Source of the DNA: Dastarcus helophoroides
Lineage: Eukaryota > Arthropoda > Insecta > Coleoptera > Bothrideridae
NCBI GenBank assembly: GCA_028583605.1
Contig: CM053331.1
Location: 7,378,091-7,442,090, forward strand
DNA: 64,000 nucleotides
Direction of reading: 5' to 3'
Shown: positions 1-64,000 of the stretch, in pieces
Layout: each line of letters begins with the position of its first letter
Position numbering within the stretch: position 1 is the stretch's first letter
Program-made: the position numbers and the translations under genes
Notes under the pieces: model-generated
What the model saw: only the letters and a program-made list of their open reading frames with translations
Told to the model about the DNA's origin: nothing
The model's database searches: none

Positions 1-829
1 ATTTTGTTGACCAGTGCAGTTTTTAAAGAATTTGTAACTGAGAAAAAAGTCCAAAACTCGAAAGAGAATCGAAAGACAAAATTTTGAGAAAGTCTTTTTG
101 AAAGTCTAAGTGATGGATGGAAATATTAAAAAAAGTAACAATTTTTAAACATCAAAATTTTCAAAAATCAAAATTAAAAAAAAATGTCAAATTTTTATTC
201 AAAAATGACCAATTTTCACACAAAACTTAAGGCAAAAAGTTTCAAAATAAGTCAACATTTTTAGAAAAAATCCGAAATTTTTATGTTTCAATTTTCAAGT
301 CAACTTTATGAAAAAGTTGAAGTTTTGAAAATATCAAAAAATTTCAATAAGTTTCTTAAAAAAAGTCGTAATATTTAAGGAGTCCAATTTTTTAAAAAAG
401 TATTTTTCAAAAAGTCAAAATGTTGAAAAAAGTCGTATATTTAAAAAACTCGGAAATTTAAAGAAAAAGGTCACATTCACGAAAAAATAAAATTCCTAGT
501 AAAAATCGATATTTTCTAAAAAAAACTCTAATTTTTCATAAAAAGTCAAAAACTGGGAAAATTCAAGAAAAATTATCACTTGAAAAAAATAAATTTTTAA
601 AAACGAGCAAATAAGTCGAACTTTTGAAAAAAACAAAAAGTGTAAAATTTTGCTTTTTTTCAAAATTCTGAAATAAATCAAAATTTCGAAAAAGGTGACA
701 TCTTGAAACGTAAAAATTTTCAAAGTATGCAGTTTTAAGAAATAATCGAAAAAGTGGAAATTTCGAAAAAATCGAACTTTTAAAAAATAGTCGAGAATTA
801 GAAAAAGAAAAAAATTTCATTTTTTTTAT

Positions 830-1051
830 CCTTGGTTATCTTCAAAAATTGAAATACAAATCTTGTCCCCTGAAACCAAGAAAGATAAGAAAACACAACA
901 AAGATTGCTCTAACGCTTTTCGATCGCCAAGCTATCATCTTCAGAGAGATACCAGAATACAAATCTTGTCCCCTGAAACCAAGAAAAATAAGAAAACACA
1001 ACAAAGATTGCTCTAACGCGTTTCGATAGCCAAGCTATTTGTGTTTCAATT
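830..1051 (-). mobile_element. Hammerhead-ribozyme element, head-to-tail dimer
   Basis: Read on the minus strand, the unit carries CTGAAGA, a stem-loop, GAAA, then GCGTTAGAGC and a body with GGTTTCAGGGGACAAG. Two copies lie head to tail: the predicted cleavage points are near 912/911 and 1015/1014, about 103 nt apart. The second copy has lost its CTGAAGA half. The conserved phrase TTGGTTATCTTCAAAAATTG marks one edge. The element is absent from the paralogous sequence at 2570-2830, which supports insertion. Assignment to a retrozyme-like or Penelope-associated family is inference. Confidence 0.65.
907..951 (-). ncRNA. Hammerhead ribozyme-like motif (family copy, slightly decayed)
   Basis: Minus strand: stem I strand TCTCT, core CTGAAGA, stem II GATAGC/GCGATC with one mismatch, core GAAA, then AGCGTT, then AGAG, which pairs with CTCT to close stem I. 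The short helix III is damaged compared with the palindrome ACGCGT in better copies. One extra nucleotide sits between CTGAAGA and stem II, as in all copies of this family. Confidence 0.55.
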
Positions 1052-2859
1052 TAAAAAAAATTACATAACATCTACAAATGAAAAATTTTAAAAAAAGCGA
1101 AATTATCAAAGGTCAACATTTTCAAATAAAATAGGAAGTTCTTAAAAAATAGTTGAAGTTTTTAAAAAATGGTTGAAATTTTTATTCTTAATTTTTTTAA
1201 CAAAATTCGAAAATTTAAAAAGTAGTTGAGTTCTTACAAATAAATTTATCAAAATCGAAATTTTGTAACATTTGTAACACATTTTAAAAATATTTGAATT
1301 ATTCAAAAGGGAGCAATATTTTCATAAAATCGGTAATGACAAAATTTCGAACAGAAATTAGATTTGTAAAAGTTGAAATTATGAAATCAAAATTTTTAAG
1401 AGGCGAGATTTTCAAAGAATCTGAATTTAGGACAGAAGTCAAAAATCCCAAAAATCCATATTTTTAAAGGTCGATTTTTTAAAAATAAAAATAAGCCATT
1501 CTTCAAAAGTTGGAATTATCAAAAAAGTCAAAATTTCGGAAAAGGGTCGAAACTCTGATTTGCAAAAGAAACAAATATCGAAATATTCATTTTCATTTGA
1601 AATTAATAATATCAACTATTTAAAGGATCAAAAATGTTTAAAATAAGTCAAAATTTTTATAAAAAGTCGAAATTTAAAAAGAAATAAAATAAATATAAAT
1701 TCTGAAAAAAATTTAACTTGAAAGCGCAGAAACTTTCAAAGAAAGTTGGAGATTTAAAAGGTCAAATTTATTTACAAAATTCAAAAATCTCAACAAAGTA
1801 AAATCTTTAAAAGACCGGTTTTTTAGGTCGAAATTTTGAAGAGTCAAGACTTCGACAAATCGAAATTTATAAGAAATTCGAAGTACTCAAAAAGATCGAA
1901 AATTCTGGAAGAAATGTCAAAATTGGGAAGTTAAAATTTTTAAAAAAGTTGAAATTTCGAATTCAAACTTTTTAAAAGTTGAAATTTTCAAAAAATCCAA
2001 ATTTAGAATAAAATCATATTATATATTTCAAGAAATAAACCTATTTTTTACAAAGTAAAAATTTTCAAAAATAAAAAATACATAAAAATAAAAATTCAAC
2101 AAAAAAAGTAGAAAATTTCAAGAAAATGAGTCAAAACTTGAAAAAACCGCAAGAGTCTCAAAAAGATCGGATTTTTAAAAAAAAAAATCAGAACATCTAA
2201 AAAGAAGCAAATTTTCGACATAAAACAAAATGTTGAGAAAAAGTAGAAATTTTGAAAAAATTAAAAGTTTTGAGAAAAACTAGAAATTTTGAAAAAAGCG
2301 ACATTTTGAAAAAATGGAAATTTAGAAAAAGGTGATATTTTGAAGCTTCGAAATTTTCAAAAATGGTCGAAACTTTTAAAAAAGAAGTTGACATTTAAAC
2401 AAAACGAATTTTTCGAAAAATTCGAAATATTCAAAAGGAGCACATTTTCGAAATGGCAATAATTTTTTGAAAAAGTCTGAATTTTAAAGAAAAGTCAAAA
2501 TTTTCAAACAGTTTTTGAAATTTCGTGATCAACTCTTTAAAAAATCAGAATTAAAAATAAAAATCAAAACGCGTAAAATTTTGCTTTTTTTCAAAATTCT
2601 GAAATAAATCAAAATTTCGAAAAAGGTGACATCTTAAAAATTTTCGAAGTGGGGAATTTTAAAAAATTGTCGAAAAAGTGGAATTTTTCAAAAAAATCGA
2701 ACTTTGAAAAAAGGGCGAAAATTTGAAAAAGCAGAAAATTACCTAATATTTACAAATAAAATTAAAAAAAAAGCGAAATTATCAAACGTCAAAATTTTCA
2801 AATAAAGTAGGAAGTTCTTAAAAAAGCAAAAAGGGCAAAAATAAATTATTTTTTCTTAA

Positions 2860-4700
2860 ATTGAGACATTTCTATATATAGGTCGATTTTCTTGAAATTT
2901 TCGACTATTTTTCACTAGTTTTTCTGAAAATTTCGCTATTTTTTAACTTTCGACTTACTTTCAAAATTTCGATTTTTTTTTTAAATCTTGACCATTTATC
3001 ATAATTTGGACATTTTTAAATAATAATAGTAATAATAGCTACTTTGCAGCGCTTTCCATCGCTATGGGAGATAGCATGTATGGACTGCTATTGCTAGGGC
3101 CGAACGGCATACGAGGAAGGCAGTGTGGCCAACACTGCGCTTCAGCCGCCTATTATTACCCCGAGTTACACCCGAGTACTCATTACACCGTAAGGCTGAG
3201 CCGATCTTGGGAACCAGAGCGTTTCTTAAAAACGGGTGGTAAATAAAGCCGCCAGCGTGAATCGAACCCAGCTCTCTTAGTTTGTAGCCCAGTGCCCATA
3301 CCACTGGACCACGGTCCTCTCTTGCGGTATTTTTTCAAAACATAAATTTTATTAAAATTCTGGCCTAAAATTTCAGCCTTTTTACAAAATGTTCGACTTT
3401 GCTTCAAATTTTCAGCTATCAAAAATTTCAACTTTTACCAAAATTGTAACTTTCCAGTATTTCGACTTTTGAAAATTTCGATATATCTGATAATTTTGGC
3501 TTCTTATTTCAATATTACGATTTCGAAAATGTTGCCTTATACTAAAAATTTGACGCAAATTTCCCAAATTTTCAAAATGTAAACTTTTTCAAAATTTCGA
3601 ATAATTTTAAAAACATCTCGATTTTTTCATAATTTTCTTATCTTTTGAATGTGTCGACTTTTTCAAAGTTTTAATATTTTTTTAATTTCGACTCCAAAAT
3701 TTGGTGTTTTTTTCGAAAATCTTTTTTAAAAAAGCTTTTAAATCTGTTGAAAATTTGAAAGTTTTTGAAAATTTTGTCTTATTCTCAAATTTTCAGGCTT
3801 TTTTAATATTTCGTCCATTTTTCAAAATTTTGAAAAATATTAAAAATTCCAACTAATCTTTAATATTCGACTCATTTTTTAAAAATTTTGACCTTTTCTT
3901 AAATCTGGACTTTTTTCAAATTTTCGACTTTTTTTTAAATTCCCACTTTATTGAACATTTCGTTTTTTTTTAATGTTGAAAGTTTTAATAATTTTAGCCG
4001 GTTAATCAAATTAAAAATTTTTTGAAAATTATGAAAATTTTACTCGAAAGTTTTGATTTTTTTAGGTCAGATGTTTCTTACAACTTTTTTTTTAAATTTT
4101 CAACTATTTCGCAAAATTTCGAATTTTTCTAACAATTTTGACCCCGTTGAGAACGTAGACTTCTTTTTTTTTTTTAATTCTGACTCTTTTTAAAAACCTA
4201 TTATTTTTGAAAAGTTTAGTTCGACATTTTTTCAAAATTTAATTTACATTTTTTTTTGAAAATTTCAAATCAAATCTTCAACTTTTTCCAAAATTTTAAA
4301 TTTTAACTTTTTGGATAATTATAAATTTTCTGATAATTTTAACTTCAATATTCGAAGAATTCAGCTTTTATGAAAATTTAACTGAAAATTCTGCAATTTA
4401 TTTGTAAATGTCGATATTTTTCCAAAATTTCGCCTTTTTTCAAATTCCCGAAGTTATTGAAAATGTCGACTTTATCAAAATGTTGACATTTTTTTCAAAC
4501 TACTGAATTCCTTTCTCAAAATCCTAATTTTTTTGGAAATTAAACTTTCTATGAAAATTTCGACACGTTCTAAAATTTCGACTTTTTTTTTAATTTTGAC
4601 CTTTCTGATAATTTAAGCTTTCTTTCAATATTCAATTTTCAAAAAAAATCAGTTTTTTTGAGAATTTGAGTGAAAATTTTTCAATTTTTTAAATCTCAGT
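2860..4700 (-). repeat. T-rich decayed dispersed repeat block (inverse strand bias)
   Basis: T-rich DNA with phrases such as TTTCGACTTTTT, the complement of the bias before 2850. Segments 3430-3710 and 4240-4500 align by eye, phrase by phrase and in the same order, with 42960-43260 and 43800-44120 inside the hAT-like element at 42045-46041. The block is therefore a decayed copy of the same transposon interior rather than a simple repeat. A SINE interrupts it at 3021-3322. No gene is seen. Confidence 0.6.
3021..3322 (-). mobile_element. tRNA-derived SINE
   Basis: Markedly GC-richer than its surroundings. On the minus strand the head has an RNA polymerase III A box (TGGTCCAGTGG, 3301-3311) and a B box (GGGTTCGATTCAC, 3257-3269) spaced 31 bp apart, as in tRNA genes. 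A ~220-bp tRNA-unrelated body follows, ending in an ATT/ATTACT microsatellite tail at 3021-3040. This order (tRNA head, body, short simple tail) is the classic SINE plan. The family cannot be named from sequence alone, and no convincing target duplication was found in the AT-rich flanks. Confidence 0.85.
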
Positions 4701-4711
4701 GTGTGATTTCT

Positions 4712-4798
4712 TATGAAAATACAAATCTTCTTTCCTGAAATCAAGAAAGATTTGTATTTCAATTTTTGAAGATAATCAAGGACTAGCCCGGTCCACTA
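4712..4798 (+). mobile_element. Fragment of the hammerhead-ribozyme element family
   Basis: Contains the family's outer module as a small inverted repeat: ACAAATCTT...CCTGAAATCAAGAAAGA followed by TTTGTATTTCAATTTTTGAA, GATAATCAAGGACTAG and GTCCACT. The ribozyme core is missing. Confidence 0.6.
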
Positions 4799-5042
4799 AT
4801 ACTTTTGAAAATGTTTCAAAATTTCAACTTCTTTACAAGTTTTGACTTAATTTTTGAAATTCTTAACATTTCGTGCAAATTTTAACGTTCTAAGGCAATT
4901 TCGACCTATTACAAACTTTTTTCAAAACTTTCGACATTTTCCAAAACGCCTTTACAGCTGACTTTATGATTAACAAAAGCCTAAACAAAATGCAGTCAAG
5001 GTGATGATTAGTATAGGCAACTAAAAATACAATCTTGTGTTT

Positions 5043-5394
5043 ATTAATTACATAAAAATAGTGTAGCCCACAATTCCCATTTTTAATATCTTAGAGGCTA
5101 AATTTTTTAAAATCCTTTCTTAGTGCTCACTTGCGTATTAAAGAGCACACCTGAGTAAAATTTCATGCCTCTAGACCCACCCTAGAGTGTGGGATGTCTA
5201 TCAGTCAGTGTTAATAGTTTATTAAATAGATATGTTAGTATTAAGAATAAAATGTAAAATGTACTACTCTTATGCTATACAGATGACAGTACTAATAAGA
5301 TGTTGAACATTAGGTATAAGAAATAAAAAGAATATAAAGTTTACGTGTCAGTGATTTCATTATCAATAAATATTAGAAAATTGAACAACTGAAC
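5043..5394 (+). repeat. ~350-bp dispersed repeat, copy 1
   Basis: A mixed-composition block starting ATTACATAAAAATAGTGTAG and ending with TCAATAAATATTAGAAAATTG. A second copy at 7073-7418 keeps the same order of phrases with about 10-15 percent visible differences. The sequence after copy 1 (AACCCTTCAAAAACTTTTAA, from about 5390) reappears at about 6458 and 22345. No coding frame is seen. Identity unknown; probably an internal part of an old transposon. Confidence 0.6.
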
Positions 5395-6794
5395 CCTTCA
5401 AAAACTTTTAAATTTTCAAAAACTAGCATTTTAAAAAATCTAAAATCTAGATATTAACAAATTCTCTGAAAAAGTAGCAATTTTAAAAAACTTCGAAAAA
5501 TAAATTAAATTTTGATTGATTTTAAAAAAATAAAAATTGTACAATGTCCATGTGTCAAAAAGGTGGTAATTTTCAAAAAACTAATTAATTAAGTAATTTT
5601 TAAGAAAGTTCAATTATATTGAAGAATGCTTGAAAATTTCAGAAAAATATTTTTTTTAAATGTCTAGATGTGAATACTATGATCATATTATGTACTCATT
5701 AAACAATAAGTAAATTTTGAAAGGAAAGTAAAGATTTCCGAAAATGTTAAAATTTTCAATAAAAAGTAAAAATTTTCAAAGAAATTAAAATTTTCAAGAA
5801 AAATAAAGAATTTCAAAAATTAAGTCAACATTTTTTAAAAAGTTAAAATTTTGAAATATTTTCAAAGGTAATCACACAACGTTGCAAAAATATATGATAG
5901 GAAGATATAAAAAATTCAAAAACCTAAGATAAAAAAGTCGAAACTTTGGTAAAATTTTTAAGAAAATCAAAAATTTTAAAAAAATAAAAAATTAGAAAAT
6001 CGACACTTTGAAAAACATCAAAGTTATCAAAAAAGTCGAGATTTTAAAAACAAATCGTAATTTTCGAAAAAACTCAAAGTTCCCAAAAAAGGTCGAAAAG
6101 ATAAGAATTTAAATAAAATCGACATTTTTAAAAAAGTAATTTTGAAAACTATTAGATCTTAAAAATTAAAAATCTTGAAAATAAGTCGTAATTTTGAAAC
6201 AACTAAATTATAGAAAAAGGGAAATTTTGAAAAAAGTCGAAAATTGGAAAAATCCAAATCTTTCAAAAACTTTCAATTTTTAAAGACTAAAATTAAAAAT
6301 TTTGAAATTTCAGAAAAGGTTCCGAGAAAAAGTCAAAGTTTTAAAAAGTGATTGGAATTTAAAAAAAGTGAAGACTGCAAAATTTTGATAAAAAAGTGGT
6401 AATTTTGAAACATGAATTTTTACAAAAATGTAAACTTTGAAAAAGATCAAAAATTCGATAAACCCAACCCTTCAAAAACTTTTAAATTTTCAAAAACTAG
6501 CATTTTTAAAAATGCCCAACATATTTCTAAAATCTAGATATTGACAAATTAAAAACTCTGAAAAAGTAGCAATTTTAAAAAACTTCGAAAAATAAATTAA
6601 ATTTTGATTGATTTTAAAAAAATGAAAATTGTACAATGTCCATGTGTCAAAAAGGTGGAAATTTTCAAAAAGGTTAACATGGAAATTTTCCAAAAAGTTA
6701 ACATGGAAATTTTCAAAAAATTTGAAATTTTAAATAAAATTCGAATTTTTCAAAAAAATCTTCAAATTTTGAAATTTCCACAAAGTTATAATTT

Positions 6795-6966
6795 TGGTGG
6801 AACGGACTTATTCTTGGTTATCTTCAAAAATTGATGTACAAATCTATCTATCAGTATCTCTCTGAAGATGAAGGCTTGCCTTTCGAAACGCGTTAGATCG
6901 ACATTTGTTGTATTTTTAAATCTTTCTTGCCTTCAGGAGACAAGATGTGTATATCAATTCTTTAAA
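6795..6966 (+). mobile_element. Hammerhead-ribozyme element, foldback copy
   Basis: Begins GGTGGAACGGACTTATTCTT and carries the outer module in one orientation, then the ribozyme core in the other, then the body ending ACAAGATGTGTATATCAATT. It has both an inverted outer module and a ribozyme core that keeps all key bases. Confidence 0.65.
6857..6898 (+). ncRNA. Hammerhead ribozyme-like motif with intact core
   Basis: CTGAAGA at 6862-6868, stem II AAGGC/GCCTT with loop TT, GAAA at 6885-6888, then the palindrome ACGCGT and a U before the predicted cleavage after 6894. Stem I is short (AGA with TCT). The palindromic helix III is too short to form alone and would favour pairing between two copies, as known for some retroelement hammerheads. 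Activity is not demonstrated. Confidence 0.55.
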
Positions 6967-7072
6967 AGGTCAAAATATTCAAAAGATTAAAATTTTCAAA
7001 TAAAAAAATCGAAATTTTCAACAAAAAAAACCAAATTTTGCAATAGGATTTCAAAAAAAAATCGAAGTGTGT

Positions 7073-7418
7073 ATTAATTACATGAAAATAGTCTAGCCCA
7101 CAATTCCCATTTTTACTATCTTAGCGGCTAAATTTTAAAAAATCCTTTCTTAGTGCTCACTTGCGTATTAAAGCGGACACCTGTGTAAAATTTCATGCTC
7201 CTAAACCCACCCTAGACTGTGCGTTGTATGCCAGTCAGTGTTAACGATTTATTAAATAGGTATGTTAGTATTAAGAATAAAATGTAAAATATGCTACTCT
7301 TATGCTCTAGAGATGACAGATGACAGTACTAATAAGATGTTGAACATTACGTATAATAAATAAAAAGAGTATAAATTCTGTGTCAGTGACTTCATTATCA
7401 ATAATTATTCGAAAATTG
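7073..7418 (+). repeat. ~350-bp dispersed repeat, copy 2
   Basis: Second copy of the repeat at 5043-5394. It runs directly into a hammerhead-family element, so that element seems to have inserted at or near the 3' edge of this copy. Confidence 0.6.
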
Positions 7419-7572
7419 AAATACAAATCTTGTCCCCTGAAACCAAAAAAGAATAAAAAACGCAACAAAGCAACCTCTGTTGTGTTTCTTAATCTTTCTT
7501 GGTTTCAGGGGACAAGATTTGTATTTCAATTTTTGAAGATAACCAAGTACCAGTCCGTTCCACCAAAAAAAA
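7411..7572 (+). mobile_element. Hammerhead-ribozyme family, inverted dimer without core
   Basis: Near-palindromic: TTGAAATACAAATCTTGTCC at the left and its complement (GGACAAGATTTGTATTTCAA) near 7518-7537, with CCTGAAACCAA and TTGGTTTCAGG between. The right side ends CCAGTCCGTTCCACC followed by a run of A, an edge shared with the copies at 17225 and 48089. The ribozyme core itself has been deleted. Confidence 0.6.
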
Positions 7573-7689
7573 AAGAAAAAAAATCGACTCGTTTCCACAT
7601 GACTACAAGCATCCAAACCACAAATATAAAGGAGATAGGTCAATTGGGCTGCATTTATTTTAGAATATTTCCAATATTCTGACTTGTTT

Positions 7690-9280
7690 ACCAGTGTGGA
7701 TTCGAATTACACTACACACTACACATACACTGTTTTTTACTAGTTTCAAGTTTTCACTTCTGTTGGCACTCTTCAGGATGGCCAATTTTTTTCTATAATT
7801 TAAGTTACAATTTCCTAATTAATTTTTTTTTTCTACAAATAGTGATTTATGCTTTTCCAATTTTCAGTTTAAATTCAAACTTAAAAAACTGAAAACAAAC
7901 TAGGAATTTCGATAAAAATACAAATGCTGTGATAAAATAACAAATGCTGCAATACTGAAAGTACATCGTCTGAAAAATAATTTCGTCATACGCTTGTAGC
8001 AGTGCCGGCGATCAATTTCTGAAACTAATTAATATTGATTCATCCTAATGCTCATAAAAATTCAAAAGTAATCAGTTAGATCTCCGGACGCGAAAGCTTC
8101 CAAACTGAATCGAGAAGGGATATTCCGTGCAGATTAGATACTGTGCGACCCAGTTTACCGAAAATCTATCGAAATTTATTTAGTTTCTAGGTTCGCAGTT
8201 CGAGTTTAATTTGTTCTTGTCTTACGGAAGACGATCTTATGTGGGAGCTTCAATATCTCGAGATTTGCTTAACCCAAATTGGAATGCTTGAAACCCACGA
8301 AGAGCTTAGACTCGTTCCCGGTTCTATGTGACGACTGGATCTAACCTTTCTAAGACATGCAATCCGGTAATCCTGTCATATGATGAAATCCTACCGCTTG
8401 ATAACGAGCAAAGTTAAGTCACTAACTTATATTGAGAGGTTCCCCAGAAGGCAATAATACACGTGTTTCGCATCTCGAAGTTCATGTTGTACATCTCGAA
8501 TTGACACCTTAATTCTCTGACAATTCACACTTGAGTAATTTTCATGTTAATATTGCTTGTGACACTTTAAAAGGAAACTTGTTAAAATTAAACAACTTAT
8601 ATTGAAATAGTCTTACAGTTTCTAAGCTTCACATTTCTGAAAATAAAGGCCAAACCACTTTGAGGTGCTTTTGTAGTTCATTAAAAGATATTTCTTTTTT
8701 TTTTGACATAAAATTAAAAACATTCCTTTACTAGCTTGCATACAATTAAGGGAATCCTTCTTCTGCAAATTCATATTGCGATTAATTGAATTTCGAAGAC
8801 GATATCCAAATATCTAGACGCAAGTGCTTTCTATTTAAAAAAAGATCAGCCGAAATAGAGAGAGAGTCCGCCTCGTACAATTAGGATTCTGTACCAATTA
8901 CTACAATGCGCAGTCATTATACTAAATTAAATCCTTTTACTTATGTATGAATTTGAAATTTTATCCGATTTTCTCGTGTTTCAGATATAAACACTTTTTT
9001 CTGCAATCAAAAGTAAATATTTATGGAACTGATAACTGTCTTGATAACATCCCAGATAAAAGGCATTCATTCGCAATAAGTCGATGACTAAGATAGTTTT
9101 GAGATCGATCGGATCGCGCTAAAACTTTCGATTCCAACCGAAATGACTGCGTTACATGCTATTTAATAAACTAGTTCTAACTCCAAAAATATTCCTCTAA
9201 ATGAAATAATGTAACAGACAAATTTGATTTGCATTCTCTTCCTTCAGACAAATCAAGTTTCTTATTTGAACAAATCATTA
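7690..9280. other. Single-copy-like non-coding DNA
   Basis: Ordinary mixed composition without the AAAATTTTCGA phrasing. No long open frame, splice-flanked exon or RNA gene could be supported on either strand. Confidence 0.4.
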
Positions 9281-9288
9281 CTATATGA

Positions 9289-9522
9289 CAGGGCTTCGAA
9301 CCGGAACTGAACCAAAAACCGGAAACCTATAAAAACCGTTATTTTTGTAGGAACGAAAACCGGAACAGAACCGGAAAAAATAACGGTTTATTTCGGTTCG
9401 TTGAATTTGTATGTTCTTAAAATAATTTTTACTTCACCCTAAAGTTTGGGATTTTTTTACAAATTTTCTTTTCAAAATTTTACACAAATTCATGCAACTT
9501 TCATCTCAAAATTACAACTTTA
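9289..9522 (+). mobile_element. 5' end of an outer hAT-like element (copy A)
   Basis: Starts CAGGGCTTCGAACCGGAACT and continues with many GAACCG/CCGGAA/CGGTT subterminal motifs, the same start as the nested element at 9531. It is interrupted at 9530 by that copy and should resume at 14244. Its own right terminus (expected to read CGGTTCGAAGCCCTG) was not found, so it may be decayed or deleted somewhere before about 16850. Confidence 0.6.
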
Positions 9523-10669
9523 TTTTAAAGCAGGGCTTCGAACCGGAACTGAACCGAAACCGAAAACCGAAAAAACCGTTATTTTCGCCGGAACGAAAAC
9601 CGGAACGAAACCGAAAAAATATCGGTTTATTTCGGTTCGTCGAATTTATACACTTAAAATATTTTTTATTTTATACTTAAGATTGGAATTTTTTTTGAAA
9701 TTTCAATTTTTATTTCGAAATTGTACACAATTCCATGCAACTTTCATCTCATCTTCATCTCTCATTTCTGATTAGATTAGATTAGAAACACACAATTTTC
9801 ACATTTTCAACCCAAATAAAAATATTAAGTTTTAACTTGAATCTTTTATCAATATTTTCAACTTTTTCTTGAAATTTGGACTTTTATCTGGAAATGACTC
9901 GAAATTAGAGAAACTCGGTTTTCCTTACAATTTTTTTTGCAAATTCAAGTTTTTCTAGAAATTTTTCTGGAATCTTTTTTTAAAAAATTCTTTCTTTGAC
10001 TTTCAATTTTCTTTTCTTAATTTGATGCCTCTATTTTTTGAAGTTATTAATCACATTTTCGATTTTTTGTAAATTTTTTTCTTTCAAATTCCACTTTGAT
10101 TTTGGTATTTCAATTTTTTTTCGAAAACCCAAATTTAAATTCCTGCTGCCGACTTCCTAAATCTTCCAAAAATTCCAAAATATAATTTTTTCTGAAAATT
10201 TTCGCTAAAAATCTATTCTAAATATGGTAAATTTTTTCACAAATTTCACAAAATTTCGTTTTTAAAATTGAAAATTTGTTGTTGATCTTAAAATTTTAAT
10301 TTTTTCATAGACTATTGAAATTAAGAAATAATTGAAATTACACTTTTTCTGGAATTTTTTACTTTTATTCTTAAAATTTACATTTCCATTAAAAATTTCA
10401 AATTTTTGCTCAAAATGTTAGCAGAAGATAAATTTCAAACGCAAAAGTGCTAACTTGAATTTAAAAATTTTATGTTAATTTTTATTTAGAATATTTATAT
10501 TCAGAATCTCGAAAGAGTATTCAAATTTCAAGAAAAAAAACAACATTTTTGAAAAAGTCTAAATTTTGAGGAAAAACAAACTTAATTTTTGATAAACGAT
10601 TTTTTAAAATTAATCTCAAAATTTCGAGTCCTGCAAATTCCTCTCTTTTAAAATTTGACAATTTTTCAA

Positions 10670-12600
10670 GATTTTAGCTTTTTTTGAAAGATTTCGTTTT
10701 TTTTTTGAAGAATTCGACTCTTTCAAACTACCTATTTTCAAAATTCGACTTTTTTTCTTAATTTCGAATTTTTTGAAAACTTCGTTTTTGAAAATTTGAA
10801 TTTTTTTTTAGAAAATTTGGCACTTTTTTGAAAAATTGTTGATTTTTTTTGAAAATTTCGTTTTTCATGACAATTTTAGCTTCCTTCAAAATTTTGGCTA
10901 TTTCGAAATTTCCATTTATTCAAAATTTCGATTTTCTTGAAGTTTTGTTTTTTTTGAGAATTTCGACGTTCGTTAAAAATCTCGACTTCGTTGAAAATTT
11001 ATGAATTTATTTTAAAAATTTAAGACTTATTTCAAAATTTCGATTTTTTGAAATTATTGTTTTTTTTTCAAAACGGCGACTTTAGAAATGTTGAATATTT
11101 GAAAATCTCTATAATTTTTGGAAATTTGACTCTTTTTTGATATTTCGATCTTTTGAACGTTTAGTTTTTTGAAAATGTAGCTTTAAAACATTCTTTAGAT
11201 AAGAATTTGGATCTTTATTGAAAATCTAAACATTTTTTAAAATTCCCCACTGTTTTCAAAATTTTTCCATTTTCTTAAAATTACGACCTTTTCATAATTT
11301 CGATTTTCATTAACAATTTTAATCGTTTAAGTTTTAAATTTCGAAATGTTGGCTCTGGACCTTTTTAGAATCTAAAAATTGAAACCTTTTTAAAAATTTC
11401 AGCTCTCTTCAAAAATGTTTAGCTTTGACTTTTAAATTTGGAATTTTGATTTGATTTTTTTTTGTAAATCTGAAGGTATTTTAGAAATTAAAAATTTGGA
11501 CTTTTGTGAAAATTTGGTTTTTTAACTTTCGACTTTTGAAAATTTCAACTTTCATTCAAAATTTCCCCTTTTTTAAAAATAGGACTTTTTTCAAGATTTT
11601 GATTTTTTTTGAGGAATTCGACCTTTTTCAAAATATCTATTTCAAATTCCACTTTTCCTTAATTTCGAATTTTTTGAAAACTTCGACTTCTTAAAAATTT
11701 GGAAATTTTTAGAAATGTTGGCACTTTTTTGAAAAAGTTCGATTTTTACGACAATTTCATCTTTCAAAATTTCAGCTTTTTTAAAAATTCCATTCATTCA
11801 AAATTGTGACTTTCTTGAAATTCTGATTTTTTGAAAGTTTAGACTTTCGTAAAGAATCTCGACTTTATTGAAAAATTACGAATTCATTTTAAAATTTTTG
11901 ACTTTTTCAAATTTTCGATATTTTAGAAAATATGGACTTTTTTCTCAAAACGACGACTTTCAAAAATTTCTATATTTTTTCAAAATTTCACTCTTTCTTG
12001 ATATTTTAACTTCGTGAACATTTTGTCTTTTCAAAAACTAGTTTAAAAAATTTTTTATTTGAAAATTTGGATCTTTGTTGAAAATCATAACTTTTTATAA
12101 ATCTCTGACTTTTTCAAAATTTCTCCATTTTTTAAAAATTAGGACCTTTTGATAATAAATAGAATCGGCTCTTTTTCGGAAATTTTGAATTTGAATTTGA
12201 AAAATCGTTGAGTTTTTTTTTTTAAAAAGACTTCATTTCTATAACAATTTCAGCTTCCTTCAAAATTTCGGCTGTTTTGAAAATTCCATATATTCAAAAT
12301 TCTGATTTTTTGAAAGCTTCGACTTTCGCTAAATATCTCGACTTTATTAAAACATTACGAATTAATTTTAAAATATTTGACTTCAACCTGGAAGCTTCGA
12401 TTTTTTTGAAAATATGGAGTTTTTTTTAAAAACGGCCCCTTTCGCAAAGTAAAATATTTGAAAAGTTCTATATTTTTCAAACTTCGACTCTCTCTTTATA
12501 TTTCGATTTGTTGAAAATTTTGTCTTTTAAAAACATAGGTTTAAAAAAATTTCTATTTGAACATCTCAACCTTTGTTGGGCCTTTTTTTAAAATTTCCAA
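10670..12600 (-). repeat. Three diverged tandem units inside the hAT-like element
   Basis: Three passages keep the same order of phrases. The marker AATCTCGACTT..TTGAAAA..T.CGAATT occurs near 10978, 11857 and 12331, and the marker GGATCTTT.TTGAAAATC near 11210 and 12070. The spacing is roughly 880 and 475 bp, so the third unit is shorter. The units are strongly diverged but collinear, which argues against simple AT drift. Confidence 0.5.
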
Positions 12601-12721
12601 GTTTTTTTTTAAATCTCTTAAAAATTTCAATTTTCATAACAATTTCAACTTCCTTCAAAAGCAGGGCTTTTTTGAAAATCGTTTTCAAATTATCAACCAT
12701 CGTTAAAAATATCAATTTTTT

Positions 12722-12805
12722 TTGGTGGAACGCTCCTTGGTTATCTTTAAAAATTAGAATATAATTCTTGTCCGCAAAACCAAGAAAAATTAAAAAACTA
12801 TACCA
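12722..12805 (-). mobile_element. Truncated hammerhead-ribozyme family element
   Basis: TTTGGTGGAACGCTCCTTGG, then TTATCTTTAAAAATT, then TCTTGTCCGCAAAACCAAG: the outer module of the family with a few changes, cut before the ribozyme core. Confidence 0.55.
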
Positions 12806-12976
12806 AATTTAAATTTATATTTGTCAATTTCTTATAGTCAAGTCTCAACTCATAACGTCGAGAAAAATTTCTATAATTAAATAATAAAAGTCAACATGTT
12901 GATAAAAAGGATTAAGAGGTTTTGACAAATGACCAATTAAATGTTCTGTAATTAAACAGCTTAAAATTGAAAATAT

Positions 12977-13043
12977 GTACAACCGCAACCATAGACTAGT
13001 TTCGGCCTTCCTTGGCCTCATCAGCATGGTACGGTGGTTGTAC
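12977..13043 (-). ncRNA. Hammerhead ribozyme, type I, canonical core
   Basis: Read 5' to 3' on the minus strand: GTACAACC (outer stem I), a short internal bulge, CCAT, then core CTGATGA, stem II GGCC/GGCC with loop AAGGAA, core GAAA, the palindrome ACTAGT as minimal helix III, the cleavage triplet GTC with predicted cut between 12994 and 12993, then TATGG pairing back to CCAT(G), a small bulge, and GGTTGTAC, which is exactly complementary to the outer strand. Every conserved hammerhead base is present and both halves of a 14-bp bipartite stem I pair. A short helix III and a bulged stem I are the known hallmarks of hammerheads in Penelope-like elements and retrozymes. No protein frame accompanies it, and its host element could not be delimited. 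Confidence 0.85.
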
Positions 13044-14243
13044 ACACTTCCAACTTAAAGCCGTTAGTCAGTCGTATAAGTATCCAAGAGAGCAAACCTA
13101 TATTGAGTGACTTGTAACTGACTTTTAACTGTTTATTACGCAAACATTTTCGCCACATGCTAATTGAAGCATTACTCTCTGCTGAGATAATAAGCCTTGT
13201 ATATACGAATATATACAAGTTTATTACGATGCAATTGAAATCTAATTTCATTAGAATCTAATGAAAAATAGACTGCAATTGCAATTAAGAGGTTGTTAGA
13301 GAAAGAGAGAGGGATAAACTAAATTTGGTTTAAAGTTGAAATTTTGAAAAAATTAATAATGAAAAGTACCTACAAGTTTAAATTTAAAACTACAAAAGGA
13401 AAAAGTTAAAATATCGAAAAAAGCTAAATACATTAAACAAAACTTTCAAAAAATTCTACTTTTTCTAGAAATTTTGAAGTTTTCAGCAACATTTCCAGGA
13501 ACAAAATCGAATATTTGGGTTTAAAGTCAAGACTGAGTTAGGGTAGAAAATTTGAACTCTTTTTTTGAAATAAATTTAAAGTTATTTTTTTTTAAATTGA
13601 GGCTGGCCTTTTTTATTTTCGTTTATTTTTTTTATTTTAATCTTTTTAATCGACAATTCTAGAAAACACAGTCGAAACAGTAAAAATCAATTTTATTGGA
13701 AAAAGCGAATCAAAGTCAAAATTTCGATAGAGAACCAAAATTATGAAAGAAAAAGTTCTCTCAAATTTTTGATATTAATCGCCAAAGTTTGAATATTCTA
13801 AAGGTTTTCGACTCTTGGGTATATAGTTTAGGATTTTTATGAAAATTCCAAGTTTAAATTTGAAATATCTAAACCCGAAATTCCGATTTAGTTTTTTATA
13901 AACTTTAGGTTTTTCTTGAAATTTGAACTCAAATTGAACTAAAAACTCAAAATTTCACCATGAAAATATTAAACTTGAAAAATATAAAATATTTTCCTTC
14001 AATTTTAGGCAAGGTTGTAATATTAAAGTAAAAGACATCACATTTTCTAAATTATGTCCAAAAATCAATTTTTAAATACTTTTAAAAATCAAAAAATGAG
14101 TCACCTGGAACTGAACCGAAAACCGGGAAAAACCGTTATTTTTGTCAGAACGAAAACCGAAACTTAACCGATGTAATTTTTTTGCCGGAACGAAAACCCA
14201 AAATCGGAAGAAAAACATAGCGGTTCGAAGCCCTGTTTTAAAG

Positions 14244-16850
14244 AACATTTTTTTTAAGTTGGATAAGAAACTTAAAATTTCCACACAATGTTGTTTTTAT
14301 TCTCAAAATTTCAAGCCAAATTAAATTTTAACTGGAATATTCTTTCATCAAAATTTTCGGCTTCTTTTTGAAATTTGGACCTTTTTCTCGAAATATTTCT
14401 TTTCTTATCGTATTTTGAGTTTATTATAAATATTTTATGTGCTATTGTAAATTTGGACTAAAGCAGTGGATTCTTTTTCATTGAAGCACAGTTTCCTAGC
14501 AATTTTATTTGCAAATTCGAATTTTTCCAAAAATTTCAAATTTTTTTCAAAACAAACATTCAAAATTTGTTTTTTTTTTCTTAGACTAGGATTTTCCCTT
14601 TTAAAATCTGATACCCCTTCGTTAAAGTAATTAATAAATATTTTGAGTTTTCTTGAATTTTTTCCTTCAAATTTTATTTTAATTTAAATATGCCAACTTT
14701 TTTTCTTGAAATATCAAATTCGAATGATTTCTTTACGAAGCCGACTTCCTAAAACTTCCCAAAATTCTAGGATTTGACTATTTTACTCAAAATTTCCGAT
14801 AAAATCTCGCTATTTCTAATTTTTCCTAGAAATTGGAAATTTCAGCCAAAATTTCAAGAGAAAAATAAAACACTTATATTCCAATTTAAAGCTAGGACCT
14901 TGAAATTGAAGTCGAAATTTTGAAGGTAAACTTGAGACAATGACACGTTAGAAAATATTTAATTTAAACTTCCAATTTTTCTCTGGTTCTGTTTACGCTA
15001 TATTAGACTTTTTTCTTAAGCTTTCGACTTTAGCCTCGAAGCTGCAATTTTTTTAAGATTTTTTTGAATTTAGGCAGCTTTAGAATCGAAATTTACTTGC
15101 GTCTTGAATTCGTTTTGTAGAATTCGTTCAAAATTTAAAAATTCGTAATTTGGAAAATTAGATTCCGCAGATTAATTAAAAAAGTTATGAAACGGGCAAA
15201 TTTTGAAAAAAATGTCGAAGTTTTCACAAAAAGTCGAACTTTTGAAAAAAAAATGGAAATTTCGAAAAAGACTTCAAATTTTGAATGAAGCTTTACTTAA
15301 CTTCGAAAAAAGTCCTAATTTTGATGATAAAAGGTAAAAGGTTTCCAAAAAGATTAAAATCCTGAAAAAATTCAAAGATTTAAAAAAGTTGCACTTTTGA
15401 AAAAAAATCGAATTTTTCAAAAAAATGAAAACTTTCGGGAAAATTCGGATTTATCGAAGAAATAAGTTAAAACTTGGAGAAATAATAAAAAGTTTTAGCT
15501 AAACTAAAAATTAAAAAAAAATAGGTAATGGTTAAAAAAATGTTTTAACATAAGCATATTATAAAAAAAACAAAATTTAAAAAAAAATCGAAATTTTGAG
15601 AAAAAAACTGTGTCAAATTTTTTACAAGAAGTCAAAATTTTGACAAAAGTGGAAATTTTCCAAAAAAATTAAATTCTGAAAAAGTTACAGCTTCGAGAAA
15701 AAATGAAAATAATAAGAAAAGGTCGAAATTTTCAACAAAAGTCTAAATTCTGAAAAAGGTTCGAAAATATTGAAAATGTCGAAATTTTGAGAAAAATTTA
15801 ATTTTTCAAAAAACAAAAATTAAAGGAAAATCTAATTTTTCAAATAAAAATTTAGTTTACTGCATAAAAGCCGAACCCTCGAGAAAAAGTCGAAATTAAA
15901 AAAAAATCTTAATTGTCAAATAAGATCAAGTTTGAGAAATTGTGAAAAGTTGGACCAAGGTGACAATTTAAAAAAATAGGGCAGAAGTTTTCAAACGTCA
16001 GTTTTTCAACATCATTAAATTTACAGAAAAAATCAAAATGTTGAAAAAAAAAATAACAATTTTGAGACAAGATCGAAATTATGTGTAAACATTTTCAAAA
16101 AATTCAGAATTTTGAAAATAAATTAAAATTCCAAAGAACGGTCAAACTGAAAAAGTCTTGCGATTAATAAAATAAATAAACATTTAAAAAAAGTAGTAGC
16201 TAAAAAAAAGAACATTTGAGTTTCAACGTTTACAATATATAAAGTCGAAATGCTTTAAAGAAGTCGAGAAATGTTTAAGAATTTTCAATAAAAATCGAAG
16301 GCAGACTTTTCAAAAAGTAATGTTCAGAAAGTCAGAATTTTGTAAAAACGTGAAAATTAAAAAAGGTTGAATAAAAAAACAAATACTTGAGAGAGTCGAT
16401 ATTTTCAAAAAGTTAAAACTTTAAAAAAATTCAAATTTTTAAAAAGAATTGAAATGTTTTGAAAAAATCAAATTTAAAACTAGATTTCCAGAAAAAAAAT
16501 GAAATATCGAGTCTAAGTTTCAAAAATTGTCAATATTTACAAAAGTAAGGTCAAATATTCAAACTTCGAGATCAATTAAAAATATTTTAAAAAAATTGAA
16601 ATTTTCAAAAAATAAAATCTTTAAGAAATACAAGAATTATAAAAACATGTTAAAAAAAAATAAAACCAACCAAATAAGACAGAATTTTGAGGAATTTAGA
16701 ATATTCAAAAAATCAAAATTTTGAAAAAAGTCGAAATTTGCAAAATCAAATTAAAATGTCAACATTTTGGAAGTCGAACGAGAAAAGATCGACTTTGTGA
16801 AAAAGTGGGTTTAAATTGTCGAATTTTTCGAAATAAGTCAATTATAAAAT
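14244..16850. repeat. AT-rich repeat DNA, probable continuation of hAT-like copy A
   Basis: T-rich phrasing to about 14850, mixed to 15150, then A-rich phrasing to 16850. If the nested copy B is removed, this joins directly to 9289-9522. No coding region is supported; the open frames are compositional. The right end of copy A was not found. Confidence 0.4.
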
Positions 16851-16974
16851 ATTTTCTTTTTCTAATCGTTGGCTAGCGTTATTTGCGTGGGACATCGAGA
16901 ACTAACGCTGTGCCAACTTTTAATTTCTATGTTACATAATTTTAGAGGAAAACAGCTTTGTGACAGACACGAGA

Positions 16975-17030
16975 GTGAGATTATAAAGGTTCCGTTTTTT
17001 CCTTTTAAGGCACGGAACCCTAAAGAACTT
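16975..17030. repeat. Short inverted repeat with GGTTCCG / CGGAACC arms
   Basis: AAAGGTTCCGTTTTTTCCTT followed by TTAAGGCACGGAACCCTAAA forms a hairpin. Similar GGTTCCG...CGGAACC hairpins are common dispersed repeats in insect genomes; the exact family is not claimed. Confidence 0.4.
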
Positions 17031-17224
17031 TGCGATTGAAATCTAAACACCCAATTTTGAAGAAAAAAAAAACAAAATTTAAAGAAACTTTAAGAAAAAA
17101 TAGTAAAACGCCGACTTTCTAAAATTTCGATAATTTTTTTCTGGAAAACGATAGGTATTCTTACAGTAAAAATGTCAAACTGTTCTTCTGACGTTGTTGT
17201 CCAGCTAGATTTAAGTTTTAAAGT

Positions 17225-17450
17225 TGAAGAAAAATTGAAACGCAAATTTTGTTCCCTGAAACCAAGAAAGATGAAAAAACACAACAAAGATTGCTCTGAT
17301 GCGTTTCGACAGCTAAGCCATCATCTTCAGCGAGACACTGAACTAGAGCAACCTTTGTTGTGTTTTTTAACATTTCTTGGTTTCAGGGGACAAGAATAGT
17401 ATTTTAATTTTTGAAGATAACCAGGGACCTGTCCGTTTCACCAAAAAAAA
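17225..17450 (+). mobile_element. Hammerhead-ribozyme element, inverted dimer with decayed core
   Basis: Left half (minus orientation): TTGTTCCCTGAAACCAAGAA, then GATGCGTTTCGACAGCTAAG and CCATCATCTTCAGCGAGAC. Right half (plus): TAGAGCAACCTTTGTTGTG, then TTTCTTGGTTTCAGGGGACA, ending CCAGGGACCTGTCCGTTTC and a run of nine A. The ribozyme of the left half keeps CTGAAGA and GAAA, but the helix III palindrome is broken (ACGCAT). Confidence 0.6.
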
Positions 17451-17459
17451 AGTCGAAGG

Positions 17460-18300
17460 AAGTAAATTTTGTATAGAAGTTTTGACGCCAAGATTTCGTT
17501 TGAAAGTTAAAATTAAAAGGAATAATCGAAATTTGATATTATGATTGTGAATTCAAACCACCAACATTTCGAGCACAAAATTAGAAAATTTGGAATTTTT
17601 TTAAATAAACAAGCGTATCTTTTTGGAATGTCGCTTTTTTTACTTTAAATTTAGACTTAAATCTTAAATTTATTTAAAAAAAAAATGGAATTCCTGAGTT
17701 TAAAAAGATCAAATTGACTACGAACTTTTGAGAAAACGGTTCACATTCGGAGAATACATTAATAAAATCTATAAAAATGAGTATTTTACCTTCAAAATTT
17801 CGATTTCAAAAGTTGAAGCCAAAATTTTCTTATTTTTTACTAACAAATTGGGAATATAGTATTTTAGAAATTTAGCAACTAAAGTCGAGTTTCTTGAGAA
17901 AAAAGTTCAAATTTCGAGAATAGCCTAAAATCTATAAAAATTAAAGGATATCCCCCACAATTTTTTTTTTAATTTTTTCTTTTAAAATTTTAATTATTTA
18001 AACTTTTACTAAAAAACTGAGAAGATAGAATTTCAGAAATTTGGAAATTAAAGTCGAAATTCTGAGGATATTTTTTTCATTAATTTAGATATTTCTTTAG
18101 AAACTCAAATTTTTTTCTTAACATTTTCATTGTTTTTCTTTAAATTTTTTATTTCTTGCTGCAAGTTTCCAGTTAAAGCACAAAATTATAAAAATTAAAA
18201 TGTCAAAAGTTCGAAAAAGATTCAAACTTTTAATTAAAAAGTTCTTAAAACTTTAACTTTAATTTGAAAATACTTCCTTTAAGTTATCTGGAAGTCAGAA
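17460..18300. other. AT-rich non-coding DNA
   Basis: Mixed AT-rich sequence of the decayed-repeat type; nothing further can be supported. Confidence 0.35.
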
Positions 18301-18312
18301 TATTGAAAATAT

Positions 18313-20700
18313 TTGTATTATATTTTGTATTTTGTATTTCGTATTTCGTATTTCGTATTTTGTATTTTTTATTTCGTATTTCGTATTTCGTATTTTGTAT
18401 TTTGTATTTTGTATTTTGTATTTTGTATTTTGTATTTTGTATTTTGTATTTCGTACTTTCTATTTCGTATTTTGTATTTTGCATTTCGTATTTCGTATTT
18501 CGTATTTCGTATTTCGTATTTCGTATTTCGTATTTCGTATTTCGTATTTCGTATTTCGTATTTCGTATTTTGTATTTTGTATTTCGTACTTTCTATTTCA
18601 TATTTCGTATTTCGTATTTCGTATTTCCTATTTCCTATTTCGTATTTCGTATTTGGTATTTCGTATTTCGTATTTCGTATTTCGTATTTTGTATTTTGTA
18701 TTTTGTATTTTGTATTTTGTATTTCGTATTTTGTATTTTCTATTTTGTATTTTTTATTTCGTAATTTGTATTTTGTATTTCGTATTTCGTATTTCGTATT
18801 TCGTATTTCGTATTTCGTATTTCGTATTTTGTATTTTTTATTTCGTATTTCGTATTTCGTATTTCGTATTTCGTATTTCGTATTTTGTATTTTGTATTTC
18901 GTACTTTCTATTTCGTATTTTGTATTTTGCATTTCGTATTTCGTATTTCGTATTTCGTATTTCGTATTTTGTATTTTGTATTTCGTACTTTCTATTTCAT
19001 ATTTCGTATTTCGTATTTCCTATTTCGTATTTCGTATTTCGTATTTCGTATTTGGTATTTCGTATTTCGTATTTCGTATTTTGTATTTTGTATTTTGTAT
19101 TTTGTATTTTGTATTTTGTATTTTGTATTTTGTATTTCGTATTTTGTATTTTTTATTTCGTAATTTGTATTTTGTATTTTGTATTTCGTAATTCGTATTT
19201 CGTATTTCGTATTTCGTATTTCGTATTTCGTATTTCGTATTTCGTATTTCGTATTTCGTATTTCGTATTTCGTATTTCGTATTTCGTATTTCGTATTTTG
19301 TATTTTGTATTTCGTATTTTTTATTTCGTAATTGGTATTTTGTATTTTGTATTTTGTATTTTGTATTTTGTATTTTGTATTTTGTATTTTGTATTTTGTA
19401 TTTTGTATTTTGTATTTTGTATTTTGTATTTTGTATTTTGTATTTTGTATTTTGTATTTTGTATTTTGTATTTTGTATTTTGTATTTGTATTTCGTATTT
19501 CGTATTTCGTATTTCGTATTTCGTATTTCGTATTTCGTATTTCGTATTTCGTATTTCGTATTTCGTATTTCGTATTTCGTGTTTCGTATTTCGTATTTCG
19601 TATTTCGTATTTTGTATTTTGTATTTTGTATTTTGTATTTTGTATTTTGTATCTTGTATTTTGTATCTTGTATCTTGTATTTTGTATTTCGTATTTCGTA
19701 TTTCGTATTTCGTATTTCGTATTTTGTATTTTGTATTTTGTATTTTGTATTTCGTATTTCGTATTTCGTATTTCGTATTTCGTATTTCGTATTTCGTATT
19801 TCGTATTTCGTATTTCGTATTTCGTATTTCGTATTTCGTATTTCGTATTTCGTATTTTGTATTTTGTATTTTGTATCTTGCATTTTGTATTTTGTATCAT
19901 TGTATTTTATATCATTGTATTTTGTATTTTGTATTTCGTATTTTGTATTTCGTATTTCGTATTTCGTATTTCGTATTTCGTATTTCGTATTTCGTATTTC
20001 GTATTTCGTATTTCGTATTTCGTATTTTGTATTTTTTATTTCGTATTTCGTATTTCGTATTTCGTATTTTGTATTTTGTATTTCGTACTTTCTATTTCGT
20101 ATTTTGTATTTTGCATTTCGTATTTCGTATTTCGTATTTCGTATTTCGTATTTCGTATTTCGTATTTCGTATTTTGTATTTTGTATTTTGTATTTTGTCT
20201 TTTGTATTTCGTACTTTCTATGTCATATTTCGTATTTCCTATTTCGTATTTCGTATTTCGTATTTGGTATTTGGTATTTCGTATTTCGTATTTCGTATTT
20301 CGTATTTCGTATTTCGTATTTCGTATTTGGTATTTCGTATTTCGTATTTCGTATTTCGTATTTCGTATTTCGTATTTCGTATTTCGTATTTCGTATTTTG
20401 TATTTTGTATTTGGTATTTTGTATTTTGTATTTTGTATTTTGTATTTTGTATTTTGTATTTTGTATTTCGTATTTTGTATTTTCTATTTTGTATTTTTTA
20501 TTTCGTAATTTGTATTTTGTATTTTGTATTTCGTGTTTCGTATCTCGAATTTCGTATTTCGTATTTCGTATTTCGTATTTCGTATTTCGTATTTCGTATT
20601 TCGTATTTTGTATTTTGTATTTTGTATTTGGTATTTCGTGTTTCATGTTTCATGTTTCGTTATTTCCTATTTCGTATTTCATACTTCGTATTTTGTATTT
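18313..20700 (+). repeat. Heptanucleotide satellite (TATTTCG / TATTTTG)n
   Basis: About 2.4 kb of 7-bp units, nearly all TATTTCG or TATTTTG, in alternating runs of one type. Rare variants (CTATTTC, TATTTGG, GTACTTTC, GTAATTTG, TATCTTG) recur in the same order, for example the GTACTTTCTATTTCGTATT motif near 18451, 18902 and 20087, which shows a higher-order repeat of a few hundred bp on top of the 7-bp period. Because 7 is not a multiple of 3 and no rotation of either unit contains a stop, all frames on both strands stay open (YFVFRIS-like on plus, NTKYEIR-like on minus). The apparent 805-codon frame is an artefact of this and is not annotated as a gene. Confidence 0.97.
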
Positions 20701-20749
20701 TAGCATGACAATAAGTTTATCCCTATCCAAAATCGCTAAACGTACCTAA

Positions 20750-21900
20750 TGAAGTTCTCACTTCAAAAATCTATTTAAAACGAAGCCAACATTTTGGGAA
20801 AAGAAGTCGAGTTTTTCATAATTTTTTTCCTTTTATAACCTCGTTCGAGGTTGCGTACAAGCAGCAGAACAATTTCGATTACTTTTTATTTCGTTTATCC
20901 CGTTGATACAGTAGATTCTCTGCCGTTGCAATAATTAATCACAAAATGCGTGCCATTATTCATCCCGGAATATTAAATTATTGCTTGAAACAAAAGTTAA
21001 ATATTTTCCTTTTTCATATTTCCCACTTGTATTATTTAAGACAATATCCATTATCATTACGACCTCAACGCAACAAAGGATAATAAATGACGTTAAAAGA
21101 GTCTGAACTTCTTTTTTTGTTTGTTCGTGTTTTCCGCAGTCCGCGCCCCGATCGTCGGTAATACTCTTCCCGGATATAGTTCCCTGTAAATAAAATAAAA
21201 GCGATAGGGAATTATGGATGATTACCAGTTCTTTCTTTCTGCGAAAGAGTGATTTAGAGCCGGATATAGTTATTTTGCTTTCTAAGATATTTATCGTGTA
21301 AGAAATCTCTCTCCTAAGAAACATCTTCTATATGTGTTTTTAACGAGTTATACTTTTTGAAAGAGCAGCATTTCAAAATGATTGTTATAAATTGGAACCT
21401 GGAAAACTTTTCATGCTGAAAGGAAATATTTCTATCCGGGGCAAAAGCGAACACGAAAACAGGAAAAGCTGAGTATCGTGTGGAGACGAGGCAACTTTTT
21501 CCTTTATGATGAAGGTATTGATTGCCGCATCATTACAAGTTGAAAAGGTCGCACGTCAGCTGCCAAAAACTAATTACTAGGCTAAGTTTTCTATCTGGGG
21601 GACTCCCAGCTTCACCAACTGTCTAGGCTGAGCTCTATCAATGGCGAAACTTTGAGAAGTAGAAACATGAAAATCTTCGAAAACCGAAGAATTTCGAAAA
21701 TGGAAATTTAAACACATAAACACATAAATGGAGGATATGAGGAAAAAGGGGTACCAAAACTTAAATGCAAAAGAAATCAAAAGAGTTTTGCATAACCCAA
21801 AACTCTATGTAAAGAATAAAGGTATGAAAAAAATGACTAAACACGTACTTGCTTAAAGTTGTTGGTTGATTTTAAAAATTAAGTCCTAAGTGGGACGGAA
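20750..21900. other. Single-copy-like non-coding DNA
   Basis: Balanced composition next to the satellite. A 122-codon frame on the minus strand (20956-21324) has no recognisable domain, and I do not support it as a gene. Confidence 0.35.
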
Positions 21901-21949
21901 AAGAATATTTAACTTAGTACTGAACAATTTTTAAATTTTTCTTTTTAGG

Positions 21950-24830
21950 CCAAAGGTTAGGTTTTTAAAAACAATGTTGTTCAAACAAGGCGAAATTTTG
22001 AAAAGTCGAAATTTTCAAAACATGTAAAATACTTCAAAAGGAAAGTCAAAATTTTGAGATACTTAATAAAAGGCTGAAATTTTGAAAGGAGAGCTTTTTA
22101 ACAAGAAGCAATTTTCAAACAAGTTGAAATGTATTAAAAAAAAGCGGAAAAAAAAATTTGGAGAAGAAGCCAAAATTTCGAAATAGAAGGAAAATATTTG
22201 GGAAAAAGTGAAAATTTAAAAAAATGATTTGAGTTGAAAATAACAGTGAAGATTATGCAAAGTTTTGAAAAAAAAGTCGTAATTTTGAAACAAATAAATT
22301 TTTACCAAAAGAGAAACAGCTAAAAAAATTGAAAATTTAAGAAATCAAACCCTTAAAAAACCTTTAAATTTCCAACAACTAACATTTTTATAAATGCCCA
22401 ACACTTTTCTAAAATCCAAATATTGACCAATTAAAGCTTTGAAAAGGTAAAAATTTTGAAAAACTTCGAAAAATAAATTAAATTTTGATTGATTTTAAAA
22501 AAAATGAAAAGTTTACGATGTTCATGTGTCAAAAAAAAATTTACAAAAAAAAATAAAATTAGAAATTTTCAAAAGTCGGAATTTTAAGCAAATTCGACAT
22601 TTTCAAAAAAATCTTGAAAAGCAAAGTCGGATTGTTCAAAAAGTCAAAATTTTAAAAATTTTAAAAAAAGTCAAAATATTTACAAGATTAGAATTTTGAA
22701 ATAAAAAAATTAATATTTAAAAAAAAAACATAAATTTTGTGATGTTTTCAATAAAGTCGAATTTGAAATTTTGGGAAAAATGTTCAAAAAAAGCCGAAAT
22801 TTTTTAAAAACTTCGACATGTAAAAGCGTAGAAATTTTTTCAAAACATCAAATACTTCAAAAAGAAACTCAAAATACTGAGTAACTTAATAAAAGGTGGA
22901 AATTTTAAAAGGAGAATTTTCAAACAAGACGCAAATCTAAAGTAGGTTTAAATGTAAAAAAAAACTCGAAAATTTGGAAATTGTAGAAAAAGTTTCGAGA
23001 AAAACTGAAAATTTAAAGAAATTTTAATAATTTAATAAAAAAGTGAAATTTTTAAAAATAATTAAATTTTCGAAGTAGACATTTTGAAAAATATTGGAAA
23101 ATTCGGGAACATCCAGAGAAAAGAAAAAATCAAAATTTCGAAAAAAAGACTGATTTTTAAAATAAATCGTAGTTTTCAAATGGATCACAATTTCGAGAAG
23201 TCAAAATTTTGGAAAATCTAAATTTTCACAAATTCGACATTTGAAAAAGGCTAAAATGTTTATGGGAGGAAAGGGCGGCAAAGTGTATTCGTTGATATTT
23301 CTAGAGTGGGCAGTGAGCCTATTACGCCAATGAAAACTAAGTAAATGTTTTTAATACGGTTGAAGGTTTCGACAAAAATAAATATTTCAAAACACTCAAA
23401 ATTTTTAAAAAAAGTAAAAACTAAGTAACATTTTTAAAAAACCGTCGAAAAAAAAGTGGAAATTATGAAAAAAGGTCCAAATTTTTAAATACGAAGTTTT
23501 GCAATAAAATAAATTTGGGAATAAGCAAAATTAACACCCCCCCCCCCCCCTCCCAAATGAAAATTTCGAGGAAAAGACGAAATTCTAGCCTAAAGTCGAA
23601 ATTTTCAAAAGAAGTGAAAATAATAAAAAGGTCAAAATTTTCAAAGTAAACAACTTTAACAAAGATAGTTTTGTTTAGAAAGGGATCTTTTAAAAAATTG
23701 AATGTGAGAACATGTCAACATTTTGAAAAAAGGTCGAAATTTTAAGGTCGATGTTTTAAAAAATTAGGCAACAATTTTAGAAGTTCCCAAAAAAAACTTT
23801 AAGGAAAAGACGAAAAAGACAAAAAAGAAGAAATTCTAAGAAAAGTCAATATTTTTCAAAAAAAAGGCAAAAATTGAAAATAAATTTTGAGTCAAAATTT
23901 ACAAAAAACGTAAAAATTTTTAAAAGTATGCAAACGACAGTTTTCAAAAAGTCTTAATTTTCAAAACCAATATTTTTCAAATAACAAAATTTACAAAAAA
24001 ATTAAAATTCCCTTAAAGGGAAAAATTATAAAGAAAAAAATTGTGTCCAACATTTGAAAGAAGTCGAAATTTTGAAAGAGTTAACATTTTTAGAATGAGT
24101 TAGAATTTTAAAAAATCGAAATGAAAAAAAAAAAGAAAAAAAAAACTGGAAACTTGGAAATTTTCATAGGAAGTTAAAATTTTCAATAAATTTAAAAACT
24201 TGAAGCCAAAATTTTCAAAAAATATCGAATTCAAAATAGTCAAAATTTCGAGTAAAAGTTAAATTCCTGAAAAGCCGATATTTTAATGAAAATAGAAAAT
24301 ATTAAACTAGAAATATTTAAGAGGCGACAATTTTCAAGAAAAATTGAAAATATTCAGACAAGCTGCACTTTTCAAAAAAGTCAAATATTTTCAGAAGAGT
24401 TCAAATTTTCAAAAACATTGGAATTTTCAAAAAATATCAAAACTTCCAAACGAGTAGAAATTAAAAAAAAGGTTTATTTTTTTAAAAGCGAAAATTTGGC
24501 AACTGCAATTTTTAAAAAAATATAAAATTTTCCAAAAAAAGTTAAAACTTTGAAAGTAAAAAATAAAAAAAATGTGAAATTTTTCAAAAAAAGAACTCAG
24601 ATGGGTTGAAATTTTTAAAAAGAAATTTTTTTTTAAATGTCGAAATTTACTACAAAATGAAAATTTGGAAAAAAGGCGAAACTTTAAAGAATTCGACAGT
24701 TTTTGAAATGGCAACATTTTTAAAAAGTTGATTTTACCAATCAGATTGTCAAAATTTCGAAAAGAAGTCAAAATATTGGGAAAAATAGAACATTTGAAGT
24801 TCAGAATTTAAACTTTTTAAAATAATAAAA
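21950..24830 (+). repeat. A-rich decayed repeat block with internal duplication
   Basis: A-rich phrasing as at the window start. The passage near 22015-22150 is repeated, diverged, near 22836-22970 (shared TACTTCAAAA...CTTAATAAAAGG...GAAATTTT.AAAGGAGA). The passage 22345-22540 matches 5395-5570 and 6455-6660. A run of about fourteen C followed by TCCC lies at 23537-23554. No gene is seen. Confidence 0.5.
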
Positions 24831-24839
24831 CACTTATTC

Positions 24840-26620
24840 GAAATGTTGATTTTTTAAAACATTTTTCCTAAAATTTCGAGTTCGATTTTTTGAAAACTTA
24901 ATTTAAAATTTAAGTTTTTTTATAAATTCGATTTTTTATATGCAAGTTCTAATCTTTTGAAAATTCTGATTTGTTAAGGATTTCGAAATTTCACCTTTTT
25001 TGAAAAATCTAGCCTTTCTTTTAAGAGATTTTTGAAAAAACGCGAATGTGCTTCAACTTTTAATTTTTTTGAAAATTTTGACCATCTACAAAACTTTGAC
25101 TTAATTTTTTTTATTTCAATTTTATTTTCGAAAATTTCGACTTTTCTAAAAATGTACCGATTTTACTAAATCTGGAATTTTTTTCAAAATGTGGGTGATT
25201 TTGAAATTTTGGATTATTTTTTAAAATTGTTTTGAATTTTAGGACGAAATTTCGATTTTCTTGAAATTGCCTTTTCGAAATGTTTGCTTCTAATGAAAAT
25301 TACAATATTTTTCAAAATTCTGACTTTAGTTTATAAAATATAAAGTTTTTATAAAAATTTTTATTCTTTTACAAGTTTCGACATATTCAATTTTTCTCTT
25401 TTTCGAAATTTCGACTTTTTCGAAAACTTGGATTTGCTTAAAGAGTTTTTAAAATCCCCAAATTATTTTAAAAATGATGTTTTTTTCCACTTTTTAAATT
25501 ATCTAAGCCTTTTTACAATTTTGATTTTTTTAATCAAATTTGTTACCCTTTTTTAGAACTTGACTATTGAAAATTATTAAAATTCAAAAAATTTCGACTT
25601 TTTTTAGAAGATTTAGATTTTTTCACAGAATTTTGTCGTACATTTTTTTGAAATTTTCGGATGGTTTTGAATATGTCGGCTTTCTTAAAATATAAGATGT
25701 TTTCAAAATTTCAACCTTTTTGGAAATTTTTTTTTTTACTAAATTTTGACATGTTAAGATTTTTTTTTATTTTTTTAAAATAGTAGCGTGTGCAAGTAGA
25801 AAAGTAAAGCTTGCGAAATGAATATTTTTTGTAAAACTTAACTTTTCTGCCAAATTGAACTCTTTTCCAAAAATTTCCACTTTAATTGCAACATATTTTA
25901 AAATTTTCACTTTCTTCAAATATTCCCCTTTTAGTCAAAATTTCGACTTTTCATCATATTTTGAATAGCTAAACTTTTTTAAAATTTTAACTTTTCTTCA
26001 AAGATTTCCCTTATTTGAAACATTCTAGGTTTTGTTTTCAAAATTTCGATTCTTTCCCAAAATTTGAACTTTTTAAAATATTTCTAGATTTATTCGAAAT
26101 GTTGATTTTTTCTGAAAACTAGTTCACTAGTTTTTAAAGAATTCGAACATTTCGACTTTTTTGAAAATTTCTGCTTTTCGCAAATTTCAACTTTTTGGAA
26201 ATTTGGAAATTTCGACATTTCCAAATTTATCGTTTTCCTGCTTGACTATTTTGTGAAAATTTCAATTTCTTGTCGAAATTTTGATTTTTTTGTAAATTTC
26301 TACTTTTAAAAAAAAATTTCGACGTTTATACAAAATCTCGACATTTCAAGTTTAATATTTTTTTAATTTCTGGAAATTTCAACCTCTTTTGAACATTTTT
26401 TCTAAAATTTTGACTTCGATTTTTCGAATACTTATTTCACATTTTAGTTTTTTTAATATTTTGATTTTCATTTGAAAATTCCGAGTTTTGGATATTGTGC
26501 CTTTTTCTAGAAACTCAAAATTTTGACTTTTTTGAAAAATCCAGCTTTTCTATTCAAGATTTTAAAAAAAAATAATTTACTTCAAATTTCGATCTTTTTG
26601 ACAATTTGGATATGTTTATA
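24840..26620 (-). repeat. T-rich decayed repeat block
   Basis: Strand bias flips at about 24835 from A-rich to T-rich with complementary phrasing. GATTTTTT..AAAACTTAATTTAAAATTT near 24880 recurs near 26420 (AATACTTATTTCACATTTT), suggesting tandem units about 1.5 kb apart. No gene is seen. Confidence 0.45.
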
Positions 26621-26629
26621 TATAGTTTG

Positions 26630-26946
26630 CATATATGTAATACTTCTATATGGCGTGTTGTGTATAATCGCCAGTGCTCTGTCAAAAAGGTGAAATAAAA
26701 GTATATGTCGTACTCTTTCAAGGACAAGCATTCATTCCTTTATAGCGGGAACAGGTGACGAGATGGGCGGGAACACTAATAAATGAATAACAATAATGAC
26801 AACTGACGAGAACAGGGATATTTGAAATAAACTTTGGGATTGGTTAATATATTCTGTCCTTGAAAAAGACAAACATATATATCCATCGCGCCTTTTTGAC
26901 ACAAACAAAGGGACAAAACACGCCATATAGAAGTATTACATATATG
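26630..26946. mobile_element. Foldback (MITE-like) element with 30-bp terminal inverted repeats
   Basis: The 30 bases at 26630-26659 (CATATATGTAATACTTCTAT and the next ten) are exactly complementary to 26917-26946. Pairing continues inwards, imperfectly: GTCAAAAAGG at 26681 with CCTTTTTGAC at 26891, and TTTCAAGGACA near 26717 with TGTCCTTGAAA near 26855. The ~130-bp centre is unpaired. There is no transposase. Superfamily unassigned. It lies about 200 bp downstream of the visible GALK2-like exons. Confidence 0.8.
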
Positions 26947-27151
26947 GTAGTTTTACCTTTTTTATTATTTTTTGATACACGGACATTGTACAAAGAAGAT
27001 GTGTCGATATTTCTAGGTAGAGCAGTGAGCTCTATAAGGTGGGCATCTAATGAAGTGCAAGTTTCAATAAAGTATATTTCGAGTTTTCAAGGTGGGACAA
27101 TGAACCCCCCACCCTCGTAGCTACGCTAATGCATCTTCACGTCGTACGTAC

Positions 27152-27507
27152 GTAAATGTTCTCAAGTTGGTAGACACCGGGGGATGTTTAGTGTCCAAAT
27201 TATGCAGTTTGAGCGTGTCCGATCCTTGGGTGGAAACCGCCAGAAGTATGTCCTGTTGTAACGCCATGGGACAAACGCCGTATCCGCAATAGTCGATATG
27301 TTCGCCGATTAGGTTAACCCTGAAGGCAAAAATATCTTGAAAAGTCACACGTAATTCGGAAGGTGATCCTATGTACCTTCCCGGCACGCGTACGAAAAAT
27401 TCCACTTTTCCGCCGAAGGTTTGTTCAAAAACATTTCGTAGTTTTTCGACGCGGTCATTTACCGGTAATTGACACACGGGCGGGTTCTGCTTGTCTTGGG
27501 ATGACAT
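27152..27507 (-). CDS. GALK2: N-acetylgalactosamine kinase (GALK2-like), first two exons, partial
   Basis: GHMP-family sugar kinase that phosphorylates N-acetylgalactosamine (galactose weakly) in the cytosol. The visible protein opens MSSQDKQNPPVCQLPVND and then carries the N-terminal galactokinase signature: VPGR joined to VNLIGEHIDYCGYGV, with PMALQQDILLAV after it. The GEHIDYCGY form is typical of GALK2 rather than GALK1. The signature is interrupted in the genome by 57 nt (27376-27320) that start GTACAT and end TTCAG on the minus strand. Removing them restores PGRVNLIGEH, so exon 1 is 27507-27377 and exon 2 starts at 27319. Exon 2 probably ends at 27152 before GTACGTACG (GT at 27151), although GT at 27147 is an alternative. 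The remaining ~350 residues and all nucleotide-binding motifs are absent from 1-27120, so the gene either has a very long repeat-filled intron running off the window or is truncated. The start ATG fits the usual short N-terminus. The only host gene recognised here. Confidence 0.85.
27320..27376 (-). other. 57-nt in-frame, stop-free intron in GALK2-like gene
   Basis: The donor is AAG|GTACAT and the acceptor TTTTTGCCTTCAG|GG. The length is a multiple of three with no stop, so unspliced translation would insert 19 residues between Arg and Val of the substrate-binding signature. The family signature cannot tolerate this insertion, hence the intron call. Confidence 0.85.
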
Positions 27508-28079
27508 TTTAAAAACTTAAAAACGAATAAAGGAGTTTCTCCACATCAACAGGTTTTTTAAAGATAAAACACTTCAACTTTCTATTATCAAATTAACACG
27601 TATACATTAAAAAATACATAGATATAACCTGAGTTTGTACTATTTGTTTATTTACAATTGATAAAGCAAATTTGTAAATTTGGGCGACATCTATCAGACA
27701 GTGTCGTAAAAGCTGTTAAGATAGTAAAGTTCGCTACAACATTTAAGGACATGTTAAAGCTTCTACTAAAAGTTTGGCCACTGAATCATAGAGTGCGCAT
27801 GAATGTACTTATTTTGAAATTTATTATGGAAAGTGATAATATTTGAAATATAAGTTTCAATATTGTTTTTTTTCACAGTACTAAATAAGGAATACTTCCA
27901 CACAAAGGTAAACTATTATACTAAACTTAGAAAAAATTCATCGAAACTTTCTTTTGCTATCTAATCGGTTATTTTGCATCAGCTTTAGATAACTAAACAC
28001 TTACGAAGCCTCATAATTAAAGTTTATCACTATTAGTTTGCAGAAAATGATTACTATTCATTATTAGAAAATAAAATCA
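27508..28079. other. 5' flank of GALK2-like gene
   Basis: AT-rich single-copy-like DNA upstream of the minus-strand start codon. No TATA box or initiator could be singled out with confidence in such AT-rich sequence. Confidence 0.3.
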
Positions 28080-28340
28080 TTGTATATGCGTGCGACAAAT
28101 CACAAGATTCGTTTTATTCTTCTTCTTAGGTTAGGACATATGTCCTGTTCTTTTTGTAGCTTCTGTTATTGCATTTGTTATTGTTCCGGTGATGCGAACG
28201 TCCAGCTCCCATACCATCGCTTTGGGGGTCCTCCTGGTGGTCTGGAAGTGTTTGCTTTTTGGGTTTTAGCCTTCTTAGGTAATCTGTCGTTTGTCATTCT
28301 ATCGACCTCCAACTCTCTTCTTCTTTTTCGTACCCATCTC
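28080..28340 (-). pseudogene. Possible C-terminal fragment of a LINE reverse transcriptase
   Basis: On the minus strand a short frame reads RMTNDRLPKKA followed by RPPGGPPKRW, like the basic tail (GRPPKRW-type) at the end of many insect non-LTR reverse transcriptases. Only this short similarity is visible, and the plus-strand frame over the same bases has no recognisable domain. Low confidence. Confidence 0.3.
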
Positions 28341-28641
28341 AAGATTATAATTCAAGTCACATTCTTTTATTGGTATCCTTTAAAAAACTTTCTATCATTT
28401 CCAACATCTATTTTTACTTATGCAAACCATTTAGAGTAGAGAGTAGTGACGTATCTAGTGAGGGGGAAGAGGTGGGGCGACTTAAGTGACACATTTTTGG
28501 GTCAATGGTAGATTGGGGGAACTAAACAGATCAATAAAAAAGGGATTATCGAAAAAACTTTAAAAACTAAAACAGGGCATTTTCAGTCTTCGTCGTCCCA
28601 GACAAAATGTTGTTGACATTTATAAAAACATCTTAAAAACT

Positions 28642-28720
28642 TTCCTGCTGATTGAAATTTTCTTCGCCAGTTGCTTCTTTAAGACGTAACTGGCGAAAAG
28701 AAAGCCAATCAGCGGGAATG
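28642..28720. repeat. 79-bp hairpin
   Basis: TTCCTGCTGATTG at the left pairs with CAATCAGCGGGAA at the right. Inside, TTCTTCGCCAGTTGC.TCTTT pairs with AAGACGTAACTGGCGAA, leaving almost no loop. Probably a small foldback element or a remnant of one. Confidence 0.65.
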
Positions 28721-29149
28721 GAATTACCAAAACTTCGCAAAGTCGATACAGAGAATATCTTATAAAAAATCATCAAATCGAGATCGTGATTTTGTTGAAA
28801 AGGTCCAAAAAAGTATACTAAAATTAATAGAAATTAAAAAAGTCAGCATGTTGAGTTTGAAGTCGAAATTTTGGAAAAAAGTCAGAAATTTGGGTTTAAA
28901 CAACTAATCTTAAGAAGAATAAAAAATAAATTTATGAAAAAAAATATGTATTTCCAGTTTAAATTCCAAATTTTGAGAAAGATAAATTTATTCAAAATCA
29001 ACTTGAACTCGCAATTTTGAAGTTTCAAATTTAAAAGTCGTTTGAATAAAAACAGAATTTTTCAGATAAATTTATCAAATATCTGCTCGAAATTCCAAGT
29101 TTAAAAATGCCGACCTTCCCTTTTCCAAAAATATAAACTTTTTCACGTT

Positions 29150-31612
29150 GAAGTTAAGTTAAAGCTCAATAAAAGTTGAGTTAAGGTTAAGATGAATTTA
29201 AATTAAAATAAAGTTCTGGTTAAGTTAAGGTAAAGTTAAAGTGAGGTTAAAGTTATGTTACAATTATATTAAAGTTAAGTTAAAGCTAATTGAAAGTAGT
29301 GTTAAGGTAAGGTTAAACTTAAGTTGCAGTTAGGTTAAAGTTAAGTTACATAAAGGTTAAGTTTAAATTAAAGTAAAGTTAGGTTAAAGTTAAGGTAAAT
29401 TATGGTTGAGTTAAAGTTAGGTTAGAGTTTAGTTAAAGGTAGGTTAAAGTTAAGTTAACGTTAGGTTAAAATCAGGTAAAGTTATTTTAAAGTTAGGTTA
29501 AAGTTAGGTTAAAGTTAAGTTAAAGTTAAGTTAAAGGTAAGGTAAAGTTAAGGTAAAGTAAAGCTAAAGTTAAGTTAAAGTTAAGTTAAGGTTTAGGTTA
29601 AGTTAAAGTTAAGGTTAAGTTAACTTAAAGCTAAGATAGAGTTAAGGTATAGTTAAGTTAAAGTTAGTTTAAAATTAAGTTAAAAGTAGGTTAAAATTAA
29701 TTTAAATTTAAGTTAAAGTTAAGTTAACGTTAAGTTAAAGTACGGTTATAGTTAAGGTAAAGTTAGATAAAATCTAAGTTAAAGTAAAGTTAAAGTGAAG
29801 TGGAAATTAAGTTAAAGTAAAGTTAAAGTAAAGTTAAAGTAAAGTTAAAGTAAAGTTAAAATTAGGTTAAAGTTAGGTTTAAGATAAGTTAAAGTTAGGT
29901 TACAGTTAAAGTAAAGTAAAGGTAAAGTTAGGTTAAAGTTAAATTCAAGTTAAGTTAAAGTTAAGTTAAAGTTAGGTTAAAGTTAAGTAGAAGTTAAGTT
30001 AAAGTTAAGTCAAAGTTAAGTTGAAGTTAGGTTAAAGTTAAGTTAAAGTTAAGTTAAAGTTAAATTAATGTTAGGTTAAAGTTAAATCAAAGTTAAGTTA
30101 AAGTTTAGTTTAGGTTAGAATAAAGTTTAGTTAAAGTTAAGTTTAAATTAAATTAAATTTAAGGTAAAGTTAGGTTAAAGTTAAGTTAAAATTAAGTTAA
30201 AATTAAGATAAAATTAAGGTAAAGTTAAGTTAAAGTTAAGTTAAAGTTAGGGTAAAGTTAAGTTATAGTAAAGTTAAAGTTAAGGTAAAGTTAAGTTAAA
30301 GTTAAGTTAAAGGTAAGTTAAAGTTAAGTTAAAGTTAAGTTAAAGTTAAGTTAAAGTTAAGTTAAAGTTAGGTTAAAGTTAAGTTAAAGTTAAGTTAAAG
30401 ATAATTTAAAGTTAAGTTGAAGTTAAGCTTAAGTTTAACTAAAGTTAAGTTAAAGTTAGGTAAAAATCAAGTTAAAGTTAAGTTAAAGTTAAGTTAAAGT
30501 TGAGTTAAAGTTAAGTAAAAGTTAAGTTAAAGTTAAGTTTAAGTTAAGTTAAAGTTAAGTTAAAGTTAAGTTAAAGTTAAGTTAAAGTTAAGTTAAAGTT
30601 AAGTTAAAGTTAAGTTAAAGTTAAGTTAAAGTTAAGTTAAAGTTAAGTTAAAGTTAAGTTAAAGTTAAGTTAAAGTTAAGTTAAAGTTAAGTTAAAGTTA
30701 AGTTAAAGTTAAGTTAAAGTTAAGTTAAAGTTAAGTTGAAATTAAATTAACGTTCGGTTAAAGTCAGTTAATGGTAAGGTAAAGTTAGGTTAAAGTTAAG
30801 TTAAAGATTAGTTGAAGTTAGGTATAAGTTGGGTTAAAGTTCAGTTAAAGTTAGGTTACAGTAATGTTAAAGTTAAAGTTATTTTAAAGTTATGTTAAAG
30901 TCAAGTTAAAGTTGAGTTAAAGTTAAATAAAAGTTAAGTTAAAGTTAAGTTTAGGTTAGGTTACAGTTAAGTTAAAGTTAAGTTAAAGTTAAGTTAAAGT
31001 TAAGTTAAAGTTAAGTTAAAGTTAAGTTAAAGTTAAGTTAAAGTTAAGTTAAAGTTAAGTTAAAGTTAAGTTAAAGTTAAGTTAAAGTTAAGTTAAGTAA
31101 GTTAAGTTAAAGTTAAGTTAAAGTTAAGTTAAAGTTAAGTTAGAGTTAAGTTAAAGTTAAGTTAAAGTTAGGTTAGAGTTAAGTTAAAGTTAAGTTAAAG
31201 TTAAGTTAAAGTTAAGGGAAAGTTAAGCTAAAGTTAAGGTAAAGTTAAGCTAAAGTTGAAGGTAGGTTAAAGTTAAGTTAAAGTTGAAGGTAGGTTAAAG
31301 TTAAGTTAGGTTAAAGTAAAGTTGAGGTAAAGTTTAATTAAGGTAAGGCTAAAGTTAGGATAAAATAAGGTTTAGGTTAAGTTTAAGTTACGGTTAAGTT
31401 AAGATAAAGCTAAGGTACAGTTAAGGTGAGGTTAAGTTAAAGTTAGGTTAAAGTTAGGTTAAAAGTAAATTAAAATAATTTAAAGTTAAGTTAAAGTTAA
31501 GTAAACGTTAATTTAAAGTAAAGTTAAAGTAAAGTTAAAGTTAGATTAAAGTTAGGTTAAAGTTAAGTTAAAGATAAGTTAAGGTTAAGTAAAAAGTTAG
31601 CTCAAAGTTAGG
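29150..31612 (+). repeat. 11-bp minisatellite (AAGTTAAGTTA)n
   Basis: About 2.4 kb of an 11-bp unit, best preserved at about 30540-30735 and 30965-31095, where the unit AAGTTAAGTTA repeats almost without error. Outer parts are degenerate, with variants containing GTTAGGTTAAA, GTAAAGTTAAA and single-base indels. A homogeneous centre and decayed edges are the expected pattern of unequal exchange. No open frame of interest. Confidence 0.97.
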
Positions 31613-31639
31613 TTTAAAAAAAGACATATACTTGGTTTT

Positions 31640-34440
31640 AACTTTAAAGTGGCAACATTTAGTCATTAGCAGTAAATTTGCGTCCTTAGCAGCAAAATTT
31701 CACAAAATAATTTTGAAGTTGTAGCAAATTTCATCCCTAAAAGTCAAAATTTCCAGAAAAAATATGGAAAATATTCCGATTTAACTTGGAAATTTAGGCT
31801 ACTTTAAATCTAAACTAAAAAATTTTAGTTTTTTTTTGTTATATAATGTTAACTATATTTTCAAAATTTTGCCTGGATTTAGAAATTTGGAAATTTAGAG
31901 GAAAAAATTTAGGCAAGAGTCATTACTTCGGGACAAGAAAGTTGCTTTTAAATTAAACTAACAACGTAATATTTTTCCGTTTATGTTTTTAAAAATATTT
32001 GTTTGAAATTCAAAATTTTTATACATGATAGTTATTTGGGAATTTCGGTGAGACTAAAAGGAAAAGAAATTTTCAGAATTTTCTGCCACTTTAAAACAGG
32101 ATTTCTTTTCCAATTTTGATTTTCTAAAAATTTCAACATTATTTCAAAATTTAGTCCAATAATTCAAGTTTTTAACTTGCACTAGACGTTTTTATAATAA
32201 AGTTACATTATTTCTCAAAAGTTGGTGGTTTTCTCAAAATTTCGAGATTTTTTACTTCCCATTTAAGGTAAATCACCGGTTAATTGCTTTTCTATAAATT
32301 TTCTTTAAAATTCTGTCAAGTGTTTCTAACAGCATTACCCATGCACCTACAAAATTAGAAGACCCGTGCCGATACTGAAATCGACATATTCAGTGTCAAA
32401 GTTTTGATTTTTAACATGTAAGGTTTAGGGCATTATACGAGAAAGAATGTTTTCAAAGATTTCTATAGATTTTAATAGAAACCAGATATATTATGTAAGG
32501 TGATATTTTGAATGAAATATTAAAATATGAGGATTTGTAGCGGTATTGTTTTTACTAGTCTCTGGTTTTTACGTAATCGCAGCTTAAAATTACACATCTT
32601 ACGGAATTTCGATGCTTCATTCCGCACGTTAAGGAAACATCTTAAAGTAATGGCAACATAGACGTCCTATTACTCCTCCTTTGGTTAAAGTTCCATTGCA
32701 TAAATATCGCATAAGCAGTGCAGTATTGTCGGCTCAGAAATCTGCTGCAAAGAGTCTTCTGAATTTGTGTTATTGTATCCACGTGGACAGTTTCTGCTAA
32801 AGCAGATGTTAGTAAGTGATTTTTTTTTACTTTTTTCCTAATAAAATCTAATCAATATATAATTGTTTTTCAATGGCATGTTAGTGGACATACAATTCTG
32901 CACTACTTTGCCCATTTAACCAACTTTCTATCTCCTGTAACAACGGAGTTATTCATGTAATCCCACGCGCAGTGGGATACACTGTATATTTTTATATTGC
33001 AAACCAAATATTTAGATTTTCAAATCTAATTTCATATTGTCGTTACAACGCGTAGTTTTATGCCACGTAAACAAAAGCAGGGGACCCTTAATGCACAGCC
33101 TCCGCTTCGGGGATGGGAAAGTAAATAGCCTTGTGCCAAAAATCATCGCTGCGCGTAATCATTTGATATATGAGGACATATCGCGGTTAATTCGTGGGGT
33201 TGAACAGAGCGAACGCTTCCCTTGGCCTAACGCCAGGCGACACTGTTCATTAGAAGGCTACCGGAGTTATAGTCGTAAAAAAAGCTCAAATACACGCCCT
33301 AAACCACTCGCGGGAGGCATTAAAAATTACATAATTCAAAATCGCGGTTCCGGATTATGACATTTGTCTGAGTTCGCAGCAAATGGCTACTTCCGATTTA
33401 AAATGTTCGAATGTGCAGGAAATGCTATCGGGGTGATTCAGTGCCGGAAATGGAGTAATGGCACAAGAATGAAAACAATGGGAAGTTTTCTTATTTACTG
33501 CCAGGAATCCAATGGCCAACGCTTTTCCGGTCATCTCTTCGGAGCTGGCCACCCTTTGTACTAATAAAGTTGATATACTGTACTTAATTAAACGGCAATT
33601 ACTCAATACAATCCTATAAATAATCCAGGAATTCCTTGTTTCAAAGAATGTTCACAAATCACTATATCGTAAAAGTTTGGTCATCGTCACAAACCACTCA
33701 TCTCGAAAAATCGATGGCCACAAAGCAGTTATAATGAGTACATTTTCGTGTTTTGAAATTTCCAAAAGCTCGAAATTTGTAGAAATATTTACTTAGGACT
33801 TATTACTTTTAAATTTAAATTTGAATTTGCTTAATTGTTTAAATTTTCAGAAAAAAAATTTAAAGTTTTTGGAATTTCAAAGAAATTTTTTTTTGGAAAT
33901 TTCAAAGAAAAATCTTTTCCCAAAATTCAAAAGAAGGGCCGACATTTTTACGTTCTTTGGGGTTTCGTACTTTATACGAAAAAAAAGCAACCTTGATATT
34001 GAGTTTGCCAACTTTTTCTGATAAAAATAACGTATCCCATGTTTTAAAAGATGAAGAAAAGATGAATTTGTAGCGAAATAAAAGTATGTATCATTTAAAT
34101 TTAAGTTTTTTTTTTTGGAATTGCAATATAAAAAACTACTTATCTTACTGTATTTTTCAAATTCATGTCGTCAAAATTAAAATGTTTAATAATAGCATAA
34201 AAGTTTATAGAAAAAAACTCTCTTACAACATTCGAGAAATTTTGATTTAAAAAAAATTAAACACAAAGACTAACCTACGAAAAAAATGTAAAAATTATTC
34301 AAAAAGCTGAGTTTCAACAAATATTTTGTGAAAGAGTTTGACATTTCGAATTTCCAGCTTTCTAACTTTTGGATCGAGATCTATATTTTTAGGAACCAAG
34401 TAAAAATTTCTAAAAATATGACTTTACCTTTAAATATAAC
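31640..34440. other. Non-coding DNA, partly single-copy-like
   Basis: 31640-32270 is AT-rich and of the decayed-repeat type. 32270-33700 has ordinary composition. A 107-codon plus-strand frame (33037-33360) and overlapping short frames at 33355-33606 resemble no family I recognise, so I do not call a gene. 33720-34440 is AT-rich again. Confidence 0.35.
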
Positions 34441-34449
34441 TCTGCTTGC

Positions 34450-34720
34450 ATTAGTTGCTGAGTGAATTAAGTAGCTCAGTAGCTGGTGTTGCTGACGGTC
34501 CCAAGCCCGGATAAAGGAGGAAGGTTGGCGGGATGGATTAGCAGCTCACCCGTCCTAAAAAAGATAAATAAGCTCCTAGCTCTTAGCCTCGGAATCCGGA
34601 CGGATTACACGGAAGAACGACTCGGCAAGGAAAAGGAGTAAGCAATGTTGGAAAAAGACTACAATACGACTTGGATGCTGGGACAGCTTATCATGGACCC
34701 GCAAAGATCAAGAAGTCATC
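34450..34720 (+). mobile_element. 5' leader of RTE-like LINE
   Basis: GC-richer stretch with CTGACGGTCCCAAGCCCGGA, immediately upstream of the endonuclease frame and ending in the region that would encode its N-terminus. Taken as the retrotransposon leader because it changes composition sharply at 34450 and runs into the pseudogene without a break. Confidence 0.55.
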
Positions 34721-35470
34721 ACGGAGATGAATGCACATCGTATTGACATCTGCTGTCTGTCAGAAACAAAACGATCGGGAAAAGGAACAGTCAAGTATCG
34801 GAACTATATACTAATCTACAGTGGGAAGGATAAAGACGACCGAGCCAAGGCTGGCGTGGGGGTTTTGACACACGACAGATTCGAGGACAACATTGATAAC
34901 ATCGACTATATAAATGAAAGGTTCCTAAAAGTTCCTTTTAAGTTCAAGACCATAGACCTCATAAACTGCTATGTACCAGACATTAAGAATCCTTTGGAAG
35001 AAAGGATGACGTTCTTTGACCAGCTCCAGGACGTTGTTGACAGGATTATCCATAACGAAATGCTATTTGTTTTGGGAGACCTAAATTCCTTCATTGGAGA
35101 TCAAGTTATTCCTGGAGTATAACATCATTTCATAGAAGTGATGCATCATTTCAATGAAGATGTAATGAACAACAATGGAGAGCACCTAATAACAATGTGC
35201 TCCCAAAATGAACTAAGAATTAACAACACTTACTTCACACACAAATGGAAATATAAACACACGTGGTCCAAATCAAGAAGGCAGAAATCCATACTGGACT
35301 ATTTTATAACAAACCGATGCTTACATCACACACAGATCCTGGACGTCAGATCAGTAACATCAGCTGATATGGGATCTGATCACAATTTAGTGCTTTGCAA
35401 GTTTCTGTCCAATATTGCGTATAAAAAAGAAAAACCGAAATCGAATCCTTTTCGGACGAAACAATCAAAG
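34640..35470 (+). pseudogene. RTE-like LINE: apurinic endonuclease domain, broken
   Basis: The endonuclease nicks target DNA for target-primed reverse transcription. Visible motifs in order: MNAHRIDICCLSETKRSGKG (the catalytic Glu motif), AGVGVLTHDRF, LINCYVPD, LGDLNSFIGDQV (the GDFNA motif, with F to L and A to S), then after a stop near 35120 NNNGEHLITMC, NNTYFTHK, HTWSKSRRQKSILDYFI and MGSDHNLVLCKF with the catalytic SDH. Two in-frame breaks at 35120-35140 show that it is dead. The pattern fits the RTE-like/CFDP2-like group of insect LINEs. Confidence 0.8.
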
Positions 35471-36580
35471 ATCTGTACAAAAAAAGGTTGACCGAAAAAA
35501 TAGAGTCTTATCTAATATCAGAAGAAGACAATGTAGAACAAACATGGACAAAAATAAAAAATAACATCTTTCATAGTACAGAAAAAGCAGCAGAATCAAG
35601 ACAGAAGAACATTAACGCCAGAAGAAATATAAAGTCTTGGTTTACTGAAGAGGTTAAAACGATAGCTGAAGAGAAAAGGAGAGCATATCTTGAATACCGC
35701 AACAACCAGACACCGCAAAGCTATGAGAAATACAAACAAACAAGAAATAGAACCAATAACGAAGTTGCGAATCTAAAAGAAGATTATTGGGCAAAATTTT
35801 CTAGTGGTATGGAATACGATCTATGTGGTAGCCACAAAAAGACATGGTGATGTGACCTAATAGAAAGAAATCTGTAATGAACATGTGGAAATAAAAACAA
35901 TCTCAAAAGAAGAATAGGGTAAGACACTTTAAGAACCAATCTGTATGTAGCCACATCGGTAGAGGTACCAGAAGACAATCTAAACAATGACAATGACATC
36001 AGTGTTACCACAGATGATGTCATAAAAGGGATAAAGAAAATGAAAAATCGGAAGTCACCATGTATAGACCTTATCACCAACGAGATGATAAAATACGGAG
36101 AAGAGAACCTGGTAACCAAGCTGACCGTACTTTTTGCAAAAAGTTCACAATCCGGGATCACACTAGATTAGTGGCGGATAAGTCTCATAACACTTATCTT
36201 CAAGAATGGCACCAAACATGATCCCTTAAACTATAGAGGAATATCACTATTGATTTACGTTTCGAAGCTACTTACAAGAATAATGTCCACCAAAATCAGC
36301 CAATAACTGGAATTAAGTGAGGAACAATAAGGCTTCCGAAGCAATAGATCCACCGTAGACGCCATATTCATTCTGAGGCAACTGATAGAAACAGCCATAG
36401 AGTACAAACCATTGTTCCTCTGCTTTGTTGACTTTACATTCGCATTTGACAGAACCGACTGACGGAACCAGAAGAATAACCATAGCTAACAAAGCGTACC
36501 ACGCAATGTCCCACGTACTTAAATCTAAAAACGTTCACCTTAAGAACAAGTTGACGGTGTACAAAACAATAGTTAATATC
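35471..36580 (+). pseudogene. RTE-like LINE: linker and reverse transcriptase N-terminal part, broken
   Basis: A lysine- and arginine-rich linker (35488-35850) follows after a frameshift near 35470. RT block 1 is clear near 36020-36120: GIKKMKNRKSPCIDLITNEM and KYGEENLVTKL. Next come NYRGIS(L) near 36230, EEQ.GFRSNRSTVDAIF near 36320 and FVDFTFAFDRTD near 36425 (the catalytic Asp region, with the usual KAFD as FAFD). Many stops are spread through it. Its next part (YKTIV near 36558) is cut by a hammerhead-family insertion. Confidence 0.75.
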
Positions 36581-36713
36581 TCTCTGAAGGTGATAGCTTG
36601 GCTATCGAAATGCGTCAGAGCAACTTTGTTGTGTTTTTTAAATCTTTTTTGATGTCAGGGGACAATATTTGTATTTCAATTTTTGAATATAATCAAGGAC
36701 CAGTCCTTTCCAC
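36573..36713 (+). mobile_element. Hammerhead-ribozyme element inserted in the LINE
   Basis: Plus-strand copy: ATCTCTCTGAAGGTGATAGC, TTGGCTATCGAAATGCGTCA, the body TTTTTGATGTCAGGGGACAA, then TTTGAATATAATCAAGGACC and AGTCCTTTCCA. It is flanked by an 11-bp direct repeat CAAAACAATAG at 36562-36572 and 36714-36724. Removing it rejoins the LINE codons for YKTI. The ribozyme core carries CTGAAGG and GAAATGCGT substitutions, so this copy is likely inactive. Confidence 0.75.
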
Positions 36714-37160
36714 CAAAACAATAGACCTATCATCAGTTGTGGATGTGAAGCGTGAACTATGACAGAAAACACAAAAAATACTCTCAACATTTTCGAGAGA
36801 ATGGTACTGAGAAAGATACTGAAGCCAGTTCAGGACGATAACATCTGGAGGGTCAGATACAATCATGAACTGTATTGTCTTTTTAAAGAACCCCCACTTC
36901 CAGAATTTATTAGACTTCAACGGCTACAAAGAGCATGTGGTCGGAATGGAAGCAAACAGGTTGTCTAAGAGGATTCGGAACAGCCGAAAGAGATCAGATG
37001 GGAAGGTGAAATTTGACAAGAGACACGTGAACTTCTAGGAGTTCGAGTGTGCAAGAGAAGCAACGGAAGATCGAGAGACATGGAGGCAAAAGTTGAAGGA
37101 GGCAAGGAGAAGAAGGCCCAATTTGGACTGTAGTGTTATAAAAAGAAGAATTTGCGCACC
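36714..37160 (+). pseudogene. RTE-like LINE: C-terminal part after insertion
   Basis: Continues the reverse transcriptase past the insertion: CEAWTMTE-like remnant, then TLNIFERMVLRKILKPVQ and RYNHELYCLFKEPPLPEFI, RLQRLQRACG. These match the conserved C-terminal 'ERKVLRKIFGPV...YNHELY.LY' region of RTE-like LINEs. A frameshift follows near 36960, then KRHVNF and ETWRQKLKEARRRR near 37070-37120. Confidence 0.75.
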
Positions 37161-37850
37161 TGAGGGTTTTATCATTTAATTTTTTGCAGACTTTGCATGC
37201 ATGCTTTCCAGTACACTTCATTCAAACTGCTTTGACGTAGCAATTCCTTTGTCCATGGCTGAACCTCTGGTTCTTGTGGCACTATTTAATTATCGTAGTG
37301 GAACGGTGTGTTCTCATTTGATTGATAGCTTTTCAAGCTCGTAGATTCTGTCCTTCACGTAAATATCATATTTTATGGATTTTTCAGTTCATTGTTTCCG
37401 TATTCTGTTGGCATTAACCATTTTGAAGCCTTTTTTATTGACAGCTTTCTTGAAGTCCTCTAGGATCTTTTGCACATATAACTATGAATCATTACTTTGA
37501 TAGAGCGCTTTTATGGAAGTGCGGGGGAATAGTAGGGCACATTGATATTTAACAGCTCTCCTAAAGTGATTGTCCGTGGCTGGTTGTACTCTGATTTCTG
37601 CACGAACATACTTCACCTTGATGACGCCTATATTTTTATAAATTATTCAAATATTAATGTGTTTTTGATCTTTAATGTTGACTGAACGTGATAAATTCAG
37701 ATTGACAGGAGGTTGAGTTTTCTTCTGGTTCTTGAATCTCTGTTGTCTTCTGTTATGCAACAACAACATAGCTTCTGTAGATGCTGCGATTTTAGGAGCT
37801 GTTGAAGCTTGAACATTGAGGTGTTTTCTTCAACCTCTTGACTTGTGGGC
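37161..37850. other. Unassigned DNA between LINE and MITE
   Basis: Balanced composition. The minus strand carries a degenerate frame with ILEDFKKAVNKKGFKMVNA and other lysine-rich stretches that could be a decayed transposon ORF, but no family is recognised. Confidence 0.3.
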
Positions 37851-37853
37851 TTA

Positions 37854-38196
37854 TGTGCCATTTACACTAGCAAGTAAAACTATTACAAGTCGATGTCTGA
37901 GAGTACTTCCAGCGAACTTGCGTAGTGTAACCAGTCTCTGAGAACACTCTCAGAGCAAGTCGTAAAACTTACGCAAGTGCTTGCCGCAATAATTACTTGC
38001 ACGTGTAAACAACCGTAGAGAGCGTTATAGGCAAGTTAAGATTTATTTCCAATGTGTTGGAAGTTGTCTGCAGGTGGGTTGTGCAAGTCGTACATTTGGA
38101 GGTAGAAATAGTCGTGTATGATCAATAAATATATTCGCTCTCACAAGTCGCTGTCGCAAGTTCTATCGCAAGTTACTATCCCATGTAAACGACACA
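37854..38196. mobile_element. Harbinger-type MITE
   Basis: The ends read TGTGCCATTTACA at the left and TGTAAACGACACA at the right, complementary over 13 bp with few mismatches. Flanking trinucleotide TTA is present at 37851-37853 and 38197-38199, the target duplication of PIF/Harbinger elements. The interior has many ACTTGC/GCAAGT motifs in both orientations, with no coding frame. Size 343 bp. Confidence 0.7.
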
Positions 38197-38219
38197 TTAG
38201 GAAAGTTGAACGTCCCATA

Positions 38220-39000
38220 GTAAGATGGATTCAGTTGATAATAAAAAATCTTTGATTACAACCGCATTAAACGAAAAAACCAAAATCACTGTGACAACAA
38301 TAAAAGACTCTTCGCAAGGCGGAGTTCTACCGCCTCTATTGTGGTCACTTATTATTGATAATCTTATGACTACATTAACTAGGGCAAGATTTACAGTCTA
38401 AGGCTATGCAGATGATAGAGTCATAACAGTGAAGATAAAGCATAATACTAAAGCATCCAGATTAATGCAAGCAGCCCTAAACATCTTGAGGAACTAGTGT
38501 GAGGCAGAGGAAGTTAATGTTAATTCACGTAAATGGAATTTAGGTAAATTAACATTAAGTTCTTCTGCGAAGGAAGCTAAACCTACAAGCTCCCACTCTC
38601 AATGGAATACAGATAAAATTTTCCAATGAAGTTAAGTACTTAGGGATCTTCCTAGACCAAAAACTAAATTGGAACACTCATTTGGAAATAACTATTTCCA
38701 AAGCAGCATGAATCTGTCATATGAGGCTGAAAATGAAAATGATTTTTGGACATACCAAACGGTAGTTACGCCCATGATAACCTATGCCTTAATAGTATGG
38801 TGACCTGAACAGAACAAATTTCTGCGAAAGGTAAATTACACAATTACAGCGGCTAGTAGGCATTGGAATAACCAAAGCTATGGCGTCATGTCCACCAGCT
38901 GCAATAGAAGCAATGATAGGTCTGATTCCACTTCATATTTGTGTGAAAAAGAAGGCAGCGCTTAGTACCTCAAAGCTATTTTAGTCGAACGAACTGTAAC
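38220..39000 (+). pseudogene. LINE with RNase H: reverse transcriptase fragment
   Basis: Frame-broken RT of an insect non-LTR element. DSSQGGVLPPLLWSLIIDNL near 38309-38367 is the conserved '(P)QGGVLSPLLW' block, and GYADDRVIT near 38403-38430 contains the intact YADD catalytic motif. A thumb-like region with PMITYALIVW follows near 38770-38805. Stops and frameshifts are frequent. It continues into the RNase H array. Confidence 0.75.
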
Positions 39001-39004
39001 CTGG

Positions 39005-41070
39005 TGATTTGGTTGGCCACGTACAGATTTTGGAGAAAATTCCATTGGGATCCATTGCCAAACCAACAGATCAAATGCCTACAAAACTGAACTTTGTTGT
39101 GCCATACGAAGTGGTTATCGTGGACCGCCAGACATGGAATAGACATAGTGAAAGGCTAGCAAACAACGCATCTGTCTGGTACACAGACGGATCCAAACAA
39201 ACAGGGGGAGTTGGACTAGGAATATGTGATCCTAATTTAAGACTCTCTGACATTTGTGTGAAAAAGGAGGCAGCTCTTAGTGCCTCAAAGCTATTCCAAT
39301 CGAACAAAATGAAACCGGGTGACTTGGTTGGCCATATAGAGATTCTAAAGAAAATTCCACTGGGATCCATTGGCAAACCAACAGATCAAATGCCTACAAA
39401 ACTGGACTTTGTTGTTCCATACGAAGTGGTTATCGGGGACCGCCAGACATGGAGTAGACACAGTGAAAGGCTAGCAAACAACGCATCTGTCTGGGATCCA
39501 TTGCCAAACCAATAGATCAAATGCCTACAAAAGTGGACTTTGTTGTTTCATACGAAGTGGTTATCAGGGACCACCAGACATTTAATAGACACATTAAAAG
39601 GCTAGCAAAGAACACATCTGTCTGGTAGATAGACCGATCCAAACAAACAGAAAAAGTAGGACTAGGAATATGTGATCCTAATTTAAGACTCTCTGACATT
39701 TGTGTGAAAAAGGAGACAGCGCTTAGTGCCTCAAAGCTATTCCAATCGAACAAACTGAAACCGGGTGACTTGGTTGGCCACGTACAGATTCTGGGGAAAA
39801 TTCCACTGGGATCCATTGGCAAACCAACGGATCAAATGCCTAAAAAACTAAACTTTGTTGTTCCATACGAAGTGGTTATCAGGAACCGCCTGTCATGGAA
39901 TAGACACAGTGAAAGGCTAGCAAATAACGCATCTGTCTGGTAGATAGACGGATCCAAACAAACAGGAGGAGTAGGAATAGGAATATGTGAACCTAATTTA
40001 AGACTCTCTGACATTTGTGTGAAAAAGGAGGCTGCGCTTAGTGCCTCAAAGCTATTCCAATCGAACAAACTGAAACCAGGTGACTTGGTTAACCACGTAC
40101 AGATTCTGGGGAAAATTCCACTGGGATCCATTGGCAAACCAATAGATCAAATACCTACAAAACTGGACTTCGTTGTTCCATACGAAGTGGTTATCGGGAA
40201 CCACCAGACATGGAATAGACACAGGGAAAGGCTACAACGTACAGATTCTAGGAAAAATTTCACTGGGATCCATTGGCAAACCAACAGATCAAATACCTAC
40301 AAAACTGTACTTTGTTGTTCCATACGAAGTGGTTATCGGGGACCACCAAACATGGAATAGACACAGTGAAAGGCTAGCAAACAACGCATCTGTCTGGTAG
40401 ATAGACGGATCCAAACAAACAGAAGGAGTAGGACTAGGAATATGTGATCTTAATTTAAGACTCTCTGACATTTGTGTGAAAAAGGAGGCAGCGCTTAGTG
40501 CCTCAAAGCTATTCCAATTGAACAAACTGAAACCGGGTGACTTGGTTGGCCACGTACAGATTCTGGGAAAAATTTTACTGGGATCCATTGGCAAATTAAC
40601 AGATCAAATGCCTACAAAACCGTAATTTATTATTCCATACGAAGTGGTTATCGGGGACCACCAAACATGGAATAGACACAATGAAAGGCTAGCAAACAAC
40701 GCATCTGTCTGGTAGATAGACGAATCCAAACAAACAGGAGAAGTAGGACTAGGAAAATGTGATCCTAATTTAGGACTTTCTGACATTTGTGTGAAAAAGA
40801 AGGCAGCGCTTAGTGCCTCAAAGCTATTCCAATGGAACAAACTGAAACCGGGTGACTTGGTTGGCCACGTACAAATTCTAGGAAAAATTTCACTGGGATT
40901 TATTGGCAAACCAACAGATCAAATGTCTACAAAACTGGACTTTGTTGTTTCGTACTAAGTAGTTATCAGGGACCGCCTGACATGGAATAGACACAGTGAA
41001 AGGCTAGCAAACAACGCATCTGTCTGGTAGATAGACGGATCCAAAAAAACAGAAGAAGTAGGACTAGGAA
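39005..41070 (+). repeat. ~316-bp tandem array of a LINE RNase H segment
   Basis: At least eight copies, some truncated, of a ~316-bp unit coding on the plus strand for the start of the RNase H domain. The unit contains FVVPYEVVI, RQTWNRHSERLANNASVW, YTDGSKQTGGVGLGICDPN and LRLSD, then jumps back to ICVKKEAALSASKLFQSNK. The conserved marker GAAAGGCTAGCAAA occurs near 39150, 39465, 39912, 40368, 40684 and 41001, with variant forms near 39596 and 40228. The first copy reads TGG TAC ACA GAC (WYTD), but later copies read TGG TAG ATA GAC (W-stop-ID). Each copy also has an antisense open frame of 101 codons, which is a shadow. Confidence 0.9.
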
Positions 41071-41760
41071 TATGGGATCCTAATTTAAGACTTTCTAAAA
41101 CCCTAGGAAATCCTCCCACAATTTTCCAAGCAGAACTGCTTGCTCTAACACTGTGTGCAAAGAGTGCTTTTAAAAAGAAATCAAAAACGTAAAGTTTTAT
41201 ATCGTTTTAAACAGCTAGGCTTCATTAAAGACTCTAAAGTCGTTTAGAACCAAGTCAAAAATGGGAATGCAAACAATTCCTGAAGCAACTGGCTGCAAAC
41301 AACAAAGTAACTTTGGTGTGGGTTCCAAGGCATCAAGACATAGAAGGGAACGAAGGGGCAGATAGATTCGCAAAAGGGGCCTTAATCACACCTCTCTTCG
41401 GCCCAGAACCATACTGCGGTCCTACAAAAAGCCACGTAAAAAATGAAATAGATTCTTGGGAGGCAAACCAAAGGCTGTCATACTGAAGGAAATCTCCAGG
41501 CGTAAGACAGTAAAAAAGTTCATCATTATCTTAAAAAAGAATTCCAAGCAGCTTCTCGAACTGAACCAGAACTACTTAGGATTAATAACGAGACTTTTCA
41601 CAGGACACTTTCCAGTAAAGTATTACCTTAGGAAGATGGGAAAAGTAAATGATAAAAACTGCAGATTCTGTAACGCAGTAACAGAAACAACCTGCTGTGC
41701 GAATGCATGGCCCACTTCGGTAAAAGGCTCAAATTTCTTGTAAGAGTGATCCTGACTCCC
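41071..41760 (+). pseudogene. LINE RNase H remainder and C-terminal zinc-finger region
   Basis: Continues the RNase H domain beyond the array: PPTIFQAELLALTLCAKSAF near 41112-41172 supplies the catalytic Glu block, and WVPRHQDIEGNEGADRFAKG near 41320-41379 the His/Asp block. After further frameshifts, LITRLFTGHFPVKYYLRKMG and KNCRFCN near 41580-41675 match the C-terminal 'TGH..L..HL.KMG....C.FC' motif of RNase-H-bearing insect LINEs. Dead by stops. Confidence 0.75.
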
Positions 41761-42044
41761 CAAAAAATAAGATAAACAGCTCCTAAAAAGGTAATAGGCT
41801 ATGTAAAAAGTCTAAATATCTTGGACAATCATTAGAAACAAAATTAGAGTCCGCACAAAAGATCCTAATGGGTCTCGGTGCGTAGTGCTAAGAAATGTAA
41901 AAGTCTATATGACTATATTTCAAAACTGTAACTTTAACTATGGTCTTAGGTGCAAAGGCGTTTCCTTTCCTAGAAGAAACTATTCTGTGGATGCTGTTTG
42001 GCAGCCTTCTTCCAACAAGCTTTGGTCTTCAGATCTCTTCAAAC

Positions 42045-45000
42045 CAGTGGCGGCTCGTAGCCAAAACTAATGAGGGTGCTGCGACAATGTTTAGCGTTTT
42101 AAAATTTTTAAGATTTCGACTGAAAATTTCGAGATTTTCAAAAAGTTACATTTCGAAAATTTTAGATTTCTTTGAAAACTTGACAATGAAAACTTTTGAT
42201 AATATCGCGTTTTTTGAAAGGTTTGATTTTTTTTTGCAAATTTCGACTGTATTGCAAAATTTAGATTTTTTCTTGTAATCTCGACCTTATTTTATTTTTA
42301 AGTATTGACTTTTCTGAAAAACTGTGAATACTCTTTAAAAATTTCCGTATTTTCGTAAATATTTAGACTTTTCGGTGTTCCGTTTTTTTGTAATTTTTTT
42401 TGAAAATTAATTATTACAATATTTTCATCTTTTACCATTTCAAAATTCTTACTTTTTCTGAAAATGTAAAGTTTTTCAAAACTGGACTTTTGACTTTTGA
42501 AATTTTCGACCTTTTTCTAAATTTCATCTTTGTTTATAATTTTTTTTTGGAAAATTATAATTTTTTATTAAAAATTTCGATTCCTAATAATTTCGACTGG
42601 TTTTTATTAAAATGTCAACTATTTTTCAAAATTTCGACTTTTTTGCAAAGTTTCGATTATTTTTTATTGAAAATTTCGCTACTTCTTAGTCTTCGAAATT
42701 CTTTCAAAATTTCGATTTTTTGAAAATTTTGAAATTTTATGAAATGTTTGACATTTATTCAAAATGTTAATTTTTTTGACCTTTTTTAAAAAAATTTTCC
42801 ACTTTGATTTAAAATTTTAAGTACCAAAAGTTTCAACTTTTTCCAAAATTTTAGCTTCTCAATATTTCAACTTTTGAAAACCTCGATCTAGTGTTTGACA
42901 TTTATTCAGAATTTTAATTTTTTTCACCTAAAATTTCAACTTCTTAAAAAAATGTTCCACTTTGATTCAAAATTTTACTACCAAAAATTTAAACTTTTTC
43001 CAATATTTTAACTTCTCAATATTTCGACTTTTAAAAACCTCGATCTATCTGGTAATTTTCACTTGTTTTTAATATTTAGGTTTCGAAAATTTTGATTTTT
43101 ATTGAAAAGCTGAGTGCAAATTTCCCAACTATTCAAAATTTAAACTTTTTTAAAATTTCAAGTTATTTCGTAAATTCGATAAAAATTCTGAAATATTTTG
43201 CAAATTTTGATATATTTTTTTAATTTCGACTATTAAATTTCGACCTTTTCTTTTTGAAAATTTTTTCTTTGCCATATTTTGACTTCTTTTGGAAACTTGA
43301 AAGATTTTGAAAATGTTTGACCTGTTTAACAAATTTCGACTTTATTGAAAATTATAACCTTTTCTTAAATCTGCAGTTTTTTGAAATTTTCGACTTTTTA
43401 TTTTAATTCCCACTTTGTTGAACATTCCGGCCTTTTTCAAATGCTGCAAATTTTCTAAATTTTAGTCATTTTCCAAAATTTAAAATGTTTGGAAAACGTA
43501 AAAATGTTGACTATTTTTTTAACTTCAACTATTTTAAAAATTTTGACATTTTTTGCAAACTGTCGATCCTTTACTTGAAAATTGTAATTTCTTTTTAAGT
43601 CAGACATATCTTAAAACCTTTTATTGAAATTTTTGACTAATATTTCGTAAAATTTCGACTTCATTTCAAAACTTCGACTTTTTTTCAAATTTTGTTTTTT
43701 TTAAAATTGGCTTTTTTTTGAAAAGTTTGAACTTTTTTTTTGAAAAGTTTGGAACTTTTTTTGAAAAGTTTGAACTTTTTTTTGAAAAGTTTGAACTTTT
43801 TCTAAAAGTTTATTTACACATTTTTTAAACATTTCCTATTAAATCTTCGACTTAAAAGAAAAGATTCTTTTTAAACTCGAACTATCAAAAATTTCGACTT
43901 TTTTCTTTCAAAATTTTACCTTTTCAACATTTCAACATTTTTGATAATTATGAATTTTTCGATAATTTGGAGTTTTCTCCAATATTCAAAAAATTCAGCT
44001 TCTTTGAAAATTTAATTAAAAACTCTGCAATTTATTTTAAATGTCTATATTTTTCCAAAAATTCGTCTTTTATTCACATTCCTAAAATTATTGAAAATGT
44101 CGACCACTTTAAAAATTGAATATTTTTTTCGAAATCCTTATTTTCTTTTAGAAATTTGACATTTCATAAAAATTGCAAAATTTTATTAGATTTGACTTTT
44201 TTTTTTGAAGTTCGACTTTTCTAATAATTTTAGCTTTATTTTTTAAAAGTGGTAATGATTTTTTTTTAAATTTACATTTTTTGAGAAAAATTTCGTAATA
44301 AAACTTAAATTTAAAAATATTAATAACAAAAATTTTTATTTTTAAAGTTGGGCAAAGTTTTGAAACAAATTTCCAAAAAAAACCTTGCGTTTTATGTACA
44401 AATAAATTGCTAAAATTTGAATTTTAATCACAAAAAATTGGCTTCGAGCTGGAATATTTGATTTTTGAAATTTCTCTGGAACTCCGAAATTACTAAAAAA
44501 AAAAAAATTAAATTAGAACGGTAAATTTTTAATAAATTTTTTTCAACATTTTGATTAATTTTCATTTCGAAATTTTGAGACTTTTCTAGAAATGTCGACT
44601 CTTTTTCTCAAAAATTTCAATAATTCCCGCTTTAAGAGTCGAAATTATAAGAATATTTTTGACAAATAATTTATTTCAAAAATCAATTTTTTTCTTTAAT
44701 TCCGAAAATGTTATTTTCTTTTTTTTGAAAGATGTTGTTTGCTAATAATAAATTTCAACTTTTTCTAGAAATATGGTCTGCTTTGTCTTGAATTTTGTCT
44801 TGAAATTTTGAGTTTAATCTTTAAATTTCGATCTTTTTTTATCGAAATTTGAATTTTAAATTCGAACTTGAGAATTTTAAGAATAAATTTAACATTTCTA
44901 AAAAAATTGTAAATTCCGATTCAGAACTTTCCTTGGTCCTACAGTAAGTAGTAGTAATTTTTTAGAGAAATATCAAATTGTAAAAAAGATTGAAATTTAC

Positions 45001-46041
45001 AAGGTTCATTTTTTCTTGAAATTTCAATATTTTTCCTAAAGTTTTCCTATTTTTATGCAGATTTGAAGTTAATTTTTCCTAAACTTATACTTAATAATTT
45101 TGTTAAAAAACTTTTAAATTTCCAAAACAAATTAAAGAGAAATCAAAATTTCTACAAGAAAAAATATTTTAAAGACAAAATCTCCAGGAAAAGTCGTTTT
45201 TGTTTAGAGAAGAACACAAATTGCATAGAAAAAAAACAAAATTTCTTAGAGAAAAATAATCGAAATTTGAAAAATGAATTGAAATATCTTTACAAAAAAG
45301 TCGATATTTTTTGGTTTTCCCAAATTTTTTTTAGAGCTTTCAGGGTTTTTTCTAAACATTTTTTGTCAAAACTACGAAATAAAATGAACTTTGAATTGTG
45401 AAAGTGTCGTGAAAAAACTTGACATTTCTAAAGCAAATTAGAGGATCACAAAGAAAAATCTGGAGAAGTTGGAATTTCTGGAAGAAATTTTAAGAACGAC
45501 ACTTTCTTTCTTTTTATAAAATATTTAGGAAAAAAAAGGAAACTTGGCAGAAAAATCAAAATTTCCTAAAATAATTGAAATATCTGAAAAAACTCAAAAT
45601 ATTTATACAAAATGAGATTTGAGGTAAAAATTCAAAGATACCCTATTAACTTATTTTTTAGAGAAATAATAAAATGCGAGATGAGTTGGATTTATATTTT
45701 TTCTTGAAATTGTAATTATTTTCTGGAAATGTTGACATTTTCAAAGAAATTTGAGTTTTTTTCTTAACATTTTAATTCCTGCTCGAAATATTGATTTCTT
45801 CCTCAAAACTTTTACAAAAATTAGTTTATGAAGATGTAATTTTAATCAAAATTAAAATAAGTTTTTAAATGTCGTAACTTCGTGAAAGAAACCTAAAACT
45901 TCTATAAAAAGAATTCAAAAAAAATTTTAAATTTCTACAAAAAATTGTGTAATGAAGTGTTTAGAAAATTTTGAGAAAAAAACTCATAAGTGAAATTGGG
46001 GGTGCTGCAGTTCCACAGTGCCTATAAGCCAGCCGCCACTG
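42045..46041. mobile_element. 4-kb non-autonomous hAT-like element with AT-rich cargo
   Basis: The left end is CAGTGGCGGCTCGTAGCC and the right end GGCTTATAGGCACTG..., i.e. AGCCGCCACTG on plus; the terminal 11 bp CAGTGGCGGCT are exact inverted repeats, and a GGTGCTGC motif is also mirrored just inside both ends. The 8-bp target duplication CTTCAAAC is perfect at 42037-42044 and 46042-46049. An 8-bp duplication and CAGTG termini fit hAT. The interior has no transposase and consists of T-rich phrasing to about 44300 and mixed AT-rich DNA afterwards. Its T-rich part is collinear with 3430-4500. A ~20-bp unit around GAAAAGTTTGAACTTTTTTT repeats four times at 43720-43805. Confidence 0.85.
43720..43805 (+). 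repeat. Short tandem repeat, ~20-bp unit x4
   Basis: TTTTGAAAAGTTTGAACTTT and close variants follow one another four times inside the hAT-like element. Confidence 0.8.
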
Positions 46042-46049
46042 CTTCAAAC

Positions 46050-48085
46050 TCTTCCTCTTCGCTAATTCAATTCCTCTGATTCTTTATCAAATGAGACTCA
46101 TTATGAAATCGTCTTTATAAACTCTGGGTACATATTTTGTTCTCTGGGTGCTCACTTTATATGGACTTTCCTATTTACAAAGAATGATATTTTCTTTCAG
46201 TGAAACATGTAAGGTCCCCCAAATATTTATTCCTCTCATTGATATTCAACATTTGAAATGATCGATAGTAAATATCGAAGGAACATAGCGAAGAATAACG
46301 TTTTGCTCAAGATTCCCTTTTGAACATTATGACAATTTATCCTGCGGAACCCACGTCTTCCTAACCGTCCTTCTATCTAATAAAACATTCTAAAATGATC
46401 CCGTTCGAGTGCCTGGCCGTGTAAAATCCAATTTTAAACTGCGTGCCGTCTAAATCCCAACATCTTCCACGTGAGCGATGACGGACGAAAGGTCAGAATT
46501 GAAACGACAATGCAAGCAAATTAACGTGTAGCCGCGCGGAAAATATAGCGGCCCCAGCGTTGTATTTATATTGTACGTAACCGATTCCAGTAGGATTTGG
46601 CAAATCCCGGTTTGCCTTTATCAGTGTTAGGGAGTTAGAACTGCTGTAACAGCAAAAGCAGAATTTTTATTATCGTCATAACTTCGCTGCGCCACGTTTT
46701 GGTTTCCTTACAGTGTTTGATTTTTAACGACGTCGGTTTACCTGGGAAATGGCTCATGGTAACCCCATCATGGAAAATTTACCATACTCGGGGAATTGTT
46801 TCAATCTCATCAAATCGAGATCGTTTTTAAATGCACCAAACAGGATTTATTGATGATAATGGAAAGGGAGGGGGATTTCAGATGAGACTTTATCAGGAAA
46901 GAACGGCGTAATGAACTGAAGACATTGATTAAATGGCTATTTTCAGTTCGATCTTTAATTCAATCGCATTTAAACAAGAAGATTCTACGGTGGATCGCAT
47001 CGAGGACAACTTTTTTAATCAGTCGATTCCAGAGATTACTTCCTCTGATAGGGACCGATGTTAATGGAATTACTATCGATGTTTTAATTTTGCTCACTTT
47101 TACACAGCGGGAGCAAGCTTAGGGTTTAATTAAAAAGTTTCATCGGTTCTTAACTTATATTTTCGCGAAGTTTTCCCTCAAATTGCAATAGACATTTTTA
47201 AGAAAGGGTTTAATCCGATACGATTTAAACTTTCTTTCCTTTCCTAGTCGATAAAGAAACGAATTTTATTTTACCTTAATTGTGGGTATATTACAGCTCT
47301 CTGAATAATCGTCTTATCGTGATGAATTTCTGTCGGGTAAATGCTAAGAACATCACAAATTTATGAAGGTAAAACTTCCCCGAAGTAGTTTGTTTTCCAA
47401 GCCATTCCTCATACGAAAGCTACCTCGAGTAACTTATAGAATCTAGAAAAAATAAGTAGAGCCAAATTGCTAAATTAGATGCTTGCAAAGACCCAGTAGT
47501 ATTTGGTTTATCATTTTAAGCGAGTAGGTTCTCATATCAATTAAAAACGTTCTGTTTAGTAATAACAGGATGTCGAAAGAACAATGTACTGTAAATTATT
47601 TAAAACGTCTGAAACATAAAGGTTCCGCTATTAACAAACTACACCGGATAAATTCCTGGAGTTGTAAGCAAGAAGATCATTAAATCTGATATAAAATCTT
47701 GCATATTTCACGATCATAAGCATTCCTCCAGAAAGGGAATTTGCGGCGAAAAGCAAGAAGTGAGATGTAACCAGCTCCACCTACAAAGTAGATCCCCGCG
47801 TTGATAATCCGCACATACCGTTTGCATTCACTTACTGATTTATGCCGGATTGATAATGTATCAGAAAGACACCACAATGTAAATTACAATACCCGGCTGC
47901 TGTAAAGATGTTGTTCCATTGTATGGCCGAATATTACAACTGTAAGTGATTGTAATTCTTGGACGTTGTACGCCCACTTCGTCCACTAGGATCCCAAATA
48001 ATTCTTAAATTGGCCACGGAAAAGCTGGATGAAGATGATGGGTGATAACAGCGAAAGAGAGACGAGCTTGCACCGTTTAAACAGT
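46050..48085. other. Single-copy-like non-coding DNA
   Basis: Balanced composition without repeat phrasing. Short frames (65 codons or so on either strand) show no recognisable domain. No RNA gene is seen. It may be intronic or intergenic host DNA. Confidence 0.4.
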
Positions 48086-48088
48086 AAC

Positions 48089-48236
48089 AGTATCTCTCTG
48101 AAGATAATAGCTTCGCTATCAAACGCGTTAGAGCAACATTTGTTGTGATTTTCAATCTTTCTTGGTTTCAGGGGACAACATTTTCATTTCAATTTTTGAA
48201 GATAACCAAGGAGTAGTTGGTTCCACTAAAAAAAAA
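48089..48236 (+). mobile_element. Hammerhead-ribozyme element, core mutated
   Basis: CAGTATCTCTCTGAAGATAA, TAGCTTCGCTATCAAACGCG, TTAGAGCAACATTTGTTGTG, then the body TTCTTGGTTTCAGGGGACAA and the end TAGTTGGTTCCACT plus nine A. The essential G of GAAA is lost (CTATCAAACG), so the ribozyme should be dead. Confidence 0.7.
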
Positions 48237-48459
48237 GTTTAAGCTTATGCTAATGCTTTTATGAACAGTCATTTACATTTTTTCTGGTAACGATTTCTTT
48301 TTGGTGTAGTTTTAATTAGCTTCTTCATAATTAACATATATATTTCTTAAATTTTTAGATCACTTTAAATTGCTACTACGAGGATGTACTGAAAAAATCC
48401 TTAGCCTACAATAGAATTAAACAACATTTGAAAGTCAAATTATTTTATTACCCAACGTA

Positions 48460-48730
48460 TTCTCCTCTTCCTTTCCAGACTTACAGGCCAATAAATCTCT
48501 TATGAGTAAGGTGGCTTTGAAGGTGCGCTTGCAGAACACCATGAGCGATCTTGACATCATTTCCAAGGAACAATTTGGATTCCAATTAATGCACTCCAGC
48601 ATCAGCTGCTATATGTGGTTGAAAATATCACTTAGTGGATGAACTGGAACCAGGTAATAGGAGCTATTTTTTTCGACATCTCCAAGGCATTTGACACGAT
48701 TTGGCATCAGCGATTGGTCTACAAGACGCA
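48460..48730 (+). pseudogene. Jockey/CR1-like reverse transcriptase fragment
   Basis: A frame-broken piece reads MSKVALKVRLQN, DIISKEQFGFQLMHSS and, in another frame, IGAIFFDISKAFDTIWHQRL. The last is RT block A with the catalytic Asp (FDISKAFD). It matches Jockey/CR1-type elements ('IIP.EQFGFR..HST', 'AVFLD.SKAFD.VWH'). Both ends are truncated. Confidence 0.7.
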
Positions 48731-48999
48731 ACCACAAAATAAATAACCACCAGAAGGTTAACTCTCCTTAACCGACCGCTTGAGTCCCGTCTATATTGAA
48801 AATCTAGTATAAAACTGCCCAATACAGTAGAGATCGTAAAGGTGGTAGACTGGAACTTTCAGTCGTCCAAGGTAGTACCACCCCACGTATCACTAGGAGG
48901 CGGTAAAATGATGCTTACATCATGTTTCCGTCTCTGACACGTAAGTCGGTTTATGCTATTCTTCTTTCCTCATCCTGTCCTTTTCCTTGTTTGCTTTTT

Positions 49000-49860
49000 T
49001 TATTTACTCTGATTTGTTCTTCTTAATTATTAAAAACAAAGATGATGGATTCTCTTCGTGCAAAAAATTCCGGACGTAAACTACCCTCCCGTTCGGATGT
49101 CCGGGTGAAGGATGTACGAAGGAATCCAAAATCGACGTAAAATTTTAATATTCCACGGGCTAAGTTTCTTTCAAACGATTCATTCAAAATTCAATTTTGT
49201 AACATTCGGGATCTAAACTCAAACCTAAACTCGGTTCATCAACACCTTCAAAAGGAAAGACCCCATGCGGTGTCTCTGACAGAAACCCAAGTCTCCCCAT
49301 CTTTCAATACAGTCCATTTGCTTTGCCCTAACTACGACTTGCACACAAAATTTCGACACAAGAGGGGAATTTGTGCTTTTACGCAAAGCGACCTATTCTG
49401 TCAACGAGAAGAAGCACTGAAATCTGCTGATCATGATGTGATTTGGCTGAAAATCTGCTCCAAAAACGAAGTAATATTCATTTGTTTACTTTATTTGTCT
49501 CCAAATGATCCCTCATACAGACAGCTCTTCTCTTATCTCTCCGTAAACTTTGATCACCTACAGACGAATTATCCAACAGCTTAGATTGTCTTTCTCGGTG
49601 ACGTACATAACATCCCCTGGTTAAGGTTTCCTTCCAGAACTGACGACGCGGGAAGGGTGGCAGAGGTTTTCGCCATCACCTGTGGACTATCGCAATTAGT
49701 TGAGGAACCCACAAGAATTCCTGATGTAGATATTCATTAACCTAATCTACTCGACCTTTTCCTTACATATTCACCAAATTCGTATAAAATCTCTGTAAAA
49801 TCACTGCTTGGAAATTTGGATCACAAGCTTGTAGCAGCCTCTCGCTCGCTTCATATACTA
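49000..49860 (+). pseudogene. CR1/Jockey-like LINE: leader and endonuclease
   Basis: The endonuclease begins near 49165 with IQFCNIRDLNSNLNSVHQHL and SLTETQVSPS (the catalytic Glu motif), then YDLHTKFRHKRGICAF and YLSPNDPSYRQLF. A stop at 49582 is followed by IVFLGDVHNIPWL (from LGDFN-type) and GNLDHKLVAASR, where SDH has become LDH. A stop also lies near 49890. The upstream 48740-49140 stretch is probably leader or ORF1 remnant. Confidence 0.75.
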
Positions 49861-52080
49861 CCTCCTTCCCAGACGCAGTCCCGTAGGGTTTGACACTTTA
49901 ACTCTGCAAACTGGGAAGAATTAGGAGACTTCTTTGCATCTTTTCCACGGCAGGAAGTCTGCTTTAACTCGGACAACCCTTCCTTAGTCGCCAAATCTAT
50001 CACGAAAACTATCCTGATTGGTATGGAAGGCTCAATTCCCCACTTCCAAGAGAAATCTGCCTCCAGTAAATCTTGGTTCAGTAAAAAATGTGCTCGAGCT
50101 GTCTCCTGCAAAAATTGCGCATATGGTCGTTGGCGAAATAATCCCTCAGTCAAGACTCGGACCATATTTGTAGATGAACGAAATTCTTTTAAACAAGTTA
50201 TTGACGAGGCAAAAGGTGATTTCGATCGTAAAATGCGCCAGAGGCTTATCAACTGTCCGAACGGTTTCAGGTCCTTTTAGGGATTTGCAAAGTCGACTGG
50301 AAAGAATTTTGCACCTTCAAATTTTGCACCTTTACTCGATGAAAATAGCAATATTGTTACCTCCTCCAAGGGAAAGGCTGACATGTTAGCCTTAATGTTT
50401 GCTGAAAATTCCAATCTTGATTCTCGAAATGCAGAACCCCCTAACCTAACCCCCTATTTTTCCTATGGTTGGCACTTCGATGCCTGAAGTTGTTTTTAGA
50501 CAACGCACAATCAGGAAGATTCTCCTTGAGCTCGACACCTCGAAGGCTTCTGGCCTTGATGGTATTCCCGCTATTGTTCTTAAGAAATGCGCCCCAGAGT
50601 TGACTCCTCTTCTAAGCAAATTGTTCACACTCTCTTACAACACAGCTGTATTCCTTAACATCTGGAAATCTGCTAGAGTGCAGCCTGTCCCTAAAAAAGG
50701 ACAAAGGAATCTTAGACAACAAAGTTCCACTGGCGATCTACTGGCATATGTTACTCATATCTGTAACTCAGCTATGGAAAAATATGGTGAGGCTAGGATT
50801 TTGGCATTGGATATCGCAAAGGCTTTCGGCAGAGTCTGGCACCCCTCTCTTCGCGCCAAATTAACATCTTAAGGTCTTCCTCCTGGATTTCGTCATTTGA
50901 TATCCAATTTTCTCGCTGACAGATCTCTTTAGGTCGTAGTGGATGGCATCTCATCCGAGACATTTGCGATTAACGCAGGGGTGCCTCAGGGGTCTGTTCT
51001 GTCTCCTACTTTACTTCTGTTACACATAAACGATCTCTTAGCTTTAACTTCCAATCCTATATACAGCTACGTAGATGGTAGTAACCTTGTGTCATCTTTT
51101 TTCTCCGACAAATCATTGTCTATCGCTGCTTCAGATCGATTAAGGAAACAGCAGATACAGACAATTAATCGAGATTTCGAAATTTCTGAAATGGGGTAAG
51201 AAGAATTTGGTCAATTGTCTATCGCTGCTTTAGGTCGACTAAGGGAACAGCAGATACAGACAATTAGTCGGGATCTCGGGATTATTCTGGACTGGGGTAA
51301 GAACCATTTTTTTCGACTTCAACGCTTCAAAAACTCAGGCCGCGGTTTTCTCTAAGAAAACATCAAGGGATAATGCAACAAACATATTAATGGACGGTAA
51401 AATCCTTCCGATGGGATCTAATCTATCTATCCTAGGAGTGATTGCGAGCACTAATTTCTATTGGGACGATCATGTGCGCGCCATTGCCAACATGGCCCCT
51501 CAGAAGCTAAGCTTTCTTTTTAGAGCTAAAAGGTACTGCACATCTCATCAGCTATTAACACTATACAAAGCTCAAGCTAGGCCAACACTAGACTACTGTT
51601 CTCATGTTTAAAGTTCAGCCCCAAAACACACATTAGCTCTCTTGGATTCAATTCAAAGAAGAGCGATTCGCCTAATTGATGACGAGAGTCTAACCGATTC
51701 TCTCGAAACACTAAATCACATGCGTATGGTTGGTGACTTGTCTCTTTTCTACAGGTACTATCACGGAAGATGCTAGCAGGAACTAATAGGATTAATCCCC
51801 TCAAGGGCAAGATTCTTGGGGTGTACTAGACAGTCGGAGAGTCGGAGCAAATTCCTGTGCGGTCCTCACTGTTGACACAGTGAGGACTTCTGTTTACGGA
51901 TACTCTTTTTTCTATAGAACTTCCAAGTTATGGAACTTGTTACCGAAAGGAATTTTCCCCAAAAAATACAACCCATCCTGGTTAAGGAAGGCGGTTCATC
52001 GTCATCTATCCTTGTTTCCGCATCCTACTCGCAGTGCTTTAAAAGCATAATAGGGTTACCCTTTGCGAATGGATTAAATT
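49861..52080 (+). pseudogene. CR1/Jockey-like LINE: reverse transcriptase to 3' end
   Basis: RT parts in order: SKASGLDGIPAIVLKKCAPE (50545-50604), NIWKSARVQPVPKKG, ARILALDIAKAFGRVWHPSL (KAFD changed to KAFG, so the catalytic Asp is lost), FLADRSL, INAGVPQGSVLSPTLLLLHI and NDLL, then YSYVDGSNLV where FADDS is expected, so the second catalytic Asp pair is also damaged. A ~50-bp passage starting TTGTCTATCGCTGCTTCAG (51115) is duplicated at 51217. The thumb and tail run through ILGVIASTNFYWDDHV, YKAQARPTLDYCSHVW, RRAIRLIDD and LWNLLPKGIFP to RKAVHRHLSLFPHPTRSALK and a stop near 52049. Several stops and frameshifts. Confidence 0.85.
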
Positions 52081-52129
52081 AAAAAAAAAGGTTTTAAAAT
52101 AACAATGATATTTCGTTTGTAACGGAAGC

Positions 52130-52677
52130 TGTGCTTCCCTAGCTCCCATAAAGAACACACCACTGACCTAGGGGTACTAATAGATAAATGCTGCAACGAA
52201 GAATGCGAAGTAAATCTGAGCATCGCGAAAAGTAATACGTGCGCGGATGGTCAAAAGTGATTTCTCACAAGACTCAAATTAGCCTGTATAAAACTATACT
52301 GAGACTCACGATGCTGTATGATTGTGAATCATGTACTACGAACAAAAAAATTGAAGAAAATCTATTGATCTGGGAAAGGAAAATATTACGTAGAATTTTT
52401 GAAGGGAAGAAAGTGTAGGACATCTGGGAAGGACGTTTAAATAGAGAGATATACGAGATGTTTGGAGAACTGTCCATATCTCAGTACGTGAGGGCGCGGC
52501 TGGTGGGGGCATCTGGAAAAAATGGAGGAATGCAGATTGGTTAAGAACTGAGGATGGACGATTCCAAAAGGTAAAAGAAGGAAAGGTAGACCAAGAAAAC
52601 GGTGGTGTGATGCAGTACTGGAGAACCTAAAAGTAAAGAGTATTAAAAATTGGAGAATGGCAGCTGGAGACAGAGGA
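52130..52677 (+). pseudogene. RTE-like LINE C-terminal fragment
   Basis: Reads KTQISLYKTILRLTMLYDCE, KIEENLLIWERKILRRIFEG, LNREIYEMFGELSISQYVRA, then a basic KEGKVDQENGG and W-rich tail, matching the C-terminus of RTE-like LINEs. It is fused at about 52678 to a second copy of the CR1/Jockey-like 3' end. Confidence 0.7.
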
Positions 52678-53000
52678 TGGTGACTTGTCCCTTTTTTCAA
52701 GTACTATCATGAAAAATGCTCGCAGGAACTAACATGATTGATCCCTCCAAGGCCAAGACTCTTGAGGCATACAAGACAGTCGGAAACAGCAAATTCCTGT
52801 GAGGTCCAGCTTGACACAGTGAGGACTTTTGTCTACAAAGACTCTTTTTTCTATAGAACTTTCAAGCTATGGAATTCGTTACTAAAAGGAATTTTCCCCA
52901 ATTAACCTATTCTTGTTTAAGAAGGCGGTTCATCGCCATCTATCCTTGTTTCCGCATCCTATTCGCCGTGCTTTGAAGGCATAATGGGGTTATCCTTTGC
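52678..53000 (+). pseudogene. Second copy of the CR1/Jockey-like LINE 3' end
   Basis: TGGTGACTTGTCCCTTTT and what follows parallel 51731-52060 closely, including the final KKAVHRHLSLFPHPIRRALK region and the GGGGTTA.CCTTTGCGA downstream sequence. It begins within the coding region, so it is a truncated or recombined copy. Confidence 0.75.
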
Positions 53001-53079
53001 GAGCGGATTAATCCAAAAAAAATTTGAACCCCAAATGACGATTGTTTGTATAACATACAATTTTTGTGCAAATACATTG

Positions 53080-54165
53080 TCTCTTAAAAAAGAAATGTTA
53101 AATAAAATTAATAAACATTGTCTTTCAAAACAAAGCACCTGTGGACCGAGCCTTTTCTCCTTAATTTTTTCTCGTAAAGTGGTCAGTAACTCTGAATAGT
53201 AATCTCCAGCTATTGTTCTACTGTTATCGTGATAATCAATTATGATGACTCCATGGTAATTTCAAAAAAACTGAAGCAAGAACTGTTTCAGCAGCTCTTG
53301 AACACGAAAGTTCTTAGGGCTTTGAGCACCAGAGTGTATTCATTCCATTGATTTCTACTTTGTATCTGGGTCGTAGAAACGTATCCTTAGTTTGGCCATA
53401 GTACCAATACGACTAAAAATCAATTATGATTACTCCATGGTAATTCCAAAAACTGAAGCAAGAACTTTTTCAGCAGCTCTTAAACGCGAAAGTTCTTAGG
53501 ACTTTGAGAACCAGATGTATTTATTCCATAGATTTCTACTTTGTATCTGGGTCGTAGAAACGTATCCTTCGTTTTGGCCATAGTACCAATACGACTAAAA
53601 ATCAATTATGATTACTCCATGGTAATTCCAAAAACTGAAGCAAGAACTTTTTCAGCAGCTCTTGAACGCGAAAGTTCTAAGGGCTTTGAGAACCAGAGTG
53701 TATTCATTCCATTGATTTCTACTTTGTATCTGGGTCGTAGAAATGTATCCTTAGTTTGGCCATAGTGCCAATATGACTTAAAAATTGTGCATTTTTTTTT
53801 AAACCGAGCACAGTTCGAACGCAGTGCTTCTACTCTTGTATGCTTTTGATCAACTTTAAGGCATTTGGGCAGCATTTTGTAGACATTTTTCTTATATCCA
53901 AATCCACGTGATGTGATGAACGCGTTCATAGGAAATATTCACTACTTCAGGTGATAATTTTAGCCCAATTTTACGGTCTGACAAAACCATGTTATGAACT
54001 GCTTCAATATCTTCGAAAACGCACACAGAAATTGGCCTTCCTGATTACTCTTCATCTCCGAGGGAAAATTTATCTCTTTTGAGGCTTGCAGCCCAATTTT
54101 GTACAGTGGCGTATGAAGGAAATTGGTCGCCTAGGATCCTAAGCATATTGTAAAAAAAAACTGTA
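53080..54165 (-). pseudogene. Mariner-like transposase, broken, central part triplicated
   Basis: DDE/D transposase of the Tc1/mariner group, read on minus. The N-terminal helix-turn-helix region includes QFPSYATVQNWAASLKR and SGRPISV, then EAVHNMVLSDRKIGLKLSP near 53950-54020. The catalytic part has DQKHTRVEALRSNCARF and RIGTM followed by AKLRIHFYDP, where mariner has a DETW-type block. The first catalytic Asp is therefore replaced in every copy here. Then come AAEKVLASVFGI and, beyond the repeats, AGDYYSELLTTLREKIKEKR near 53150-53215. A ~183-bp segment (start TGAT.ACTCCATGGTAATT at 53243, 53427 and 53609) is tandemly repeated. Confidence 0.85.
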
Positions 54166-54395
54166 GTTATACAGTTACAGAACGCTTTCTCCAAGAAAAG
54201 GACGAATTCTACTGGTCTTCTGGTGAAGAACTAGAGGAAAGTAGAGGGATAAAATCTCTCATCTTAACAGGAGACTTTAATGGAAAAGTGGGTATTAGAG
54301 ACAATGACGAAGTTGTGGCGAAATATGGAGATCCTCAAACAAAAAATAACGAAGATAGAGTTATTGAACTCTGTAAACAACATGACCAAAAAAGT
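54166..54395 (+). pseudogene. RTE-like LINE endonuclease fragment, copy 1
   Basis: Encodes ILTGDFNGKVGIRDNDEVVA, then KYGDP and NNEDRVIELCKQHD. GDFN is the endonuclease catalytic motif. It matches copy 2 at 55293-55520 with few changes and stops abruptly at CATGACCAAAAA, where A-rich DNA and a hammerhead-family element begin. Confidence 0.75.
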
Positions 54396-54420
54396 TAAAA
54401 ATTTCAAAAAAAGACAATAT

Positions 54421-54665
54421 TGGTGGAACGGACTGATGTTATCTTCAGAAATTGATGTACAAATCTTGTCCTCTGAAACCAAGCAAAATTAAAAACACAA
54501 CAGTTATCTTAACGTGTTTCGACATCGAAGCTATCATCTTCAGAGAGATACTGATAGAAAGATATTGATAGCTGGTAGAGATAGCATCCCTCTAAAGATG
54601 ATAAATTCGATAACCAAGCTATCAAAGAGATACTATCTCCCTGCTACTAGTATCTTTCTATTCTA
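54421..54665 (-). mobile_element. Hammerhead-ribozyme element copied from the 57.8-kb locus
   Basis: TGGTGGAACGGACTGATGTT, ATCTTCAGAAATTGATGTAC, then AACGTGTTTCGACATCGAAG and CTATCATCTTCAGAGAGATA (minus-strand ribozyme), then a palindromic GATAG/CTATC module. The same sequence and its left flank (AATTTCAAAAAAAGACAATA) occur at 57826-58095. Confidence 0.7.
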
Positions 54666-55292
54666 TTCTACTTTGTATCTGGGTCGTAGAAACGTATCCT
54701 TCGTTTTGGCCATAGTACCAATACGACTAAAAATCAATTATGATTACTCCATGGTAATTCCAAAAACTGAAGCAAGAACTTTTTCAGCAGCTCTTGAACG
54801 CGAAAGTTCTTAGGGCTTTAAGAACCGAAGTGTATTCATTCCATTGATTTCTACTTTGCATCTGGGTCGTAGAAATGTATCCTTAGTTTGGCCATAGTGC
54901 CGATACGACTTAAAAATTGTGCATTTTTTTGAAACCGAGCACAGTTCGAACGCAGTGCTTCTACTCTTGTATGCTTTTGATCAATTTTAGGGCATTTGGG
55001 CACCATTTTGTAGACATTTTTCTTATATCCAAATCCACGTGATGTGATGAACGCGTTCATAGGAAGTATTCACTACTTCAGGTGATAATTTTAGCCCAAT
55101 TTTACGGTCTGACAAAACCATGTTATGAACTGCTTTAATATTTTCGGAAACGCACACAGAAAATGACTTTTCTATCACTCTTCATCTTCGAGGGAAAATT
55201 TACCTCTTTTGAGGCTTGCAATCCAATTTTTTGCCGTCGCATATGAAGGAAATTGGTCGCCTAGGATCTTAAGCAGATTGTAAAAAAACTGT
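54666..55292 (-). pseudogene. Mariner-like transposase, second copy, truncated
   Basis: Parallel to 53540-54165 at an offset of about 1131 bp: QFPSYATAKNWIASLKRGKF, then stops, then DQKHTRVEALRSNCARF, RIGTM-AKLRIHFYDPD and AAEKVLASVFGI. It carries the same loss of the catalytic Asp block. Its 3' part ends at the hammerhead element at 54665. Confidence 0.8.
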
Positions 55293-56870
55293 AGTTATAC
55301 AGTTACAGAATACTCTCTCCACCAAGAAAAAGACGAATTCTACTAATCTCCTAGTGAAGAACTAAGGAAAAGTTGAAGGATACAATCTCTCATCTTAGCA
55401 GGCGACTTTAATGGAAAAGTTGGTATTAGAGACAATTACGAAGTTGTGGGGAAATATGGAGATCCTCAAACAAATAATAACGAAGATAGAGTTATTGAAC
55501 TCTGTAAACAACATGACCCAAAAATAAAGAACATTTTTTTTCAACACAACGAGATACATCAATACCCTTGGGAAAGACCTTGTCTAAATCAAGAATCTAT
55601 AATAGACTTCATGATAACAAGACAATGAGCACAGAAATAATAACAAATGTAGCTGTTAAACGAGTTGCTAATTGCGGATCAGACCATCATCTGCTAAGGT
55701 CAAAAATTATTCATTCATAAATAAAGAAAAGAAAGAAGAAGATTACACATGCATAATATACAATAACCAGCGGTACCCGGAATATAACATACATCTGTTA
55801 AACGAGGAAATCATTAGGAACCTGTATAGAAGAAGACTGGAAGAAAAACTAAAGAAAACTGATACACAAGATAATATAGAAGCCGAACATGAAAGAATTA
55901 CAAAAGCAATACATCAAGCCGCGAAGGAAGTTCTTGGATTGAAGGAGAAAAGAAACAAAAAGAGAAGTAACAATAAATAAATGTCAAAAGAATTAGAAAT
56001 GTTAGTACAAGAAAAGAATAAAGCATACAAAAACTGGCTAAGCCAACGAACTCAGAGGAATAGAGACAACTATAAAGAAATTCAAAGAGAAATGGGAAGA
56101 CGTATAAAAATAGGCAAGAATTTCTAGTCAAAATGTAAATGTGCTAGAATAGAAAGCAAAATATGAGGATCCCAATTAACGGAAGCAGGGAAATGTCTCA
56201 AATCAATAAAGACTAACAGAAATGAAAAAATAGAAACCCAATAAATATGAGGAACTGAACAACATATTATGAATCATTATTAGTAGAAATCCGAGAAGAA
56301 TATAAAGAACTTAGGGCTGATGTACAACAAGAAGAGAGAAGAAACATATATGAAAATCTAAGGATTACAAGATAGGAACTTACTTAAGCCATAAAAGATA
56401 TCAATAGCAACAGAGCACAGAATCATTATTAGTAAAAATCCGAAAAGAATATAAAGAACTTAGGGCTGATGTATAACAAGAAGAGGAAAGAGACAGAGAT
56501 AAAAATCTAAGGATTATAAGACAGGAAGTTACTCAAGCTATATAAAAAATATGAAGAACAACAGAGCTCCAGGACCTGGAGGTACCATGACCGAAATGCT
56601 CGAATATGGTGGAAACATCCTATGGAATCAAATTACTAATTTATTAAATATTTACTTAGGAGAAAATCGACTACTGCAGGCATGGAAAACGGCATACTAA
56701 ATTTCAATATTTAAAAAATGCAAGCACTCTGAAGCTAAAAACTATAGGGAACTAAGTGTTAACAGCACGTTGAACAGATTATCTGGTAGAGTCCTTAAAT
56801 TGAAAATACAAGAAAATATAGGACACCTAACAAATGAAGATCAGAGTGGAAAATTTATTTATAATACAAC
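55293..56870 (+). pseudogene. RTE-like LINE: endonuclease to reverse transcriptase, copy 2
   Basis: The endonuclease runs GDFNGKVGIRDNYEVVGKYG, NNEDRVIELCKQHDPKIKN, NQESIIDFMITRQ and, after a frameshift, CGSDHHLLR(S)K. A basic linker (ERITKAIHQAAKEVLGLKEK) follows. Near 56280-56500 the YKELRADVQQEE region occurs twice as an internal duplication. RT blocks are MKNNRAPGPGGTMTEMLEYG (56545-56610), QAWKTAY, IFKKCKHSEAKNYRELSVNS and NEDQSGKF near 56840, where the similarity stops. Many stops. Confidence 0.8.
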
Positions 56871-57655
56871 AAATTTCAAACACCTAACGCCTTAATTCAG
56901 ATTTTAGTAGTCGTAATATTTCTTGCATTTAATTTCGTTTAATTGCCGATTGATGGTGGAGTTTTCAAATCGTTGCAGTGTGAGTTTTCTCCGGGGAAAA
57001 TAAGAAATGAAAAAGCACTTAATTTTTAATTAGATTTGGTTAATTTCGAAGAATTTTAATGGATATTTTACATTACCCATCTCGTTCTCCTACCGTCTAA
57101 CTTTCTCAACTCCGACAAATCTTTTATCAGATTCTTACGCTGTTAAAATAAAAATTATAAACGAGATGAAAATTCTTCCGTCAGAACTTGTCTTTTGCTA
57201 AGTAATTAAAAGTGCGTTAATATTCATTATCTCCACAAGTTTAAAATACTGCGGCATATAATTGAATGATAATGATACTGAAAGTAAAAAACTCTGCTAT
57301 TCGTAATTTTACTGATACTGTAGTTACGTGTTTAACTTGGAAAACACCGAAATAGTCGTTGACGATTAGTGAATTGTAAAAGAAATTTAATATTAAATTG
57401 TTAACAGTGCAAAATAATTTGAAAAGAAATGTGTGGAAGTCTTTTAAAGTGGTTAACATTCAAGATATCTTCCGAGGGTGGTTAATCATTAGGCACAACT
57501 CTCTTGAGTTTTGTAAATCTATGAGGGAAACAATATCACTAAAAATTTTTTAAATGCTGATTCCGACACATCACGACGTGAGAACCCTGCTATAGTTCGG
57601 TGTTGGTCTTAGAGTCTAAGGAAAATATACATTTGGGTATTCCTCCAAACACAAT
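56871..57655. other. Single-copy-like non-coding DNA
   Basis: Balanced AT-rich sequence with no repeat phrasing and no supported gene. Confidence 0.35.
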
Positions 57656-57847
57656 GTAAAATTTTGAAAAATAGTCACAATTTTCGAACAAATGAAATTT
57701 TGAAATAAAACCTATTTTAAAAAATGGGAAGTTTGAAGTCGAAATTAGAAAAAAAAATGGGTATTTTATAAAGTTGGAAATATGTGAAAAAGTCTAAATT
57801 AAAAAGTCGAACTTTAAAAGAGTCAAAAATTTCAAAAAAAGACAATA

Positions 57848-59800
57848 TTGGTGGAACGGACTGATGCTATCTTCAGAAATTGATGTACAAATCTTGTCCT
57901 CTGAAACCAAGCAAAATTAAAAAACACAACAGTTATTTTAACGCGTTTCGACATCGAAGCTATCATATTTAGAGAGATACTGATAGAAAGATACTAAGAG
58001 CTGGTAGAGATAGCATCCCTCTCTGAAGATGATAGTTTCGATAACCAAGCTATCAAAGAGATACTATCTCCCTGCTAATAGTATCTTTCTATCAGCTACT
58101 TTCTTCAGAGAGATACTGATAGCTGATAGAGATAGTATCTCTCTATCAGCTATCATTTTCATAGAGATACCGATAAAGAGATACTATCTCTATCAGCTAT
58201 CAGTATACATGTAACATTATCTCTCTGAACACAGCTATCATCTTCAGGGAGATACTGATAGAGATACTGATAGCTGATGGAGATAGTATCTTTCTATCAG
58301 AATCTCTCTGAAGATGATATCAGTATCTCTCTGAACACAGTTGCCACCTTCAAAGAGTTACTGATAGCTGATAGAGCGATTAGTATCTCTTTAAAGATGG
58401 TAACCGTGTTCAGAGAGATACTGATAAAGATAGAGTCCTTTTATCAGTATTAAATGTCTCTATCAGTGACTCTCTAAACACTGCAACCATCTTCAGAGAG
58501 ATATTGATAGAGAGATACTATCTCTATCAGTTATCAATAGCTACCATTTCAGAGAGATACTGATAGAGAGATACTGATAGAAAGATACTATCTCTATCAG
58601 CTATCAGTATCTCTCTGAAGATGGTAACTACCGTCAGTTACCATGATGGTAGTTAAAAAAACATACTGACAGCTAATAGAAAGATAGTATCTCTCTGAAG
58701 ACGATGGCTTGGTTATCTAGAGCAACTATCTCTCTGTCAATATCTCTCTAAATACAGCTACCATCTTCAAAGGGATACTGATAGCTGATAGAGATAGTAT
58801 CTCTGTATCAGTATCTCTCTGAAGATGATAGCTGATAAAGAGATATTATATCTATCAGCTATCAGAATCTCTCTGGAGATGGTAACTGTGTTCAAAAAGA
58901 TACTGATAGAGAGATACTTTTTCTATCAGTATAGAATTTCTCTATCACTGTCTTTCTAAACAATACTACCATCTTCAGAAAGATACTGGTAGAGAGATAC
59001 CATCTCTATCAGTTATCCATAGCTACCATTTCAGAGAGATACTGATAGAGAGACATTATCCCTATCAGCTATGAATATCCCCCTGAAGATGGTATCTACC
59101 GTCAGTTACCATGATGGTAGTTAAAAAAACATACTGACAGCTAATAGAAAGATAGTATCTCTCTGAAGACGATGGCTTGGTTATCTAAACAAGTTAGAGC
59201 AATTATCTCTCTATCGGTATTTCTCTAAACACAGCTACCCTCTTCAGAGGGATACTGATAGAGAGATACTGATAGCTGATAGAGATAGTATCTCTGTATC
59301 AGTATCTCTCTGAAGATGATAGCTGATAAAGAGATATTATATCTATCAGCTATCAGAATCTCTCTGGAGATGGTAACTGTGTTCAAAAAGATACTGATAG
59401 AGAGATACTTTTTCTATCAGTATAGAATTTCTTTATCAGTGTCTCTCTAAACATTGCTACCCTCTTCAGAGAGATACCATCTCTATAAATTATCAATAGT
59501 GACCATTTTAGAGAGATACTGATAGAGCTAGAGATTAGCTATCAGTATCTCTCTGAAGATGGTAGCTACCATCAGTTACCATGATGGTAGTTGATAGAAA
59601 AATATTGATAGCTGATAGAAAGATAGTATTTCTCTGAAGACGACAGCTTGGCTATCGAAACGAGTTAGAGCAACTATCTCTCTATCAGTATCTGTTTATC
59701 AAGATGATAGCTTGGCTATCGAAACGTGTTAGAGCAACTGTTTTTGAGTTTTTTAATCCTTCTTGGTTTTAGGGGACAAGATTTGTGTATCAATTTTTAA
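57848..59800. mobile_element. Hammerhead-ribozyme element with giant palindromic expansion
   Basis: Opens GGTGGAACGGACTGATGCTA and closes with the family body TTGGTTTTAGGGGACAAG and ATTTGTGTATCAATTTT. In between, ~1.7 kb consist of alternating complementary modules: GATACTGATAGAGAGATAC, CTATCTCTATCAGCTATCAG, ATCTCTCTGAAGATGATAGC, ACCATCTTCAGAGAGATAC and CCATGATGGTAG. One ~480-bp passage starting CATACTGACAGCTAATAG near 58662 recurs near 59130 with the same order, so there is a higher-order duplication. Several ribozyme cores are embedded; the best is at 59630-59670. Confidence 0.75.
59630..59670 (+). ncRNA. Hammerhead ribozyme-like motif with near-consensus core
   Basis: TTCT, CTGAAGA, stem II GACAGC/GCTATC with one mismatch, GAAA, ACGAGT then U, then AGAG pairing with stem I. 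A neighbouring copy at 59700-59735 keeps GATAGCTTGGCTATCGAAAC but has lost CTGAAGA. Confidence 0.5.
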
Positions 59801-61740
59801 AAGAAATTTTAAAAATCAGTTTTAATTTCAAAAGTATCAAAACTTTGAAATATAACCGAAACTAATTTGAAAAATGTTGAATTTTGGACAAAAAATTAAA
59901 TTTGCAAAACATTGAGAATAAGGAAAAAATTTCAAAGAATTCAAACAAGTAAAAATTTTTGAAAATGAACGAATTTCTTCAGAAAAAAGTCGAAAATCTA
60001 GAATTGAAATATTCAAACTTAAACCTTTATAAAAATTTTGAAAAACTTTAAAATTGACAAATCATTAAAATTTTAAAAACGATTAAAATTTGAAAAAAGT
60101 TTATATTTCAAAAATTTTGAAATTTTTAAAAAATGACAACCTTTTGAAAATTGTTGACAATTATATTTTAAAGTTGAGACATTTTCATAAATTAAAGTTA
60201 TTTTTTTTAATTTTGACTTTTTATTTGAAAATTTTGACTTTAGAGTACGAACTTTTTTAAAATTTCCGACATTTTCAAAATTTAAATATTTTAAAGATCT
60301 CAAAGTTTCAGCATTTTTAAAATTGAAACTTTAGTGTCGAAATTGTCAATAATTCTTGAAATTTTGTTAATCTTTTGAATCTTCTAAAGAAGTTGAAATT
60401 TTGAAAAAGTCAAAAATTTTTAAGTCAAAATTTTCAAATACAATTAAAACTTTTAAAAATGCCGAAATTCTGAAAAATGTCAGAATTTTCATGTAAAGTG
60501 AAAATATTTAAAAAAGTTGAGGTTGTTGAAAAATATCAAAATTTTGAAAAAATAGACATTTTCATAATTTCTAAAATTTGACAAAAAGAAAGATTAAAAA
60601 AACGAACTTTTGAAAAATCTTCGAAAATAATTTACAACTTCATTCCGAAAATCTTTAATAAAAAGTTTGTACTTTTTTGTGGAGATTTTCAGAAAAAATA
60701 GCATTTTGATCAAAATTCGAGATTTTTAAAAACAAATCGTAAATTTCAACAAATGGTGTAATCTTCCAGGGAAATTCAAAAAACTGTAAAATTTTTTGAA
60801 AAAAAAAGAATTTTTAAAAAATCTATGATTTGCAAAAGGATCAAAATTTTGAGATTAATTAACATTACAAAAAAGTCGAAATTAACAAAAAAACTTAAAC
60901 TTTTGGAAAAAGAGTCAACAATTATAAAAATTTTTTAAAAATCAAATTTGGAAAAATGTTGACAAATAAAAAATTAAAAAATGACCGGATTTTCAAAAAA
61001 AGCTAAATATTCGAAAAGTCTAAATATTGAAGAAACTTCCTAATTATCAAAGGAGAAATTTTCAAAAAAAAATTGAAATACTGAAAAGCTAAAATTTTGG
61101 AAAAGCTCGAGATCAAAATTTTGAGAAAAAACTAAAACGGTTTTTAAAAATTCGAAATTTGTTCTTGAAGGTTTGAAAGAAAATTATGATTTCGAAGAAA
61201 ATAGCATTTGGATAAATAGTAGAAATTTTCAAAACAAATTAAAAATGTTAACAAATAGGGCAATTTCTCTGTAAAAACCGAAATTTCCAACTAGTAAATA
61301 TTATTAAAGAAATTCTGAAATTTATTTTAAATTTAAAAAATTCGAAGTCGTCGAAATTATCAAAAACACTTAAAATTTTGAAATACATAAGTTCAAGATT
61401 TTGAAAGAAGTCCAAATCGTTGAAAAAGTAAACATTTTAATAAAGTCAAAATTTACAAAACACTCGAAATTTTGAAAAAAAATTTGAAGTTATGGAAAGT
61501 TACACATTTTAAAAAATTAGGTTTTTAGAAAATGTTAAAATTTTGACGAATTCCCATTTTTTGAAAATTCGAAAATCTAAAAAAATTGAAATTATTAAGA
61601 AAATTGAAAAATAGTTTATTCTTTCAAAAATAGTCCAGGTATTTATAAAAATTTAAAGATTAAAAAAAATAATTATTTTTAATTGTTTTTAAAATAAGAA
61701 ATTTTCAAAAAGTCTTAGTATTTTTATTTAGACTATATTA
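59801..61740 (+). repeat. A-rich decayed repeat block
   Basis: Same A-rich phrasing as 1-2850 and 5395-7060. No gene is supported. Confidence 0.45.
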
Positions 61741-61746
61741 AAGAAT

Positions 61747-61955
61747 TGAAAAACAAAACCTGTCCCCTGAAACCAAGTAAGATTAAAAAACAACTAACGC
61801 GTTTCGACAGCCAAGCTATTATCTTCATCATCTTCAGAGAGATACTATCTCTGTGAAAATGGCTTGGTTATCGAAACGCGTTAGAGCAACTTCTGTTGTA
61901 TTTTTTAGTCTTTCTTGGTTTCAGGGGGTTTCAGGGGACAAAATTTGTATATTGT
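61747..61955. mobile_element. Hammerhead-ribozyme element, inverted dimer
   Basis: The left half is in minus orientation (CCTGTCCCCTGAAACCAAGT, AACGCGTTTCGACAGCCAAG, CATCTTCAGAGAGATACTAT) and the right half in plus (GGCTTGGTTATCGAAACGCG, TTAGAGCAACTTCTGTTGTA, TTGGTTTCAGGGG). The left core has an insertion in stem II, and the right core lost CTGAAGA (CTGTGAAAA). The phrase TTTCAGGGG is locally doubled near 61917-61935. Confidence 0.65.
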
Positions 61956-61959
61956 TGCG

Positions 61960-62740
61960 CGTTGTCGGTTTGAAATTAAAAATGCGTGAATTGTAACCAC
62001 CTTATTTCCAAACTGATTCCGGAACACTACATTTGTAATTCACCTAACCCACTGACTAAATTTCATAACTACATTTTGTTACAATATCAATGTTTGCCAT
62101 GATCTAGTTTTATGCGAAACAATGTTAAATGTGGAAAAAATTGAACAGAAGAGTGAACCTGTTTCCTTATGCAAAACGAACACATTTGTTTCAAAGTTGG
62201 CAATTTAATGCCTGATTATTCATTTTCTAAGTGTCACTTCGGAAAATGTTGCCATTAGTCTTAATGGGAAGGAATAAAGAAAAAGTTTAACCGTCAAATT
62301 CGGTTGATTTACCCCGAAAGCAACGAAAATCGCTCCCTACTTTTAAGGAAGCAAAGAATAATAAAAAGGGAGTGTATATTAAACATTGCTGCTTATACGG
62401 TTTTTTAAAAGTTGGCGTTATTAAAACTTTATAACTACATGTAAATCCCATAACAAGCGGGTGTAATAAAATTAATAGGTTAGGTGAAAACAGGTAACTT
62501 TATACAAACTTTTTGCATTAAAATTTTAAGGATTATAACTTAATATTTATGGAAGGTTGCAACTTTATGTTTTATATTAGCATTATTTTATAACATTGGA
62601 AACTTTCTCGTGCAGTTTAGTTGACCTGTGGAAAAAAATTCACCGATTTTCAACGTTTATTAAATACTAGCTGATATGTCACCCGATCATATTCACTATT
62701 TCAAGGCCACTACTATATTTAAGTAAATCAATTTTCTAAT
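61960..62740. other. Single-copy-like non-coding DNA
   Basis: Balanced composition; no gene or RNA is supported. Confidence 0.35.
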
Positions 62741-62749
62741 TATCGATTT

Positions 62750-63860
62750 ATTTTAAATTTCTGCCTTTTAAAATGTAGTTTTTTTCTAATATTTCTACTT
62801 TTTCCAAAGTTTCGGCTTTTAAAATTTCAATTCTTTTCAAAGTATGGACTTTTCCGAAGATTGAAACTTTTTAAAAAATTTTGCCTATTTTGAAAACTTC
62901 CATTTTACTAAATCCTTTTTTAATTCTATTCGACTTATCGAACAGCTCACCCTTTTGAAAAATTTGACTTTTTAAATATTCCAACTTTTTTCAGTTAAAA
63001 TTTCCAAAATTTCAACTTCTTTAAAAAAATCAAAATGTCGACTTTTTTATAATGAATTTTTCCATAATACCCATTTTATTTTTAAATTTAGACTATTTTA
63101 TTAAAATCTCGGCTTTTTCAAAACTTTCACTTTAACATTTTTTTTCACACAATTTTTAACGGCCCAAAATTTCGGGATTTTTTGAAATTTTACTTCTTTG
63201 AACCTTTCAATTTTTCTGATGCATTAATTTTTTTAAATCTTTTTCTTTCGAAAATTGTAGTTTTTCAGAAAGTTTAACACCGAAGATTTTTTAAAATATC
63301 CAGTTTTTGGTAAAAATTATATTTTTTGAAAATTTCGATTTCATTTCAAAATTTCGATTTTATTTCGAAATTTATACTTTTTTTTTTAGGAAATTTGGAC
63401 TTTTTATCAAAATTGGCTTTTTTTAAGATTTTCGACTTTCAAAATTTGAACTTTATTTTTTAAATTTCTGTCTTTTAACTAATTTTTGCTTTTAAAATTA
63501 TAGATTTTATTTTCCAAGATTTTGACATCTTTCGAAAACCTTGACCTTTTGAAAACTCCGACGTTTTTCCAAATTTAAGCTTCAAAAATTTTTACTTTTT
63601 TCAACCTTGATTTTTATTAAAATTTTGACTTTTCCAAAAATCACTATATTTTTTGAAAACACTGGAATTTTTTTAATTTTTTAAATTTTTCGGCTTTATT
63701 GGAAAATTTCGAGTTGTTTAAATCGTAAGATTCTCTTAAAATGTCAACTTTTTTTGACATTTTCAACTATTATGCAAAATTTCCACTTTATTTGACACTT
63801 TCAAGACCTTTTAAAATTTTCGATTTTTTTAAAATTCCAATCTTTTTAAAAATGTTCAAT
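62750..63860 (-). repeat. T-rich decayed repeat block
   Basis: Same T-rich phrasing as 2860-4700 and 10670-12600. It ends where a hammerhead-type motif begins. Confidence 0.45.
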
Positions 63861-63909
63861 CAAAATATACTTCTTCCGGGATTGGACCGTGTCAAAGAAC
63901 TACTAAAAG

Positions 63910-63954
63910 TGTTCGACGTTTCGCCCACCATCGTAGGGGGCTTCTTCAGGAACA
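63910..63954 (-). ncRNA. Hammerhead ribozyme-like motif, GTC cleavage triplet
   Basis: Minus strand: TGTTC (stem I), CTGAAGA, one extra A, stem II GCCC/GGGC with loop CCTACGATGGT, GAAA, then the four-base palindrome ACGT as minimal helix III with cleavage triplet GTC, predicted cut between 63915 and 63914, then GAACA closing stem I. This is a different sequence from the dispersed family and from 12977-13043. Its host element runs off the window edge. Confidence 0.65.
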
Positions 63955-64000
63955 AAGAAAGAAAAATAGATGAAAAGAGGAATATGAGGGAATATGCAAA

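Follow-up and report, generated by a model that had tools for sequence, protein, structure and literature searches.

The module and its copies in the window

What kind of element are the short repeats with a hammerhead-like core that lie scattered along this 64,000-nt stretch of Dastarcus helophoroides DNA (the window)? A sequence-only reading had placed them at eleven sites. We found 36,617 core matches to the module in the 539-Mb host genome, and a reversed-pattern control gave 0. Within the window, GATAGCTTGGCTATC with up to 3 mismatches matched 17 times (0.5 expected) and GGTTTCAGGGGACAAG 14 times (0.27 expected). Using the 138-nt module consensus (M) as a BLAST query, we identified 20 matches in the window, grouped in 13 clusters. 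All eleven sites fall inside these clusters, and two further clusters were found at 59156-59202 and 59627-59801. The 23-base core had no exact match in viral-contig or other genome-contig collections.

Single copies, direct dimers and inverted dimers, all of which had been described, are present. The solo copy at 36577..36714 (plus strand) is a full-length module (M 1-138) with intact stem II and a tail, flanked by a perfect 10-bp repeat, AAAACAATAG, at 36563-36572 and 36715-36724. Another at 48091..48226 (plus) covers M 1-137, continues into an A tail and has an imperfect flank repeat (GTTTAAAC / GTTTAAGC). Two minus-strand modules span M 1-138 with the tail, one at 54422..54550 and one at 57850..57979; the latter is the left arm bounding a palindromic array. 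This array contains a core fragment (M 1-47, 59156..59202, plus) and ends on the right with a direct pair, M 1-48 and M 11-111 (59627..59801, plus). The other direct dimer, at 829-1038, consists of M 1-123 with a mutated core (829..951, minus, 95.9% identity) and M 17-99 (956..1038, minus), with a tandem period of 103. A 5'-truncated solo arm without a core lies at 12727..12807 (M 50-130, minus).

Five clusters are head-to-head pairs. The pair at 4717..4796 is truncated and has no core (M 65-100 minus, M 67-137 plus). At 6796..6965, a tailed arm (M 89-138, minus) is joined to a short arm with a core and altered stem II (M 1-111, plus), and at 7408..7564 a short arm (M 31-111, minus) adjoins a tailed arm (M 32-138, plus), with no stem II. 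The pair at 17230..17442 combines a short arm with a core (M 3-108, minus) and a tailed arm (M 40-138, plus); by eye, it has an imperfect 10-bp flank repeat, AAAGTTGAAG / AAAGTCGAAG. The last, at 61734..61927, joins M 9-115 (minus) to M 1-85 (plus).

Core-bearing copies thus exist, but the claim that each copy is built around a hammerhead-like core was overstated. The copies near 4712, 7411 and 12722 start at M 65/67, 31/32 and 50; CTGAAGA and the 5' half of stem II are missing from them. Core or stem bases are changed in others: a stem II mismatch (GATAGC/GCGATC) at 829, a missing G of CGAAA at 48091, CTGAAGG in place of CTGAAGA at 36577, and stem II altered to GAAGGC/CCTTTC at 6855, where 5 of 6 positions still pair. 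Read from the sequence, the core of the solo copy (36584..36620, plus, M 8-44) comprises stem II (GATAGC/GCTATC), GAA, the stem III region and the 3' strand of stem I. The consensus has a start codon at M 14-16, which is GTG in this copy.

The module belongs to a Penelope-like element

Judged from sequence, the module represents the pseudo-LTR/5' end of a Penelope-like element (PLE) resident in this genome, which we call PLE-B; the link rests on two loci, L055 and L004. L055 contains the last 67 codons of a PLE frame, a stop codon, 111 bp, and then M 3-136 at 94.8%. The frame overlaps a GIY-YIG match (E 8.6e-4) with a 393-aa open frame, and its protein end shares 47% over 62 aa with a second element, PLE-A (E 4e-10); the PLE-B protein is known here from this C-terminus and the GIY-YIG match. 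L004 carries the same pseudo-LTR (82.7%) plus M, and upstream of it PLE-B C-terminal codons are joined to an inverted short arm. The pseudo-LTR between frame end and module measures 111-117 bp in the two loci, and both PLE-B copies have a TATA-like motif at -33.

PLE-A (L051) encodes a reverse transcriptase (RT; RVT_1, PF00078, E 1.2e-11) and a GIY-YIG domain (PF01541, E 1.2e-6) in one 417-aa frame. An equivalent module follows its stop codon, ending either short or about 34 bp later, and M itself is absent from the downstream flanks of the PLE-A loci L052-L054. M follows the PLE-B C-terminus, and the RT was seen in PLE-A, with an equivalent module and not M. Genome-wide, at least 91 GIY-YIG matches were found when 150 of the 1070 candidates were scored. 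The reading frame that M predicts begins MIAWLSKRVRATF; its openness, taken alone, is insignificant (8% of shuffles), and at their N-termini the PLE-A and PLE-B peptides align weakly, with a score reached in 71 of 2000 shuffles.

The unit is a truncated product of a larger element and no free-standing element. An independent SINE-like element with a borrowed PLE 5' end and its own promoter, amplified in trans by LINE or PLE proteins, would fit the very high copy number with its subfamily structure. However, the marks 18C, 28G, 91T and 93C, which are pairwise associated among the copies, all occur in the PLE-B copy L055, so the subfamilies track the PLE. Since the module starts downstream of the TATA-like box, solo copies should also be promoterless, and by eye no Pol III box was recognised in the module. 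We consider this explanation unlikely. LINE twin priming of an independent SINE-like RNA was abandoned in view of the PLE 3' ends that carry the module.

Defined ends and head-to-head orientation

We examined the ends of the copies, and found that 137 of 224 matches begin at M 1-8. The 3' ends of 219 matches fall mainly at two sites (92 at M 126-138, 82 at M 100-116, 45 elsewhere). AAAA follows the M 138 end, and the junction at this tailed end is A-rich, with A in 57, 59, 54 and 52 of 61. Among 124 clusters in the sampled DNA, 59 are single arms; the two-hit clusters comprise 46 head-to-head ('-+'), 5 direct and 0 '+-' pairs, and direct dimers and trimers also occur. By their ends, the 46 pairs divide into 28 short plus tail, 2 tail plus tail, 2 short plus short and 14 other, so that the tail is on one arm only in 28 of the 32 cleanly classed pairs (P 9.7e-6). 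Shared flank strings of at least 9 bp (range 9-13 bp) were found in 24 of 121 cases against 2.9 expected, a count that includes at least one repeat-array artefact (L026), L019:435 among repeated flanks and two related L044 rows. Such variable short target-site duplications are those expected of PLEs.

The 46 pairs resemble inverted repeats with outward termini. A foldback or MITE DNA transposon, moved by a transposase and with terminal inverted repeats of about 140 bp ending GGTGGAACGG, would account for them, and 2 of the 46 do have the same tailed end on both arms. However, the tail is symmetric in those 2 only, 59 clusters are single arms, some of them flank-repeated at both ends (36577), the tailed junction is A-rich, the shared flank strings have no fixed length (9-13 bp), and PLE frames carry the module at their 3' end. 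Identical inverted ends with a fixed duplication length, the mark of the ordinary DNA transposon that the sequence-only reading named as its rival, were not found, and we regard this explanation as exceedingly improbable. The foldback candidate suggested by the GGTGG ends was rejected because solo copies occur, pairs mostly carry a single tail and the junction is A-rich.

The earlier description offered a retrozyme-like or Penelope-derived family; the second half holds (L055, L004), but the ends and orientations do not support retrozyme-like spread. A metazoan retrozyme would consist of non-coding tandem monomers, excised by the hammerhead as circular RNA and reinserted. The unit is small and AT-rich, its core resembles a type I hammerhead, and direct dimers and trimers occur, all of which agrees with this; PLEs have been proposed as helpers, according to the excerpted parts of PMC7229834 and PMC7761336. 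However, the 5' starts at M 1-8 and the two 3' sites show no circular permutation, the 46 head-to-head against 5 direct pairs are not tandem direct monomers, and the unit belongs to a coding element, of which it forms the 5' end. Among the 59 solo 5' ends, 42 lie at M 1-8 and 4 at the predicted cleavage site (40-41), which gives no clear signal of a truncation peak there; of these four, two (both in L047) have flanks in common and one (L034) lies beside an inverted piece. Retrozyme spread is, in our judgement, very improbable. Since most solo copies start upstream of the predicted cut, hammerhead processing is not needed for them.

A hammerhead-like core that overlaps the start codon

The hammerhead reading of the core largely survives, as far as sequence can tell. 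The 5' ~45 nt of M match a minimal type I hammerhead with stem I, stem II and a palindromic stem III, and because of this palindrome the predicted ribozyme is probably active only as a dimer. A descriptor for the CUGANGA ... GAAA core and its stems I and II matches M. When the stems had to measure at least 4 and 6 bp, it matched 14 of 5,593,600 dinucleotide shuffles; it permits one extra base and was designed after M had been seen. The self-complementary ACGCGT and the CTCT/AGAG pairing that had been pointed out are both in the consensus, and the core pairing is retained there. A compensatory stem II change also exists: the pair 18-28 shifts from T-A to C-G in 11 of 140 copies (Fisher 3.9e-6) and in L055. 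This excess concerns one pair of ten in stems I and II and is linked to positions 91 and 93, so the covariation is mainly one subfamily event; without the anchor copies it is smaller (14 doubly changed, 7.5 expected).

Compared without formal alignment, the stems of M and PLE-A differ yet pair in each, and PLE-A has the same architecture with C3-G8 changed to U3-A8. Stem III is palindromic in M, in PLE-A (ATACGTAT) and in a hammerhead at 12972. In non-anchor copies, variability in the core and in M 46-129 was 3.5 vs 6.4% at A, 10.5 vs 12.1% at G, 4.7 vs 5.3% at T and 11.8 vs 11.9% at C. The core is mildly less variable, as expected of dead copies. Rfam hammerhead models had no match at the modules; in the window copy, L053 and L055 this held up to E 10. 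The result is uninformative because L053 and L055, PLE loci of the same layout, are unmatched too. Genome-wide, RF00163 had 1 match, below the cut-off, when 73 of the 91,202 candidates were scored. For the first 50 nt of M, RNAfold prefers a pairing that consumes the CUGA core, which is weak counter-evidence because the control hammerhead at 12972 folds likewise. The predicted cleavage-site triplet is GUU, which we take to be a poor one.

An extra T between CTGAAGA and stem II is indeed present in the consensus, as had been noted. From its position this base is U10, the U of the predicted AUG, and A9-U10-G10.1 is the start codon. The suggestion that it may weaken activity is not borne out by precedent: a chrysanthemum viroid hammerhead has an extra A at the same place, and in the portion of the report cited, its change to U raised the trans-cleaving rate 3-4-fold (PMC3705267). 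The predicted cut lies at M 40/41, 27 bp into the PLE-B frame.

The PLE origin may be right and the hammerhead resemblance inert, the hairpin serving for RNA binding or translation initiation only. Most solo copies include sequence upstream of the predicted cut, the GUU triplet is non-optimal and the covariation is mainly one event, all of which would agree with an inert hairpin. In Anolis carolinensis, mutants of the Penelope/Poseidon PLE (PAc) that do not cleave insert as well (PMC11167929). Against this stand the complete core with its U10 benign by precedent, the recurrent palindromic stem III, and the PLE-A architecture, kept despite different stems and the U3-A8 change. We hold this to be a possibility of somewhat less than even weight, and its odds overlap those of the explanation that we favour.

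Proposed origin of the copies

Taken together, the members of the family are very probably cDNAs made from the first ~140 nt of PLE-B mRNA. The sequence, the ends, the orientation rule, the shared flank strings and the module 3' of PLE frames were directly observed; the transcription start, double priming and cleavage are what we infer from them. Transcription would begin roughly 14-16 nt ahead of the AUG, a short way past the TATA-like box of the pseudo-LTR. The PLE protein (RT plus GIY-YIG endonuclease) would cut both strands of AT-rich DNA, and reverse transcription would start inside the RNA, within the reading frame at roughly +91..98 or +125..129 nt, the stretch between these two sites being the PLE 'tail'. 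Running to the RNA 5' end, the cDNA would give an insert of roughly 105-142 bp. On a read-through tandem transcript it could enter the preceding PLE copy and yield larger elements whose 3' end is the module, such as L055 and L004. If both nicks served for priming and the two cDNAs joined where each reaches its RNA 5' end, head-to-head pairs would result, in which usually one cDNA would have the tail and the other not.

We tentatively propose that this genome preserves a natural census of PLE insertion, that most PLE-B reverse transcription stops at the mRNA 5' end, leaving a ~140-bp fragment, and that two-sided events use each RT start site once, as if the subunits of a PLE dimer were set to different sites; this could be so, at rather less than even chances. 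If true, translation, cleavage and template choice would be linked through a ribozyme core that also serves as the start codon.

The PLE insertion mechanism is little known (PMC11167929). With tens of thousands of short, defined-end copies in one genome, statistics could be gathered on where templates end, which sites are targeted, how priming occurs on both sides and what place the hammerhead has. Start-to-RT-site copies would also be a simple account of the minimal hammerheads scattered outside coding PLEs in animal genomes, and they carry a warning that head-to-head PLE copies can pass for foldback DNA transposons.

Comparison with known systems

The closest parallel is PAc (PMC11167929), in which the frame also starts at stem II. 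The cut site is 26 bp into the PAc frame and predicted at 27 in PLE-B. RT starts 111-118 bp into the PAc frame, and in PAc, as proposed for PLE-B, a 30-40-bp tail lies between two internal RT start sites. Its targets are likewise AT-rich, and both strands are cut and extended in vitro; uncleaved RNA is the main substrate. The sequence of the module is different, and tens of thousands of short products were seen here. Paired insertions here mostly differ between ends in their RT start site, whereas PAc in vitro shows no apparent difference between top and bottom strand (PMC11167929).

The Adineta vaga Penelope families, as far as the excerpt of PMC3846280 describes them, share inverted pseudo-LTRs placed head to head (in the example shown, one is shorter), an optional 31-bp tail on one pseudo-LTR, 8-10-bp duplications in several, a palindrome at the pseudo-LTR 5' end, and solo pseudo-LTRs. 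Their copy number is low, whereas short copies dominate here. Its authors favour self-priming on an antisense template and do not exclude a sense one; in contrast, the ends seen here are consistent with two priming events on sense RNA.

Minimal type I PLE hammerheads without helix III nucleotides are dispersed by the thousands in metazoan genomes, some map to PLE pseudo-LTRs, and they may cleave as dimers, by the excerpted account of PMC7761336. Relative to that account, each dispersed copy here is explained as a start-to-RT-site cDNA, and U10 makes the core overlap the AUG. Metazoan retrozymes, as outlined in the part of PMC7229834 used here, share short AT-rich non-coding units with type I hammerheads; unlike them, the copies here form no tandem array with permuted ends, are head-to-head and not direct, and are part of a coding element.

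Abundance and structure of the module

The earlier claim that a hammerhead-like module recurs across the window (C7:7378091-7442090) was borne out: one sub-motif was present 17 times and another 14 times, compared with 0.5 and 0.27 expected. Across the eukaryotic host genome (538,885,228 bases, 50 contigs), a 26-base core piece with at most 3 mismatches gave 18,282 + 18,335 matches, which count matches and not insertions, one head-to-head pair giving two; the reversed-pattern control gave 0. We used the 138-nt consensus of the module (M) as a BLAST query against 354,780 bases, comprising 30 exact-core loci, 20 ten-kilobase stretches at further exact matches, and the window; the DNA other than the window came from the first 20 Mb of contig C1. 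We found 224 hits (219 once duplicates were dropped) forming 124 clusters. Median divergence was 6.3% across the 144 hits of at least 80 nt, and M positions 20-45 are skewed towards the consensus in this sample because 62 of the 219 hits have the exact 26-mer.

With its flanking constant bases, M reads AG/TATCTCTCTGAAGATGATAGCTTGGCTATCGAAACGCGTTAGAGC...TTTCAATTTTTGAAGATAACCAAGGACCAGTCCGTTCCACC/AAAA. The 5' end is sharp, at position 1 in 80/224 hits and at positions 1-8 in 137/224; among the 78 deduplicated hits beginning at position 1, -1 is G in 57 and -2 is A in 60. The 3' ends of the 219 hits fall at 126-138 ("tail", 92), at 100-116 ("short", 82) or at other positions (45), and four near-constant A follow position 138 (57, 59, 54 and 52 of 61).

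The single, direct and inverted arrangements proposed from the sequence were all recovered. The 124 clusters comprised 59 single arms (an arm being one copy), 46 head-to-head pairs with their 5' ends inside, 5 direct pairs and 14 larger clusters. No two-hit cluster had the opposite, tail-to-tail orientation, a neighbourhood seen within some of the 14 larger ones. The pattern also held in the 66 clusters that lack an exact-match anchor (36 single arms, 24 head-to-head, 3 direct, 3 larger). Of the 46 head-to-head pairs, 28 joined a short to a tailed arm, 2 had two tails, 2 had two short arms and 14 had truncated or intermediate ends; thus, 28/32 were discordant (P = 9.7e-6 under independence).

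A search for strings common to both flanks, which extended to about 34 and 42 bases from the element ends and was not confined to the ends themselves, found strings of 9 bp or more for 24/121 elements, compared with 2.9 expected from mismatched flanks; these 24 include an array artefact (L026), a copy amid repeated flanks (L019:435) and two related copies (L044). A perfect 10-bp repeat flanks the solo copy at 36577-36714. Tailed copies 54422 and 57850 have outer flanks in common through a segmental duplication (54382-54660 / 57810-58090). Nested palindromic repeats (CTGATAGCTGATAGAGATAGTATCTCTCTATCAG...) span about 1.7 kb at 57980-59700. Their left boundary is a tailed arm (57850-57979) and their right boundary a short one (59701-59801), so that they look as though a single insertion had been amplified at its head-to-head junction.

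Probable origin in Penelope-like elements

PMC3846280 describes, for Penelope-like elements (PLEs), head-to-head inverted pseudo-LTRs, a 31-bp tail on one of them and 8-10-bp duplications. Since the arrangement, tail and flank repeats of the module are these marks, we sought PLEs in the genome. A GIY-YIG profile search gave at least 91 matches at E <=1e-3 among the 150 of 1070 candidates scored. A first type, PLE-A, has at L051 (contig C12) a frame of 417 aa matching both RVT_1 (E 1.2e-11) and GIY-YIG (E 1.2e-6). At the 3' ends of three PLE-A loci, a short spacer separates the stop codon from a module alike in layout and different in sequence, ending short in L054 and about 34 bp further in L051 and L053; M itself is absent from these three ends.

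At locus L055, C-terminal codons (47% identity to PLE-A over 62 aa, E 4e-10) and a stop codon are followed, after 111 bp, by M 3-136 at 94.8%. This copy has 18C, 28G, 91T and 93C, marks that are pairwise associated among module copies. Locus L004 contains an L055-type pseudo-LTR (82.7%) with M; upstream, the C-terminal codons are joined to an inverted short arm. Read from these C-terminal codons and pseudo-LTRs, M belongs to a second PLE type, PLE-B, which supports the proposed Penelope derivation. The suggested reverse transcriptase flanked by the module held in part: RVT_1, GIY-YIG and a similarly arranged module occur on PLE-A, with M itself on PLE-B.

Predicted hammerhead fold

On paper, M forms a minimal type I hammerhead, with a CTCT/AGAG stem I, a CTGAAGA core, an extra U, a GATAGC/GCTATC stem II, GAA and ACGCGT, and a predicted cut after position 40. 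Because ACGCGT is palindromic, a full stem III would form only between two copies. With a descriptor written after the M sequence was seen, dinucleotide shuffles gave stems of >=4 and 4 bp in 166/5,593,600 and of >=4 and 6 bp in 14/5,593,600. RNAfold favours a different pairing, as it does for the control hammerhead at 12972, and Rfam gave no hammerhead match on M or PLE-A modules (window copy, L053, L055).

It had been suggested that the extra base may weaken activity. It need not: the chrysanthemum viroid hammerhead has an extra A there, and changing A to U raised the rate 3-4-fold (PMC3705267).

Compensatory change in stem II was seen at one pair, 18-28 (11 C-G and 1 A-T in 140 copies; Fisher 3.9e-6), with 14 doubly changed compared with 4.8 expected, or 7.5 in non-anchor copies; the remaining nine stem I and II pairs showed no excess. 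The C-G change is a single subfamily event, linked to positions 91 and 93. The lone A-T is window copy 6855, whose stem II (6862-6897, GAAGGC/CCTTTC) has several changes, one of them T-A to A-T, and keeps 5/6 pairs. Core bases are just mildly less variable than the rest of M in non-anchor copies.

Solo hits (n=59) start at M 1-8 in 42 cases and at 40-41 in 4, indicating that most inserted RNA was uncleaved; likewise, mainly uncleaved RNA is inserted by PAc, the Anolis carolinensis PLE (PMC11167929). We consider self-cleavage by some form of the predicted RNA somewhat likely.

Proposed insertion mechanism

The observations comprise the module ends together with the orientation and one-tail rules. 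In L004 and L055, TATA-like motifs (TATATAA, TATGTAA) begin 33 nt before M position 1, which makes position 1 or -2 the probable transcription start. Two solo copies (L003:152, L038:8355) start a few nt further upstream with AGGTGTTAG, a near-match to the PLE-B pseudo-LTR immediately before M and perhaps a second, upstream start.

The extra base of the core (U10) supplies the U of AUG: the ATG at M 14-16 starts a frame (MIAWLSKRVRATF...) open through the end of M, which is not evidence by itself because 8% of shuffles are equally open. Within this frame, the two 3' ends fall at 91-98 and 125-129 nt. For PAc, reverse transcription begins at 111-118 nt of the frame, with the tail lying between two internal start sites (PMC11167929). 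In the simplest account, most modules would be cDNAs that began at an internal start site and reached the 5' end of the mRNA. Read-through templates, being longer, would give larger elements with M at the 3' end, as in L004, and head-to-head pairs would be two such cDNAs, one primed from each of two nicks.

Other features of the window

A well-formed hammerhead lies at 12972-13042 on the reverse strand (CTGATGA-GGCC-AAGGAA-GGCC-GAAA-CTAGTC, palindromic ACTAGT stem III, long stem I). It matched Rfam HH9 under the gathering score (25.3 bits, E 1.8e-4, 201-base search), and its core is without a start codon; L032:155-364 holds a second copy of the element (88.6% over 210 bp). A Type-P1 twister at 34433-34528 on the forward strand (46.6 bits, E 3.4e-7, under the gathering score) is just upstream of a frame at 34580, LINE-like by eye; a review reports RTE retrotransposons with truncated twisters at the 5' end (PMC7761336).

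Long satellites of TATTTCG (7 bp, 18321-20700) and GTTAAAGTTAA (11 bp, 29147-31614) are present, together with tandemly duplicated segments at 39000-41100 (periods 131-457 bp), RNase H-like by eye (ASVWYTDGSKQTGGVG...). The open frame at 27121-27516 on the reverse strand, galactokinase-exon-like by eye, is the sole host-like coding piece recognised.

Comparison with known systems

Earlier publications describe PLE pseudo-LTRs, tails, hammerheads and internal initiation. A literature survey at listing level found neither start-to-RT-site fragments described as the main product nor the one-short-one-tailed rule given as a statistic. U10 as the start codon was likewise absent from these listings, though it may already be known.

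The PLE-A module (GCGC TTGAAAA T GCCAG TTCTG CTGGC GAA ATACGTAT C GCG) has the same layout; in L051, L053 and L054, U3-A8 replaces C3-G8, and stem III is an 8-nt palindrome (ATACGTAT). In PAc, cleavage was abolished by C3G or G8C and partly restored by the double change (PMC11167929). The U3-A8 of PLE-A is in keeping with the 3-8 pair that these changes imply, and this hammerhead-like module is a natural variant worth testing.
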